From positions 12,636,576 through 12,700,575 of the forward strand of contig CM049309.1 of assembly GCA_026874595.1 (NCBI GenBank): a DNA stretch of 64,000 nt, written 5' to 3'. Positions 1 through 64,000 of this stretch are shown here, in pieces (within the stretch, counting starts at the first letter, position 1; the number at the start of each line of letters is the position of its first letter). The translations under genes and the position numbers were made by a program. The notes beneath the pieces are model-generated. The model saw only the letters and a list, made by a program, of their open reading frames with translations. It searched no databases and was not told where the DNA came from. Source of the stretch: Sipunculus nudus (taxonomy: Eukaryota; Annelida; Sipuncula; Golfingiida; Sipunculidae).

Positions 1-555
1 ATACCGAGCAAAAGATCAAAGGCTGTTGTTTGTAAATTTGATGAAATTCGGAATTTTATTTTTGGTTCACCAAAGGCAATATCAAAACGATAACGTTATC
101 AAAAATAACTCCGACAAATTCACATGGCATTTTTATGTGTGACATTGAAAGTTTGGGTTGAGTTACAGAATTAATCGGAAACGAGCTCGATATACAGGAA
201 AGCGGCCCTTCATTTTCATGTTCCGCTGCACTCTTGTAAAGGTCGAGGATTAATTTGCGGGAACAACTTTTGTTTTGCTATTGTACCGGTACAAAAGGCG
301 ACTTTGTCTGGGCCTGCGTATTCAGAAAATGAGATATCCTGGGTTCCATCATCTTTTAATAGTGGGCTTTATATTTTGCGGGATTTATTTCACGAGCCCC
401 GGGCAAAGACTGCAACAAAGTATTCATGTTCGGAAAGCGCGTACTGCATTGAGTCTCTATATATATAGTCTCTTGTATTGATAATGATGTAATCGCATGA
501 TTTTAATAAGGAAAATGGGTTACCAGAATTCGTAACAGACAGGATTTTCTCCATA

Positions 556-608
556 TTTATTGAAGATAAATGACAATAATATCTGACAGTGGGTTGAAAA
601 TATTTATT
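556..608 (-). terminator. Two polyadenylation signals for copy 1
   Basis: AATAAA occurs on the minus strand at 603-608 and 556-561, about 260 and 305 nt past the stop codon. The same pair sits at the same distance in the other units I checked (the nearer one is at 3932-3937 for copy 2). This supports each unit being its own transcription unit with a 3' UTR of about 0.3 kb. Confidence 0.5.
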
Positions 609-866
609 ATAATATAATTGAATATGTCAAGCAAATGAAATAGTTTATGTAGCAACAATATTGACATAACCCGCAACAATTGACATGTACACAAGGATGT
701 TAGAAAAATATTGTTATTTTAGTGGATTAACACGTAAAAGCACCGAGTGCACGAAATATAAGCAAATACATAGATGTAATATATTATAGCACCTAAAGAG
801 TTGTGAACCTAATATTTGAGGCGCTGCTCATTCAGCAGGCATGCAGAATGTCCTCTGGAAATTAGG

Positions 867-2069
867 TTAAAAAGGAAACTGTTTGTGAAACTGGCTGAGC
901 ACCGTCTGGGTCTGTTCAGCAGGGATGAGGGCCATGAGCTCCAGGGCATCTCTCATTCTCTTGAGCGTTTCATAGTTGTCTCTGCCCGTGACCGTCAGAG
1001 TGAAGACTTCCATATCACCTACTTTCCTCCGCTTGTCCATCGTGGCACCGACCTGCGGAGCCCCAAGACCTGTGGCTTTTCTTTTCTGGCCCGCCTGTGG
1101 ACCTGTCTTCTCATCCACCCGACGGTCCCGACCGGGGCAGGCACAGATTCGGACCTCGGCAGACTGTCTGCCCAGCACTTGCCCCTGGTGTTCCAGCGTG
1201 AAGATGACCCTGAGAGGGCGTCTGTTCAGTCCACCCACACAGGAAGAGAAGCACATGAACTGGTAGAGGTTGGTGATCCATTGGTTACCCGCTTGTGGTG
1301 TCTGATGAGGTATAATGACTGACTGCCTGCGCGTTTCGGGGTCCTCGTAGTACCGGGAAAGTGAATGTTCGCATCGCAGCAGGTGGGATGGTGCTGGGTG
1401 GTTGTCGTTGAACTCGCTTGTACCGGCGTGGTTTGGACATCGGCTGACGATCTCCTGCACGTGTTCCGGCTTGACATAGACAGGCATGGCTCTGATAATA
1501 CTACCGCTGGGAGGTGGGGTGGCCGTGGTGAACTTGACCGGACAAGCAGTGGCCATGCGCACATAGAGTTTATTCAGAGCTGGTGAGTAGGTCCAGTTGG
1601 CAGATTTGGTGTCCTTGACTGGCTGTTCGAAACCCACCTGGAAGCCGTAGTGGCCTGGGTATGCCGTGGCAGACGGCAGGGAGTGCTGCTGGCCTGTGGC
1701 TGGAGAAGCCTGCGGTGACGGGGTTGATGTGGTCAGGGGTACAGGGATTTGCGAGTCCGCTGCTCTGTCACTCATGTCACGTGACGCATCGGCTTCCAGC
1801 AGATCCTGTACGCTGTCGGCATGAGTGTAATATTCTTCGGGATCCGTTTTCAGAAGATCGGCGTGTGGACGGCCGAGAACTCCCTCCACGTCCGCCGTGC
1901 TGAGTGGACAGAGGTCCTCCGAATCCGAACCGGAACTGAGCGAATGCCACAGCTGATCCACCTCATCTGAAACATCGTATTGCTCGGTGTCTTCTAGCAC
2001 AAACGCTGGTTGCTTTTTCGCCGGGCTGGTTTGAAGATCGGTCCGATGATAGTGCATGAATGAAGTCAT
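867..2069 (-). CDS. p53: p53-family transcription factor, intronless copy 1 (intact, 400 aa)
   Basis: A sequence-specific transcription factor of the p53/p63/p73 family, expected to act in the nucleus as a tetramer. Residues 37-44 (VDQLWHSL) match the p53 activation/MDM2-binding box, with Val where human p53 has Phe19. Residues 87-91 (VQDLL) in acidic context resemble a second activation segment. The DNA-binding domain spans about 130-318. Zinc ligands are C211, H214, C273 and C277. K155, R283 and R307 match human DNA contacts K120, R248 and R273. R210, G280, R284 and R316 match hotspots R175, G245, R249 and R282. A bipartite basic signal (329-331 and 346-349) precedes the tetramerisation domain (353-380), and the tail ends at 400 without a SAM domain. 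The ATG at 2067-2069 is chosen because it is the first, sits about 80 bp below a TATA element and is kept in most copies. This copy has S209, shared only with copy 2. A human p53 gene has many introns; this reading frame has none. Confidence 0.97.
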   Translation of the reverse strand: MTSFMHYHRTDLQTSPAKKQPAFVLEDTEQYDVSDEVDQLWHSLSSGSDSEDLCPLSTADVEGVLGRPHADLLKTDPEEYYTHADSVQDLLEADASRDMSDRAADSQIPVPLTTSTPSPQASPATGQQHSLPSATAYPGHYGFQVGFEQPVKDTKSANWTYSPALNKLYVRMATACPVKFTTATPPPSGSIIRAMPVYVKPEHVQEIVSRCPNHAGTSEFNDNHPAPSHLLRCEHSLSRYYEDPETRRQSVIIPHQTPQAGNQWITNLYQFMCFSSCVGGLNRRPLRVIFTLEHQGQVLGRQSAEVRICACPGRDRRVDEKTGPQAGQKRKATGLGAPQVGATMDKRRKVGDMEVFTLTVTGRDNYETLKRMRDALELMALIPAEQTQTVLSQFHKQFPF

Positions 2070-2150
2070 TTTTTTTCAGTTATTGTGAATAGCAGGATGT
2101 TGTTATGTGAAAAGCGGCTAGGATACTGCAGTCAATTACGGGAAGTGGGT

Positions 2151-2159
2151 ATATATATT
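2151..2159 (-). promoter_or_regulatory. TATA-type core promoter, copy 1
   Basis: An alternating TA run (ATATATATA on the minus strand) begins 82 bp upstream of the ATG. A start site about 30 bp downstream would leave a 5' UTR of roughly 50 nt. The element recurs at nearly the same distance in all 20 units. No start site is proven. Confidence 0.55.
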
Positions 2160-2319
2160 TGACCATTGTATTTAAAGTGATAAGTATTTCCTGAAGAGCG
2201 GTCAGTTCATAAGGCGTTGTTGAGAGTAGATATCTAGCGCAGTCTGGTACTCGCCATCGCAGAACCTATTGGACACGGTCCATTACTCTCAACCCATCAC
2301 ATCACAGGGCGTGGGAGGA

Positions 2320-2511
2320 ATGATTAGGTCGGGGCGCCAGGTGCGGGCAGGGCCGTCCCGGTCCACTGCTTCTCACTCGGAACCGGGCAAGCCTCTTGAT
2401 TATCATTACCAGTGCTCAGTTAAGGGAAATGACTTCAAACAGAGACTTAAACAATCGCAATGTTCTTGCAGTGTAACAGTGAGAAGATTATTACTCGGAG
2501 ACCGCATTTAA
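2320..2511 (+). other. 63-codon ORF in the GC-rich block, plus strand, recurring in all units
   Basis: An ATG-initiated frame of 63 codons runs opposite to the p53-like gene, about 250-440 bp upstream of it. It stays open in all 20 units, with only a few replacements (for example copies 1, 2, 3 and 19). The product would be basic and Ser/Arg-rich, with no domain I recognise. The block is clearly richer in GC than the surrounding spacer. Most likely it is promoter DNA or a remnant of an older exon, and the open frame may be chance in young repeats. Confidence 0.2.
2385..2394. promoter_or_regulatory. Perfect p53 half-site upstream of copy 1
   Basis: GGGCAAGCCT fits the p53 half-site consensus RRRCWWGYYY at every position. 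It lies about 316 bp upstream of the ATG inside the GC-rich block. I see the same ten bases in the other units (for example 5715-5724 in unit 2). I found no good second half-site next to it, so a functional full site is not shown. Confidence 0.35.
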
Positions 2512-2844
2512 ATGCAGTTCAGAAAAGAGGGAAAATCGTCATTAATTCATGCAGTCGCTGGTATTTTGCCGCTGTTGCGCTGAAACTAAACAACCATTTT
2601 AATTATCCTAGTGATACATAATAAAATAACAACAATTCAGTACAAGTACACGTGATGAGGTTTATTTAACAGGCTTGACTCAAGTGAATAATATTTTTTT
2701 AATGAATTCTATTTGGGCCGAATCGAAAAAAAAATCTTATCTTCTCGTAATGATTTCTATTTTATGTGCTCCTCGATTAGAATTATAAAGGGTGACACTA
2801 AAATTACCATTTTAAACGTGAAATGTTCGAAAGATTTTTGGCTA

Positions 2845-2865
2845 TTTTTTTTTTTTTTTTTTTTT
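2845..2865 (+). repeat. Poly-T tract of unit 1 (length-variable in the array)
   Basis: A 21-nt T run followed by 'aggctcatgg'. Lengths elsewhere are 16 (unit 2), 26 (3), 18 (4), 21 (6), 25 (9), 12 (10), 21 (11), 25 (14), 12 (15) and 24 (19), with G-interrupted tracts in 16-18. Absent from units 5, 7, 8, 12 and 13. Read on the plus strand, T-run plus AG resembles a splice acceptor; read on the minus strand it is a poly-A run about 1.3 kb beyond the stop codon of the next gene. Neither role is supported further. Confidence 0.9.
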
Positions 2866-4195
2866 AGGCTCATGGATTGACAGCGGTGATGTCATCCGGT
2901 GTGGGCGAAGTAACCAGCGACTAGGATAACCGCTGAGGAAACAGCTTCCGTAACTGACAGGCTTTAATAAATTAACAACTATATTTGTTCTCTTCTCACA
3001 CACACATTCACGCGCGCACATGCAGTGAATCAATTTTTAATATATTAATGCGCAAGATAAGAATAAAGAGATATATACATATCACCAATTAACATATATA
3101 TTTTACTGCATTGTCGCTGAATATACGTCAGGTGAAGACATCATGCAGTTCTTACATCAAACATTGCCGGCAGTCTGACCGACACGCACATGCATGTAAA
3201 AGTTTAAACAAACCAAAATGAGTCGTCAAGAAAAATCGACAAGTAACATCCAAAAATGCAGTTACCAATAAAAATACATTTTAACCAATACCTGCAGAAA
3301 TAAAAAAAAATTCCTAACCGCTTTGATGTAATACCGAGCAAAAGATCAAAGGCTGTTGTTTGTAAATTTGATGAAATTCGGAATTTTATTTTTGGTTCAC
3401 CAAAGGCAATATCAAAACGATAACGTTATCAAAAATAACTCCGACAAATTCACATGGCATTTTTATGTGTGACATTGAAAGTTTGGGTTGAGTTACAGAA
3501 TTAATCGGAAACGAGCTCGATATACAGGAAAGCGGCCCTTCATTTTCATGTTCCGCTGCACTCTTGTAAAGGCCGAGGATTAATTTGCGGGAACAACTTT
3601 TGTTTTGCTATTGTACCGGTACAAAAGGCGACTTTGTCTGGGCCTGCGTATTCAGAAAATGAGATATCCTGGGTTCCATCATCTTTTAATAGTGGGCTTT
3701 ATATTTTGCGGGATTAATTTCACGAGCCCCGGCAAAGACTGCAACAAAGTATACATGTTCGGAAAGCGCGTACTGCATTGAGTCTCTATATATATAGTCT
3801 CTTGTATTGATAATGATGTAATCGCATGATTTTATTAAGGAAAATGGGTTACCAGAATTCGTAACAGACAGGATTTTCTCCATATTTATTGAAGATAAAT
3901 GACAATAATATCTGACAGTGGGTTGAAAATATTTATTATAATATAATTGAATATGTCAAGCAAATGAAATAGTTTATGTGGCAACAATATTGACATAACC
4001 CGCAACAATTTACATGTACACAAGGATGTTAGAAAAATATTGTTATTTTAGTGGATCAACACGTAAAAGCACCGAGTGCACGAAATATAAGCAAATACAT
4101 AGATGTAATATATTATAGCACCTAAAGAGTTGTGAACCTAATATTTGAGGCGCTGCTCATGCAGCAGGCATGCAGAATGTCCTCTGGAAATTAGG

Positions 4196-5398
4196 TTAAA
4201 AAGGAAACTGTTTGTGAAACTGGCCGAGCACCGTCTGGGTCTGTTCAGCAGGGATGAGGGCCATGAGCTCCAGGGCATCTCTCATTCTCTTGAGCGTTTC
4301 ATAGTTGTCTCTGCCCGTGACCGTCAGAGTGAAGACTTCCATATCACCTACTTTCCTCCGCTTGTCCATCGTGGCACCGACCTGCGGAGCCCCAAGACCT
4401 GTGGCTTTTCTTTTCTGGCCCGCCTGTGGACCTGTCTTCTCATCCACCCGACGGTCCCGACCGGGGCAGGCACAGATTCGGACCTCGGCAGACTGTCTGC
4501 CCAGCACTTGCCCCTGGTGTTCCAGCGTGAAGATGACCCTGAGAGGGCGTCTGTTGAGTCCACCCACACAGGAAGAGAAGCACATGAACTGGTAGAGGTT
4601 GGTGATCCATTGGTTACCCGCTTGTGGTGTCTGATGAGGTATAATGACTGACTGCCTGCGCGTTTCGGGGTCCTCGTAGTACCGGGAAAGTGAATGTTCG
4701 CATCGCAGCAGGTGGGATGGTGCTGGGTGGTTGTCGTTGAACTCGCTTGTACCGGCGTGGTTTGGACATCGGCTGACGATCTTCTGCACGTGTTCCGGCT
4801 TGACATAGACAGGCATGGCTCTGATACTACTACCGCTGGGAGGTGGGGTGGCCGTGGTGAACTTGACCGGACAAGCAGTGGCCATGCGCACATAGAGTTT
4901 ATTCAGAGCTGGTGAGTAGGTCCAGTTGGCAGATTTGGTGTCCTTGACTGGCTGTTCGAAACCCACTTGGAAGCCGTAGTGGCCTGGGTATGCCGTGGCA
5001 GACGGCAGGGAGTGCTGCTGGCCTGTGGCTGGAGAAGCCTGCGGTGACGGGGTTGATGTGGTCAGGGGTACAGGGATTTGCGAGTCCGCTGCTCTGTCAC
5101 TCATGTCACGTGACGCATCGGCTTCCAGCAGATCCTGTACGCTGTCGGCATGAGTGTAATATTCTTCGGGATCCGTTTTCAGAAGATCGGCGTGTGGACG
5201 GCCGAGAACTCCCTCCACGTCCGCCGTGCTGAGTGGACAGAGGTCCTCCGAATCCGAACCGGAACTGAGCGAATGCCACAGCTGATCCACCTCATCTGAA
5301 ACATCGTATTGCTCGGTGTCTTCTAGCACAAACGCTGGTTGCTTTTTCGCCGGGCTGGTTTTAAGATCGGTCCGATGATAGTGCATGAATGAAGTCAT
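4196..5398 (-). CDS. p53: p53-family transcription factor, copy 2 (intact, 400 aa)
   Basis: Full domain set as in copy 1. Private replacements are Q13K, I191S, E206K and S392G. E206K lies a few residues before the first zinc ligand C211, in the region matching human loop L2, so it could alter zinc-loop stability or charge. All zinc ligands and hotspot-equivalent residues are kept. It shares S209 with copy 1, which places the two in one subgroup at the left of the window. Confidence 0.96.
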   Translation of the reverse strand: MTSFMHYHRTDLKTSPAKKQPAFVLEDTEQYDVSDEVDQLWHSLSSGSDSEDLCPLSTADVEGVLGRPHADLLKTDPEEYYTHADSVQDLLEADASRDMSDRAADSQIPVPLTTSTPSPQASPATGQQHSLPSATAYPGHYGFQVGFEQPVKDTKSANWTYSPALNKLYVRMATACPVKFTTATPPPSGSSIRAMPVYVKPEHVQKIVSRCPNHAGTSEFNDNHPAPSHLLRCEHSLSRYYEDPETRRQSVIIPHQTPQAGNQWITNLYQFMCFSSCVGGLNRRPLRVIFTLEHQGQVLGRQSAEVRICACPGRDRRVDEKTGPQAGQKRKATGLGAPQVGATMDKRRKVGDMEVFTLTVTGRDNYETLKRMRDALELMALIPAEQTQTVLGQFHKQFPF

Positions 5399-5478
5399 TT
5401 TTTTTCAGTTATTGTGAATAGCAGGATGTTGTTATGTGAAAAGCGGCTCGGATACTGCAGTCAATTACGGGAAGTGGG

Positions 5479-5487
5479 TATATATAT
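5479..5487 (-). promoter_or_regulatory. TATA-type core promoter, copy 2
   Basis: The TA run starts 81 bp upstream of the ATG. Just beyond it the sequence reads 'aaatatttttctg' instead of 'aagtatttcctg', a variant shared only with unit 19. Confidence 0.5.
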
Positions 5488-7524
5488 TTGACCATTGTAT
5501 TTAAAGTGATAAATATTTTTCTGAAGAGCGGTCAGTTCATAAGGCGTTGTTGAGAGTAGATATCTAGCGCAGTCTGGTACTCGCCATCGCAGAACCTATT
5601 GGACACGGTCCATTACTCTCAACCCATCACATCACAGGGCGTGGGAGGAATGATTAGGTCGGGGCGCCCGGTGCGGGCAGGGCCGTCCCGGTCCACTGCT
5701 TCTAACTCGGAACCGGGCAAGCCTCTTGATTATCATTACCAGTGCTCAGTTAAGGGAAATGACTTCAAACGGAGACTTAAACAATCGCAATGTTCTTGCA
5801 GTGTAACAGTGAGAAGATTATTACTCGGAGACCGCATTTAAATGCAGTTCAGAAAAGAGGGACAATCATCATTAATTCATGCAGTCCCTGGTATTTTGCC
5901 GCTGTTGCGCTGAAACTAAACAACCATTTTAATTATCCTAGTGATACATAATAAAATAACAACAATTCAGTACAAGTACACGTGATGAGGTTCATTTAAC
6001 AGGTTTGACTCAAGTGAATAATATTTTTTTTATGAATTCTATTTGGGCCGAATCGAAAAAAAAAATCTTATCTTCTCGTAATGATTTCTATTTTATGTGC
6101 TCCTCGATTAGAATTATAAAGGTTGACACTAAAATTACCATTTTAAACGTAAAATGTTCGAAAGATTTTTGGCTATTTTTTTTTTTTTTTTAGGCTCATG
6201 GATTGACAGCGGTGATGTCATCCGGTGTGGGCGAAGTAACCAGCGACTAGGATAACCGCTGAGGAAACAGCTTCCGTAACTGACAGGCTTTAATAAATTA
6301 ACAACTATATTTGTTCTCTTCTCACACACACATTCACGCGCGCACATGCAGTGAATCAATTTTTAATATATTAATGCGCAAGATAAGAATAAAGAGATAT
6401 ATACATATCACCAATTAACATATATATTTTACTGCAGTGTCGCTGAATATACGTCAGGTGAAGACATCATGCAGTTCTTACATCAAACATTGCCGGCAGT
6501 CTGACCGACACGCACATGCATGTAAAAGTTTAAACAAACCAAAATGAGTCGTCAAGAAAAATCGACAAGTAACATCCAAAAATGCAGTTACCAATAAAAA
6601 TACAATTTAACCAATACCTGCAGAAATAAAAAAAAATTTCCTAACCGCTTTGATGTTATACCGAGCAAAAGATCAAAGGCTGTTGTTTGTAAATTTGATG
6701 AAATTCGGAATTTTATTTTTGGTTCACCAGAGGCCATATCAAAACAATAACGTTATCAAAAATAACTCCGACAAATTCACATGGCATTTTTATGTGTGAC
6801 ATTGAAAGTTTGGGTTGAGTTATAGAATTAATCGGAAACGAGCTCGATATACAGGAAAGCGGCCCTTCATTTTCATGTTCCGCTGCACTCTTGTAAAGGC
6901 CGAGGATTAATTTGCGGGAACAACTTTTGTTTTGCTATTGTACCGGTACAAAAGGCGACTTTGTCTGGGCCTGCGTATTCAGAAAATGAAATATCCTGGG
7001 TTCCATCATCTTTTAATTGTGGGCTTTATATTTTGCGGGATTTATTTCACGAGCCCCGGGCAAAGACTGCAACAAAGTATTCATGTTCGGAAAGCGCGTA
7101 CTGCATTGAGTCTCTATATATACAGTCTCCTGTATTGATAATGATGTAATCGCATGATTTTAATAAGGAAAATGGGTTACCAGAATTCGTAACAGACAGG
7201 ATTTTCTCCATATTTATTGAAGATAAATGACAATAATATCTGACAGTGGGTTGAAAATATTTATTATAATATAATTGAATATGTCAAGCAAATGAAATAG
7301 TTTATGTAGCAACAATATTGACATAACCGCAACAATTTACATGTACACAAGGATGTTAGAAAAATATTGTTATTTTAGTGGATCAACACGTAAAAGCACC
7401 GAGTGCACGAAATATATAAGCAAATACATAGATGTAATATATTATAGCACCTAAAGAGTTGTGAACCTAATATTTGAGGCGCTGCTCATGCAGCAGGCAT
7501 GCAGAATGTCCTCTGGAAATTAGG

Positions 7525-8727
7525 TTAAAAAGGAAACTGTTTGTGAAACTGGCTGAGCACCGTCTGGGTCTGTTCAGCAGGGATGAGGGCCATGAGCTCC
7601 AGGGCATCTCTCATTCTCTTGAGCGTTTCATAGTTGTCTCTGCCCGTGACCGTCAGAGTGAAGACTTCCATATCACCTACTTTCCTCCGCTTGTCCATCG
7701 TGGCACCGACCTGCGGAGCCCCAAGACCTGTGGCTTTTCTTTTCTGGCCCGCCTGTGGACCTGTCTTCTCATCCACCCGACGGTCCCGACCGGGGCAGGC
7801 ACAGATTCGGACCTCGGCAGACTGTCTGCCCAGCACTTGCCCCTGGTGTTCCAGCGTGAAGATGACCCTGAGAGGGCGTCTGTTGAGTCCACCCACACAG
7901 GAAGAGAAGCACATGAACTGGTAGAGGTTGGTGATCCATTGGTTACCCGCTTGTGGTGTCTGATGAGGTATAATGACTGACTGCCTGCGCGTTTCGGGGT
8001 CCTCGTAGTACCGGGAAAGTGAATGTTCGCATCGCAGCAGGTGGGATGGTGCTGGGTGGTTGTCGTTGAACTCGCTTGTACCGGCGTGGTTTGGACATCG
8101 GGTGACGATCTCCTGCACGTGTTCCGGCTTGACATAGACAGGCATGGCTCTGATAATACTACCGCTGGGAGGTGGGGTGGCCGTGGTGAACTTGACCGGA
8201 CAAGCAGTGGCCATGCGCACATAGAGTTTATTCAGAGCTGGTGAGTAGGTCCAGTTGGCAGATTTGGTGTCCTTGACTGGCTGTTCGAAACCCACCTGGA
8301 AGCCGTAGTGGCCTGGGTATGCCGTGGCAGACGGCAGGGAGTGCTGCTGGCCTGTGGCTGGAGAAGCCTGCGGTGACGGGGTTGATGTGGTCAGGGGTAC
8401 AGGGATTTGCGAGTCCGCTGCTCTGTCACTCATGTCACGTGACGCATCGGCTTCCAGCAGATCCTGTACGCTGTCGGCATGAGTGTAATATTCTTCGGGA
8501 TCCGTTTTCAGAAGATCGGCGTGTGGACGGCCGAGAACTCCCTCCACGTCCGCCGTGCTGAATGGACAGAGGTCCTCCGAATCCGAACCGGAACTGAGCG
8601 AATGCCACAGCTGATCCACCTCATCTGAAACATCGTATTGCTCGGTGTCTTCTAGCACAAACGCTGGTTGCTTTTTCGCCGGGCTGGTTTGAAGATCGGT
8701 CCGATGATAGTGCATGAATGAAGTCAT
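7525..8727 (-). CDS. p53: p53-family transcription factor, copy 3 (intact, 400 aa)
   Basis: Intact, with the common T209 state. The only private replacement seen is L56F, in the acidic linker between the two activation-type segments. The DNA-binding, nuclear-localisation and tetramerisation regions are unchanged, so this is a reasonable stand-in for the array consensus. Confidence 0.97.
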   Translation of the reverse strand: MTSFMHYHRTDLQTSPAKKQPAFVLEDTEQYDVSDEVDQLWHSLSSGSDSEDLCPFSTADVEGVLGRPHADLLKTDPEEYYTHADSVQDLLEADASRDMSDRAADSQIPVPLTTSTPSPQASPATGQQHSLPSATAYPGHYGFQVGFEQPVKDTKSANWTYSPALNKLYVRMATACPVKFTTATPPPSGSIIRAMPVYVKPEHVQEIVTRCPNHAGTSEFNDNHPAPSHLLRCEHSLSRYYEDPETRRQSVIIPHQTPQAGNQWITNLYQFMCFSSCVGGLNRRPLRVIFTLEHQGQVLGRQSAEVRICACPGRDRRVDEKTGPQAGQKRKATGLGAPQVGATMDKRRKVGDMEVFTLTVTGRDNYETLKRMRDALELMALIPAEQTQTVLSQFHKQFPF

Positions 8728-8806
8728 TTTTTTCAGTTATTGTGAATAGCAGGATGTTGTTATGTGAAAAGCGGCTCGGATACTGCAGTCAATTACGGGA
8801 AGTAGG

Positions 8807-8815
8807 TATATATAT
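8807..8815 (-). promoter_or_regulatory. TATA-type core promoter, copy 3
   Basis: The TA run starts 80 bp upstream of the ATG. The flanking GTGGG is changed to GTAGG in this unit only. Confidence 0.5.
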
Positions 8816-10845
8816 TTGACCATTGTATTTAAAGTGATAAGTATTACCTGAAGAGCGGTCAGTTCATAAGGCGTTGTTGAGAGTAGATATCTAGCGCAGT
8901 CTGGTACTCGCCATCGCAGAACCTATTGGACACGGTCCATTACTCTCAACCCATCACATCACAGGGCGTGGGAGGAATGATTAGGTCGGGGCGCCCGGTG
9001 CGGGCAGGGCCGTCCCGGTCCACTGCTTCTCACTCGGAACCGGGCAAGCCTCTTGATTATCATTACCAGTGCTCAGTTAAGGGAAATGACTTCAAACGGA
9101 GACTTAAACAATCGCAATGTTCTTGCAGTGTAACAGTGAGAAGATTATTACCCGGAGACCGCATTTAAATGCAGTTCAGAAAAGAGGGACAATCATCATT
9201 AATTCATGCAGTCGCTGGTTGCGCTGAAACTAAACAACCATTTTAATTATCCTAGTGATACATAATAAAATAACAACAATTCAGTACAAGTACACGTGAT
9301 GAGGTTTATTTAACAGGTTTGACTCAAGTGAATAATATTTTTTTAATGAATTCTATTTGGGCCGAATCGAAAAAAAAATCTTATCTTCTCGTAATGTTTT
9401 CTATTTTATGTGCTCCTCGATTAGAATTATAAAGGGTGACACTAAAATTACCATTTTAAACGTAAAATGTTCGAAAGATTTTTGGCTATTTTTTTTTTTT
9501 TTTTTTTTTTTTTTAGGCTCATGGATTGACAGCGGTGATGTCATCCGGTGTGGGCGAAGTAACCAGCGACTAGGATAACCGCTGAGGAAACAGCTTCCGT
9601 AACTGACAGGCTTTAATAAATAAACAACTATATTTGTTCTCTTCTCACACACACATTCACGCGCGCACATGCAGTGAATCAATTTTTAATATATTAATGC
9701 GCAAGATAAGAATAAAGAGATATATACATATCACCAATTAACATATATATTTTACTGCAGTGTCGCTGAATATACGTCAGGTGAAGACATCATGCAGTTC
9801 TTACATCAAACATTGCCGGCAGTCTGACCGACACGCACATGCATGTAAAAGTTTAAACAAACCAAAATGAGTCGTCAAGAAAAATCGACAAGTAACATCC
9901 AAAAATGCAGTTACCAATAAAAATACATTTTAACCAATACCTGCAGAAATAAAAAAAATTTCCTAACCGCTTTGATGTAATACCGAGCAAAAGATCAAAG
10001 GCTGTTGTTTGTAAATTTGATGAAATTCGGAATTTTATTTTTGGTTCACCAAAGGCAATATCAAAACGATAACGTTATCAAAAATAACTCCGACAAATTC
10101 ACATGGCATTTTTATGTGTGACATTGAAAGTTTGGGTTGAGTTACAGAATTAATCGGAAACGAGCTCGATATACAGGAAAGCGGCCCTTCATTTTCATGT
10201 TCCGCTGCACTCTTGTAAAGGCCGAGGATTAATTTGCGGGAACAACTTTTGTTTTGCTATTGTACCGGTACAAAAGGCGACTTTGTCTGGGCCTGCGTAT
10301 TCAGAAAATGAAATATTCTGGGTTCCATCATCTTTTAATAGTGGGCTTTATATTTTGCGGGATTTATTTCACGAGCCCCGGGCAAAGACTGCAACAAAGT
10401 ATTCATGTTCGGAAAGCGCGTACTGCATTGAGTCTCTATATATATAGTCTCTTGTATTGATAATGATGTAATCGCATGATTTTAATAAGGAAAATGGGTT
10501 ACCAGAATTCGTAACAGACAGGATTTTCTCCATATTTATTGAAGATAAATGACAATAATATCTGACAGTGGGTTGAAAATATTTATTAAAATATAATTGA
10601 ATATGTCAAGCAAATGAAATAGTTTATGTAGCAACAATATTGACATAACCCGCAACAATTTACATGTACACAAGGATGTTAGAAAAATATTGTTATTTTA
10701 GTGGATCAACACGTAAAAGCACCGAGTGCACGAAATATAAGCAAATACATAGATGTAATATATTATAGCACCTAAAGAGTTGTGAACCTAATATTTGAGG
10801 CGCTGCTCATGCAGCAGGCATGCAGAATGTCCTCTGGAAATTAGG

Positions 10846-12048
10846 TTAAAAAGGAAACTGTTTGTGAAACTGGCTGAGCACCGTCTGGGTCTGTTCAGCA
10901 GGGATGAGGGCCATGAGCTCCAGGGCATCTCTCATTCTCTTGAGCGTTTCATAGTTGTCTCTGCCCGTGACCGTCAGAGTGAAGACTTCCATATCACCTA
11001 CTTTCCTCCGCTTGTCCATCGTGGCACCGACCTGCGGAGCCCCAAGACCTGTGGCTTTTCTTTTCTGGCCCGCCTGTGGACCTGTCTTCTCATCCACCCG
11101 ACGGTCCCGACCGGGGCAGGCACAGATTCGGACCTCGGCAGACTGTCTGCCCAGCACTTGCCCCTGGTGTTCCAGCGTGAAGATGACCCTGAGCGGGCGT
11201 CTGTTGAGTCCACCCACACAGGAAGAGAAGCACATGAACTGGTAGAGGTTGGTGATCCATTGGTTACCCGCTTGTGGTGTCTGATGAGGTATAATGACTG
11301 ACTGCCTGCGCGTTTCGGGGTCCTCGTAGTACCGGGAAAGTGAATGTTCGCATCGCAGCAGGTGGGATGGTGCTGGGTGATTGTCGTTGAACTCGCTTGT
11401 ACCGGCGTGGTTTGGACATCGGGTGACGATCTCCTGCACGTGTTCCGGCTTGACATAGACAGGCATGGCTCTGATAATACTACCGCTGGGAGGTGGGGTG
11501 GCCGTGGTGAACTTGACCGGACAAGCAGTGGCCATGCGCACATAGAGTTTATTCAGAGCTGGTGAGTAGGTCCAGTTGGCAGATTTGGTGTCCTTGACTG
11601 GCTGTTCGAAACCCACCTGGAAGCCGTAGTGGCCTGGGTATGCCGTGGCAGACGGCAGGGAGTGCTGCTGGCCTGTGGCTGGAGAAGCCTGCGGTGACGG
11701 GGTTGATGTGGTCAGGGGTACAGGGATTTGCGAGTCCGCTGCTCTGTCACTCATGTCACGTGACGCATCGGCTTCCAGCAGATCCTGTACGCTGTCGGCA
11801 TGAGTGTAATATTCTTCGGGATCCGTTTTCAGAAGATCGGCGTGTGGACGGCCGAGAACTCCCTCCACGTCCCCCGTGCTGAGTGGACAGAGGTCCTCCG
11901 AATCCGAACCGGAACTGAGCGTATGCCACAGCTGATCCACCTCATCTGAAACATCGTATTGCTCGGTGTCGTCTAGCACAAACGCTGGTTGTTTTTTCGC
12001 CGGGCTGGTTTGAAGATCGGTCCGATGATAGTGCATGAATGAAGTCAT
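10846..12048 (-). CDS. p53: p53-family transcription factor, copy 4 (intact, 400 aa)
   Basis: Intact. Private replacements E26D, S43T and A59G all lie in the N-terminal activation region. S43T falls inside the TAD box (VDQLWHTL) between the key Trp41 and Leu44, which are kept. The DNA-binding and tetramerisation domains match the consensus. Confidence 0.96.
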   Translation of the reverse strand: MTSFMHYHRTDLQTSPAKKQPAFVLDDTEQYDVSDEVDQLWHTLSSGSDSEDLCPLSTGDVEGVLGRPHADLLKTDPEEYYTHADSVQDLLEADASRDMSDRAADSQIPVPLTTSTPSPQASPATGQQHSLPSATAYPGHYGFQVGFEQPVKDTKSANWTYSPALNKLYVRMATACPVKFTTATPPPSGSIIRAMPVYVKPEHVQEIVTRCPNHAGTSEFNDNHPAPSHLLRCEHSLSRYYEDPETRRQSVIIPHQTPQAGNQWITNLYQFMCFSSCVGGLNRRPLRVIFTLEHQGQVLGRQSAEVRICACPGRDRRVDEKTGPQAGQKRKATGLGAPQVGATMDKRRKVGDMEVFTLTVTGRDNYETLKRMRDALELMALIPAEQTQTVLSQFHKQFPF

Positions 12049-12128
12049 TTTTTTTCAGTTATTGTGAATAGCAGGATGTTGTTATGTGAAAAGCGGCTCG
12101 GATACTGCAGTCAATTACGGGAAGTGGG

Positions 12129-12137
12129 TATATATAT
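12129..12137 (-). promoter_or_regulatory. TATA-type core promoter, copy 4
   Basis: Standard 9-nt TA run, 81 bp upstream of the ATG. Confidence 0.5.
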
Positions 12138-14173
12138 TTGACCATTGTATTTAAAGTGATAAGTATTTCCTGAAGAGCGGTCAGTTCATAAGGCGTTGTT
12201 GAGAGTAGATATCTAGCGCAGTCTGGTACTCGCCATCGCAGAACCTATTGGACACGGTCCATTACTCTCAACCCATCACATCACAGGGCGTGGGAGGAAT
12301 GATTAGGTCGGGGCGCCCGGTGCGGGCAGGGCCGTCCCGGTCCACTGCTTCTCACTCGGAACCGGGCAAGCCTCTTGATTATCATTACCAGTGCTCAGTT
12401 AAGGGAAATGACTTCAAACGGAGACTTAAACAATCGCAATGTTCTTGCAGTGTAACAGTGAGAAGATTATTACTCGGAGACCGCATTTAAAGCAGTTCAG
12501 AAAAGAGGGACAATCATCATTAATTCATGCAGTCGCTGGTATGTTGCCGCTGTTGCGCTGAAACTAAACAACCATTTTAATTATCCTAGTGATACATAAT
12601 AAAATAACAACAATTCAGTACAAGTACACGTGATGAGGTTTATTTAACAGGTTTGACTCAAGTGAATAATATTTTTTTAATGAATTCTATTTGGGCCGAA
12701 TCGAAAAAAAAATCTTATCTTCTCGTAATGATTTCTATTTTATGTGCTCCTCGATTAGAATTATAAAGGGTGACACTAAAATTACCATTTTAAACGTAAA
12801 ATGTTCGAAAGATTTTTGGCAATTTTTTTTTTTTTTTTTTCAGGCTCATGGATTGACAGCGGTGGTGTCATCCGGTGTGGGCGAAGTAACAAGCGACTAG
12901 GATAACCGCTGAGGAAACAGCTTCCGTAACTGACAGGCTTTAATAAATTAACAACTATATTTGTTCTCTTCTCATACACACATTCACGCGCGCACATGCA
13001 GTGAATCAATTTTTAATATATTAATGCGCAAGATAAGAATAAAGAGATATATACATATCACCAATTAACATATATATTTTACTGCAGTGTCGCTGAATAT
13101 ACGTCAGGTGAAGACATCATGCAGTTCTTACATCAAACATTGCCGGCAGTCTGACCGACACGCACATGCATGTAAAAGTTTAAACAAACCAAAATGAGTC
13201 GTCAAGAAAAATCGACAAGTAACATCCAAAACTGCAGTTACCAATAAAAATACATTTTAACCAATACCTGCAGAAATAAAAAAAAATTTCCTAACCGCTT
13301 TGATGTAATACCGAGCAAAAGATCAAAGGCTGTTGTTTGTAAATTTGGTGAAATTCGGAATTTTATTTTTGGTTCACCAAAGGCAATATCAAAACGATAA
13401 CGTTATCAAAAATAACTCCGACAAATTCACATGGCATTTTTATGTGTGACATTGAAAGTTTGGGTTGAGTTACAGAATTAATCGGAAACGAGCTCGATAT
13501 ACAGGAAAGCGGCCCTTCATTTTCATGTTCCGCTGCACTCTTGTAAAGGCCGAGGATTAATTTGCGGGAACAACTTTTGTTTTGCTATTGTACCGGTACA
13601 AAAGGCGACTTTGTCTGGGCCTGCGTATTCAGAAAATGAGATATCCTGGGTTCCATCATCTTTTAATAGTGGGCTTTATATTTTGCGGGATTTATTTCAC
13701 GAGCCCCGGGCCAAGACTGCAACAAAGTATTCATGTTCGGAAAGCGCGTACTGCATTGAGTCTCTATATATATAGTCTCTTGTATTGATAATGATGTAAT
13801 CGCATGATTTTAATAAGGAAAATGGGTCACCAGAATTCGTAACAGACAGGATTTTCTCCATATTTATTGAAGATAAATGACAATAATATCTGACAGTGGG
13901 TTGAAAATATTTATTTTAATATAATTGAATATGTCAAGCAAATGAAATAGTTTATGTAGCAACAATATTGACATAACCCGCAACAATTTACATGTACACA
14001 AGGATGTTAGAAAAATATTGTTATTTTAGTGGATCAACACGTAAAAGCACCGAGTGCACGAAATATAAGCAAATACATAGATGTAATATATTATAGCACC
14101 TAAAGAGTTGTGAACCTAATATTTGAGGCGCTGCTCATGCAGCAGACATGCAGAATGTCCTCTGGAAATTAGG

Positions 14174-15376
14174 TTAAAAAGGAAACTGTTTGTGAAACTG
14201 GCTGAGCACCGTCTGGGTCTGTTCAGCAGGGATGAGGGCCATGAGCTCCAGGGCATCTCTCATTCTCTTGAGCGTTTCATAGTTGTCTCTGCCCGTGACC
14301 GTCAGAGTGAAGACTTCCATATCACCTACTTTCCTCCGCTTGTCCATCGTGGCACCGACCTGCGGAGCCCCAAGACCTGTGGCTTTTCTTTTCTGGCCCG
14401 CCTGTGGACCTGTCTTCTCATCCACCCGACGGTCCCGACCGGGGCAGGCACAGATTCGGACCTCGGCAGACTGTCTGCCCAGCACTTGCCCCTGGTGTTC
14501 CAGCGTGAAGATGACCCTGAGAGGGCGTCTGTTGAGTCCACCCACACAGGAAGAGAAGCACATGAACTGGTAGAGGTTGGTGATCCATTGGTTACCCGCT
14601 TGTGGTGTCTGATGAGGTATAATGACTGACTGCCTGCGCGTTTCGGGGTCCTCGTAGTACCGGGAAAGTGAATGTTCGCATCGCAGCAGGTGGGATGGTG
14701 CTGGGTGGTTGTCGTTGAACTCGCTTGTACCGGCGTGGTTTGGACATCGGGTGACGATCTCCTGCACGTGTTCCGGCTTGACATAGACAGGCATGGCTCT
14801 GATAATACTACCGCTGGGAGGTGGGGTGGCCGTGGTGAACTTGACCGGACAACCAGTGGCCATGCGCACATAGAGTTTATTCAGAGCTGGTGAGTAGGTC
14901 CAGTTGGCAGATTTGGTGTCCTTGACTGGCTGTTCGAAACCCACCTGGAAGCCGTAGTGGCCTGGGTATGCCGTGGCAGACGGCAGGGAGTGCTGCTGGC
15001 CTGTGGCTGGAGAAGCCTGCGGTGACGGGGTTGATGTGGTCAGGGGTACAGGGATTTGCGAGTCCGCTGCTCTGTCACTCATGTCACGTGACGCATCGGC
15101 TTCCAGCAGATCCTGTACGCTGTCGGCATGAGTGTAATATTCTTCGGGATCCGTTTTCAGAAGATCGGCGTGTGGACGGCCGAGAACTCCCTCCACGTCC
15201 GCCGTGCTGAGTGGACAGAGGTCCTCCGAATCCGAACCGGAACTGAGCGAATGCCACAGCTGATCCACCTCATCTGAAACATCGTATTGCTCGGTGTCTT
15301 CCAGCACAAACGCTGGTTGCTTTTTCGCCGGGCTGGTTTGAAGATCGGTCCGATGATAGTGCATGAATGAAGTCAT
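14174..15376 (-). CDS. p53: p53-family transcription factor, copy 5 (intact, 400 aa)
   Basis: Intact. It carries A175G next to C176 in the DNA-binding domain, a change shared with copies 7 and 12. The upstream spacer is the shortened form, but the deletion starts about 720 bp upstream of the ATG, so the TATA element and the half-site block remain. Confidence 0.96.
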   Translation of the reverse strand: MTSFMHYHRTDLQTSPAKKQPAFVLEDTEQYDVSDEVDQLWHSLSSGSDSEDLCPLSTADVEGVLGRPHADLLKTDPEEYYTHADSVQDLLEADASRDMSDRAADSQIPVPLTTSTPSPQASPATGQQHSLPSATAYPGHYGFQVGFEQPVKDTKSANWTYSPALNKLYVRMATGCPVKFTTATPPPSGSIIRAMPVYVKPEHVQEIVTRCPNHAGTSEFNDNHPAPSHLLRCEHSLSRYYEDPETRRQSVIIPHQTPQAGNQWITNLYQFMCFSSCVGGLNRRPLRVIFTLEHQGQVLGRQSAEVRICACPGRDRRVDEKTGPQAGQKRKATGLGAPQVGATMDKRRKVGDMEVFTLTVTGRDNYETLKRMRDALELMALIPAEQTQTVLSQFHKQFPF

Positions 15377-15455
15377 TTTTTTCAGTTATTGTGAATAGCA
15401 GGATGTTGTTATGTGAAAAGCGGCTCGGATACTGCAGTCAATTACGGGAAGTGGG

Positions 15456-15464
15456 TATATATAT
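15456..15464 (-). promoter_or_regulatory. TATA-type core promoter, copy 5
   Basis: Standard TA run, 80 bp upstream of the ATG. Confidence 0.5.
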
Positions 15465-17113
15465 TTGACCATTGTATTTAAAGTGATAAGTATTTCCTGA
15501 AGAGCGGTCAGTTCATAAGGCGTTGTTGAGAGTAGATATCTAGCGCAGTCTGGTACTCGCCATCGCAGAACCTATTGGACACGGTCCATTACTCTCAACC
15601 CATCACATCACAGGGCGTGGGAGGAATGATTAGGTCGGGGCGCCCGGTGCGGGCAGGGCCGTCCCGGTCCACTGCTTCTCACTCGGAACCGGGCAAGCCT
15701 CTTGATTATCATTACCAGTGCTCAGTTAAGGGAAATGACTTCAAACGGAGACTTAAACAATCGCAATGTTCTTGCAGTGTAACAGTGAGAAGATTATTAC
15801 TCGGAGACCGCATTTAAATGCAGTTCAGAAAAGAGGGACAATCATCATTAATTCATGCAGTCGCTGGTATTTTGCCGCTGTTGCGCTGAAACTAAACAAC
15901 CATTTTAATTATCCTAGTGATACATAATAAAATAACAACAATTCAGTACAAGTACACGTGATGAGGTTTATTTAACAGGTTTGACTCAAGTGAATAATAT
16001 TTTTTTAATAAATTCTATTTGGGCCGAATCGAAAAAAAAATCTTATCTTCTCGTAATGATTTCTATTTTATGTGCTCCTCGATTAGAATTATAAAGGGTG
16101 CACATGCATGTAAAAAGTTTAAACAAACCAAAATGAGTCGTCAAGAAAAATCGACAAGTAACATCCAAAAATGCAGTTACCAATAAAAATACATTTTAAC
16201 CAATACCTGCAGAAATAAAAAAAAAATTTCCTAACCGCTTTGATGTAATACCGAGCAAAAGATCAAAGGCTGTTGTTTGTAAATTTGATGAAATTCGGAA
16301 TTTTATTTTTGGTTCACCAAAGGCAATATCAAAACGATAACGTTATCAAAAATAACTCCGACAACGTCACATGGCATTTTTATGTGTGACATTGAAAGTT
16401 TGGGTTGAGTTACAGAATTAATCGGAAACGAGCTCGATATACAGGAAAGCGGCCCTTCATTTTCATGTTCCGCTGCACTCTTGTAAAGGCCGAGGATTAA
16501 TTTGCGGGAACAACTTTTGTTTTGCTATTGTACCGGTACAAAAGGCGACTTTGTCTGGGCCTGCGTATTCAGAAAATGAGATATCCTGGGTTCCATCATC
16601 TTTTAATAGTGGGCTTTATATTTTGCGGGATTTATTTCACGAGCCCCGGGCAAAGACTGCAACAAAGTATTCATGTTCGGAAAGCGCGTACTGCATTGAG
16701 TCTCTATATATATAGTCTCTTGTATTGATAATGATGTAATCGCATGATTTTAATAAGGAAAATGGGTTACCAGAATTCGTAACAGACAGGATTTTCTCCA
16801 TATTTATTGAAGATAAATGACAATAATATCTGACAGTGGGTTGAAAATATTTATTATAATATAATTGAATATGTCAAGCAAATGAAATAGTTTATGTAGC
16901 AACAATATTGACATAACCCGCAACAATTTACATGTACACAAGGATGTTAGAAAAATATTGTTATTTTAGTGGATCAACACGTAAAAGCACCGAGTGCACG
17001 AAATATAAGCAAATACATAGATGTAATATATTATAGCACCTAAAGAGTTGTGAACCTAATATTTGAGGCGCTGCTCATGCAGCAGGCATGCAGAATGTCC
17101 TCTGGAAATTAGG

Positions 17114-18316
17114 TTAAAAAGGAAACTGTTTGTGAAACTGGCTGAGCACCGTCTGGGTCTGTTCAGCAGGGATGAGGGCCATGAGCTCCAGGGCATCTCT
17201 CATTCTCTTGAGCGTTTCATAGTTGTCTCTGCCCGTGACCGTCAGAGTGAAGACTTCCATATCACCTACTTTCCTCCGCTTGTCCATCGTGGCACCGACC
17301 TGCGGAGCCCCAAGACCTGTGGCTTTTCTTTTCTGGCCCGCCTGTGGACCTGTCTTCTCATCCACCCGACGGTCCCGACCGGGGCAGGCACAGATTCGGA
17401 CCTCGGCAGACTGTCTGCCCAGCACTTGCCCCTGGTGTTCCAGCGTGAAGATGACCCTGAGAGGGCGTCTGTTGAGTCCACCCACACAGGAAGAGAAGCA
17501 CATGAACTGGTAGAGGTTGGTGATCCATTGGTTACCCGCTTGTGGTGTCTGATGAGGTATAATGACTGACTGCCTGCGCGTTTCGGGGTCCTCGTAGTAC
17601 CGGGAAAGTGAATGTTCGCATCGCAGCAGGTGGGATGGTGCTGGGTGGTTGTCGTTGAACTCGCTTGTACCGGCGTGGTTTGGACATCGGGTGACGATCT
17701 CCTGCACGTGTTCCGGCTTGACATAGACAGGCATGGCTCTGATAATACTACCGCTGGGAGGTGGGGTGGCCGTGGTGAACTTGACCGGACAAGCAGTGGC
17801 CATGCGCACATAGAGTTTATTCAGAGCTGGTGAGTAGGTCCAGTTGGCAGATTTGGTGTCCTTGACTGGCTGTTCGAAACCCACCTGGAAGCCGTAGTGG
17901 CCTGGGTATGCCGTGGCAGACGGCAGGGAGTGCTGCTGGCCTGTGGCTGGAGAAGCCTGCGGTGACGGGGTTGATGTGGTCAGGGGTACAGGGATTTGCG
18001 AGTCCGCTGCTCTGTCACTCATGTCACGTGACGCATCGGCTTCCAGCAGATCCTGTACGCTGTCGGCATGAGTGTAATATTCTTCGGGATCCGTTTTCAG
18101 AAGATAAGCGTGTGGACGGCCGAGAACTCCCTCCACGTCCGCCGTGCTGAGTGGACAGAGGTCCTCCGAATCCGAACCGGAACTGAGCGAATGCCACAGC
18201 TGATCCACCTCATCTGAAACATCGTATTGCTCGGTGTCTTCTAGCACAAACGCTGGTTGTTTTTTCGCCGGGCTGGTTTGAAGATCGGTCCGATGATAGT
18301 GCATGAATGAAGTCAT
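17114..18316 (-). CDS. p53: p53-family transcription factor, copy 6 (intact, 400 aa)
   Basis: Intact. The private replacement D71Y removes an acidic residue in the linker before the second activation-type segment (residues 87-91). The remainder matches the consensus with T209. Confidence 0.96.
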   Translation of the reverse strand: MTSFMHYHRTDLQTSPAKKQPAFVLEDTEQYDVSDEVDQLWHSLSSGSDSEDLCPLSTADVEGVLGRPHAYLLKTDPEEYYTHADSVQDLLEADASRDMSDRAADSQIPVPLTTSTPSPQASPATGQQHSLPSATAYPGHYGFQVGFEQPVKDTKSANWTYSPALNKLYVRMATACPVKFTTATPPPSGSIIRAMPVYVKPEHVQEIVTRCPNHAGTSEFNDNHPAPSHLLRCEHSLSRYYEDPETRRQSVIIPHQTPQAGNQWITNLYQFMCFSSCVGGLNRRPLRVIFTLEHQGQVLGRQSAEVRICACPGRDRRVDEKTGPQAGQKRKATGLGAPQVGATMDKRRKVGDMEVFTLTVTGRDNYETLKRMRDALELMALIPAEQTQTVLSQFHKQFPF

Positions 18317-18396
18317 TTTTTTTCAGTTATTGTGAATAGCAGGATGTTGTTATGTGAAAAGCGGCTCGGATACTGCAGTCAATTACGGGAAGTGGG

Positions 18397-18405
18397 TATA
18401 TATAT
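18397..18405 (-). promoter_or_regulatory. TATA-type core promoter, copy 6
   Basis: Standard TA run, 81 bp upstream of the ATG. Confidence 0.5.
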
Positions 18406-20444
18406 TTGACCATTGTATTTAAAGTGATAAGTATTTCCTGAAGAGCGGTCAGTTCATAAGGCGTTGTTGAGAGTAGATATCTAGCGCAGTCTGGTACTCG
18501 CCATCGCAGAACCTATTGGACACGGTCCATTACTCTCAACCCATCACATCACAGGGCGTGGGAGGAATGATTAGGTCGGGGCGCCCGGTGCGGGCAGGGC
18601 CGTCCCGGTCCACTGCTTCTCACTCGGAACCGGGCAAGCCTCTTGATTATCATTACCAGTGCTCAGTTAAGGGAAATGACTTCAAACGGAGACTTAAACA
18701 ATCGCAATGTTCTTGCAGTGTAACAGTGAGAAGATTATTACTCGGAGACCGCATTTAAAGCAGTTCAGAAAAGAGGGACAATCATCATTAATTCATGCAG
18801 TCGCTGGTATTTTGCCGCTGTTGCGCTGAAACTAAACAACCATTTTAATTATCCTAGTGATACATAATAAAATAACAACAATTCAGTACAAGTACACGTG
18901 ATGAGGTTTATTTAACAGGTTTGACTCAAGTGAATAATATTTTTTTAATGAATTCTATTTGGGCCGAATCGAAAAAAAAATCTTATCTTCTCGTAATGAT
19001 TTCTATTTTATGTGCTCCTCGATTAGAATTATAAAGGGTGACACTAAAATTACCATTTTAAACGTAAAATGTTCGAAAGATTTTTGGCAATTTTTTTTTT
19101 TTTTTTTTTTTCAGGCTCATGGATTGACAGCGGTGGTGTCATCCGGTGTGGGCGAAGTAACAAGCGACTAGGATAACCGCTGAGGAAACAGCTTCCGTAA
19201 CTGACAGGCTTTAATAAATTAACAACTATATTTGTTCTCTTCTCATACACACATTCACGCGCGCACATGCAGTGAATCAATTTTTAATATATTAATGCGC
19301 AAGATAAGAATAAAGAGATATATACATATCACCAATTAACATATATATTTTACTGCAGTGTCGCTGAATATACGTCAGGTGAAGACATCATGCAGTTCTT
19401 ACATCAAACATTGCCGGCAGTCTGACCGACACGCACATGCATGTAAAAGTTTAAACAAACCAAAATGAGTCGTCAAGAAAAATCGACAAGTAACATCCAA
19501 AACTGCAGTTACCAATAAAAATACATTTTAACCAATACCTGCAGAAATAAAAAAAAATTTCCTGACCGCTTTGATGTAATACCGAGCAAAAGATCAAAGG
19601 CTGTTGTTTGTAAATTTGATGAAATTCGGAATTTTATTTTTGGTTCACCAAAGGCAATATCAAAACGATAACGTTATCAAAAATAACTCCGACAAATTCA
19701 CATGGCATTTTTATGTGTGACATTGAAAGTTTGGGTTGAGTTACAGAATTAATCGGAAACGAGCTCGATATACAGGAAAGCGGCCCTTCATTTTCATGTT
19801 CCGCTGCACTCTTGTAAAGGCCGAGGATTAATTTGCGGGAACAACTTTTGTTTTGCTATTGTACCGGTACAAAAGGCGACTTTGTCTGGGCCTGCGTATT
19901 CAGAAAATGAGATATCCTGGCTTCCATCATCTTTTAATAGTGGGCTTTATATTTTGCGGGATTTATTTCACGAGCCCCGGGCCAAGACTGCAACAAAGTA
20001 TTCATGTTCGGAAAGCGCGTACTGCATTGAGTCTCTATATATATAGTCTCTTGTATTGATAATGATGTAATCGCATGATTTTAATAAGGAAAATGGGTTA
20101 CCAGAATTCGTAACAGACAGGATTTTCTCCATATTTATTGAAGATAAATGACAATAATATCTGACAGTGGGTTGAAAATATTTATTATAATATAATTGAA
20201 TATGTCAAGCAAATGAAATAGTTTATGTAGCAACAATATTGACATAACCCGCAACAATTTACATGTACACAAGGATGTTAGAAAAATATTGTTATTTTAG
20301 TGGATCAACACGTAAAAGCACCGAGTGCACGAAATATAAGCAAATACATAGATGTAATATATTATAGCACCTAAAGAGTTGTGAACCTAATATTTGAGGC
20401 GCTGCTCATGCAGCAGGCATGCAGAATGTCCTCTGGAAATTAGG

Positions 20445-21646
20445 TTAAAAAGGAAACTGTTTGTGAAACTGGCTGAGCACCGTCTGGGTCTGTTCAGCAG
20501 GGATGAGGGCCATGAGCTCCAGGGCATCTCTCATTCTCTTGAGCGTTTCATAGTTGTCTCTGCCCGTGACCGTCAGAGTGAAGACTTCCATATCACCTAC
20601 TTTCCTCCGCTTGTCCATCGTGGCACCGACCTGCGGAGCCCCAAGACCTGTGGCTTTTCTTTTCTGGCCCGCCTGTGGACCTGTCTTCTCATCCACCCGA
20701 CGGTCCCGACCGGGGCAGGCACAGATTCGGACCTCGGCAGACTGTCTGCCCAGCACTTGCCCCTGGTGTTCCAGCGTGAAGATGACCCTGAGAGGGCGTC
20801 TGTTGAGTCCACCCACACAGGAAGAGAAGCACATGAACTGGTAGAGGTTGGTGATCCATTGGTTACCCGCTTGTGGTGTCTGATGAGGTATAATGACTGA
20901 CTGCCTGCGCGTTTCGGGGTCCTCGTAGTACCGGGAAAGTGAATGTTCGCATCGCAGCAGGTGGTATGGTGCTGGGTGGTTGTCGTTGAACTCGCTTGTA
21001 CCGGCGTGGTTTGGACATCGGGTGACGATCTCCTGCACGTGTTCCGGCTTGACATAGACAGGCATGGCTCTGATAATACTACCGCTGGGAGGTGGGGTGG
21101 CCGTGGTGAACTTGACCGGACAACCAGTGGCCATGCGCACATAGAGTTTATTCAGAGCTGGTGAGTAGGTCCAGTTGGCAGATTTGGTGTCCTTGACTGG
21201 CTGTTCGAAACCCACCTGGAAGCCGTAGTGGCCTGGGTATGCCGTGGCAGACGGCAGGGAGTGCTGCTGGCCTGTGGCTGGAGAAGCCTGCGCTGACGGG
21301 GTTGATGTGGTCAGGGGTACAGGGATTTGCGAGTCCGCTGCTCTGTCACTCATGTCACGTGACGCATCGGCTTCCAGCAGATCCTGTACGCTGTCGGCAT
21401 GAGTGTAATATTCTTCGGGATCCGTTTTCAGAAGATCGGCGTGTGGACGGCCGAGAACTCCCTCCACGTCCGCCGTGCTGAGTGGACAGAGGTCCTCCGA
21501 ATCCGAACCGGAACTGAGCGAATGCCACAGCTGATCCACCTCATCTGAAACATCGTATTGCTCGGTGTCTTCCAGCACAAACGCTGGTTGCTTTTTGCCG
21601 GGCTGGTTTGAAGATCGGTCCGATGATAGTGCATGAATGAAGTCAT
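20445..21646 (-). pseudogene. p53: p53-like copy 7, frameshifted at codon 17-19
   Basis: One base is missing near 21596 in the 'cttttt(c)gccggg' run, so the frame from the normal ATG leaves the p53 reading after 'TSPAK' and stops after 72 codons. The p53 frame is open from there to the stop at 20445. The first ATG in that frame is codon 99 (M of MSDRAADS), which would give a 302-residue product with the whole DNA-binding, NLS and tetramerisation regions but no activation domain. Other changes are P119A, A175G and S228Y. It is a broken full-length gene or, by inference, a source of an activation-less form. Identical to copy 12. Confidence 0.93.
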
Positions 21647-21725
21647 TTTTTTCAGTTATTGTGAATAGCAGGATGTTGTTATGTGAAAAGCGGCTCGGAT
21701 ACTGCAGTCAATTACGGGAAGTGGG

Positions 21726-21734
21726 TATATATAT
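21726..21734 (-). promoter_or_regulatory. TATA-type core promoter, copy 7
   Basis: Intact element, 80 bp upstream of the original ATG, so the frameshifted gene may still be transcribed. Confidence 0.45.
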
Positions 21735-23382
21735 TTGACCATTGTATTTAAAGTGATAAGTATTTCCTGAAGAGCGGTCAGTTCATAAGGCGTTGTTGAG
21801 AGTAGATATCTAGCGCAGTCTGGTACTCGCCATCGCAGAACCTATTGGACACGGTCCATTACTCTCAACCCATCACATCACAGGGCGTGGGAGGAATGAT
21901 TAGGTCGGGGCGCCCGGTGCGGGCAGGGCCGTCCCGGTCCACTGCTTCTCACTCGGAACCGGGCAAGCCTCTTGATTATCATTACCAGTGCTCAGTTAAG
22001 GGAAATGACTTCAAACGGAGACTTAAACAATCGCAATGTTCTTGCAGTGTAACAGTGAGAAGATTATTACTCGGAGACCGCATTTAAATGCAGTTCAGAA
22101 AAGAGGGACAATCATCATTAATTCATGCAGTCGCTGGTATTTTGCCGCTGTTGCGCTGAAACTAAACAACCATTTTAATTATCCTAGTGATACATAATAA
22201 AATAACAACAATTCAGTACAAGTACACGTGATGAGGTTTATTTAACAGGTTTGACTCAAGTGAATAATATTTTTTTAATTAATTCTATTTGGGCCGAATC
22301 GAAAAAAAAATCTTATCTTCTCGTAATGATTTCTATTTTATGTGCTCCTCGATTAGAATTATAAAGGGTGCACATGCATGTAAAAAGTTTAAACAAACCA
22401 AAATGAGTCGTCAAGAAAAATCGACAAGTAACATCCAAAAATGCAGTTACCAATAAAAATACATTTTAACCAATACCTGCAGAAATAAAAAAAATTTTCC
22501 TAACCGCTTTGATGTAATACCGAGCAAAAGATCAAAGGCTGTTGTTTGTAAATTTGATGAAATTCGGAATTTTATTTTTGGTTCACCAAAGGCAATATCA
22601 AAACGATAACGTTATCAAAAATAACTCCGACAAATTCACATGGCATTTTTATGTGTGACATTGAAAGTTTGGGTTGAGTTACAGAATTAATCGGAAACGA
22701 GCTCGATATACAGGAAAGCGGCCCTTCATTTTCATGTTCCGCTGCACTCTTGTAAAGGCCGAGGATTAATTTGCGGGAACAACTTTTGTTTTGCTATTGT
22801 ACCGGTACAAAAGGCGACTTTGTCTGGGCCTGCGTATTCAGAAAATGAGATATCCTGGGTTCCATCATCTTTTAATAGTGGGCTTTATATTTTGCGGGAT
22901 TTATTTCACGAGCCCCGGGCAAAGACTGCAACAAAGTATTCATGTTCGGAAAGCGCGTACTGCATTGAGTCTCTATATATATAGTCTCTTGTATTGATAA
23001 TGATGTAATCGCATGATTTTAATAAGGAAAATGGGTTACCAGAATTCGTAACAGACAGGATTTTCTCCATATTTATTGAAGATAAATGACAATAATATCT
23101 GACAGTGGGTTGAAAATATTTATTATAATATAATTGAATATGTCAAGCAAATGAAATAGTTTATGTAGCAACAATATTGACATAACCCGCAACAATTTAC
23201 ATGTACACAAGGATGTTAGAAAAATATTGTTATTTTAGTGGATCAACACGTAAAAGCACCGAGTGCACGAAATATAAGCAAATACATAGATGTAATATAT
23301 TATAGCACCTAAAGAGTTGTGAACCTAATATTTGAGGCGCTGCTCATGCAGCAGGCATGCAGAATGTCCTCTGGAAATTAGG

Positions 23383-24585
23383 TTAAAAAGGAAACTGTTT
23401 GTGAAACTGGCTGAGCACCGTCTGGGTCTGTTCAGCAGGGATGAGGGCCATGAGCTCCAGGGCATCTCTCATTCTCTTGAGCGTTTCATAGTTGTCTCTG
23501 CCCGTGACCGTCAGAGTGAAGACTTCCATATCACCTACTTTCCTCCGCTTGTCCATCGTGGCACCGACCTGCGGAGCCCCAAGACCTGTGGCTTTTCTTT
23601 TCTGGCCCGCCTGTGGACCTGTCTTCTCATCCACCCGACGGTCCCGACCGGGGCAGGCACAGATTCGGACCTCGGCAGACTGTCTGCCCAGCACTTGCCC
23701 CTGGTGTTCCAGCGTGAAGATGACCCTGAGAGGGCGTCTGTTGAGTCCACCCACACAGGAAGAGAAGCACATGAACTGGTAGAGGTTGGTGATCCATTGG
23801 TTACCCGCTTGTGGTGTCTGATGAGGTATAATGACTGACTGCCTGCGCGTTTCGGGGTCCTCGTAGTACCGGGAAAGTGAATGTTCGCATCGCAGCAGGT
23901 GGTATGGTGCTGGGTGGTTGTCGTTGAACTCGCTTGTACCGGCGTGGTTTGGACATCGGGTGACGATCTCCTGCACGTGTTCCGGCTTGACATAGACAGG
24001 CATGGCTCTGATAATACTACCGCTGGGAGGTGGGGTGGCCGTGGTGAACTTGACCGGACAAGCAGTGGCCATGCGCACATAGAGTTTATTCAGAGCTGGT
24101 GAGTAGGTCCAGTTGGCAGATTTGGTGTCCTTGACTGGCTGTTCGAAACCCACCTGGAAGCCGTAGTGGCCTGGGTATGCCGTGGCAGACGGCAGGGAGT
24201 GCTGCTGGCCTGTGGCTGGAGAAGCCTGCGCTGACGGGGTTGATGTGGTCAGGGGTACAGGGATTTGCGAGTCCGCTGCTCTGTCACTCATGTCACGTGA
24301 CGCATCGGCTTCCAGCAGATCCTGTACGCTGTCGGCATGAGTGTAATATTCTTCGGGATCCGTTTTCAGAAGATCGGCGTGTGGACGGCCGAGAACTCCC
24401 TCCACGTCCGCCGTGCTGAGTGGACAGAGGTCCTCCGAATCCGAACCGGAACTGAGCGAATGCCACAGCTGATCCACCTCATCTGAAACATCGTATTGCT
24501 CGGTGTCTTCTAGCACAAACGCTGGTTGCTTTTTCGCCGGGCTGGTTTGAAGATCGGTCCGATGATAGTGCATGAATGAAGTCAT
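23383..24585 (-). CDS. p53: p53-family transcription factor, copy 8 (intact, 400 aa)
   Basis: Intact. It shares P119A and S228Y with copy 7 but has A175 and an unbroken N-terminus. S228Y lies in the DNA-binding domain between the first zinc-ligand pair (C211/H214) and the strand leading to C273. The poly-T just upstream of the ATG is two bases longer than usual. Identical to copy 13. Confidence 0.96.
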   Translation of the reverse strand: MTSFMHYHRTDLQTSPAKKQPAFVLEDTEQYDVSDEVDQLWHSLSSGSDSEDLCPLSTADVEGVLGRPHADLLKTDPEEYYTHADSVQDLLEADASRDMSDRAADSQIPVPLTTSTPSAQASPATGQQHSLPSATAYPGHYGFQVGFEQPVKDTKSANWTYSPALNKLYVRMATACPVKFTTATPPPSGSIIRAMPVYVKPEHVQEIVTRCPNHAGTSEFNDNHPAPYHLLRCEHSLSRYYEDPETRRQSVIIPHQTPQAGNQWITNLYQFMCFSSCVGGLNRRPLRVIFTLEHQGQVLGRQSAEVRICACPGRDRRVDEKTGPQAGQKRKATGLGAPQVGATMDKRRKVGDMEVFTLTVTGRDNYETLKRMRDALELMALIPAEQTQTVLSQFHKQFPF

Positions 24586-24667
24586 TTTTTTTTTCAGTTA
24601 TTGTGAATAGCAGGATGTTGTTATGTGAAAAGCGGCTCGGATACTGCAGTCAATTACGGGAAGTGGG

Positions 24668-24674
24668 TATATAT
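24668..24674 (-). promoter_or_regulatory. Shortened TATA-type promoter, copy 8
   Basis: The TA run is 7 instead of 9 nt, 83 bp upstream of the ATG. The same shortening occurs in units 9, 13 and 14. Confidence 0.45.
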
Positions 24675-26322
24675 TTGACCATTGTATTTAAAGTGATAAG
24701 TATTTCCTGAAGAGCGGTCAGTTCATAAGGCGTTGTTGAGAGTAGATATCTAGCGCAGTCTGGTACTCGCCATCGCAGAACCTATTGGACACGGTCCATT
24801 ACTCTCAACCCATCACATCACAGGGCGTGGGAGGAATGATTAGGTCGGGGCGCCCGGTGCGGGCAGGGCCGTCCCGGTCCACTGCTTCTCACTCGGAACC
24901 GGGCAAGCCTCTTGATTATCATTACCAGTGCTCAGTTAAGGGAAATGACTTCAAACGGAGACTTAAACAATCGCAATGTTCTTGCAGTGTAACAGTGAGA
25001 AGATTATTACTCGGAGACCGCATTTAAATGCAGTTCAGAAAAGAGGGACAATCATCATTAATTCATGCAGTCGCTGGTATTTTGCCGCTGTTGCGCTGAA
25101 ACTAAACAACCATTTTAATTATCCTAGTGATACATAATAAAATAACAACAATTCAGTACAAGTACACGTGATGAGGTTTATTTAACAGGTTTGACTCAAG
25201 TGAATAATATTTTTTTAATTAATTCTATTTGGGCCGAATCGAAAAAAAAATCTTATCTTCTCGTAATGATTTCTATTTTATGTGCTCCTCGATTAGAATT
25301 ATAAAGGGTGCACATGCATGTAAAAAGTTTAAACAAACCAAAATGAGTCGTCAAGAAAAATCGACAAGTAACATCCAAAAATGCAGTTACCAATAAAAAT
25401 ACATTTTAACCAATACCTGCAGAAATAAAAAAAATTTTCCTAACCGCTTTGATGTAATACCGAGCAAAAGATCAAAGGCTGTTGTTTGTAAATTTGATGA
25501 AATTCGGAATTTTATTTTTGGTTCACCAAAGGCAATATCAAAACGATAACGTTATCAAAAATAACTCCGACAAATTCACATGGCATTTTTATGTGTGACA
25601 TTGAAAGTTTGGGTTGAGTTACAGAATTAATCGGAAACGAGCTCGATATACAGGAAAGCGGCCCTTCATTTTCATGTTCCGCTGCACTCTTGTAAAGGCC
25701 GAGGATTAATTTGCGGGAACAACTTTTGTTTTGCTATTGTACCGGTACAAAAGGCGACTTTGTCTGGGCCTGCGTATTCAGAAAATGAGATATCCTGGGT
25801 TCCATCATCTTTTAATAGTGGGCTTTATATTTTGCGGGATTTATTTCACGAGCCCCGGGCAAAGACTGCAACAAAGTATTCATGTTCGGAAAGCGCGTAC
25901 TGCATTGAGTCTCTATATATATAGTCTCTTGTATTGATAATGATGTAATCGCATGATTTTAATAAGGAAAATGGGTTACCAGAATTCGTAACAGACAGGA
26001 TTTTCTCCATATTTATTGAAGATAAATGACAATAATATCTGACAGTGGGTTGAAAATATTTATTATAATATAATTGAATATGTCAAGCAAATGAAATAGT
26101 TTATGTAGCAACAATATTGACATAACCCGCAACAATTTACATGTACACAAGGATGTTAGAAAAATATTGTTATTTTAGTGGATCAACACGTAAAAGCACC
26201 GAGTGCACGAAATATAAGCAAATACATAGATGTAATATATTATAGCACCTAAAGAGTTGTGAACCTAATATTTGAGGCGCTGCTCATGCAGCAGGCATGC
26301 AGAATGTCCTCTGGAAATTAGG

Positions 26323-27513
26323 TTAAAAAGGAAACTGTTTGTGAAACTGGCTGAGCACCGTCTGGGTCTGTTCAGCAGGGATGAGGGCCATGAGCTCCAG
26401 GGCATCTCTCATTCTCTTGAGCGTTTCATAGTTGTCTCTGCCCGTGACCGTCAGAGTGAAGACTTCCATATCACCTACTTTCCTCCGCTTGTCCATCGTG
26501 GCACCGACCTGCGGAGCCCCAAGACCTGTGGCTTTTCTTTTCTGGCCCGCCTGTGGACCTGTCTTCTCATCCACCCGACGGTCCCGACCGGGGCAGGCAC
26601 AGATTCGGACCTCGGCAGACTGTCTGCCCAGCACTTGCCCCTGGTGTTCCAGCGTGAAGATGACCCTGAGAGGGCGTCTGTTGAGTCCACCCACACAGGA
26701 AGAGAAGCACAAGAACTGGTAGAGGTTGGTGATCCATTGGTTACCCGCTTGTGGTGTCTGATGAGGTATAATGACTGACTGCCTGCGCGTTTCGGGGTCC
26801 TCGTAGTACCGGGAAAGTGAATGTTCGCATCGCAGCAGGTGGGATGGTGCTGGGTGGTTGTCGTTGAACTCGCTTGTACCGGCGTGGTTTGGACATCGGG
26901 TGACGATCTCCTGCACGTGTTCCGGCTTGACATAGATAGGCATGGCTCTGATAATACTACCGCTGGGAGGTGGGGTGGCCGTGGTGAACTTGACCGGACA
27001 AGCAGTGGCCATGCGCACATAGAGTTTATTCAGAGCTGGTGAGTAGGTCCAGTTGGCAGATTTGGTGTCCTTGACTGGCTGTTCGAAACCCACCTGGAAG
27101 CCGTAGTGGCCTGGGTATGCCGTGGCAGACGGCAGGGAGTGCTGCTGGCCTGTGGCTGGAGAAGCCTGCGCTGACGGGGTTGATGTGGTCAGGGGTACAG
27201 GGATTTGCGAGTCCGCTGCTCTGTCACTCATGTCACGTGACGCATCGGCTTCCAGCAGATCCTGTACGCTGTCGGCATGAGTGTAATATTCTTCGGGATC
27301 CGTTTTCAGAAGATCGGCGTGTGGACGGCCGAGAACTCCCTCCACGTCCGCCGTGCTGAGTGGACAGAGGTCCTCCGAATCCGAACCGGAACTGAGCGAA
27401 TGCCACAGCTGATCCACCTCATCTGAAACATCGTATTGCTCGGTGTCTTCTAGCACAAACGCTGGTTGCTTTTTCGCCGGGCTGGTTTGAAGATCGGTCC
27501 GATGATAGTGCAT
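26323..27513 (-). CDS. p53: p53-family transcription factor, copy 9 (first ATG lost, 396 aa)
   Basis: The normal start is destroyed: 'gtcattttt' reads 'gtcttttt' at 27521-27530, so codon 1 becomes AAG. The next in-frame ATG is codon 5 (MHYHRTD) at 27511-27513, which would give a protein missing four residues with all domains present. Replacements are P119A, V197I and M272L. M272L is directly beside zinc ligand C273. Likely still functional if initiation shifts. Identical to copy 14. Confidence 0.9.
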   Translation of the reverse strand: MHYHRTDLQTSPAKKQPAFVLEDTEQYDVSDEVDQLWHSLSSGSDSEDLCPLSTADVEGVLGRPHADLLKTDPEEYYTHADSVQDLLEADASRDMSDRAADSQIPVPLTTSTPSAQASPATGQQHSLPSATAYPGHYGFQVGFEQPVKDTKSANWTYSPALNKLYVRMATACPVKFTTATPPPSGSIIRAMPIYVKPEHVQEIVTRCPNHAGTSEFNDNHPAPSHLLRCEHSLSRYYEDPETRRQSVIIPHQTPQAGNQWITNLYQFLCFSSCVGGLNRRPLRVIFTLEHQGQVLGRQSAEVRICACPGRDRRVDEKTGPQAGQKRKATGLGAPQVGATMDKRRKVGDMEVFTLTVTGRDNYETLKRMRDALELMALIPAEQTQTVLSQFHKQFPF

Positions 27514-27604
27514 GAATGAAGTCTTTTTTTTCAGTTATTGTGAATAGCAGGATGTTGTTATGTGAAAAGCGGCTCGGATACTGCAGTCAATTACGGGAAG
27601 TGGG

Positions 27605-27611
27605 TATATAT
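27605..27611 (-). promoter_or_regulatory. Shortened TATA-type promoter, copy 9
   Basis: A 7-nt TA run, 92 bp upstream of the codon-5 ATG. Confidence 0.45.
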
Positions 27612-29653
27612 TTGACCATTGTATTTAAAGTGATAAGTATTTCCTGAAGAGCGGTCAGTTCATAAGGCGTTGTTGAGAGTAGATATCTAGCGCAGTCTGG
27701 TACTCGCCATCGCAGAACCTATTGGACACGGTCCATTACTCTCAACCCATCACATCACAGGGCGTGGGAGGAATGATTAGGTCGGGGCGCCCGGTGCGGG
27801 CAGGGCCGTCCCGGTCCACTGCTTCTCACTCGGAACCGGGCAAGCCTCTTGATTATCATTACCAGTGCTCAGTTAAGGGAAATGACTTCAAACGGAGACT
27901 TAAACAATCGCAATGTTCTTGCAGTGTAACAGTGAGAAGATTATTACTCGGAGACCGCATTTAAATGCAGTTCAGAAAAGAGGGACAATCATCATTAATT
28001 CATGCAGTCGCTGGTATTTTGCCGCTGTTGCGCTGAAACTAAACAACCATTTTAATTATCCTAGTGATACATAATAAAATAACAACAATTCAGTACAAGT
28101 ACACGTGATGAGGTTTATTTAACAGGTTTGACTCAAGTGAATAATATTTTTTTAATGAATTCTTTTTGGGCCGAATCGAAAAAAAATCTTATCTTCTCGT
28201 AATGATTTCTATTTTATGTGCTCCTCGATTAGAATTATAAAGGGTGACACTAAAATTACCATTTTAAACGTAAAATGTTCGAAAGACTTTTGGCTATTTT
28301 TTTTTTTTTTTTTTTTTTTTTAGGCTCATGGATTGACAGCGGTGATGTCATCCGGTGTGGGCGAAGTAACCAGCGACTAGGATAACCGCTGAGGAAACAG
28401 CTTCCGTAACTGACAGGCTTTAATAAATTAACAACTATATTTGTTCTCTTCTCACACACACATTCACGCGCGCACATGCAGTGAATCAATTTTTAATATA
28501 TTAATGCGCAAGATAAGAATAAAGAGATATATACATATCACCAATTAACATATATATTTTACTGCAGTGTCGCTGAATATACGTCAGGTGAAGACATCAT
28601 GCAGTTCTTACATCAAACATTGCCGGCAGTCTGACCGACACGCACATGCATGTAAAAGTTTAAACAAACCAAAATGAGTCGTCAAGAAAAATCGACAAGT
28701 AACATCCAAAAATGCAGTTACCAATAAAAATACATTTTAACCAATACCTGCAGAAATAAAAAAAAATTTCCTAACCGCTTTGATGTAATACCGAGCAAAA
28801 GATCAAAGGCTGTTGTTTGTAAATTTGATGAAATTCGGAATTTTATTTTTGGTTCACCAAAGGCAATATCAAAACGATAACGTTATCAAAAATAACTCCG
28901 ACAAATTCACATGGCATTTTTATGTGTGACATTGAAAGTTTGGGTTGAGTTACAGAATTAATCGGAAACGAGCTCGATATACAGGAAAGCGGCCCTTCAT
29001 TTTCATGTTCCGCTGCACTCTTGTAAAGGCCGAGGATTAATTTGCGGGAACAACTTTTGTTTTGCTATTGTACCGGTACAAAAGGCGACTTTGTCTGGGC
29101 CTGCGTATTCAGAAAATGAGATATCCTGGGTTCCATCATCTTTTAATAGTGGGCTTTATATTTTGCGGGATTTATTTCACGAGCCCCGGGCAAAGACTGC
29201 AACAAAGTATTCATGTTCGGAAAGCGCGTACTGCATTGAGTCTCTATATATATAGTCTCCTGTATTGATAATGATGTAATCGCATGATTTTAATAAGGAA
29301 AATGGGTTACCAGAATTCGTAACAGACAGGATTTTCTCCATATTTATTGAAGATAAATGACAATAATATCTGACAGTGGGTTGAAAATATTTATTATAAT
29401 ATAATTGAATATGTCAAGCAAATGAAATAGTTTATGTAGCAACAATATTGACATAACCCGCAACAATTTACATGTACACAAGGATGTTAGAAAAATATTG
29501 TTATTTTAGTGGATCAACACGTAAAAGCACAGAGTGCACGAAATATAAGCAAATACATAGATGTAATATATTATAGCACCTAAAGAGTTGTGAACCTAAT
29601 ATTTGAGGCGCTGCTCATGCAGCAGGCATGCAGAATGTCCTCTGGAAATTAGG

Positions 29654-30846
29654 TTAAAAAGGAAACTGTTTGTGAAACTGGCTGAGCACCGTCTGGGTCT
29701 GTTCAGCAGGGATGAGGGCCATGAGCTCCAGGGCATCTCTCATTCTCTTGAGCGTTTCATAGTTGTCTCTGCCCGTGACCGTCAGAGTGAAGACTTCCAT
29801 ATCACCTACTTTCCTCCGCTTGTCCATCGTGGCACCGACCTGCGGAGCCCAAAGACCTGTGGCTTTTCTTTTCTGGCCCGCCTGTAGACCTGTCTTCTCA
29901 TCCACCCGACCGGGGCAGGCACAGATTCGGACCTCGGCAGACTGTCTGCCCAGCACTTGCCCCTGGTGTTCCAGCGTGAAGATGACCCTGAGAGGGCGTC
30001 TGTTCAGTCCACCCACACAGGAAGAGAAGCACATGAACTGGTAGAGGTTGGTGATCCATTGGTTACCCGCTTGTGGTGTCTGATGGGGTATAATGACTGA
30101 CTGCCTGAGCGTTTCGGGGTCCTCGTAGTACCGGGAAAGTGAATGTTCGCATCGCAGCAGGTGGGATGGTGCTGGGTGGTTGTCGTTGAACTCGCTTGTA
30201 CCGGCGTGGTTTGGACATCGGGTGACGATATCCTGCACGTGTTCTGGCTTGACATAGACAGGCATGGCTCTGATAATACTACCGCTGGGAGGTGGGGTGC
30301 CGTGGTGAACTTGACCGGACAAGCAGTGGCCATGCGCACATAGAGTTTATTCAGAGCTGGTGAGTAGGTCCAGTTGGCAGATTTGGTGTCCTTGACTGGC
30401 TGTTCGAAACCCACCTGGAAGCCGTAGTGGCCTGGGTATGCCGTGGCAGACGGCAGGGAGTGCTGCTGGCCTGTGGCTGGAGAAGCCTGCGGTGACGGGG
30501 TTGATGTGGTCAGGGGTACAGGGATTTGCGAGTCCGCTGCTCTGTCACTCATGTCACGTGACGCATCGGCTTCCAGCAGATCCTGTACGCTGTCGGCATG
30601 AGTGTAATATTCTTCGGGATCCGTTTTCAGAAGATCGGCGTGTGGACGGCCGAGAACTCCCTCCACGTCCGCCGTGCTGAGTGGACAGAGGTCCTCCGAA
30701 TCCGAACCGGAACTGAGCGAATGCCACAGCTGATCCACCTCATCTGAAACATCGTATTGCTCGGTGTCTTCTAGCTCAAACGCTGGTTGCTTTTTCGCCG
30801 GGCTGGTTTGAAGATCGGTCCGATGATAGTGCATGAATGAAGTCAT
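29654..30846 (-). pseudogene. p53: p53-like copy 10, frameshifted inside the DNA-binding domain
   Basis: One G is missing in 'ggtgggg-tg(g)ccg' near 30299, shifting the frame at codon 183-184. From the normal ATG a 280-residue product results: activation region, the first third of the DNA-binding domain, then an unrelated tail. A separate 9-bp deletion near 29908 removes three residues (D315, R316, R317), which include the R282 equivalent. Other changes are V24E, E206D, R247L, P324L and G336W. DNA binding is lost on two counts. Identical to copy 15. Confidence 0.95.
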
Positions 30847-30926
30847 TTTTTTTCAGTTATTGTGAATAGCAGGATGTTGTTATGTGAAAAGCGGCTCGGA
30901 TACTGCAGTCAATTACGGGAAGTGGG

Positions 30927-30935
30927 TATATATAT
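30927..30935 (-). promoter_or_regulatory. TATA-type core promoter, copy 10
   Basis: Standard TA run, 81 bp upstream of the ATG. Confidence 0.45.
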
Positions 30936-32966
30936 TTGACCATTGTATTTAAAGTGATAAGTATTTCCTGAAGAGCGGTCAGTTCATAAGGCGTTGTTGA
31001 GAGTAGATATCTAGCGCAGTCTGGTAGTCGCCATCGCAGAACCTATTGGACACGGTCCATTACTCTCAACCCATCACATCACAGGGCGTGGGAGGAATGA
31101 TTAGGTCGGGGCGCCCGGTGCGGGCAGGGCCGTCCCGGTCCACTGCTTCTCACTCGGAACCGGGCAAGCCTCTTGATTATCATTACCAGTGCTCAGTTAA
31201 GGGAAATGACTTCAAACGGAGACTTAAACAATCGCAATGTTCTTGCAGTGTAACAGTGAGAAGATTATTACTCGGAGACCGCATTTAAATGCAGTTCAGA
31301 AAAGAGGGACAATCATCATTAATTCATGCAGTCGCTGGTATTTTGCCGCTGTTGCGCTGAAACTAAACAACCATTTTAATTATCCTAGTGATACATAATA
31401 AAATAACAACAATTCAGTACAAGTACACGTGATGAGGTTTATTTAACAGCTTTGACTCAAGTGAATAATATTTTTTAATGAATTCTATTTGGGCCGAATC
31501 GAAAAAAAAATCTTATCTTCTCGTAATGATTTCTATTTTATGTGCTCCTCGATTAGAATTATAAAGGGTGACACTAAAATTACCATTTTAAACGTAAAAT
31601 GTTCGAAAGATTTTTGGCTATGTTTTTTTTTTTTCAGGCTCATGGATTGACAGCGGTGATGTCATCCGGTGTGGGCGAAGTAACCAGCGACTAGGATAAC
31701 CGCTGAGGAAACAGCTTGCGTAACTGACAGGCTTTAAAATATTAACAACTATATTTGTTCTCTTCTCACACACACATTCACGCGCGCACATGCAGTGAAT
31801 CAATTTTTAATATATTAATGCGCAAGATAAGAATAAAGAGATATATACATATCACCAATTAACATATATATTTTACTGCAGTGTCGCTGAATATACGTCA
31901 GGTGAAGACATCATGCAGTTCTTACATCAAACATTGCCGGCAGTCTGACCGACACGCACATGCATGTAAAAGTTTAAACAAACCAAAATGAGTCGTCAAG
32001 AAAAATCGACAAGTAACATCCAAAAATGCAGTTACCAATAAAAATACATTTTAACCAATACCTGCAGAAATAAAAAAAAATTCCTAACCGCTTTGATGTA
32101 ATACCGAGCAAAAGATCAAAGGCTGTTGTTTGTAAATTTGATGAAATTCGGAATTTTATTTTTGGTTCACCAAAGGCAATATCAAAACGATAACGTTATC
32201 AAAAATAACTCCGACAAATTCACATGGCATTTTTATGTGTGACATTGAAAGTTTGGGTTGAGTTACAGAATTAATCGGAAACGAGCTCGATATACAGGAA
32301 AGCGGCCCTTCATTTTCATGTTCCGCTGCACTCTTGTAAAGGCCGAGGATTAATTTGCGGGAACAACTTTTGTTTTGCTATTGTACCGGTACAAAAGGCG
32401 ACTTTGTCTGGGCTTGCGTATTCAGAAAATGAGATATCCTGGGTTCCATCATCTTTTAATAGTGGGCTTTATATTTTGCGGGATTTATTTCACGAGCCCC
32501 GGGCAAAGACTGCAACAAAGTATTCATGTTCGGAAAGCGCGTACTGCATTGAGTCTCTATATATATAGTCTCCTGTATTGATAATGATGTAATCGCATGA
32601 TTTTAATAAGGAAAACGGGTTACCAGAATTCATAACAGACAGGATTTTCTCCATATTTATTGAAGATAAATGACAATAATATCTGACAGTGGGTTGAAAA
32701 TATTTATTATAATATAATTGAATATGTCAAGCAAATGAAATAGTTTATGTAGCAACAATATTGACATAACCCGCAACAATTTACATGTACACAAGGATGT
32801 TAGAAAAATATTGTTATTTTAGTGGATCAACACGTAAAAGCACCGAGTGCACGAAATATAAGCAAATACATAGATGTAATATATTTTAGCACCTAAAGAG
32901 TTGTGAACCTAATATTTGAGGCGCTGCTCATGCAGCAGGCATGCAGAATGTCCTCTGGAAATTAGG

Positions 32967-34168
32967 TTAAAAAGGAAACTGTTTGTGAAACTGGCTGAGC
33001 AACGTCTGGGTCTGTTCAGCAGGGATGAGGGCCATGAGCTCCAGGGCATCTCTCATTCTCTTGAGCGTTTCATAGTTGTCTCTGCCCGTGACCGTCAGAG
33101 TGAAGACTTCCATATCACCTACTTTCCTCCGCTTGTCCATCGTGGCACCGACCTGCGGAGCCCCAAGACCTGTGGCTTTTCTTTTCTGGCCCGCCTGTGG
33201 ACCTGTCTTCTCATCCACCCGACGGTCCCGACCGGGGCAGGCACAGATTCGGACCTCGGCAGACTGTCTGCCCAGCACTTGCCCCTGGTGTTCCAGCGTG
33301 AAGATGACCCTGAGAGGGCGTCTGTTGAGTCCACCCACACAGGAAGAGAAGCACATGAACTGGTAGAGGTTGGTGATCCATTGGTTACCCGCTTGTGGTG
33401 TCTGATGAGGTATAATGACTGACTGCCTGCGCGTTTCGGGGTCCTCGTAGTACCGGGAAAGTGAATGTTCGCATCGCAGCAGGTGGGATGGTGCTGGGTG
33501 GTTGTCGTTGAACTCGCTTGTACCGGCGTGGTTTGGACATCGGGTGACGATCTCCTGCACGTGTTCCGGCTTGACATAGACAGGCATGGCTCTGATAATA
33601 CTACCGCTGGGAGGTGGGGTGGCCGTGGTGAACTTGACCGGACAAGCAGTGGCCATGCGCACATAGAGTTTATTCAGAGCTGGTGAGTAGGTCCAGTTGG
33701 CAGATTTGGTGTCCTTGACTGGCTGTTCGAAACCCACCTGGAAGCCGTAGTGGCCTGGGTATGCCGTGGCAGACGGCAGGGAGTGCTGCTGGCCTGTGGC
33801 TGGAGAAGCCTGCGGTGACGGGGTTGATGTGGTCAGGGGTACAGGGATTTGCGAGTCCGCTGCTCTGTCACTCATGTCACGGACGCATCGGCTTCCAGCA
33901 GATCCTGTACGCTGTCGGCATGAGTGTAATATTCTTCGGGATCCGTTTTCAGAAGATCGGCGTGTGGACGGCCGAGAACTCCCTCCACGTCCGCCGTGCT
34001 GAGTGGACAGAGGTCCTCCGAATCCGAACCGGAACTGAGCGAATGCCACAGCTGATCCACCTCATCTGAAACATCGTATTGCTCGGTGTCTTCTAGCACA
34101 AACGCTGGTTGCTTTTTCGCCGGGCTGGTTTGATGATCGGTCCGATGATAGTGCATGAATGAAGTCAT
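32967..34168 (-). pseudogene. p53: p53-like copy 11, frameshifted at codon 96-97
   Basis: One base is missing at about 33880 ('gtcac-ggacgc' for 'gtcacgtgacgc'). From the normal ATG a 98-residue product is made, containing both activation-type segments and ending in 'ADASVT'. The p53 frame reopens at once, and its ATG at codon 99 lies just two codons past the break, which would give a 302-residue form with DNA-binding and tetramerisation domains only. Replacements are L12H and V390L. The gene is thus split cleanly between activation and DNA-binding halves. Shared with copies 16 and 17. Confidence 0.94.
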
Positions 34169-34248
34169 TTTTTTTCAGTTATTGTGAATAGCAGGATGTT
34201 GTTATGTGAAAAGCGGCTCGGATACTGCAGTCAATTACGGGAAGTGGG

Positions 34249-34257
34249 TATATATAT
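34249..34257 (-). promoter_or_regulatory. TATA-type core promoter, copy 11
   Basis: Standard TA run, 81 bp upstream of the ATG, within the segment where the crossover happened. Confidence 0.45.
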
Positions 34258-36296
34258 TTGACCATTGTATTTAAAGTGATAAGTATTTCCTGAAGAGCGG
34301 TCAGTTCATAAGGCGTTGTTGAGAGTAGATATCTAGCGCAGTCTGGTACTCGCCATCGCAGAACCTATTGGACACGGTCCATTACTCTCAACCCATCACA
34401 TCACAGGGCGTGGGAGGAATGATTAGGTCGGGGCGCCCGGTGCGGGCAGGGCCGTCCCGGTCCACTGCTTCTCACTCGGAACCGGGCAAGCCTCTTGATT
34501 ATCATTACCAGTGCTCAGTTAAGGGAAATGACTTCAAACGGAGACTTAAACAATCGCAATGTTCTTGCAGTGTAACAGTGAGAAGATTATTACTCGGAGA
34601 CCGCATTTAAAGCAGTTCAGAAAAGAGGGACAATCATCATTAATTCATGCAGTCGCTGGTATTTTGCCGCTGTTGCGCTGAAACTAAACAACCATTTTAA
34701 TTATCCTAGTGATACATAATAAAATAACAACAATTCAGTACAAGTACACGTGATGAGGTTTATTTAACAGGTTTGACTCAAGTGAATAATATTTTTTTAA
34801 TGAATTCTATTTGGGCCGAATCGAAAAAAAAATCTTATCTTCTCGTAATGATTTCTATTTTATGTGCTCCTCGATTAGAATTATAAAGGGTGACACTAAA
34901 ATTACCATTTTAAACGTAAAATGTTCGAAAGATTTTTGGCAATTTTTTTTTTTTTTTTTTTTTCAGGCTCATGGATTGACAGCGGTGGTGTCATCCGGTG
35001 TGGGCGAAGTAACAAGCGACTAGGATAACCGCTGAGGAAACAGCTTCCGTAACTGACAGGCTTTAATAAATTAACAACTATATTTGTTCTCTTCTCATAC
35101 ACACATTCACGCGCGCACATGCAGTGAATCAATTTTTAATATATTAATGCGCAAGATAAGAATAAAGAGATATATACATATCACCAATTAACATATATAT
35201 TTTACTGCAGTGTCGCTGAATATACGTCAGGTGAAGACATCATGCAGTTCTTACATCAAACATTGCCGGCAGTCTGACCGACACGCACATGCATGTAAAA
35301 GTTTAAACAAACCAAAATGAGTCGTCAAGAAAAATCGACAAGTAACATCCAAAACTGCAGTTACCAATAAAAATACATTTTAACCAATACCTGCAGAAAT
35401 AAAAAAAAATTTCCTGACCGCTTTGATGTAATACCGAGCAAAAGATCAAAGGCTGTTGTTTGTAAATTTGATGAAATTCGGAATTTTATTTTTGGTTCAC
35501 CAAAGGCAATATCAAAACGATAACGTTATCAAAAATAACTCCGACAAATTCACATGGCATTTTTATGTGTGACATTGAAAGTTTGGGTTGAGTTACAGAA
35601 TTAATCGGAAACGAGCTCGATATACAGGAAAGCGGCCCTTCATTTTCATGTTCCGCTGCACTCTTGTAAAGGCCGAGGATTAATTTGCGGGAACAACTTT
35701 TGTTTTGCTATTGTACCGGTACAAAAGGCGACTTTGTCTGGGCCTGCGTATTCAGAAAATGAGATATCCTGGCTTCCATCATCTTTTAATAGTGGGCTTT
35801 ATATTTTGCGGGATTTATTTCACGAGCCCCGGGCCAAGACTGCAACAAAGTATTCATGTTCGGAAAGCGCGTACTGCATTGAGTCTCTATATATATAGTC
35901 TCTTGTATTGATAATGATGTAATCGCATGATTTTAATAAGGAAAATGGGTTACCAGAATTCGTAACAGACAGGATTTTCTCCATATTTATTGAAGATAAA
36001 TGACAATAATATCTGACAGTGGGTTGAAAATATTTATTATAATATAATTGAATATGTCAAGCAAATGAAATAGTTTATGTAGCAACAATATTGACATAAC
36101 CCGCAACAATTTACATGTACACAAGGATGTTAGAAAAATATTGTTATTTTAGTGGATCAACACGTAAAAGCACCGAGTGCACGAAATATAAGCAAATACA
36201 TAGATGTAATATATTATAGCACCTAAAGAGTTGTGAACCTAATATTTGAGGCGCTGCTCATGCAGCAGGCATGCAGAATGTCCTCTGGAAATTAGG

Positions 36297-37498
36297 TTAA
36301 AAAGGAAACTGTTTGTGAAACTGGCTGAGCACCGTCTGGGTCTGTTCAGCAGGGATGAGGGCCATGAGCTCCAGGGCATCTCTCATTCTCTTGAGCGTTT
36401 CATAGTTGTCTCTGCCCGTGACCGTCAGAGTGAAGACTTCCATATCACCTACTTTCCTCCGCTTGTCCATCGTGGCACCGACCTGCGGAGCCCCAAGACC
36501 TGTGGCTTTTCTTTTCTGGCCCGCCTGTGGACCTGTCTTCTCATCCACCCGACGGTCCCGACCGGGGCAGGCACAGATTCGGACCTCGGCAGACTGTCTG
36601 CCCAGCACTTGCCCCTGGTGTTCCAGCGTGAAGATGACCCTGAGAGGGCGTCTGTTGAGTCCACCCACACAGGAAGAGAAGCACATGAACTGGTAGAGGT
36701 TGGTGATCCATTGGTTACCCGCTTGTGGTGTCTGATGAGGTATAATGACTGACTGCCTGCGCGTTTCGGGGTCCTCGTAGTACCGGGAAAGTGAATGTTC
36801 GCATCGCAGCAGGTGGTATGGTGCTGGGTGGTTGTCGTTGAACTCGCTTGTACCGGCGTGGTTTGGACATCGGGTGACGATCTCCTGCACGTGTTCCGGC
36901 TTGACATAGACAGGCATGGCTCTGATAATACTACCGCTGGGAGGTGGGGTGGCCGTGGTGAACTTGACCGGACAACCAGTGGCCATGCGCACATAGAGTT
37001 TATTCAGAGCTGGTGAGTAGGTCCAGTTGGCAGATTTGGTGTCCTTGACTGGCTGTTCGAAACCCACCTGGAAGCCGTAGTGGCCTGGGTATGCCGTGGC
37101 AGACGGCAGGGAGTGCTGCTGGCCTGTGGCTGGAGAAGCCTGCGCTGACGGGGTTGATGTGGTCAGGGGTACAGGGATTTGCGAGTCCGCTGCTCTGTCA
37201 CTCATGTCACGTGACGCATCGGCTTCCAGCAGATCCTGTACGCTGTCGGCATGAGTGTAATATTCTTCGGGATCCGTTTTCAGAAGATCGGCGTGTGGAC
37301 GGCCGAGAACTCCCTCCACGTCCGCCGTGCTGAGTGGACAGAGGTCCTCCGAATCCGAACCGGAACTGAGCGAATGCCACAGCTGATCCACCTCATCTGA
37401 AACATCGTATTGCTCGGTGTCTTCCAGCACAAACGCTGGTTGCTTTTTGCCGGGCTGGTTTGAAGATCGGTCCGATGATAGTGCATGAATGAAGTCAT
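36297..37498 (-). pseudogene. p53: p53-like copy 12, frameshifted at codon 17-19
   Basis: Carries the same missing base (near 37448) and the same replacements (P119A, A175G, S228Y) as copy 7. Only a start at codon 99 would give an in-frame product with a complete DNA-binding domain. Confidence 0.93.
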
Positions 37499-37577
37499 TT
37501 TTTTCAGTTATTGTGAATAGCAGGATGTTGTTATGTGAAAAGCGGCTCGGATACTGCAGTCAATTACGGGAAGTGGG

Positions 37578-37586
37578 TATATATAT
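37578..37586 (-). promoter_or_regulatory. TATA-type core promoter, copy 12
   Basis: Standard TA run, 80 bp upstream of the original ATG. Confidence 0.45.
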
Positions 37587-39234
37587 TTGACCATTGTATT
37601 TAAAGTGATAAGTATTTCCTGAAGAGCGGTCAGTTCATAAGGCGTTGTTGAGAGTAGATATCTAGCGCAGTCTGGTACTCGCCATCGCAGAACCTATTGG
37701 ACACGGTCCATTACTCTCAACCCATCACATCACAGGGCGTGGGAGGAATGATTAGGTCGGGGCGCCCGGTGCGGGCAGGGCCGTCCCGGTCCACTGCTTC
37801 TCACTCGGAACCGGGCAAGCCTCTTGATTATCATTACCAGTGCTCAGTTAAGGGAAATGACTTCAAACGGAGACTTAAACAATCGCAATGTTCTTGCAGT
37901 GTAACAGTGAGAAGATTATTACTCGGAGACCGCATTTAAATGCAGTTCAGAAAAGAGGGACAATCATCATTAATTCATGCAGTCGCTGGTATTTTGCCGC
38001 TGTTGCGCTGAAACTAAACAACCATTTTAATTATCCTAGTGATACATAATAAAATAACAACAATTCAGTACAAGTACACGTGATGAGGTTTATTTAACAG
38101 GTTTGACTCAAGTGAATAATATTTTTTTAATTAATTCTATTTGGGCCGAATCGAAAAAAAAATCTTATCTTCTCGTAATGATTTCTATTTTATGTGCTCC
38201 TCGATTAGAATTATAAAGGGTGCACATGCATGTAAAAAGTTTAAACAAACCAAAATGAGTCGTCAAGAAAAATCGACAAGTAACATCCAAAAATGCAGTT
38301 ACCAATAAAAATACATTTTAACCAATACCTGCAGAAATAAAAAAAATTTTCCTAACCGCTTTGATGTAATACCGAGCAAAAGATCAAAGGCTGTTGTTTG
38401 TAAATTTGATGAAATTCGGAATTTTATTTTTGGTTCACCAAAGGCAATATCAAAACGATAACGTTATCAAAAATAACTCCGACAAATTCACATGGCATTT
38501 TTATGTGTGACATTGAAAGTTTGGGTTGAGTTACAGAATTAATCGGAAACGAGCTCGATATACAGGAAAGCGGCCCTTCATTTTCATGTTCCGCTGCACT
38601 CTTGTAAAGGCCGAGGATTAATTTGCGGGAACAACTTTTGTTTTGCTATTGTACCGGTACAAAAGGCGACTTTGTCTGGGCCTGCGTATTCAGAAAATGA
38701 GATATCCTGGGTTCCATCATCTTTTAATAGTGGGCTTTATATTTTGCGGGATTTATTTCACGAGCCCCGGGCAAAGACTGCAACAAAGTATTCATGTTCG
38801 GAAAGCGCGTACTGCATTGAGTCTCTATATATATAGTCTCTTGTATTGATAATGATGTAATCGCATGATTTTAATAAGGAAAATGGGTTACCAGAATTCG
38901 TAACAGACAGGATTTTCTCCATATTTATTGAAGATAAATGACAATAATATCTGACAGTGGGTTGAAAATATTTATTATAATATAATTGAATATGTCAAGC
39001 AAATGAAATAGTTTATGTAGCAACAATATTGACATAACCCGCAACAATTTACATGTACACAAGGATGTTAGAAAAATATTGTTATTTTAGTGGATCAACA
39101 CGTAAAAGCACCGAGTGCACGAAATATAAGCAAATACATAGATGTAATATATTATAGCACCTAAAGAGTTGTGAACCTAATATTTGAGGCGCTGCTCATG
39201 CAGCAGGCATGCAGAATGTCCTCTGGAAATTAGG

Positions 39235-40437
39235 TTAAAAAGGAAACTGTTTGTGAAACTGGCTGAGCACCGTCTGGGTCTGTTCAGCAGGGATGAGGGC
39301 CATGAGCTCCAGGGCATCTCTCATTCTCTTGAGCGTTTCATAGTTGTCTCTGCCCGTGACCGTCAGAGTGAAGACTTCCATATCACCTACTTTCCTCCGC
39401 TTGTCCATCGTGGCACCGACCTGCGGAGCCCCAAGACCTGTGGCTTTTCTTTTCTGGCCCGCCTGTGGACCTGTCTTCTCATCCACCCGACGGTCCCGAC
39501 CGGGGCAGGCACAGATTCGGACCTCGGCAGACTGTCTGCCCAGCACTTGCCCCTGGTGTTCCAGCGTGAAGATGACCCTGAGAGGGCGTCTGTTGAGTCC
39601 ACCCACACAGGAAGAGAAGCACATGAACTGGTAGAGGTTGGTGATCCATTGGTTACCCGCTTGTGGTGTCTGATGAGGTATAATGACTGACTGCCTGCGC
39701 GTTTCGGGGTCCTCGTAGTACCGGGAAAGTGAATGTTCGCATCGCAGCAGGTGGTATGGTGCTGGGTGGTTGTCGTTGAACTCGCTTGTACCGGCGTGGT
39801 TTGGACATCGGGTGACGATCTCCTGCACGTGTTCCGGCTTGACATAGACAGGCATGGCTCTGATAATACTACCGCTGGGAGGTGGGGTGGCCGTGGTGAA
39901 CTTGACCGGACAAGCAGTGGCCATGCGCACATAGAGTTTATTCAGAGCTGGTGAGTAGGTCCAGTTGGCAGATTTGGTGTCCTTGACTGGCTGTTCGAAA
40001 CCCACCTGGAAGCCGTAGTGGCCTGGGTATGCCGTGGCAGACGGCAGGGAGTGCTGCTGGCCTGTGGCTGGAGAAGCCTGCGCTGACGGGGTTGATGTGG
40101 TCAGGGGTACAGGGATTTGCGAGTCCGCTGCTCTGTCACTCATGTCACGTGACGCATCGGCTTCCAGCAGATCCTGTACGCTGTCGGCATGAGTGTAATA
40201 TTCTTCGGGATCCGTTTTCAGAAGATCGGCGTGTGGACGGCCGAGAACTCCCTCCACGTCCGCCGTGCTGAGTGGACAGAGGTCCTCCGAATCCGAACCG
40301 GAACTGAGCGAATGCCACAGCTGATCCACCTCATCTGAAACATCGTATTGCTCGGTGTCTTCTAGCACAAACGCTGGTTGCTTTTTCGCCGGGCTGGTTT
40401 GAAGATCGGTCCGATGATAGTGCATGAATGAAGTCAT
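39235..40437 (-). CDS. p53: p53-family transcription factor, copy 13 (intact, 400 aa)
   Basis: Same protein as copy 8 (P119A, S228Y). It is the only full-length copy with the normal first ATG inside the second higher-order repeat. Confidence 0.96.
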   Translation of the reverse strand: MTSFMHYHRTDLQTSPAKKQPAFVLEDTEQYDVSDEVDQLWHSLSSGSDSEDLCPLSTADVEGVLGRPHADLLKTDPEEYYTHADSVQDLLEADASRDMSDRAADSQIPVPLTTSTPSAQASPATGQQHSLPSATAYPGHYGFQVGFEQPVKDTKSANWTYSPALNKLYVRMATACPVKFTTATPPPSGSIIRAMPVYVKPEHVQEIVTRCPNHAGTSEFNDNHPAPYHLLRCEHSLSRYYEDPETRRQSVIIPHQTPQAGNQWITNLYQFMCFSSCVGGLNRRPLRVIFTLEHQGQVLGRQSAEVRICACPGRDRRVDEKTGPQAGQKRKATGLGAPQVGATMDKRRKVGDMEVFTLTVTGRDNYETLKRMRDALELMALIPAEQTQTVLSQFHKQFPF

Positions 40438-40519
40438 TTTTTTTTTCAGTTATTGTGAATAGCAGGATGTTGTTATGTGAAAAGCGGCTCGGATACTGCA
40501 GTCAATTACGGGAAGTGGG

Positions 40520-40526
40520 TATATAT
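40520..40526 (-). promoter_or_regulatory. Shortened TATA-type promoter, copy 13
   Basis: A 7-nt TA run, 83 bp upstream of the ATG. Confidence 0.45.
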
Positions 40527-42174
40527 TTGACCATTGTATTTAAAGTGATAAGTATTTCCTGAAGAGCGGTCAGTTCATAAGGCGTTGTTGAGAGTAGATA
40601 TCTAGCGCAGTCTGGTACTCGCCATCGCAGAACCTATTGGACACGGTCCATTACTCTCAACCCATCACATCACAGGGCGTGGGAGGAATGATTAGGTCGG
40701 GGCGCCCGGTGCGGGCAGGGCCGTCCCGGTCCACTGCTTCTCACTCGGAACCGGGCAAGCCTCTTGATTATCATTACCAGTGCTCAGTTAAGGGAAATGA
40801 CTTCAAACGGAGACTTAAACAATCGCAATGTTCTTGCAGTGTAACAGTGAGAAGATTATTACTCGGAGACCGCATTTAAATGCAGTTCAGAAAAGAGGGA
40901 CAATCATCATTAATTCATGCAGTCGCTGGTATTTTGCCGCTGTTGCGCTGAAACTAAACAACCATTTTAATTATCCTAGTGATACATAATAAAATAACAA
41001 CAATTCAGTACAAGTACACGTGATGAGGTTTATTTAACAGGTTTGACTCAAGTGAATAATATTTTTTTAATTAATTCTATTTGGGCCGAATCGAAAAAAA
41101 AATCTTATCTTCTCGTAATGATTTCTATTTTATGTGCTCCTCGATTAGAATTATAAAGGGTGCACATGCATGTAAAAAGTTTAAACAAACCAAAATGAGT
41201 CGTCAAGAAAAATCGACAAGTAACATCCAAAAATGCAGTTACCAATAAAAATACATTTTAACCAATACCTGCAGAAATAAAAAAAATTTTCCTAACCGCT
41301 TTGATGTAATACCGAGCAAAAGATCAAAGGCTGTTGTTTGTAAATTTGATGAAATTCGGAATTTTATTTTTGGTTCACCAAAGGCAATATCAAAACGATA
41401 ACGTTATCAAAAATAACTCCGACAAATTCACATGGCATTTTTATGTGTGACATTGAAAGTTTGGGTTGAGTTACAGAATTAATCGGAAACGAGCTCGATA
41501 TACAGGAAAGCGGCCCTTCATTTTCATGTTCCGCTGCACTCTTGTAAAGGCCGAGGATTAATTTGCGGGAACAACTTTTGTTTTGCTATTGTACCGGTAC
41601 AAAAGGCGACTTTGTCTGGGCCTGCGTATTCAGAAAATGAGATATCCTGGGTTCCATCATCTTTTAATAGTGGGCTTTATATTTTGCGGGATTTATTTCA
41701 CGAGCCCCGGGCAAAGACTGCAACAAAGTATTCATGTTCGGAAAGCGCGTACTGCATTGAGTCTCTATATATATAGTCTCTTGTATTGATAATGATGTAA
41801 TCGCATGATTTTAATAAGGAAAATGGGTTACCAGAATTCGTAACAGACAGGATTTTCTCCATATTTATTGAAGATAAATGACAATAATATCTGACAGTGG
41901 GTTGAAAATATTTATTATAATATAATTGAATATGTCAAGCAAATGAAATAGTTTATGTAGCAACAATATTGACATAACCCGCAACAATTTACATGTACAC
42001 AAGGATGTTAGAAAAATATTGTTATTTTAGTGGATCAACACGTAAAAGCACCGAGTGCACGAAATATAAGCAAATACATAGATGTAATATATTATAGCAC
42101 CTAAAGAGTTGTGAACCTAATATTTGAGGCGCTGCTCATGCAGCAGGCATGCAGAATGTCCTCTGGAAATTAGG

Positions 42175-43365
42175 TTAAAAAGGAAACTGTTTGTGAAACT
42201 GGCTGAGCACCGTCTGGGTCTGTTCAGCAGGGATGAGGGCCATGAGCTCCAGGGCATCTCTCATTCTCTTGAGCGTTTCATAGTTGTCTCTGCCCGTGAC
42301 CGTCAGAGTGAAGACTTCCATATCACCTACTTTCCTCCGCTTGTCCATCGTGGCACCGACCTGCGGAGCCCCAAGACCTGTGGCTTTTCTTTTCTGGCCC
42401 GCCTGTGGACCTGTCTTCTCATCCACCCGACGGTCCCGACCGGGGCAGGCACAGATTCGGACCTCGGCAGACTGTCTGCCCAGCACTTGCCCCTGGTGTT
42501 CCAGCGTGAAGATGACCCTGAGAGGGCGTCTGTTGAGTCCACCCACACAGGAAGAGAAGCACAAGAACTGGTAGAGGTTGGTGATCCATTGGTTACCCGC
42601 TTGTGGTGTCTGATGAGGTATAATGACTGACTGCCTGCGCGTTTCGGGGTCCTCGTAGTACCGGGAAAGTGAATGTTCGCATCGCAGCAGGTGGGATGGT
42701 GCTGGGTGGTTGTCGTTGAACTCGCTTGTACCGGCGTGGTTTGGACATCGGGTGACGATCTCCTGCACGTGTTCCGGCTTGACATAGATAGGCATGGCTC
42801 TGATAATACTACCGCTGGGAGGTGGGGTGGCCGTGGTGAACTTGACCGGACAAGCAGTGGCCATGCGCACATAGAGTTTATTCAGAGCTGGTGAGTAGGT
42901 CCAGTTGGCAGATTTGGTGTCCTTGACTGGCTGTTCGAAACCCACCTGGAAGCCGTAGTGGCCTGGGTATGCCGTGGCAGACGGCAGGGAGTGCTGCTGG
43001 CCTGTGGCTGGAGAAGCCTGCGCTGACGGGGTTGATGTGGTCAGGGGTACAGGGATTTGCGAGTCCGCTGCTCTGTCACTCATGTCACGTGACGCATCGG
43101 CTTCCAGCAGATCCTGTACGCTGTCGGCATGAGTGTAATATTCTTCGGGATCCGTTTTCAGAAGATCGGCGTGTGGACGGCCGAGAACTCCCTCCACGTC
43201 CGCCGTGCTGAGTGGACAGAGGTCCTCCGAATCCGAACCGGAACTGAGCGAATGCCACAGCTGATCCACCTCATCTGAAACATCGTATTGCTCGGTGTCT
43301 TCTAGCACAAACGCTGGTTGCTTTTTCGCCGGGCTGGTTTGAAGATCGGTCCGATGATAGTGCAT
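42175..43365 (-). CDS. p53: p53-family transcription factor, copy 14 (first ATG lost, 396 aa)
   Basis: Same start loss and same replacements (P119A, V197I, M272L) as copy 9. The codon-5 ATG at 43363-43365 is the first available start and keeps every recognised domain. Confidence 0.9.
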   Translation of the reverse strand: MHYHRTDLQTSPAKKQPAFVLEDTEQYDVSDEVDQLWHSLSSGSDSEDLCPLSTADVEGVLGRPHADLLKTDPEEYYTHADSVQDLLEADASRDMSDRAADSQIPVPLTTSTPSAQASPATGQQHSLPSATAYPGHYGFQVGFEQPVKDTKSANWTYSPALNKLYVRMATACPVKFTTATPPPSGSIIRAMPIYVKPEHVQEIVTRCPNHAGTSEFNDNHPAPSHLLRCEHSLSRYYEDPETRRQSVIIPHQTPQAGNQWITNLYQFLCFSSCVGGLNRRPLRVIFTLEHQGQVLGRQSAEVRICACPGRDRRVDEKTGPQAGQKRKATGLGAPQVGATMDKRRKVGDMEVFTLTVTGRDNYETLKRMRDALELMALIPAEQTQTVLSQFHKQFPF

Positions 43366-43456
43366 GAATGAAGTCTTTTTTTTCAGTTATTGTGAATAGC
43401 AGGATGTTGTTATGTGAAAAGCGGCTCGGATACTGCAGTCAATTACGGGAAGTGGG

Positions 43457-43463
43457 TATATAT
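43457..43463 (-). promoter_or_regulatory. Shortened TATA-type promoter, copy 14
   Basis: A 7-nt TA run, 92 bp upstream of the codon-5 ATG. Confidence 0.45.
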
Positions 43464-45505
43464 TTGACCATTGTATTTAAAGTGATAAGTATTTCCTGAA
43501 GAGCGGTCAGTTCATAAGGCGTTGTTGAGAGTAGATATCTAGCGCAGTCTGGTACTCGCCATCGCAGAACCTATTGGACACGGTCCATTACTCTCAACCC
43601 ATCACATCACAGGGCGTGGGAGGAATGATTAGGTCGGGGCGCCCGGTGCGGGCAGGGCCGTCCCGGTCCACTGCTTCTCACTCGGAACCGGGCAAGCCTC
43701 TTGATTATCATTACCAGTGCTCAGTTAAGGGAAATGACTTCAAACGGAGACTTAAACAATCGCAATGTTCTTGCAGTGTAACAGTGAGAAGATTATTACT
43801 CGGAGACCGCATTTAAATGCAGTTCAGAAAAGAGGGACAATCATCATTAATTCATGCAGTCGCTGGTATTTTGCCGCTGTTGCGCTGAAACTAAACAACC
43901 ATTTTAATTATCCTAGTGATACATAATAAAATAACAACAATTCAGTACAAGTACACGTGATGAGGTTTATTTAACAGGTTTGACTCAAGTGAATAATATT
44001 TTTTTAATGAATTCTTTTTGGGCCGAATCGAAAAAAAATCTTATCTTCTCGTAATGATTTCTATTTTATGTGCTCCTCGATTAGAATTATAAAGGGTGAC
44101 ACTAAAATTACCATTTTAAACGTAAAATGTTCGAAAGACTTTTGGCTATTTTTTTTTTTTTTTTTTTTTTTTTAGGCTCATGGATTGACAGCGGTGATGT
44201 CATCCGGTGTGGGCGAAGTAACCAGCGACTAGGATAACCGCTGAGGAAACAGCTTCCGTAACTGACAGGCTTTAATAAATTAACAACTATATTTGTTCTC
44301 TTCTCACACACACATTCACGCGCGCACATGCAGTGAATCAATTTTTAATATATTAATGCGCAAGATAAGAATAAAGAGATATATACATATCACCAATTAA
44401 CATATATATTTTACTGCAGTGTCGCTGAATATACGTCAGGTGAAGACATCATGCAGTTCTTACATCAAACATTGCCGGCAGTCTGACCGACACGCACATG
44501 CATGTAAAAGTTTAAACAAACCAAAATGAGTCGTCAAGAAAAATCGACAAGTAACATCCAAAAATGCAGTTACCAATAAAAATACATTTTAACCAATACC
44601 TGCAGAAATAAAAAAAAATTTCCTAACCGCTTTGATGTAATACCGAGCAAAAGATCAAAGGCTGTTGTTTGTAAATTTGATGAAATTCGGAATTTTATTT
44701 TTGGTTCACCAAAGGCAATATCAAAACGATAACGTTATCAAAAATAACTCCGACAAATTCACATGGCATTTTTATGTGTGACATTGAAAGTTTGGGTTGA
44801 GTTACAGAATTAATCGGAAACGAGCTCGATATACAGGAAAGCGGCCCTTCATTTTCATGTTCCGCTGCACTCTTGTAAAGGCCGAGGATTAATTTGCGGG
44901 AACAACTTTTGTTTTGCTATTGTACCGGTACAAAAGGCGACTTTGTCTGGGCCTGCGTATTCAGAAAATGAGATATCCTGGGTTCCATCATCTTTTAATA
45001 GTGGGCTTTATATTTTGCGGGATTTATTTCACGAGCCCCGGGCAAAGACTGCAACAAAGTATTCATGTTCGGAAAGCGCGTACTGCATTGAGTCTCTATA
45101 TATATAGTCTCCTGTATTGATAATGATGTAATCGCATGATTTTAATAAGGAAAATGGGTTACCAGAATTCGTAACAGACAGGATTTTCTCCATATTTATT
45201 GAAGATAAATGACAATAATATCTGACAGTGGGTTGAAAATATTTATTATAATATAATTGAATATGTCAAGCAAATGAAATAGTTTATGTAGCAACAATAT
45301 TGACATAACCCGCAACAATTTACATGTACACAAGGATGTTAGAAAAATATTGTTATTTTAGTGGATCAACACGTAAAAGCACAGAGTGCACGAAATATAA
45401 GCAAATACATAGATGTAATATATTATAGCACCTAAAGAGTTGTGAACCTAATATTTGAGGCGCTGCTCATGCAGCAGGCATGCAGAATGTCCTCTGGAAA
45501 TTAGG

Positions 45506-46698
45506 TTAAAAAGGAAACTGTTTGTGAAACTGGCTGAGCACCGTCTGGGTCTGTTCAGCAGGGATGAGGGCCATGAGCTCCAGGGCATCTCTCATTCTCT
45601 TGAGCGTTTCATAGTTGTCTCTGCCCGTGACCGTCAGAGTGAAGACTTCCATATCACCTACTTTCCTCCGCTTGTCCATCGTGGCACCGACCTGCGGAGC
45701 CCAAAGACCTGTGGCTTTTCTTTTCTGGCCCGCCTGTAGACCTGTCTTCTCATCCACCCGACCGGGGCAGGCACAGATTCGGACCTCGGCAGACTGTCTG
45801 CCCAGCACTTGCCCCTGGTGTTCCAGCGTGAAGATGACCCTGAGAGGGCGTCTGTTCAGTCCACCCACACAGGAAGAGAAGCACATGAACTGGTAGAGGT
45901 TGGTGATCCATTGGTTACCCGCTTGTGGTGTCTGATGGGGTATAATGACTGACTGCCTGAGCGTTTCGGGGTCCTCGTAGTACCGGGAAAGTGAATGTTC
46001 GCATCGCAGCAGGTGGGATGGTGCTGGGTGGTTGTCGTTGAACTCGCTTGTACCGGCGTGGTTTGGACATCGGGTGACGATATCCTGCACGTGTTCTGGC
46101 TTGACATAGACAGGCATGGCTCTGATAATACTACCGCTGGGAGGTGGGGTGCCGTGGTGAACTTGACCGGACAAGCAGTGGCCATGCGCACATAGAGTTT
46201 ATTCAGAGCTGGTGAGTAGGTCCAGTTGGCAGATTTGGTGTCCTTGACTGGCTGTTCGAAACCCACCTGGAAGCCGTAGTGGCCTGGGTATGCCGTGGCA
46301 GACGGCAGGGAGTGCTGCTGGCCTGTGGCTGGAGAAGCCTGCGGTGACGGGGTTGATGTGGTCAGGGGTACAGGGATTTGCGAGTCCGCTGCTCTGTCAC
46401 TCATGTCACGTGACGCATCGGCTTCCAGCAGATCCTGTACGCTGTCGGCATGAGTGTAATATTCTTCGGGATCCGTTTTCAGAAGATCGGCGTGTGGACG
46501 GCCGAGAACTCCCTCCACGTCCGCCGTGCTGAGTGGACAGAGGTCCTCCGAATCCGAACCGGAACTGAGCGAATGCCACAGCTGATCCACCTCATCTGAA
46601 ACATCGTATTGCTCGGTGTCTTCTAGCTCAAACGCTGGTTGCTTTTTCGCCGGGCTGGTTTGAAGATCGGTCCGATGATAGTGCATGAATGAAGTCAT
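45506..46698 (-). pseudogene. p53: p53-like copy 15, frameshifted inside the DNA-binding domain
   Basis: Same two lesions as copy 10: the missing base near 46151 and the 9-bp deletion near 45761 that removes D315-R317. No further damage has accumulated since the duplication. Confidence 0.95.
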
Positions 46699-46778
46699 TT
46701 TTTTTCAGTTATTGTGAATAGCAGGATGTTGTTATGTGAAAAGCGGCTCGGATACTGCAGTCAATTACGGGAAGTGGG

Positions 46779-46787
46779 TATATATAT
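46779..46787 (-). promoter_or_regulatory. TATA-type core promoter, copy 15
   Basis: Standard TA run, 81 bp upstream of the ATG. Confidence 0.45.
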
Positions 46788-48818
46788 TTGACCATTGTAT
46801 TTAAAGTGATAAGTATTTCCTGAAGAGCGGTCAGTTCATAAGGCGTTGTTGAGAGTAGATATCTAGCGCAGTCTGGTAGTCGCCATCGCAGAACCTATTG
46901 GACACGGTCCATTACTCTCAACCCATCACATCACAGGGCGTGGGAGGAATGATTAGGTCGGGGCGCCCGGTGCGGGCAGGGCCGTCCCGGTCCACTGCTT
47001 CTCACTCGGAACCGGGCAAGCCTCTTGATTATCATTACCAGTGCTCAGTTAAGGGAAATGACTTCAAACGGAGACTTAAACAATCGCAATGTTCTTGCAG
47101 TGTAACAGTGAGAAGATTATTACTCGGAGACCGCATTTAAATGCAGTTCAGAAAAGAGGGACAATCATCATTAATTCATGCAGTCGCTGGTATTTTGCCG
47201 CTGTTGCGCTGAAACTAAACAACCATTTTAATTATCCTAGTGATACATAATAAAATAACAACAATTCAGTACAAGTACACGTGATGAGGTTTATTTAACA
47301 GCTTTGACTCAAGTGAATAATATTTTTTAATGAATTCTATTTGGGCCGAATCGAAAAAAAAATCTTATCTTCTCGTAATGATTTCTATTTTATGTGCTCC
47401 TCGATTAGAATTATAAAGGGTGACACTAAAATTACCATTTTAAACGTAAAATGTTCGAAAGATTTTTGGCTATGTTTTTTTTTTTTCAGGCTCATGGATT
47501 GACAGCGGTGATGTCATCCGGTGTGGGCGAAGTAACCAGCGACTAGGATAACCGCTGAGGAAACAGCTTGCGTAACTGACAGGCTTTAAAATATTAACAA
47601 CTATATTTGTTCTCTTCTCACACACACATTCACGCGCGCACATGCAGTGAATCAATTTTTAATATATTAATGCGCAAGATAAGAATAAAGAGATATATAC
47701 ATATCACCAATTAACATATATATTTTACTGCAGTGTCGCTGAATATACGTCAGGTGAAGACATCATGCAGTTCTTACATCAAACATTGCCGGCAGTCTGA
47801 CCGACACGCACATGCATGTAAAAGTTTAAACAAACCAAAATGAGTCGTCAAGAAAAATCGACAAGTAACATCCAAAAATGCAGTTACCAATAAAAATACA
47901 TTTTAACCAATACCTGCAGAAATAAAAAAAAATTCCTAACCGCTTTGATGTAATACCGAGCAAAAGATCAAAGGCTGTTGTTTGTAAATTTGATGAAATT
48001 CGGAATTTTATTTTTGGTTCACCAAAGGCAATATCAAAACGATAACGTTATCAAAAATAACTCCGACAAATTCACATGGCATTTTTATGTGTGACATTGA
48101 AAGTTTGGGTTGAGTTACAGAATTAATCGGAAACGAGCTCGATATACAGGAAAGCGGCCCTTCATTTTCATGTTCCGCTGCACTCTTGTAAAGGCCGAGG
48201 ATTAATTTGCGGGAACAACTTTTGTTTTGCTATTGTACCGGTACAAAAGGCGACTTTGTCTGGGCTTGCGTATTCAGAAAATGAGATATCCTGGGTTCCA
48301 TCATCTTTTAATAGTGGGCTTTATATTTTGCGGGATTTATTTCACGAGCCCCGGGCAAAGACTGCAACAAAGTATTCATGTTCGGAAAGCGCGTACTGCA
48401 TTGAGTCTCTATATATATAGTCTCCTGTATTGATAATGATGTAATCGCATGATTTTAATAAGGAAAACGGGTTACCAGAATTCATAACAGACAGGATTTT
48501 CTCCATATTTATTGAAGATAAATGACAATAATATCTGACAGTGGGTTGAAAATATTTATTATAATATAATTGAATATGTCAAGCAAATGAAATAGTTTAT
48601 GTAGCAACAATATTGACATAACCCGCAACAATTTACATGTACACAAGGATGTTAGAAAAATATTGTTATTTTAGTGGATCAACACGTAAAAGCACCGAGT
48701 GCACGAAATATAAGCAAATACATAGATGTAATATATTTTAGCACCTAAAGAGTTGTGAACCTAATATTTGAGGCGCTGCTCATGCAGCAGGCATGCAGAA
48801 TGTCCTCTGGAAATTAGG

Positions 48819-50020
48819 TTAAAAAGGAAACTGTTTGTGAAACTGGCTGAGCAACGTCTGGGTCTGTTCAGCAGGGATGAGGGCCATGAGCTCCAGGGCA
48901 TCTCTCATTCTCTTGAGCGTTTCATAGTTGTCTCTGCCCGTGACCGTCAGAGTGAAGACTTCCATATCACCTACTTTCCTCCGCTTGTCCATCGTGGCAC
49001 CGACCTGCGGAGCCCCAAGACCTGTGGCTTTTCTTTTCTGGCCCGCCTGTGGACCTGTCTTCTCATCCACCCGACGGTCCCGACCGGGGCAGGCACAGAT
49101 TCGGACCTCGGCAGACTGTCTGCCCAGCACTTGCCCCTGGTGTTCCAGCGTGAAGATGACCCTGAGAGGGCGTCTGTTGAGTCCACCCACACAGGAAGAG
49201 AAGCACATGAACTGGTAGAGGTTGGTGATCCATTGGTTACCCGCTTGTGGTGTCTGATGAGGTATAATGACTGACTGCCTGCGCGTTTCGGGGTCCTCGT
49301 AGTACCGGGAAAGTGAATGTTCGCATCGCAGCAGGTGGGATGGTGCTGGGTGGTTGTCGTTGAACTCGCTTGTACCGGCGTGGTTTGGACATCGGGTGAC
49401 GATCTCCTGCACGTGTTCCGGCTTGACATAGACAGGCATGGCTCTGATAATACTACCGCTGGGAGGTGGGGTGGCCGTGGTGAACTTGACCGGACAAGCA
49501 GTGGCCATGCGCACATAGAGTTTATTCAGAGCTGGTGAGTAGGTCCAGTTGGCAGATTTGGTGTCCTTGACTGGCTGTTCGAAACCCACCTGGAAGCCGT
49601 AGTGGCCTGGGTATGCCGTGGCAGACGGCAGGGAGTGCTGCTGGCCTGTGGCTGGAGAAGCCTGCGGTGACGGGGTTGATGTGGTCAGGGGTACAGGGAT
49701 TTGCGAGTCCGCTGCTCTGTCACTCATGTCACGGACGCATCGGCTTCCAGCAGATCCTGTACGCTGTCGGCATGAGTGTAATATTCTTCGGGATCCGTTT
49801 TCAGAAGATCGGCGTGTGGACGGCCGAGAACTCCCTCCACGTCCGCCGTGCTGAGTGGACAGAGGTCCTCCGAATCCGAACCGGAACTGAGCGAATGCCA
49901 CAGCTGATCCACCTCATCTGAAACATCGTATTGCTCGGTGTCTTCTAGCACAAACGCTGGTTGCTTTTTCGCCGGGCTGGTTTGATGATCGGTCCGATGA
50001 TAGTGCATGAATGAAGTCAT
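48819..50020 (-). pseudogene. p53: p53-like copy 16, frameshifted at codon 96-97
   Basis: Same missing base (near 49732), L12H and V390L as copy 11. It yields a 98-residue activation-region frame and, from codon 99, a separate DNA-binding/tetramerisation frame. Its right flank is the original context of this allele; copy 11 is the recombinant. Confidence 0.94.
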
Positions 50021-50100
50021 TTTTTTTCAGTTATTGTGAATAGCAGGATGTTGTTATGTGAAAAGCGGCTCGGATACTGCAGTCAATTACGGGAAGTGGG

Positions 50101-50109
50101 TATATATAT
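50101..50109 (-). promoter_or_regulatory. TATA-type core promoter, copy 16
   Basis: Standard TA run, 81 bp upstream of the ATG. Confidence 0.45.
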
Positions 50110-52146
50110 TTGACCATTGTATTTAAAGTGATAAGTATTTCCTGAAGAGCGGTCAGTTCATAAGGCGTTGTTGAGAGTAGATATCTAGCGCAGTCTGGTA
50201 CTCGCCATCGCAGAACCTATTGGACACGGTCCATTACTCTCAACCCATCACATCACAGGGCGTGGGAGGAATGATTAGGTCGGGGCGCCCGGTGCGGGCA
50301 GGGCCGTCCCGGTCCACTGCTTCTCACTCGGAACCGGGCAAGCCTCTTGATTATCATTACCAGTGCTCAGTTAAGGGAAATGACTTCAAACGGAGACTTA
50401 AACAATCGCAATGTTCTTGCAGTGTAACAGTGAGAAGATTATTACTCGGAGACCGCATTTAAATGCAGTTCAGAAAAGAGGGACAATCATCATTAATTCA
50501 TGCAGTCGCTGGTATTTTGCCGCTGTTGCGCTGAAACTAAACAACCATTTTAATTATCCTAGTGATACATAATAAAATAACAACAATTCAGTACAAGTAC
50601 ACGTGATGAGGTTTATTTAACAGGTTTGACTCAAGTGAATAATATTTTTTTAATGAATTCTATTTGGGCCGAATCGAAAAATAAATCTTATCTTCTCGTA
50701 ATGTTTTCTATTTTATGTGCTCCTCGATTAGAATTATAAAGGGTGACACTAAAATTACCATTTTAAACGTAAAATGTTCGAAAGATTTTTGGCTATGTTT
50801 TTTTGTTTTTTTTTAGGCTCATGGATTGACAGCGGTGATGTCATCCGGTGTGGGCGAAGTAACCAGCGACTAGGATAACCGCTGAGGAAACAGCTTCCGT
50901 AACTGACAGGCTTTAATAAATTAACAACTATATTTGTTCTCTTCTCACACACACATTCACGCGCGCACATGCAGTGAATCAATTTTTAATATATTAATGC
51001 GCAAGATAAGAATAAAGATATATATACATATTACCAATTAACATATATATTTTACTGCAGTGTCGCTGAATATACGTCAGGTGAAGACATCATGCAGTTC
51101 TTACATCAAACATTGCCGGCAGTCTGACCGACACGCACATGCATGTAAAAGTTTAAACAAACCAAAATGAGTCGTCAAGAAAAAATCGACAAGTAACATC
51201 CAAAAATGCAGTTACCAATAAAAATACATTTTAACCAATACCTGCAGAAATAAAAAAAATTTCCTAACCGCTTTGATGTAATACCGAGCAAAAGATCAAA
51301 GGCTGTTGTTTGTAAATTTGATGAAATTCGGAATTTTATTTTTGGTTCACCAAAGGCAATATCAAAACGATAACGTTATCAAAAATAACTCCGACAAATT
51401 CACATGGCATTTTTATGTGTGACATTGAAAGTTTGGGTTGAGTTACAGAATTAATCGGAAACGAGCTCGATATACAGGAAAGCGGCCCTTCATTTTCATG
51501 TTCCGCTGCACTCTTTTAAAGGCCGAGGATTAATTTGCGGGAACAACTTTTGTTTTGCTATTGTACCGGTACAAAAGGCGACTTTGTCTGGGCCTGCGTA
51601 TTCAGAAAATGAGATATCCTGGGTTCCATCATCTTTTAATAGTGGGCTTTATATTTTGCGGGATTTATTTCACGAGCCCCGGGCAAAGACTGCAACAAAG
51701 TATTCATGTTCGGAAAGCGCGTACTGCATTGAGTCTCTATATATATAGTCTCTTGTATTGATAATGATGTAATCGCATGATTTTAATAAGGAAAATGGGT
51801 TACCAGAATTCGTTACACACAGGATTTTCTCCATATTTATTGAAGATAAATGACAATAATATCTGACAGTGGGTTGAAAATATTTATTATAATATAATTG
51901 AATATGTCAAGCAAATGAAATAGTTTATGTAGCAACAATATTGACATAACCCGCAACAATTTACATGTACACAAGGATGTTAGAAAAATATTGTTATTTT
52001 AGTGGATCAACACGTAAAAGCACCGAGTGCACGAAATATAAGCAAATACATAGATGTAATATATTATAGCACCTAAAGAGTTGTGAACCTAATATTTGAG
52101 GCGCTGCTCATGCAGCAGGCATGCAGAATGTCCTCTGGAAATTAGG

Positions 52147-53348
52147 TTAAAAAGGAAACTGTTTGTGAAACTGGCTGAGCACCGTCTGGGTCTGTTCAGC
52201 AGGGATGAGGGCCATGAGCTCCAGGGCATCTCTCATTCTCTTGAGCGTTTCATAGTTGTCTCTGCCCGTGACCGTCAGAGTGAAGACTTCCATATCACCT
52301 ACTTTCCTCCGCTTGTCCATCGTGGCACCGACCTGCGGAGCCCCAAGACCTGTGGCTTTTCTTTTCTGGCCCGCCTGTGGACCTGTCTTCTCATCCACCC
52401 GACGGTCCCGACCGGGGCAGGCACAGATTCGGACCTCGGCAGACTGTCTGCCCAGCACTTGCCCCTGGTGTTCCAGCGTGAAGATGACCCTGAGAGGGCG
52501 TCTGTTCAGTCCACCCACACAGGAAGAGAAGCACATGAACTGGTAGAGGTTGGTGATCCATTGGTTACCCGCTTGTGGTGTCTGATGAGGTATAATGACT
52601 GACTGCCTGCGCGTTTCGGGGTCCTCGTAGTACCGGGAAAGTGAATGTTCGCATCGCAGCAGGTGGGATGGTGCTGGGTGGTTGTCGTTGAACTCGCTTG
52701 TACCGGCGTGGTTTGGACATCGGGTGACGATCTCCTGCACGTGTTCCGGCTTGACATAGACAGGCATGGCTCTGATAATACTACCGCTGGGAGGTGGGGT
52801 GGCCGTGGTGAACTTGACCGGACAAGCAGTGGCCATGCGCACATAGAGTTTATTCAGAGCTGGTGAGTAGGTCCAGTTGGCAGATTTGGTGTCCTTGACT
52901 GGCTGTTCGAAACCCACCTGGAAGCCGTAGTGGCCTGGGTATGCCGTGGCAGACGGCAGGGAGTGCTGCTGGCCTGTGGCTGGAGAAGCCTGCGGTGACG
53001 GGGTTGATGTGGTCAGGGGTACAGGGATTTGCGAGTCCGCTGCTCTGTCACTCATGTCACGGACGCATCGGCTTCCAGCAGATCCTGTACGCTGTCGGCA
53101 TGAGTGTAATATTCTTCGGGATCCGTTTTCAGAAGATCGGCGTGTGGACGGCCGAGAACTCCCTCCACGTCCGCCGTGCTGAGTGGACAGAGGTCCTCCG
53201 AATCCGAACCGGAACTGAGCGAATGCCACAGCTGATCCACCTCATCTGAAACATCGTATTGCTCGGTGTCTTCTAGCACAAACGCTGGTTGCTTTTTCGC
53301 CGGGCTGGTTTGATGATCGGTCCGATGATAGTGCATGAATGAAGTCAT
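52147..53348 (-). pseudogene. p53: p53-like copy 17, frameshifted at codon 96-97, hybrid gene
   Basis: The N-terminal half carries copy 16's L12H and the missing base near 53060. The C-terminal end has V390 and the L281 codon of the copy 18 group, so a crossover or conversion switched inside the gene, between about 52508 and 53060. Possible products are as for copy 11: an activation-region fragment and a codon-99 form. Confidence 0.93.
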
Positions 53349-53428
53349 TTTTTTTCAGTTATTGTGAATAGCAGGATGTTGTTATGTGAAAAGCGGCTCG
53401 GATACTGCAGTCAATTACGGGAAGTGGG

Positions 53429-53437
53429 TATATATAT
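53429..53437 (-). promoter_or_regulatory. TATA-type core promoter, copy 17
   Basis: Standard TA run, 81 bp upstream of the ATG. Confidence 0.45.
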
Positions 53438-55474
53438 TTGACCATTGTATTTAAAGTGATAAGTATTTCCTGAAGAGCGGTCAGTTCATAAGGCGTTGTT
53501 GAGAGTAGATATCTAGCGCAGTCTGGTACTCGCCATCGCAGAACCTATTGGACACGGTCCATTACTCTCAACCCATCACATCACAGGGCGTGGGAGGAAT
53601 GATTAGGTCGGGGCGCCCGGTGCGGGCAGGGCCGTCCCGGTCCACTGCTTCTCACTCGGAACCGGGCAAGCCTCTTGATTATCATTACCAGTGCTCAGTT
53701 AAGGGAAATGACTTCAAACGGAGACTTAAACAATCGCAATGTTCTTGCAGTGTAACAGTGAGAAGATTATTACTCGGAGACCGCATTTAAATGCAGTTCA
53801 GAAAAGAGGGACAATCATCATTAATTCATGCAGTCGCTGGTATTTTGCCGCTGTTGCGCTGAAACTAAACAACCATTTTAATTATCCTAGTGATACATAA
53901 TAAAATAACAACAATTCAGTACAAGTACACGTGATGAGGTTTATTTAACAGGTTTGACTCAAGTGAATAATATTTTTTTAATGAATTCTATTTGGGCCGA
54001 ATCGAAAAATAAATCTTATCTTCTCGTAATGTTTTCTATTTTATGTGCTCCTCGATTAGAATTATAAAGGGTGACACTAAAATTACCATTTTAAACGTAA
54101 AATGTTCGAAAGATTTTTGGCTATGTTTTTTTGTTTTTTTTTAGGCTCATGGATTGACAGCGGTGATGTCATCCGGTGTGGGCGAAGTAACCAGCGACTA
54201 GGATAACCGCTGAGGAAACAGCTTCCGTAACTGACAGGCTTTAATAAATTAACAACTATATTTGTTCTCTTCTCACACACACATTCACGCGCGCACATGC
54301 AGTGAATCAATTTTTAATATATTAATGCGCAAGATAAGAATAAAGATATATATACATATTACCAATTAACATATATATTTTACTGCAGTGTCGCTGAATA
54401 TACGTCAGGTGAAGACATCATGCAGTTCTTACATCAAACATTGCCGGCAGTCTGACCGACACGCACATGCATGTAAAAGTTTAAACAAACCAAAATGAGT
54501 CGTCAAGAAAAAATCGACAAGTAACATCCAAAAATGCAGTTACCAATAAAAATACATTTTAACCAATACCTGCAGAAATAAAAAAAATTTCCTAACCGCT
54601 TTGATGTAATACCGAGCAAAAGATCAAAGGCTGTTGTTTGTAAATTTGATGAAATTCGGAATTTTATTTTTGGTTCACCAAAGGCAATATCAAAACGATA
54701 ACGTTATCAAAAATAACTCCGACAAATTCACATGGCATTTTTATGTGTGACATTGAAAGTTTGGGTTGAGTTACAGAATTAATCGGAAACGAGCTCGATA
54801 TACAGGAAAGCGGCCCTTCATTTTCATGTTCCGCTGCACTCTTTTAAAGGCCGAGGATTAATTTGCGGGAACAACTTTTGTTTTGCTATTGTACCGGTAC
54901 AAAAGGCGACTTTGTCTGGGCCTGCGTATTCAGAAAATGAGATATCCTGGGTTCCATCATCTTTTAATAGTGGGCTTTATATTTTGCGGGATTTATTTCA
55001 CGAGCCCCGGGCAAAGACTGCAACAAAGTATTCATGTTCGGAAAGCGCGTACTGCATTGAGTCTCTATATATATAGTCTCTTGTATTGATAATGATGTAA
55101 TCGCATGATTTTAATAAGGAAAATGGGTTACCAGAATTCGTTACACACAGGATTTTCTCCATATTTATTGAAGATAAATGACAATAATATCTGACAGTGG
55201 GTTGAAAATATTTATTATAATATAATTGAATATGTCAAGCAAATGAAATAGTTTATGTAGCAACAATATTGACATAACCCGCAACAATTTACATGTACAC
55301 AAGGATGTTAGAAAAATATTGTTATTTTAGTGGATCAACACGTAAAAGCACCGAGTGCACGAAATATAAGCAAATACATAGATGTAATATATTATAGCAC
55401 CTAAAGAGTTCTGAACCTAATATTTGAGGCGCTGCTCATGCAGCAGGCATGCAGAATGTCCTCTGGAAATTAGG

Positions 55475-56677
55475 TTAAAAAGGAAACTGTTTGTGAAACT
55501 GGCTGAGCACCGTCTGGGTCTGTTCAGCAGGGATGAGGTCCATGAGCTCCAGGGCATCTCTCATTCTCTTGAGCGTTTCATAGTTGTCTCTGCCCGTGAC
55601 CGTCAGAGTGAAGACTTCCATATCACCTACTTTCCTCCGCTTGTCCATCGTGGCACCGACCTGCGGAGCCCCAAGACCTGTGGCTTTTCTTTTCTGGCCC
55701 GCCTGTGGACCTGTCTTCTCATCCACCCGACGGTCCCGACCGGGGCAGGCACAGATTCGGACCTCGGCAGACTGTCTGCCCAGCACTTGCCCCTGGTGTT
55801 CCAGCGTGAAGATGACCCTGAGAGGGCGTCTGTTCAGTCCACCCACACAGGAAGAGAAGCACATGAACTGGTAGAGGTTGGTGATCCATTGGTTACCCGC
55901 TTGTGGTGTCTGATGAGGTATAATGACTGACTGTCTGCGCGTTTCGGGGTCCTCGTAGTACCGGGAAAGTGAATGTTCGCATCGCAGCAGGTGGGATGGT
56001 GCTGGGTGGTTGTCGTTGAACTCGCTTGTACCGGCGTGGTTTGGACATCGGGTGACGATCTCCTGCACGTGTTCCGGCTTGACATAGACAGGCATGGCTC
56101 TGATAATACTACCGCTGGGAGGTGGGGTGGCCGTGGTGAACTTGACCGGACAAGCAGTGGCCATGCGCACATAGAGTTTATTCAGAGCTGGTGAGTAGGT
56201 CCAGTTGGCAGATTTGGTGTCCTTGACTGGCTGTTCGAAACCCACCTGGAAGCCGTAGTGGCCTGGGTATGCCGTGGCAGACGGCAGGGAGTGCTGCTGG
56301 CCTGTGGCTGGAGAAGCCTGCGGTGACGGGGTTGATGTGGTCAGGGGTACAGGGATTTGCGAGTCCGCTGCTCTGTCACTCATGTCACGGGACGCATCGG
56401 CTTCCAGCAGATCCTGTACGCTGTCGGCATGAGTGTAATATTTTTCGCTATCCGTTTTCAGAAGATCGGCGTGTGGACGGCCGAGAACTCCCTCCACGTC
56501 CGCCGTGCTGAGTGGACAGAGGTCCTCCGAATCCGAACCGGAACTGAGCGAATGCCACAGCTGATCCACCTCATCTGAAACATCGTATTGCTCGGTGTCT
56601 TCTAGCACAAACGCTGGTTGCTTTTTCGCCGGGCTGGTTTGAAGATCGGTCCGATGATAGTGCATGAATGAAGTCAT
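55475..56677 (-). CDS. p53: p53-family transcription factor, copy 18 (intact, 400 aa)
   Basis: Intact. Private replacements are P77S (two base changes), E79K and A380D. A380D is at the end of the tetramerisation helix. A silent change at codon 96 (TCA to TCC) creates a CCC run exactly where copies 11, 16 and 17 have lost one base, so this copy looks like the intermediate from which that frameshift arose. The recognised catalytic-type contacts and zinc ligands are unchanged. Confidence 0.95.
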   Translation of the reverse strand: MTSFMHYHRTDLQTSPAKKQPAFVLEDTEQYDVSDEVDQLWHSLSSGSDSEDLCPLSTADVEGVLGRPHADLLKTDSEKYYTHADSVQDLLEADASRDMSDRAADSQIPVPLTTSTPSPQASPATGQQHSLPSATAYPGHYGFQVGFEQPVKDTKSANWTYSPALNKLYVRMATACPVKFTTATPPPSGSIIRAMPVYVKPEHVQEIVTRCPNHAGTSEFNDNHPAPSHLLRCEHSLSRYYEDPETRRQSVIIPHQTPQAGNQWITNLYQFMCFSSCVGGLNRRPLRVIFTLEHQGQVLGRQSAEVRICACPGRDRRVDEKTGPQAGQKRKATGLGAPQVGATMDKRRKVGDMEVFTLTVTGRDNYETLKRMRDALELMDLIPAEQTQTVLSQFHKQFPF

Positions 56678-56757
56678 TTTTTTTCAGTTATTGTGAATAG
56701 CAGGATGTTGTTATGTGAAAAGCGGCTCGGATACTGCAGTCAATTACGGGAAGTGGG

Positions 56758-56766
56758 TATATATAT
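56758..56766 (-). promoter_or_regulatory. TATA-type core promoter, copy 18
   Basis: Standard TA run, 81 bp upstream of the ATG. Confidence 0.45.
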
Positions 56767-58805
56767 TTGACCATTGTATTTAAAGTGATAAGTATTTCCT
56801 GAAGAGCGGTCAGTTCATAAGGCGTTGTTGAGAGTAGATATCTAGCGCAGTCTGGTACTCGCCATCGCAGAACCTATTGGACACGGTCCATTACTCTCAA
56901 CCCATCACATCACAGGGCGTGGGAGGAATGATTAGGTCGGGGCGCCCGGTGCGGGCAGGGCCGTCCCGGTCCACTGCTTCTCACTCGGAACCGGGCAAGC
57001 CTCTTGATTATCATTACCAGTGCTCAGTTAAGGGAAATGACTTCAAACGGAGACTTAAACAATCGCAATGTTCTTGCAGTGTAACAGTGAGAAGATTATT
57101 ACTCGGAGACCGCATTTAAATGCAGTTCAGAAAAGAGGGACAATCATCATTAATTCATGCAGTCGCTGGTATTTTGCCGCTGTTGCGCTGAAACTAAACA
57201 ACCATTTTAATTATCCTAGTGATACATAATAAAATAACAACAATTCAGTACAAGTACACGTGATGAGGTTTATTTAACAGGTTTGACTCAAGTGAATAAT
57301 ATTTTTTTAATGAATTCTATTTGGGCCGAATCGAAAAAAAAATCTTATCTTCTCGTAATGTTTTCTATTTTATGTGCTCCTCGATTAGAATTATAAAGGG
57401 TGACACTAAAATTACCATTTTAAACGTAAAATGTTCGAAAGATTTTTGGCTATGTTTTTTTGTTTTTTTTTTAGGCTCATGGATTGACAGCGGTGATGTC
57501 ATCCGGTGTGGGCGAAGTAACCAGCGACTAGGATAACCGCTGAGGAAACAGCTTCCGTAACTGACAGGCTTTAATAAATTAACAACTATATTTGTTCTCT
57601 TCTCACACACACATTCACGCGCGCACATGCAGTGAATCAATTTTTAATATATTAATGCGCAAGATAAGAATAAAGAGATATATACATATTACCAATTAAC
57701 ATATATATTTTACTGCAGTGTCGCTGAATATACGTCAGGTGAAGACATCATGCAGTTCTTACATCAAACATTGCCGGCAGTCTGACCGACACGCACATGC
57801 ATGTAAAAGTTTAAACAAACCAAAATGAGTCGTCAAGAAAAAATCGACAAGTAACATCCAAAAATGCAGTTACCAATAAAAATACATTTTAACCAATACC
57901 TGCAGAAATAAAAAAAAATTTCCTAACCGCTTTGATGTAATACCGAGCAAAAGATCAAAGGCTGTTGTTTGTAAATTTGATGAAATTCGGAATTTTATTT
58001 TTGGTTCACCAAAGGCAATATCAAAACGATAACGTTATCAAAAATAACTCCGACAAATTCACATGGCATTTTTATGTGTGACATTGAAAGTTTGGGTTGA
58101 GTTACAGAATTAATCGGAAACGAGCTCGATATACAGGAAAGCGGCCCTTCATTTTCATGTTCCGCTGCACTCTTTTAAAGGCCGAGGATTAATTTGCGGG
58201 AACAACTTTTGTTTTGCTATTGTACCGGTACAAAAGGCGACTTTGTCTGGGCCTGCGTATTCAGAAAATGAGATATCCTGGGTTCCATCATCTTTTAATA
58301 GTGGGCTTTATATTTTGCGGGATTTATTTCACGAGCCCCGGGCAAAGACTGCAACAAAGTATTCATGTTCGGAAAGCGCGTACTGCATTGAGTCTCTATA
58401 TATATAGTCTCTTGTATTGATAATGATGTAATCGCATGATTTTAATAAGGAAAATGGGTTACCAGAATTCGTTACAGACAGGATTTTCTCCATATTTATT
58501 GAAGATAAATGACAATTATATCTGACAGTGGGTTGAAAATATTTATTATAATATAATTGAATATGTCAAGCAAATGAAATAGTTTATGTAGCAACAATAT
58601 TGACATAACCCGCAACAATTTACATGTACACAAGGATGTTAGAAAAATATTGTTATTTTAGTGGATCAACACGTAAAAGCACCGAGTGCACGAAATATAA
58701 GCAAATACATAGATGTAATATATTATAGCACCTAAAGAGTTGTGAACCTAATATTTGAGGCGCTGCTCATGCAGCAGGCATGCAGAATGTCCTCTGGAAA
58801 TTAGG

Positions 58806-60008
58806 TTAAAAAGGAAACTGTTTGTGAAACTGGCTGAGCACCGTCTGGGTCTGTTCAGCAGGGATGAGGGCCATGAGCTCCAGGGCATCTCTCATTCTCT
58901 TGAGCGTTTCATAGTTGTCTCTGCCCGTGACCGTCAGAGTGAAGACTTCCATATCACCTACTTTCCTCCGCTTGTCCATCGTGGCACCGACCTGCGGAGC
59001 CCCAAGACCTGTGGCTTTTCTTTTCTGGCCCGCCTGTGGACCTGTCTTCTCATCCACCCGACGGTCCCGACCGGGGCAGGCACAGATTCGGACCTCGGCA
59101 GACTGTCTGCCCAGCACTTGCCCCAGGTGTTCCAGCGTGAAGATGACCCTGAGAGGGCGTCTGTTCAGTCCACCCACACAGGAAGAGAAGCACATGAACT
59201 GGTAGAGGTTGGTGATCCATTGGTTACCCGCTTGTGGTGTCTGATGAGGTATAATGACTGACTGCCTGCGCGTTTCGGGGTCCTCGTAGTACCGGGAAAG
59301 TGAATGTTCGCATCGCAGCAGGTGGGATGGTGCTGGGTGGTTGTCGTTGAACTCGCTTGTACCGGCGTGGTTTGGACATCGGGTGACGATCTCCTGCACG
59401 TGTTCCGGCTTGACATAGACAGGCATGGCTCTGATAATACTACCGCTGGGAGGTGGGGTGGCCGTGGTGAACTTGACCGGACAAGCAGTGGCCATGCGCA
59501 CATAGAGTTTATTCAGAGCTGGTGAGTAGGTCCAGTTGGCAGATTTGGTGTCCTTGACTGGCTGTTCGAAACCCACCTGGAAGCAGTAGTGGCCTGGGTA
59601 TGCCGTGGCAGACGGCAGGGAGTGCTGCTGGCCTGTGGCTGGAGAAGCCTGCGGTGACGGGGTTGATGTGGTCAGGGGTACAGGGATTTGCGAGTCCGCT
59701 GCTCTGTCACTCATGTCACGTGACGCATCGGCTTCCAGCAGATCCTGTACGCTGTCGGCATGAGTGTAATATTCTTCGGGATCCGTTTTCAGAAGATCGG
59801 CGTGTGGACGGCCGAGAACTCCCTCCACGTCCGCCGTGCTGAGTGGACAGAGGTCCTCCGAATCCGAACCGGAACTGAGCGAATGCCACAGCTGATCCAC
59901 CTCATCTGAAACATCGTATTGCTCGGTGTCTTCTAGCACAAACGCTGGTTGCTTTTTCGCCGGGCTGGTTTGAAGATCGGTCCGATGATAGTGCATGAAT
60001 GAAGTCAT
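58806..60008 (-). CDS. p53: p53-family transcription factor, copy 19 (intact, 400 aa)
   Basis: Open over the full length. Private replacements are G142C, at the start of the DNA-binding domain (the 'YGF' motif, where Gly is usual in the family), and Q295L in a loop between strands. G142C could harm folding. Zinc ligands and hotspot-equivalent residues are intact. Confidence 0.95.
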   Translation of the reverse strand: MTSFMHYHRTDLQTSPAKKQPAFVLEDTEQYDVSDEVDQLWHSLSSGSDSEDLCPLSTADVEGVLGRPHADLLKTDPEEYYTHADSVQDLLEADASRDMSDRAADSQIPVPLTTSTPSPQASPATGQQHSLPSATAYPGHYCFQVGFEQPVKDTKSANWTYSPALNKLYVRMATACPVKFTTATPPPSGSIIRAMPVYVKPEHVQEIVTRCPNHAGTSEFNDNHPAPSHLLRCEHSLSRYYEDPETRRQSVIIPHQTPQAGNQWITNLYQFMCFSSCVGGLNRRPLRVIFTLEHLGQVLGRQSAEVRICACPGRDRRVDEKTGPQAGQKRKATGLGAPQVGATMDKRRKVGDMEVFTLTVTGRDNYETLKRMRDALELMALIPAEQTQTVLSQFHKQFPF

Positions 60009-60089
60009 TTTTTTTTCAGTTATTGTGAATAGCAGGATGTTGTTATGTGAAAAGCGGCTCGGATACTGCAGTCAATTACGGGAAGTGGG

Positions 60090-60098
60090 TATATATAT
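60090..60098 (-). promoter_or_regulatory. TATA-type core promoter, copy 19
   Basis: Standard TA run, 82 bp upstream of the ATG. Confidence 0.45.
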
Positions 60099-62141
60099 TT
60101 GACCATTGTATTTAAAGTGATAAATATTTTTCTGAAGAGCGGTCAGTTCATAAGGCGTTGTTGAGAGTAGATATCTAGCGCAGTCTGGTACTCGCCATCG
60201 CAGAACCTATTGGACACGGTCCATTACTCTCAACCCATCACATCACAGGGCGTGGGAGGAATGATTAGGTCGGGGCGCCCGGTGCGGGCAGGGCCGTCCC
60301 GGTCCACTGCTTCTCACTCGGAACCGGGCAAGCCTCTTGATTATCATTACCAGTGCTCAGTTAAGGGAAATGACTTCAAACGGAGAATTAAACAATCGCA
60401 ATGTTCTTGCAGTGTAACAGTGAGAAGATTATTACTCGGAGACCGCATTTAAATGCAGTTCAGAAAAGAGGGACAATCATCATTAATTCATGCAGTCCCT
60501 GGTATTTTGCCGCTGTTGCGCTGAAACTAAACAACCATTTTAATTATCCTAGTGATACATAATAAAATAACAACAATTCAGTACAAGTACACGTGATGAG
60601 GTTTATTTAACAGGTTTGACTCAAGTGAATAATATTTTTTTAATGAATTCTATTTGGGCCGAATCGAAAAAAAAATCTTATCTTCTCGTAATGTTTTCTA
60701 TTTTATGTGCTCCTCGATTAGAATTATAAAGGGTGACACTAAAATTACCATTTTAAACGTAAAATGTTTTGAAAGATTTTTGGCTATTTTTTTTTTTTTT
60801 TTTTTTTTTTAGGCTCATGGATTGACAGCGGTGATGTCATCCGGTGTGGGCGAAGTAACCAGCGACTAGGATAACCGCTGAGGAAACAGCTTCCGTAACT
60901 GACAGGCTTTAATAAATTAACAACTATATTTGTTCTCTTCTCACACACACATTCACGCGCGCACATGCAGTGAATCAATTTTTAATATATTAATGCGCAA
61001 GATAAGAATAAAGAGATATATACATATCACCAATTAACATATATATTTTACTGCAGTGTCGCTGAATATACGTCAGGTGAAGACATCATGCAGTTCTTAC
61101 ATCAAACATTGCCGGCAGTCTGACCGACACGCACATGCATGTAAAAGTTTAAACAAACCAAAATGAGTCGTCAAGAAAAATCGACAAGTAACATCCAAAA
61201 ATGCAGTTACCAATAAAAATACATTTTAACCAACACCTGCAGAAATAAAAAAAAATTCCTAACCGCTTTGATGTAATACCGAGCAAAATATCAAAGGCTG
61301 TTGTTTGTAAATTTGATGAAATTCGGAATTTTATTTTTGGTTCACCAAAGGCAATATCAAAACAATAACGTTATCAAAAATAACTCCGACAAATTCACAT
61401 GGCATTTTTATGTGTGACATTGAAAGTTTGGGTTGAGTTACAGAATTAATCGGAAACGAGCTCGATATACAGGAAAGCGGCCCTTCATTTTCATGTTCCC
61501 CTGCACTCTTGTAAAGGCCGAGGATTAATTTGCGGGAACAACTTTTGTTTTGCTATTGTACCGGTACAAAAGGCGACTTTGTCTGGGCCTGCGTATTCAG
61601 AAAATGAGATATCCTGGGTTCCATCATCTTTTAATAGTGGGCTTTATATTTTGCGGGATTTATTTCACGAGCCCCGGGCAAAGACTGCAACAAAGTATTC
61701 ATGTTCGGAAAGCGCGTACTGCATTGAGTCTCTATATATATAGTCTCCTGTATTGATAATGATGTAATCGCATGATTTTAATAAGGAAAATGGGTTACCA
61801 GAATTCGTAACAGACAGGATTTTCTCCATATTTATTGAAGATAAATGACAATAATATCTGACAGTGGGTTGAAAATATTTATTATAATATAATTGAATAT
61901 GTCAAGCAAATGAAATAGTTTATGTAGCAACAATATTGACATAACCCGCAACAATTTACATGTACACAAGGATGTTAGAAAAATATTGTTATTTTAGTGG
62001 ATCAACACGTAAAAGCACCGAGTGCACGAAATATAAGCAAATACATAGATGTAATATATTATAGCACCTAAAGAGTTGTGAACCTAATATTTGAGGCGCT
62101 GCTCATGCAGCAGGCATGCAGAATGTCCTCTGGAAATTAGG

Positions 62142-63344
62142 TTAAAAAGGAAACTGTTTGTGAAACTGGCTGAGCACCGTCTGGGTCTGTTCAGCAGGGA
62201 TGAGGGCCATGAGCTCCAGGGCATCTCTCATTCTCTTGAGCGTTTCATAGTTGTCTCTGCCCGTGACCGTCAGAGTGAAGACTTCCATATCACCTACTTT
62301 CCTCCGCTTGTCCATCGTGGCACCGACCTGCGGAGCCCCAAGACCTGTGGCTTTTCTTTTCTGGCCCGCCTGTGGACCTGTCTTCTCATCCACCCGACGG
62401 TCCCGACCGGGGCAGGCACAGATTCGGACCTCGGCAGACTGTCTGCCCAGCACTTGCCCCTGGTGTTCCAGCGTGAAGATGACCCTGAGAGGGCGTCTGT
62501 TCAGTCCACCCACACAGGAAGAGAAGCACATGAACTGGTAGAGGTTGGTGATCCATTGGTTACCCGCTTGTGGTGTCTGATGAGATATAATGACTGACTG
62601 CCTGCGCGTTTCGGGGTCCTCGTAGTACCGGGAAAGTGAATGTTCGCATCGCAGCAGGTGGGATGGTGCTGGGTGGTTGTCGTTGAACTCGCTTGTACCG
62701 GCGTGGTTTGGACATCGGGTGACGATCTCCTGCACGTTGTCCGGTTTGACATAGACAGGCATGGCTCTGATAATACTACCACTGGGAGGTGGGGTGGCCG
62801 TGGTGAACTTGACCGGACAAGCATTGGCCATGCGCACATAGAGTTTATTCAGAGCTGGTGAGTAGGTCCAGTTGGCAGATTTGGTGTCCTTGACTGGCTG
62901 TTCGAAACCCACCTGGAAGCCGTAGTGGCCTGGGTATGCCGTGGCAGACGGCAGGTAGTGCTGCTGACCTGTGGCTGGAGAAGCCTGCGGTGACGGGGTT
63001 GATGTGGTCAGGGGTACAGGGATTTGCGAGTCCGCTGCTCTGTCACTCATGTCACGTGACGCATTGGCTTCCAGCAGATCCTGTACGCTGTCGGCATGAG
63101 TGTAATATTCTTCGGGATCCGTTTTCAGAAGATCGGCGTGTGGACGGCCGAGAACTCCCTCCACGTCCGCCGTGCTGAGTGGACAGAGGTCCTCCGAATC
63201 CGAACCGGAACTGAGCGAATGCCACAGCTGATCCACCTCATCTGAAACACCGTATTGCTCGGTGTCTTCTAGCACAAACGCTGGTTGCTTTTTCGCCGGG
63301 CTGGTTTGAAGATCGGTCCGATGATAGTGCATGAATGAAGTCAT
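62142..63344 (-). CDS. p53: p53-family transcription factor, copy 20 (intact, 400 aa)
   Basis: Intact but the most diverged of the full-length copies. Private replacements are D32G, D94N, S130Y, T174N, E202D, H203N and P254S, against about three silent changes. T174N and P254S lie in the DNA-binding domain; D32G and D94N reduce the acidity of the activation region. All zinc ligands, DNA contacts and the tetramerisation domain are kept. The replacement-to-silent ratio looks close to that of an unconstrained sequence. Confidence 0.95.
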   Translation of the reverse strand: MTSFMHYHRTDLQTSPAKKQPAFVLEDTEQYGVSDEVDQLWHSLSSGSDSEDLCPLSTADVEGVLGRPHADLLKTDPEEYYTHADSVQDLLEANASRDMSDRAADSQIPVPLTTSTPSPQASPATGQQHYLPSATAYPGHYGFQVGFEQPVKDTKSANWTYSPALNKLYVRMANACPVKFTTATPPPSGSIIRAMPVYVKPDNVQEIVTRCPNHAGTSEFNDNHPAPSHLLRCEHSLSRYYEDPETRRQSVIISHQTPQAGNQWITNLYQFMCFSSCVGGLNRRPLRVIFTLEHQGQVLGRQSAEVRICACPGRDRRVDEKTGPQAGQKRKATGLGAPQVGATMDKRRKVGDMEVFTLTVTGRDNYETLKRMRDALELMALIPAEQTQTVLSQFHKQFPF

Positions 63345-63424
63345 TTTTTTTCAGTTATTGTGAATAGCAGGATGTTGTTATGTGAAAAGCGGCTCGGATA
63401 CTGCAGTCAATTACGGGAAGTGGG

Positions 63425-63433
63425 TATATATAT
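63425..63433 (-). promoter_or_regulatory. TATA-type core promoter, copy 20
   Basis: Standard TA run, 81 bp upstream of the ATG. Confidence 0.45.
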
Positions 63434-64000
63434 TTGACCATTGTATTTAAAGTGATAAGTATTTCCTGAAGAGCGGTCAGTTCATAAGGCGTTGTTGAGA
63501 GTAGATATCTAGCGCAGTCTGGTACTCGCCATCGCAGAACCTATTGGACACGGTCCATTACTCTCAACCGATCACATCACAGGGCGTGGGAGGAATGATA
63601 AGGTCGGGGCGCCCGGTGCGGGCAGGGCCGTCCCGGTCCACTGCTTCTCACTCGGAACCGGGCAAGCCTCTTGATTATCATTACCAGTGCTCAGTTAAGG
63701 GAAATGACTTCAAACGGAGACTTAAACAATCGCAATGTTCTTGCAGTGTAACAGTGAGAAGATTATTACTCGGAGACCGCATTTAAATGCAGTTCAGAAA
63801 AGAGGGACAATCATCATTAATTCATGCAGTCGCTGGTATTTTGCCGCTGTTGCGCTGAAACTAAACAACCATTTTAATTATCCTAGTGATACATAATAAA
63901 ATAACAACAATTCAGTACAAGTACACGTGATGAGGTTTATTTAACAGGTTTGACTCAAGTGAATGATATTTTTTTAATGAATTCTATTTGGGCCGAATCG

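Follow-up and report, generated by a model that had tools for sequence, protein, structure and literature searches.

The 64,000-nucleotide stretch of DNA analysed in this study (C4:12,636,576-12,700,575; hereafter the window) lies wholly in the interior of a tandem array of intronless p53-family genes, which we hold with high confidence to be a genuine macrosatellite. Alignment of the repeat unit to the window, together with the list of open reading frames, places the p53 frames on the minus strand, and 20 p53 start positions are found. In the assembly, the array extends head to tail over 459 kb (~459,000 bases; C4:12,526,057-12,985,444). A genome-wide search with a 36-mer from the p53 C-terminus, allowing up to three mismatches, gave 138 matches, all reverse and none forward, and the reversed control gave none; among the 100 matches listed, all 100 are on C4. 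A search for the P53_tetramer motif returned 137 matches in the array. The sequence-only reading had proposed a head-to-tail macrosatellite of at least 20 intronless p53-family copies, and the 20 starts in the window and 138 units in the assembly bear it out. Units of kilobase length, arranged head to tail in a single orientation and homogenised in sequence, are what defines a macrosatellite, and all of these features are present here: the 3,329-bp reference unit can be aligned from one end of the window to the other at 98.4-100% identity (in two pieces where units are short), and units differ pairwise by a mean of 0.35-0.99%, depending on the distance bin. Introns hidden in the units were considered and rejected, single 400-codon frames spanning the protein from activation box to tetramerisation domain. 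The features of the window are as follows.

2070..5398, minus strand: reference unit, 3,329 bp, with p53 CDS (5398-4196), AATAAA-bearing 3' region, spacer and the next gene's promoter
2070..2170, minus strand: copy 1 proximal promoter; its TATA element (consensus AAATATATATACCC) lies 91 bp upstream of the ATG
18283..34611, no strand: higher-order block, first copy, 16,329 bp, repeated with zero differences at +15,852 (34135-50463)
867..2069, minus strand: p53 CDS copy 1, intact, 400 aa (P0001)
4196..5398, minus strand: p53 CDS copy 2, intact
7525..8727, minus strand: p53 CDS copy 3, intact
10846..12048, minus strand: p53 CDS copy 4, intact
14174..15376, minus strand: p53 CDS copy 5, intact
17114..18316, minus strand: p53 CDS copy 6, intact
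20445..21646, minus strand: p53 CDS copy 7, frameshift near start, stop after 72 aa
23383..24585, minus strand: p53 CDS copy 8, intact
26323..27525, minus strand: p53 CDS copy 9, open, AAG in place of the first ATG, next Met opens a 396-aa frame
29654..30846, minus strand: p53 CDS copy 10, frameshift in DBD, stop after 280 aa
32967..34168, minus strand: p53 CDS copy 11, frameshift, stop after 98 aa
36297..37498, minus strand: p53 CDS copy 12, frameshift, stop after 72 aa
39235..40437, minus strand: p53 CDS copy 13, intact
42175..43377, minus strand: p53 CDS copy 14, open, AAG in place of the first ATG
45506..46698, minus strand: p53 CDS copy 15, frameshift, stop after 280 aa
48819..50020, minus strand: p53 CDS copy 16, frameshift, stop after 98 aa
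52147..53348, minus strand: p53 CDS copy 17, frameshift, stop after 98 aa
55475..56677, minus strand: p53 CDS copy 18, intact
58806..60008, minus strand: p53 CDS copy 19, intact
62142..63344, minus strand: p53 CDS copy 20, intact

The initial description of a uniform unit of ~3.3 kb applies to most units, which measure about 3.33 kb, and gives way to further length classes of about 2.94 kb (present in the window as well) and of about 3.07 and 4.01 kb (elsewhere in the array). That each unit has its own TATA element and AATAAA signals is well supported: the consensus TATA element is exact in 42 of 60 full units, its TATATA core occurs in 59 of them, and AATAAA is found at both +258 and +305 past the stop in all 60. 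The proposal that every unit encodes a p53-like protein holds in part. Thirteen of the 20 window copies are open for 400 codons, two of these 13 lacking the first ATG, and seven are broken; in a wider sample 40 of 66 copies are open (37 when the final residues are judged more strictly) and 26 are truncated. For the assembly, at least 92 of 138 copies are intact, as obtained from 104 scored rows, which brings the coding fraction to about 60-67%.

Regarding the spacer, an origin as a dispersed transposon is not supported: with a 1-kb spacer query, all 40 of the matches scored, from 141 candidates, fall in the array, and diverged spacer pieces (76-85%) are confined to the array-end flanks among the loci compared. 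In window positions 1-7000 no structured RNA reached Rfam gathering scores. The consensus spacer has no p53 response element at up to three mismatches, an absence that says little because merely 0.55 would be expected by chance. A scan upstream of the other intronless p53 genes of this genome returned one candidate site with a single mismatch (L010) and one with two (L016). Each unit also has an antisense 168-aa TTG frame opposite the DBD, which we take as a by-product.

Higher-order duplications, exact or near-exact, exist at several scales. Pairs of units with no difference, or with one of at most 0.06%, occur at spacings of 9,983, 15,852 and about 124,136 bp, and runs of spacings recur among the 100 listed 36-mer places. 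The copy number around 18283-34611 hinges on correct assembly, because this 16,329-bp stretch recurs without any change at a distance of 15,852 bp. An assembly artefact, in which graph looping inflated the copy number or a small array was expanded in silico, would draw on this difference-free block and on the identical or near-identical units about 124 kb apart; we regard it as very improbable, given that the 60 full units sampled comprise 52 different sequences over the reference columns, that units fall into several length classes and carry lesions at many positions, and that both ends of the array are joined to non-array sequence.

The consensus product of the array is a 400-aa p53-family protein. 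P0001 matches the Pfam profiles P53 (PF00870; 218.3 bits, E 1.1e-64, cut-off 27) and P53_tetramer (PF07710; 46.5 bits, cut-off 20.7) and no others, the product thus being without a SAM domain. The four zinc ligands and the equivalents of R248, R273 and R280 are present in 63-64 of 64 sampled units and those of R249, R282 and R283 in 61-63 of 64, the exceptions being mostly gaps; for all six arginines the numbering is that of the human protein. A W-containing activation-type box is likewise kept in 63-64 of 64. One reading of such a protein is that of a modulator or dominant-negative reservoir, in which array proteins form oligomers, among themselves or with the SAM-bearing p53, that damp the response, frameshifted units adding truncated forms. 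The intact tetramerisation domain, the missing SAM domain and the many truncated copies (26/66) are in its favour. However, intact copies still encode the activation-type W box, the zinc ligands and most DNA-contact residues, and their product would, for this reason, appear to be a complete activator, so that we consider the dominant-negative role unlikely.

Outside the array, the same genome has seven intronless p53 genes on C5, one intronless gene on C2 and one intron-containing gene on C15. The C15 gene provides the intron-bearing relative of parental type whose presence the sequence-only reading had proposed as a check. It is of p53/p63/p73 type, with ag/gt borders of the introns between its DBD-TET exons; one exon is 81% identical to 7PC6 over 63 aa, and a SAM-like exon matches SAM_2 at 22.2 bits (cut-off 20.5), its best PDB matches, p63/p73 SAM, being weak (E at least 0.026). 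The 20 kb searched yielded no activation-domain exons for the C15 gene, and the comparison of junctions hence covers the DBD-TET region, where the C15 gene has four splice junctions and the array ORF none of the four. Between the array consensus and six C5 genes dS exceeds 2, with dN/dS of 0.15-0.19; among the 15 C5 pairs dN/dS is 0.30-0.46 in 14 and 0.77 in one. Silent sites are saturated between the array and the C15 gene. The low dN/dS at nearly saturated silent sites, array against C5, argues that a functional protein was retained over a long time. Saturation relative to C5, together with the eight intronless members outside the array, also means that the intronless lineage is no recent capture. 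We understand the array as an old intronless p53 lineage, probably retro-derived on these comparisons, that would later have been amplified by unequal exchange. A poly(A) tract and a target-site duplication have probably been eroded, dS being nearly saturated. Alternatively, the array gene might go back to an old p53 paralogue whose introns disappeared in some other way before it was duplicated at the DNA level, and the saturated silent sites relative to the C15 gene would agree with that; we judge it quite improbable, since the absence of all four C15 junctions from C4 and C5 lineages whose flanks have no blastn match to each other is the outcome expected of retroposition.

Comparison of the array units with one another reveals no constraint on the protein, and variation looks neutral copy by copy. 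The variants in 64 units (of the 66 sampled, two end units with a misaligning internal duplication were left out) comprise 90 nonsynonymous, 42 synonymous and 7 stop changes, giving pN/pS of 0.84 (p 0.38), and stop codons are not depleted. At 40/64, the intact share is statistically indistinguishable from the 0.52-0.55 roughly expected under neutrality (p 0.10-0.26). Five units share the loss of 1 bp at CDS position 287 and four share Q295*, the same lesions in several units indicating that amplification ignores ORF integrity. These observations, together with the duplication of broken units within exact blocks, are what a neutral or selfish macrosatellite would produce, its size drifting by unequal exchange and its p53 genes being passengers, silent or contributing nothing. 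We take this to be a serious possibility, though one to which we give less than even credence. Long purifying selection preceded the amplification; promoter and polyA signals persist in nearly all sampled units, although this is expected either way at about 1% divergence; and the CDS has fewer variants of all classes, silent changes among them, than the spacer would predict (O/E 0.60-0.72), a deficit that could be due to weak constraint or to a lower mutation rate.

The retention of CpG also speaks against a methylated block. CpG o/e is 0.74 in the CDS and 1.06 in the spacer of the array, compared to 0.12-0.16 in six intact C5 p53 CDSs; the contrast is not clean, as the C15 exons (0.61), the C2 gene (0.46) and four random 4-kb samples (0.30-0.73) show. 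CpG transitions, moreover, are still 1.5 times as common in the array as other C/G transitions (p 0.03). A CpG-high zone and diverged, CpG-conserving spacer fragments extend about 2.5-3 kb beyond the array, with 25 of 35 array CpGs kept. Because CpG is so well retained, long-term germline methylation of the array is argued against, and the earlier notion of a silenced satellite, understood in that sense, is not sustained.

In comparison with known systems, the D4Z4/DUX4 macrosatellite suggested early on as an architectural parallel is an apt one. D4Z4 units are about 3.3 kb long, head to tail and G+C-rich, and a distal polyA is required. Human D4Z4/DUX4 (4q35/10q26) and the array share head-to-tail units of about 3.3 kb with an intronless transcription-factor ORF. 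They differ in that DUX4 is a homeobox gene and the array encodes p53, Pfam showing no double homeodomain ORF in P0001, and in that the array has 44% G+C (window), retained CpG and its own AATAAA in each sampled unit. RS447/USP17 is also a tandem array of intronless protein-coding units, yet USP17, a deubiquitinase, is neither transcription factor nor tumour suppressor. In published reports, total DUX4 copy number is 200-685 in HapMap individuals, the mean diploid copy number of USP17 exceeds 100, and D4Z4 contraction is accompanied by local methylation loss (PMC4063668); DUX4 is termed a retrogene (PMC3836709). As with the array, the elephant TP53RTG genes are p53 retrocopies beside a canonical gene; the evidence is reported to fit a single retroposition with repeated segmental duplication afterwards (PMC5061548), giving about 20 copies in large segmental duplications, with TP53-R9 truncated in the DBD (PMC9935553). 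The array, by contrast, has about 138 copies in a single array of 3.3-kb units, about two thirds of them full length. Common descent with TP53RTG as a retrogene would seem implausible, because among solved structures P0001 comes closest to an annelid p53 (DBD structure 7pc6, E 5e-96), with mammalian p63, p73 and p53 ranking behind. That structure is the Alvinella pompejana p53 homologue (PMC8901663), the closest solved DBD to the array product, which differs in lacking SAM; annelid and mollusc p53/p63/p73 genes are described with a TAD-DBD-TET-SAM layout (PMC8901663, PMC7531772). In the genome studied here, the annelid erythrocruorin-linker and molluscan haemocyanin families drew no match, a result that does not show the genes to be absent, and a bacterial COX1 from the assembly reached 58% at most among the 80 loci retained. 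Water fleas offer another invertebrate p53 expansion, with far fewer members (23 in Diaphanosoma dubium and 12 in D. celebensis) arisen by tandem and dispersed duplication, and the excerpted report describes no uniform macrosatellite (PMC9926121). Among the matches listed from the open-licence PubMed Central literature, preprints excluded, there was no p53 macrosatellite, and the 138 copies far exceed any animal p53 expansion found in the literature search (elephant about 20, water flea 23).

Based on the evidence as a whole, we lean, with slightly better than even confidence, to a retro-p53 macrosatellite that would work as a multi-copy p53 source under negligible per-copy selection. A spliced p53 transcript would have been reverse-transcribed long ago, and the retrocopy would have acquired a promoter; one such retrogene would then have been multiplied by unequal exchange and conversion, promoter and polyA signals included. 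The intact copies (about 60-67%) could be transcribed as independent intronless genes from a little-methylated block, making the locus a high-copy, copy-number-variable source of a short, SAM-less p53-like protein. With single copies dispensable, selection on each would be too weak to see, and broken copies would spread with intact ones; the invisibility of per-copy selection would thus follow from no single copy mattering, as is proposed here. Expression of the array strong enough to influence p53 dosage is, in our estimate, about as likely as not. We suggest only tentatively, thinking it rather doubtful, that array length may set the p53 dose through more than 90 intact, self-promoted, little-methylated genes and so tune the damage or apoptosis response. 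Were that so, unequal exchange would make array length vary among individuals or somatic cells, and selection would act on the whole array, not on single copies.

Lastly, p53 dose is normally under tight control, and the elephant expansion is debated as a cancer defence. An animal in which some 138 such genes stand in tandem, the majority capable of coding for a complete p53-type protein, offers a natural experiment on p53 dosage and poses the question of how a genome copes with a macrosatellite whose gene does harm when overabundant. Silencing, the effects of copy number and selection at the level of the array could all be measured directly. Even if inert, the array would be a clear case of a tumour-suppressor retrogene in satellite-like evolution.

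The p53-family genes of the window belong to one head-to-tail macrosatellite on contig C4, as the sequence-only reading had proposed. The window (C4:12,636,576-12,700,575) holds 20 p53 starts, its p53 genes being carried by the minus strand, and a single 3,329-bp unit aligns to sequence throughout it at 98.4-100% identity. The units of the window are about 3.33 kb or about 2.94 kb long, the shorter form lacking about 390 bp of spacer. Across the assembly (1.43 Gb, 153 contigs), a C-terminal coding 36-mer, allowed at most 3 mismatches, has 138 matches, every one of them on the reverse strand, and neither forward nor control matches; the 100 places listed first are all on C4. An independent count of tetramerisation domains (150 scored out of 158 candidates) gave 146 matches, of which 137 fall in the array and 9 outside it. 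The array and the p53 relatives discussed below are located as follows.

C4:12,526,057, left end of the array
C4:12,985,444, right end of the array
C15:52535001-52545000 (L115), the intron-bearing gene's SAM-like exon, near 52535555, with a long run of N after it, possibly a gap
C5:29051545-29071780 (29.05-29.07 Mb; L012-L015), small tandem of four intronless p53 genes
C5:15980797-16008169 (15.98-16.01 Mb; L009-L011), second group, three intronless p53 genes
C2:22964500-22970000 (L016), single intronless p53 gene, 380 aa

Beyond both ends, the unit is matched only by short pieces of diverged spacer. On the left, positions 1418-4050 of stretch L003, which lie outside the array, contain array-spacer fragments (76-85%), one of them inverted, and several recurring ggtggcgcca-type stretches. 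On the same side, some 7 kb from the array, a 720-aa open frame (L002 4535-6697; C4:12,516,534-12,518,696) looks, by eye, like a LINE reverse transcriptase.

Window positions 18283-34611 recur without difference at +15,852, and ten sampled unit pairs, spaced 9,983, 15,852 or about 124,136 bp apart, are identical or at most 0.06% different. Runs of equal spacings repeat at about 15.85, 16.4, 121 and 137 kb (among the first 100 matches listed). The pattern is one of unequal exchange on several scales. Among 60 full units, 52 sequences are distinct (reference columns only). At the right end, which is upstream of the genes, the last two units (C4:12974000-12985444; L004, L006) are about 4.01 kb each, with about 670 bp of p53 CDS duplicated internally.

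The 400-aa product of an intact window copy (P0001) matches the p53 DNA-binding domain at 218.3 bits and the tetramerisation motif at 46.5 bits; it has an activation-type box containing W and basic stretches, but no SAM domain. The zinc ligands and DNA-contact positions (human numbering) are conserved in 61-64 of 64 sampled units. The best solved chain for the product is 7pc6, the p53 homologue of Alvinella pompejana according to PMC8901663.

Outside the array, a 65-aa Alvinella DNA-binding-domain query finds intronless frames on C5 and C2 and, 81% identical over 63 aa, a C15 exon. The latter belongs to an intron-bearing p53/p63/p73 gene, of the kind that the earlier reading had suggested looking for in the same genome: five matching pieces, with ag/gt borders to the introns between them. 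About 9 kb further on lies the SAM-like exon (SAM_2, 22.2 bits), whose nearest solved SAMs are those of p63/p73, at E 0.026 and weaker. Six of the seven C5 genes are intact (388-435 aa), and L011 has two in-frame stops. By blastn, the array unit matches the C5 and C2 loci in coding sequence alone. An unrooted tree of the DNA-binding and tetramerisation domains, which does not test a single origin of the intronless genes, groups the C15 gene with Alvinella (100) and leaves the array, C2 and the six intact C5 genes as separate lineages, C2 being placed weakly (63); the C2 gene is a third intronless lineage. If the C15 tetramerisation exon is read on beyond its last border, it would finish with TKQ-stop; the C5 genes finish with QYKQ-stop or QFKQ-stop. 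The founding transcript probably carried this short 3' end.

Nine bacterial COX1 genes (577-578 aa frames) with nearly equal scores also occur in the assembly, on C60, C61, C62, C66, C72, C74, C75 and C89, the last carrying two; that of C60 has at most 58% identity among the 80 database loci listed. These contigs represent an associated bacterium, perhaps several strains. C123 (112 kb; L005) is a bacterial contig with apparent nucleoside-salvage genes, hmgA and a cytochrome oxidase, and comes perhaps from an Endozoicomonas-type associate.

The claim that each unit encodes a p53-like protein stands for 13 of the 20 window copies, whose 400-codon frame is uninterrupted (2 lack the first ATG), and fails for the 7 interrupted ones. 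Of 66 units sampled from five array stretches, 26 are broken and 40 keep an open 400-codon frame, 38 of these with the ATG. A full-length protein search (104 scored out of 185 candidates) gave 92 rows without and 12 with an internal stop, the 92 being a lower bound, as at least one intact sampled unit is absent from the 104. Among the tetramerisation-domain rows in the array, 41 of 137 sit in frames below 400 codons, and longer frames may still be frameshifted.

Between lineages, dN/dS is 0.15-0.19 for the array consensus against the six C5 genes (dS 2.1-2.7, near saturation) and 0.30-0.46 for 14 of 15 C5 pairs (0.77 for the other); against C2 and C15, dS is saturated and yields no ratio. On these ratios, the lineage long stayed functional. 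Within the array, the CDS variants of 64 units number 90 nonsynonymous, 42 synonymous and 7 stop, where the spacer spectrum would predict 149, 59 and 10; pN/pS comes to 0.84 (p 0.38), and by region to 0.70 in the N-terminus, 0.84 in the DNA-binding domain and 1.46 in the C-terminus, none significant. Stop variants are not rarer than silent ones, and every CDS class, silent included, is rarer than in spacer (O/E 0.60-0.72; diversity 0.0071 vs 0.0092), with little difference between codon positions 1, 2 and 3 (0.0064, 0.0071, 0.0078). The intact share, 40/64, is near a rough neutral expectation of 0.52-0.55 (p 0.10-0.26). Lesions were copied along with their units: Q295* in 4, Y31* in 3, and the loss of one base at CDS position 287 in 5. 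The intact frames are therefore no evidence of present selection; a good gene that was amplified recently leaves just such frames.

Observed/expected CpG is 0.74 in array CDS and 1.06 in spacer, compared with 0.12-0.16 in the six intact C5 frames, 0.46 in the C2 gene, 0.61 in C15 exons, 0.30 over the C15 locus and 0.29 in L002. Four 4-kb samples gave 0.30, 0.35, 0.64 and 0.73, the samples being few and the genome a mosaic. CpG transitions show a small excess, 1.5 times other C/G transitions per site (0.135 vs 0.090; p 0.03). Because the CpG-rich state is retained in the array, about 2.5-3 kb past both ends, and in diverged spacer beyond the left end (25 of 35 array CpGs), the region has probably long been little methylated in the germline.

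In architecture, the array resembles D4Z4/DUX4; its content is p53 family. The nearest p53 expansions found are the elephant retrogenes (PMC5061548) and Diaphanosoma (PMC9926121), and none of the papers listed in a search of open-licence literature reports a p53 macrosatellite. Most likely, an old p53 retrogene with TATA and AATAAA signals of its own was multiplied as a macrosatellite in which selection per copy is negligible, the main rival explanation being a silent neutral satellite; we infer that the array is expressed, and many of its units can still encode a short p53-like protein.
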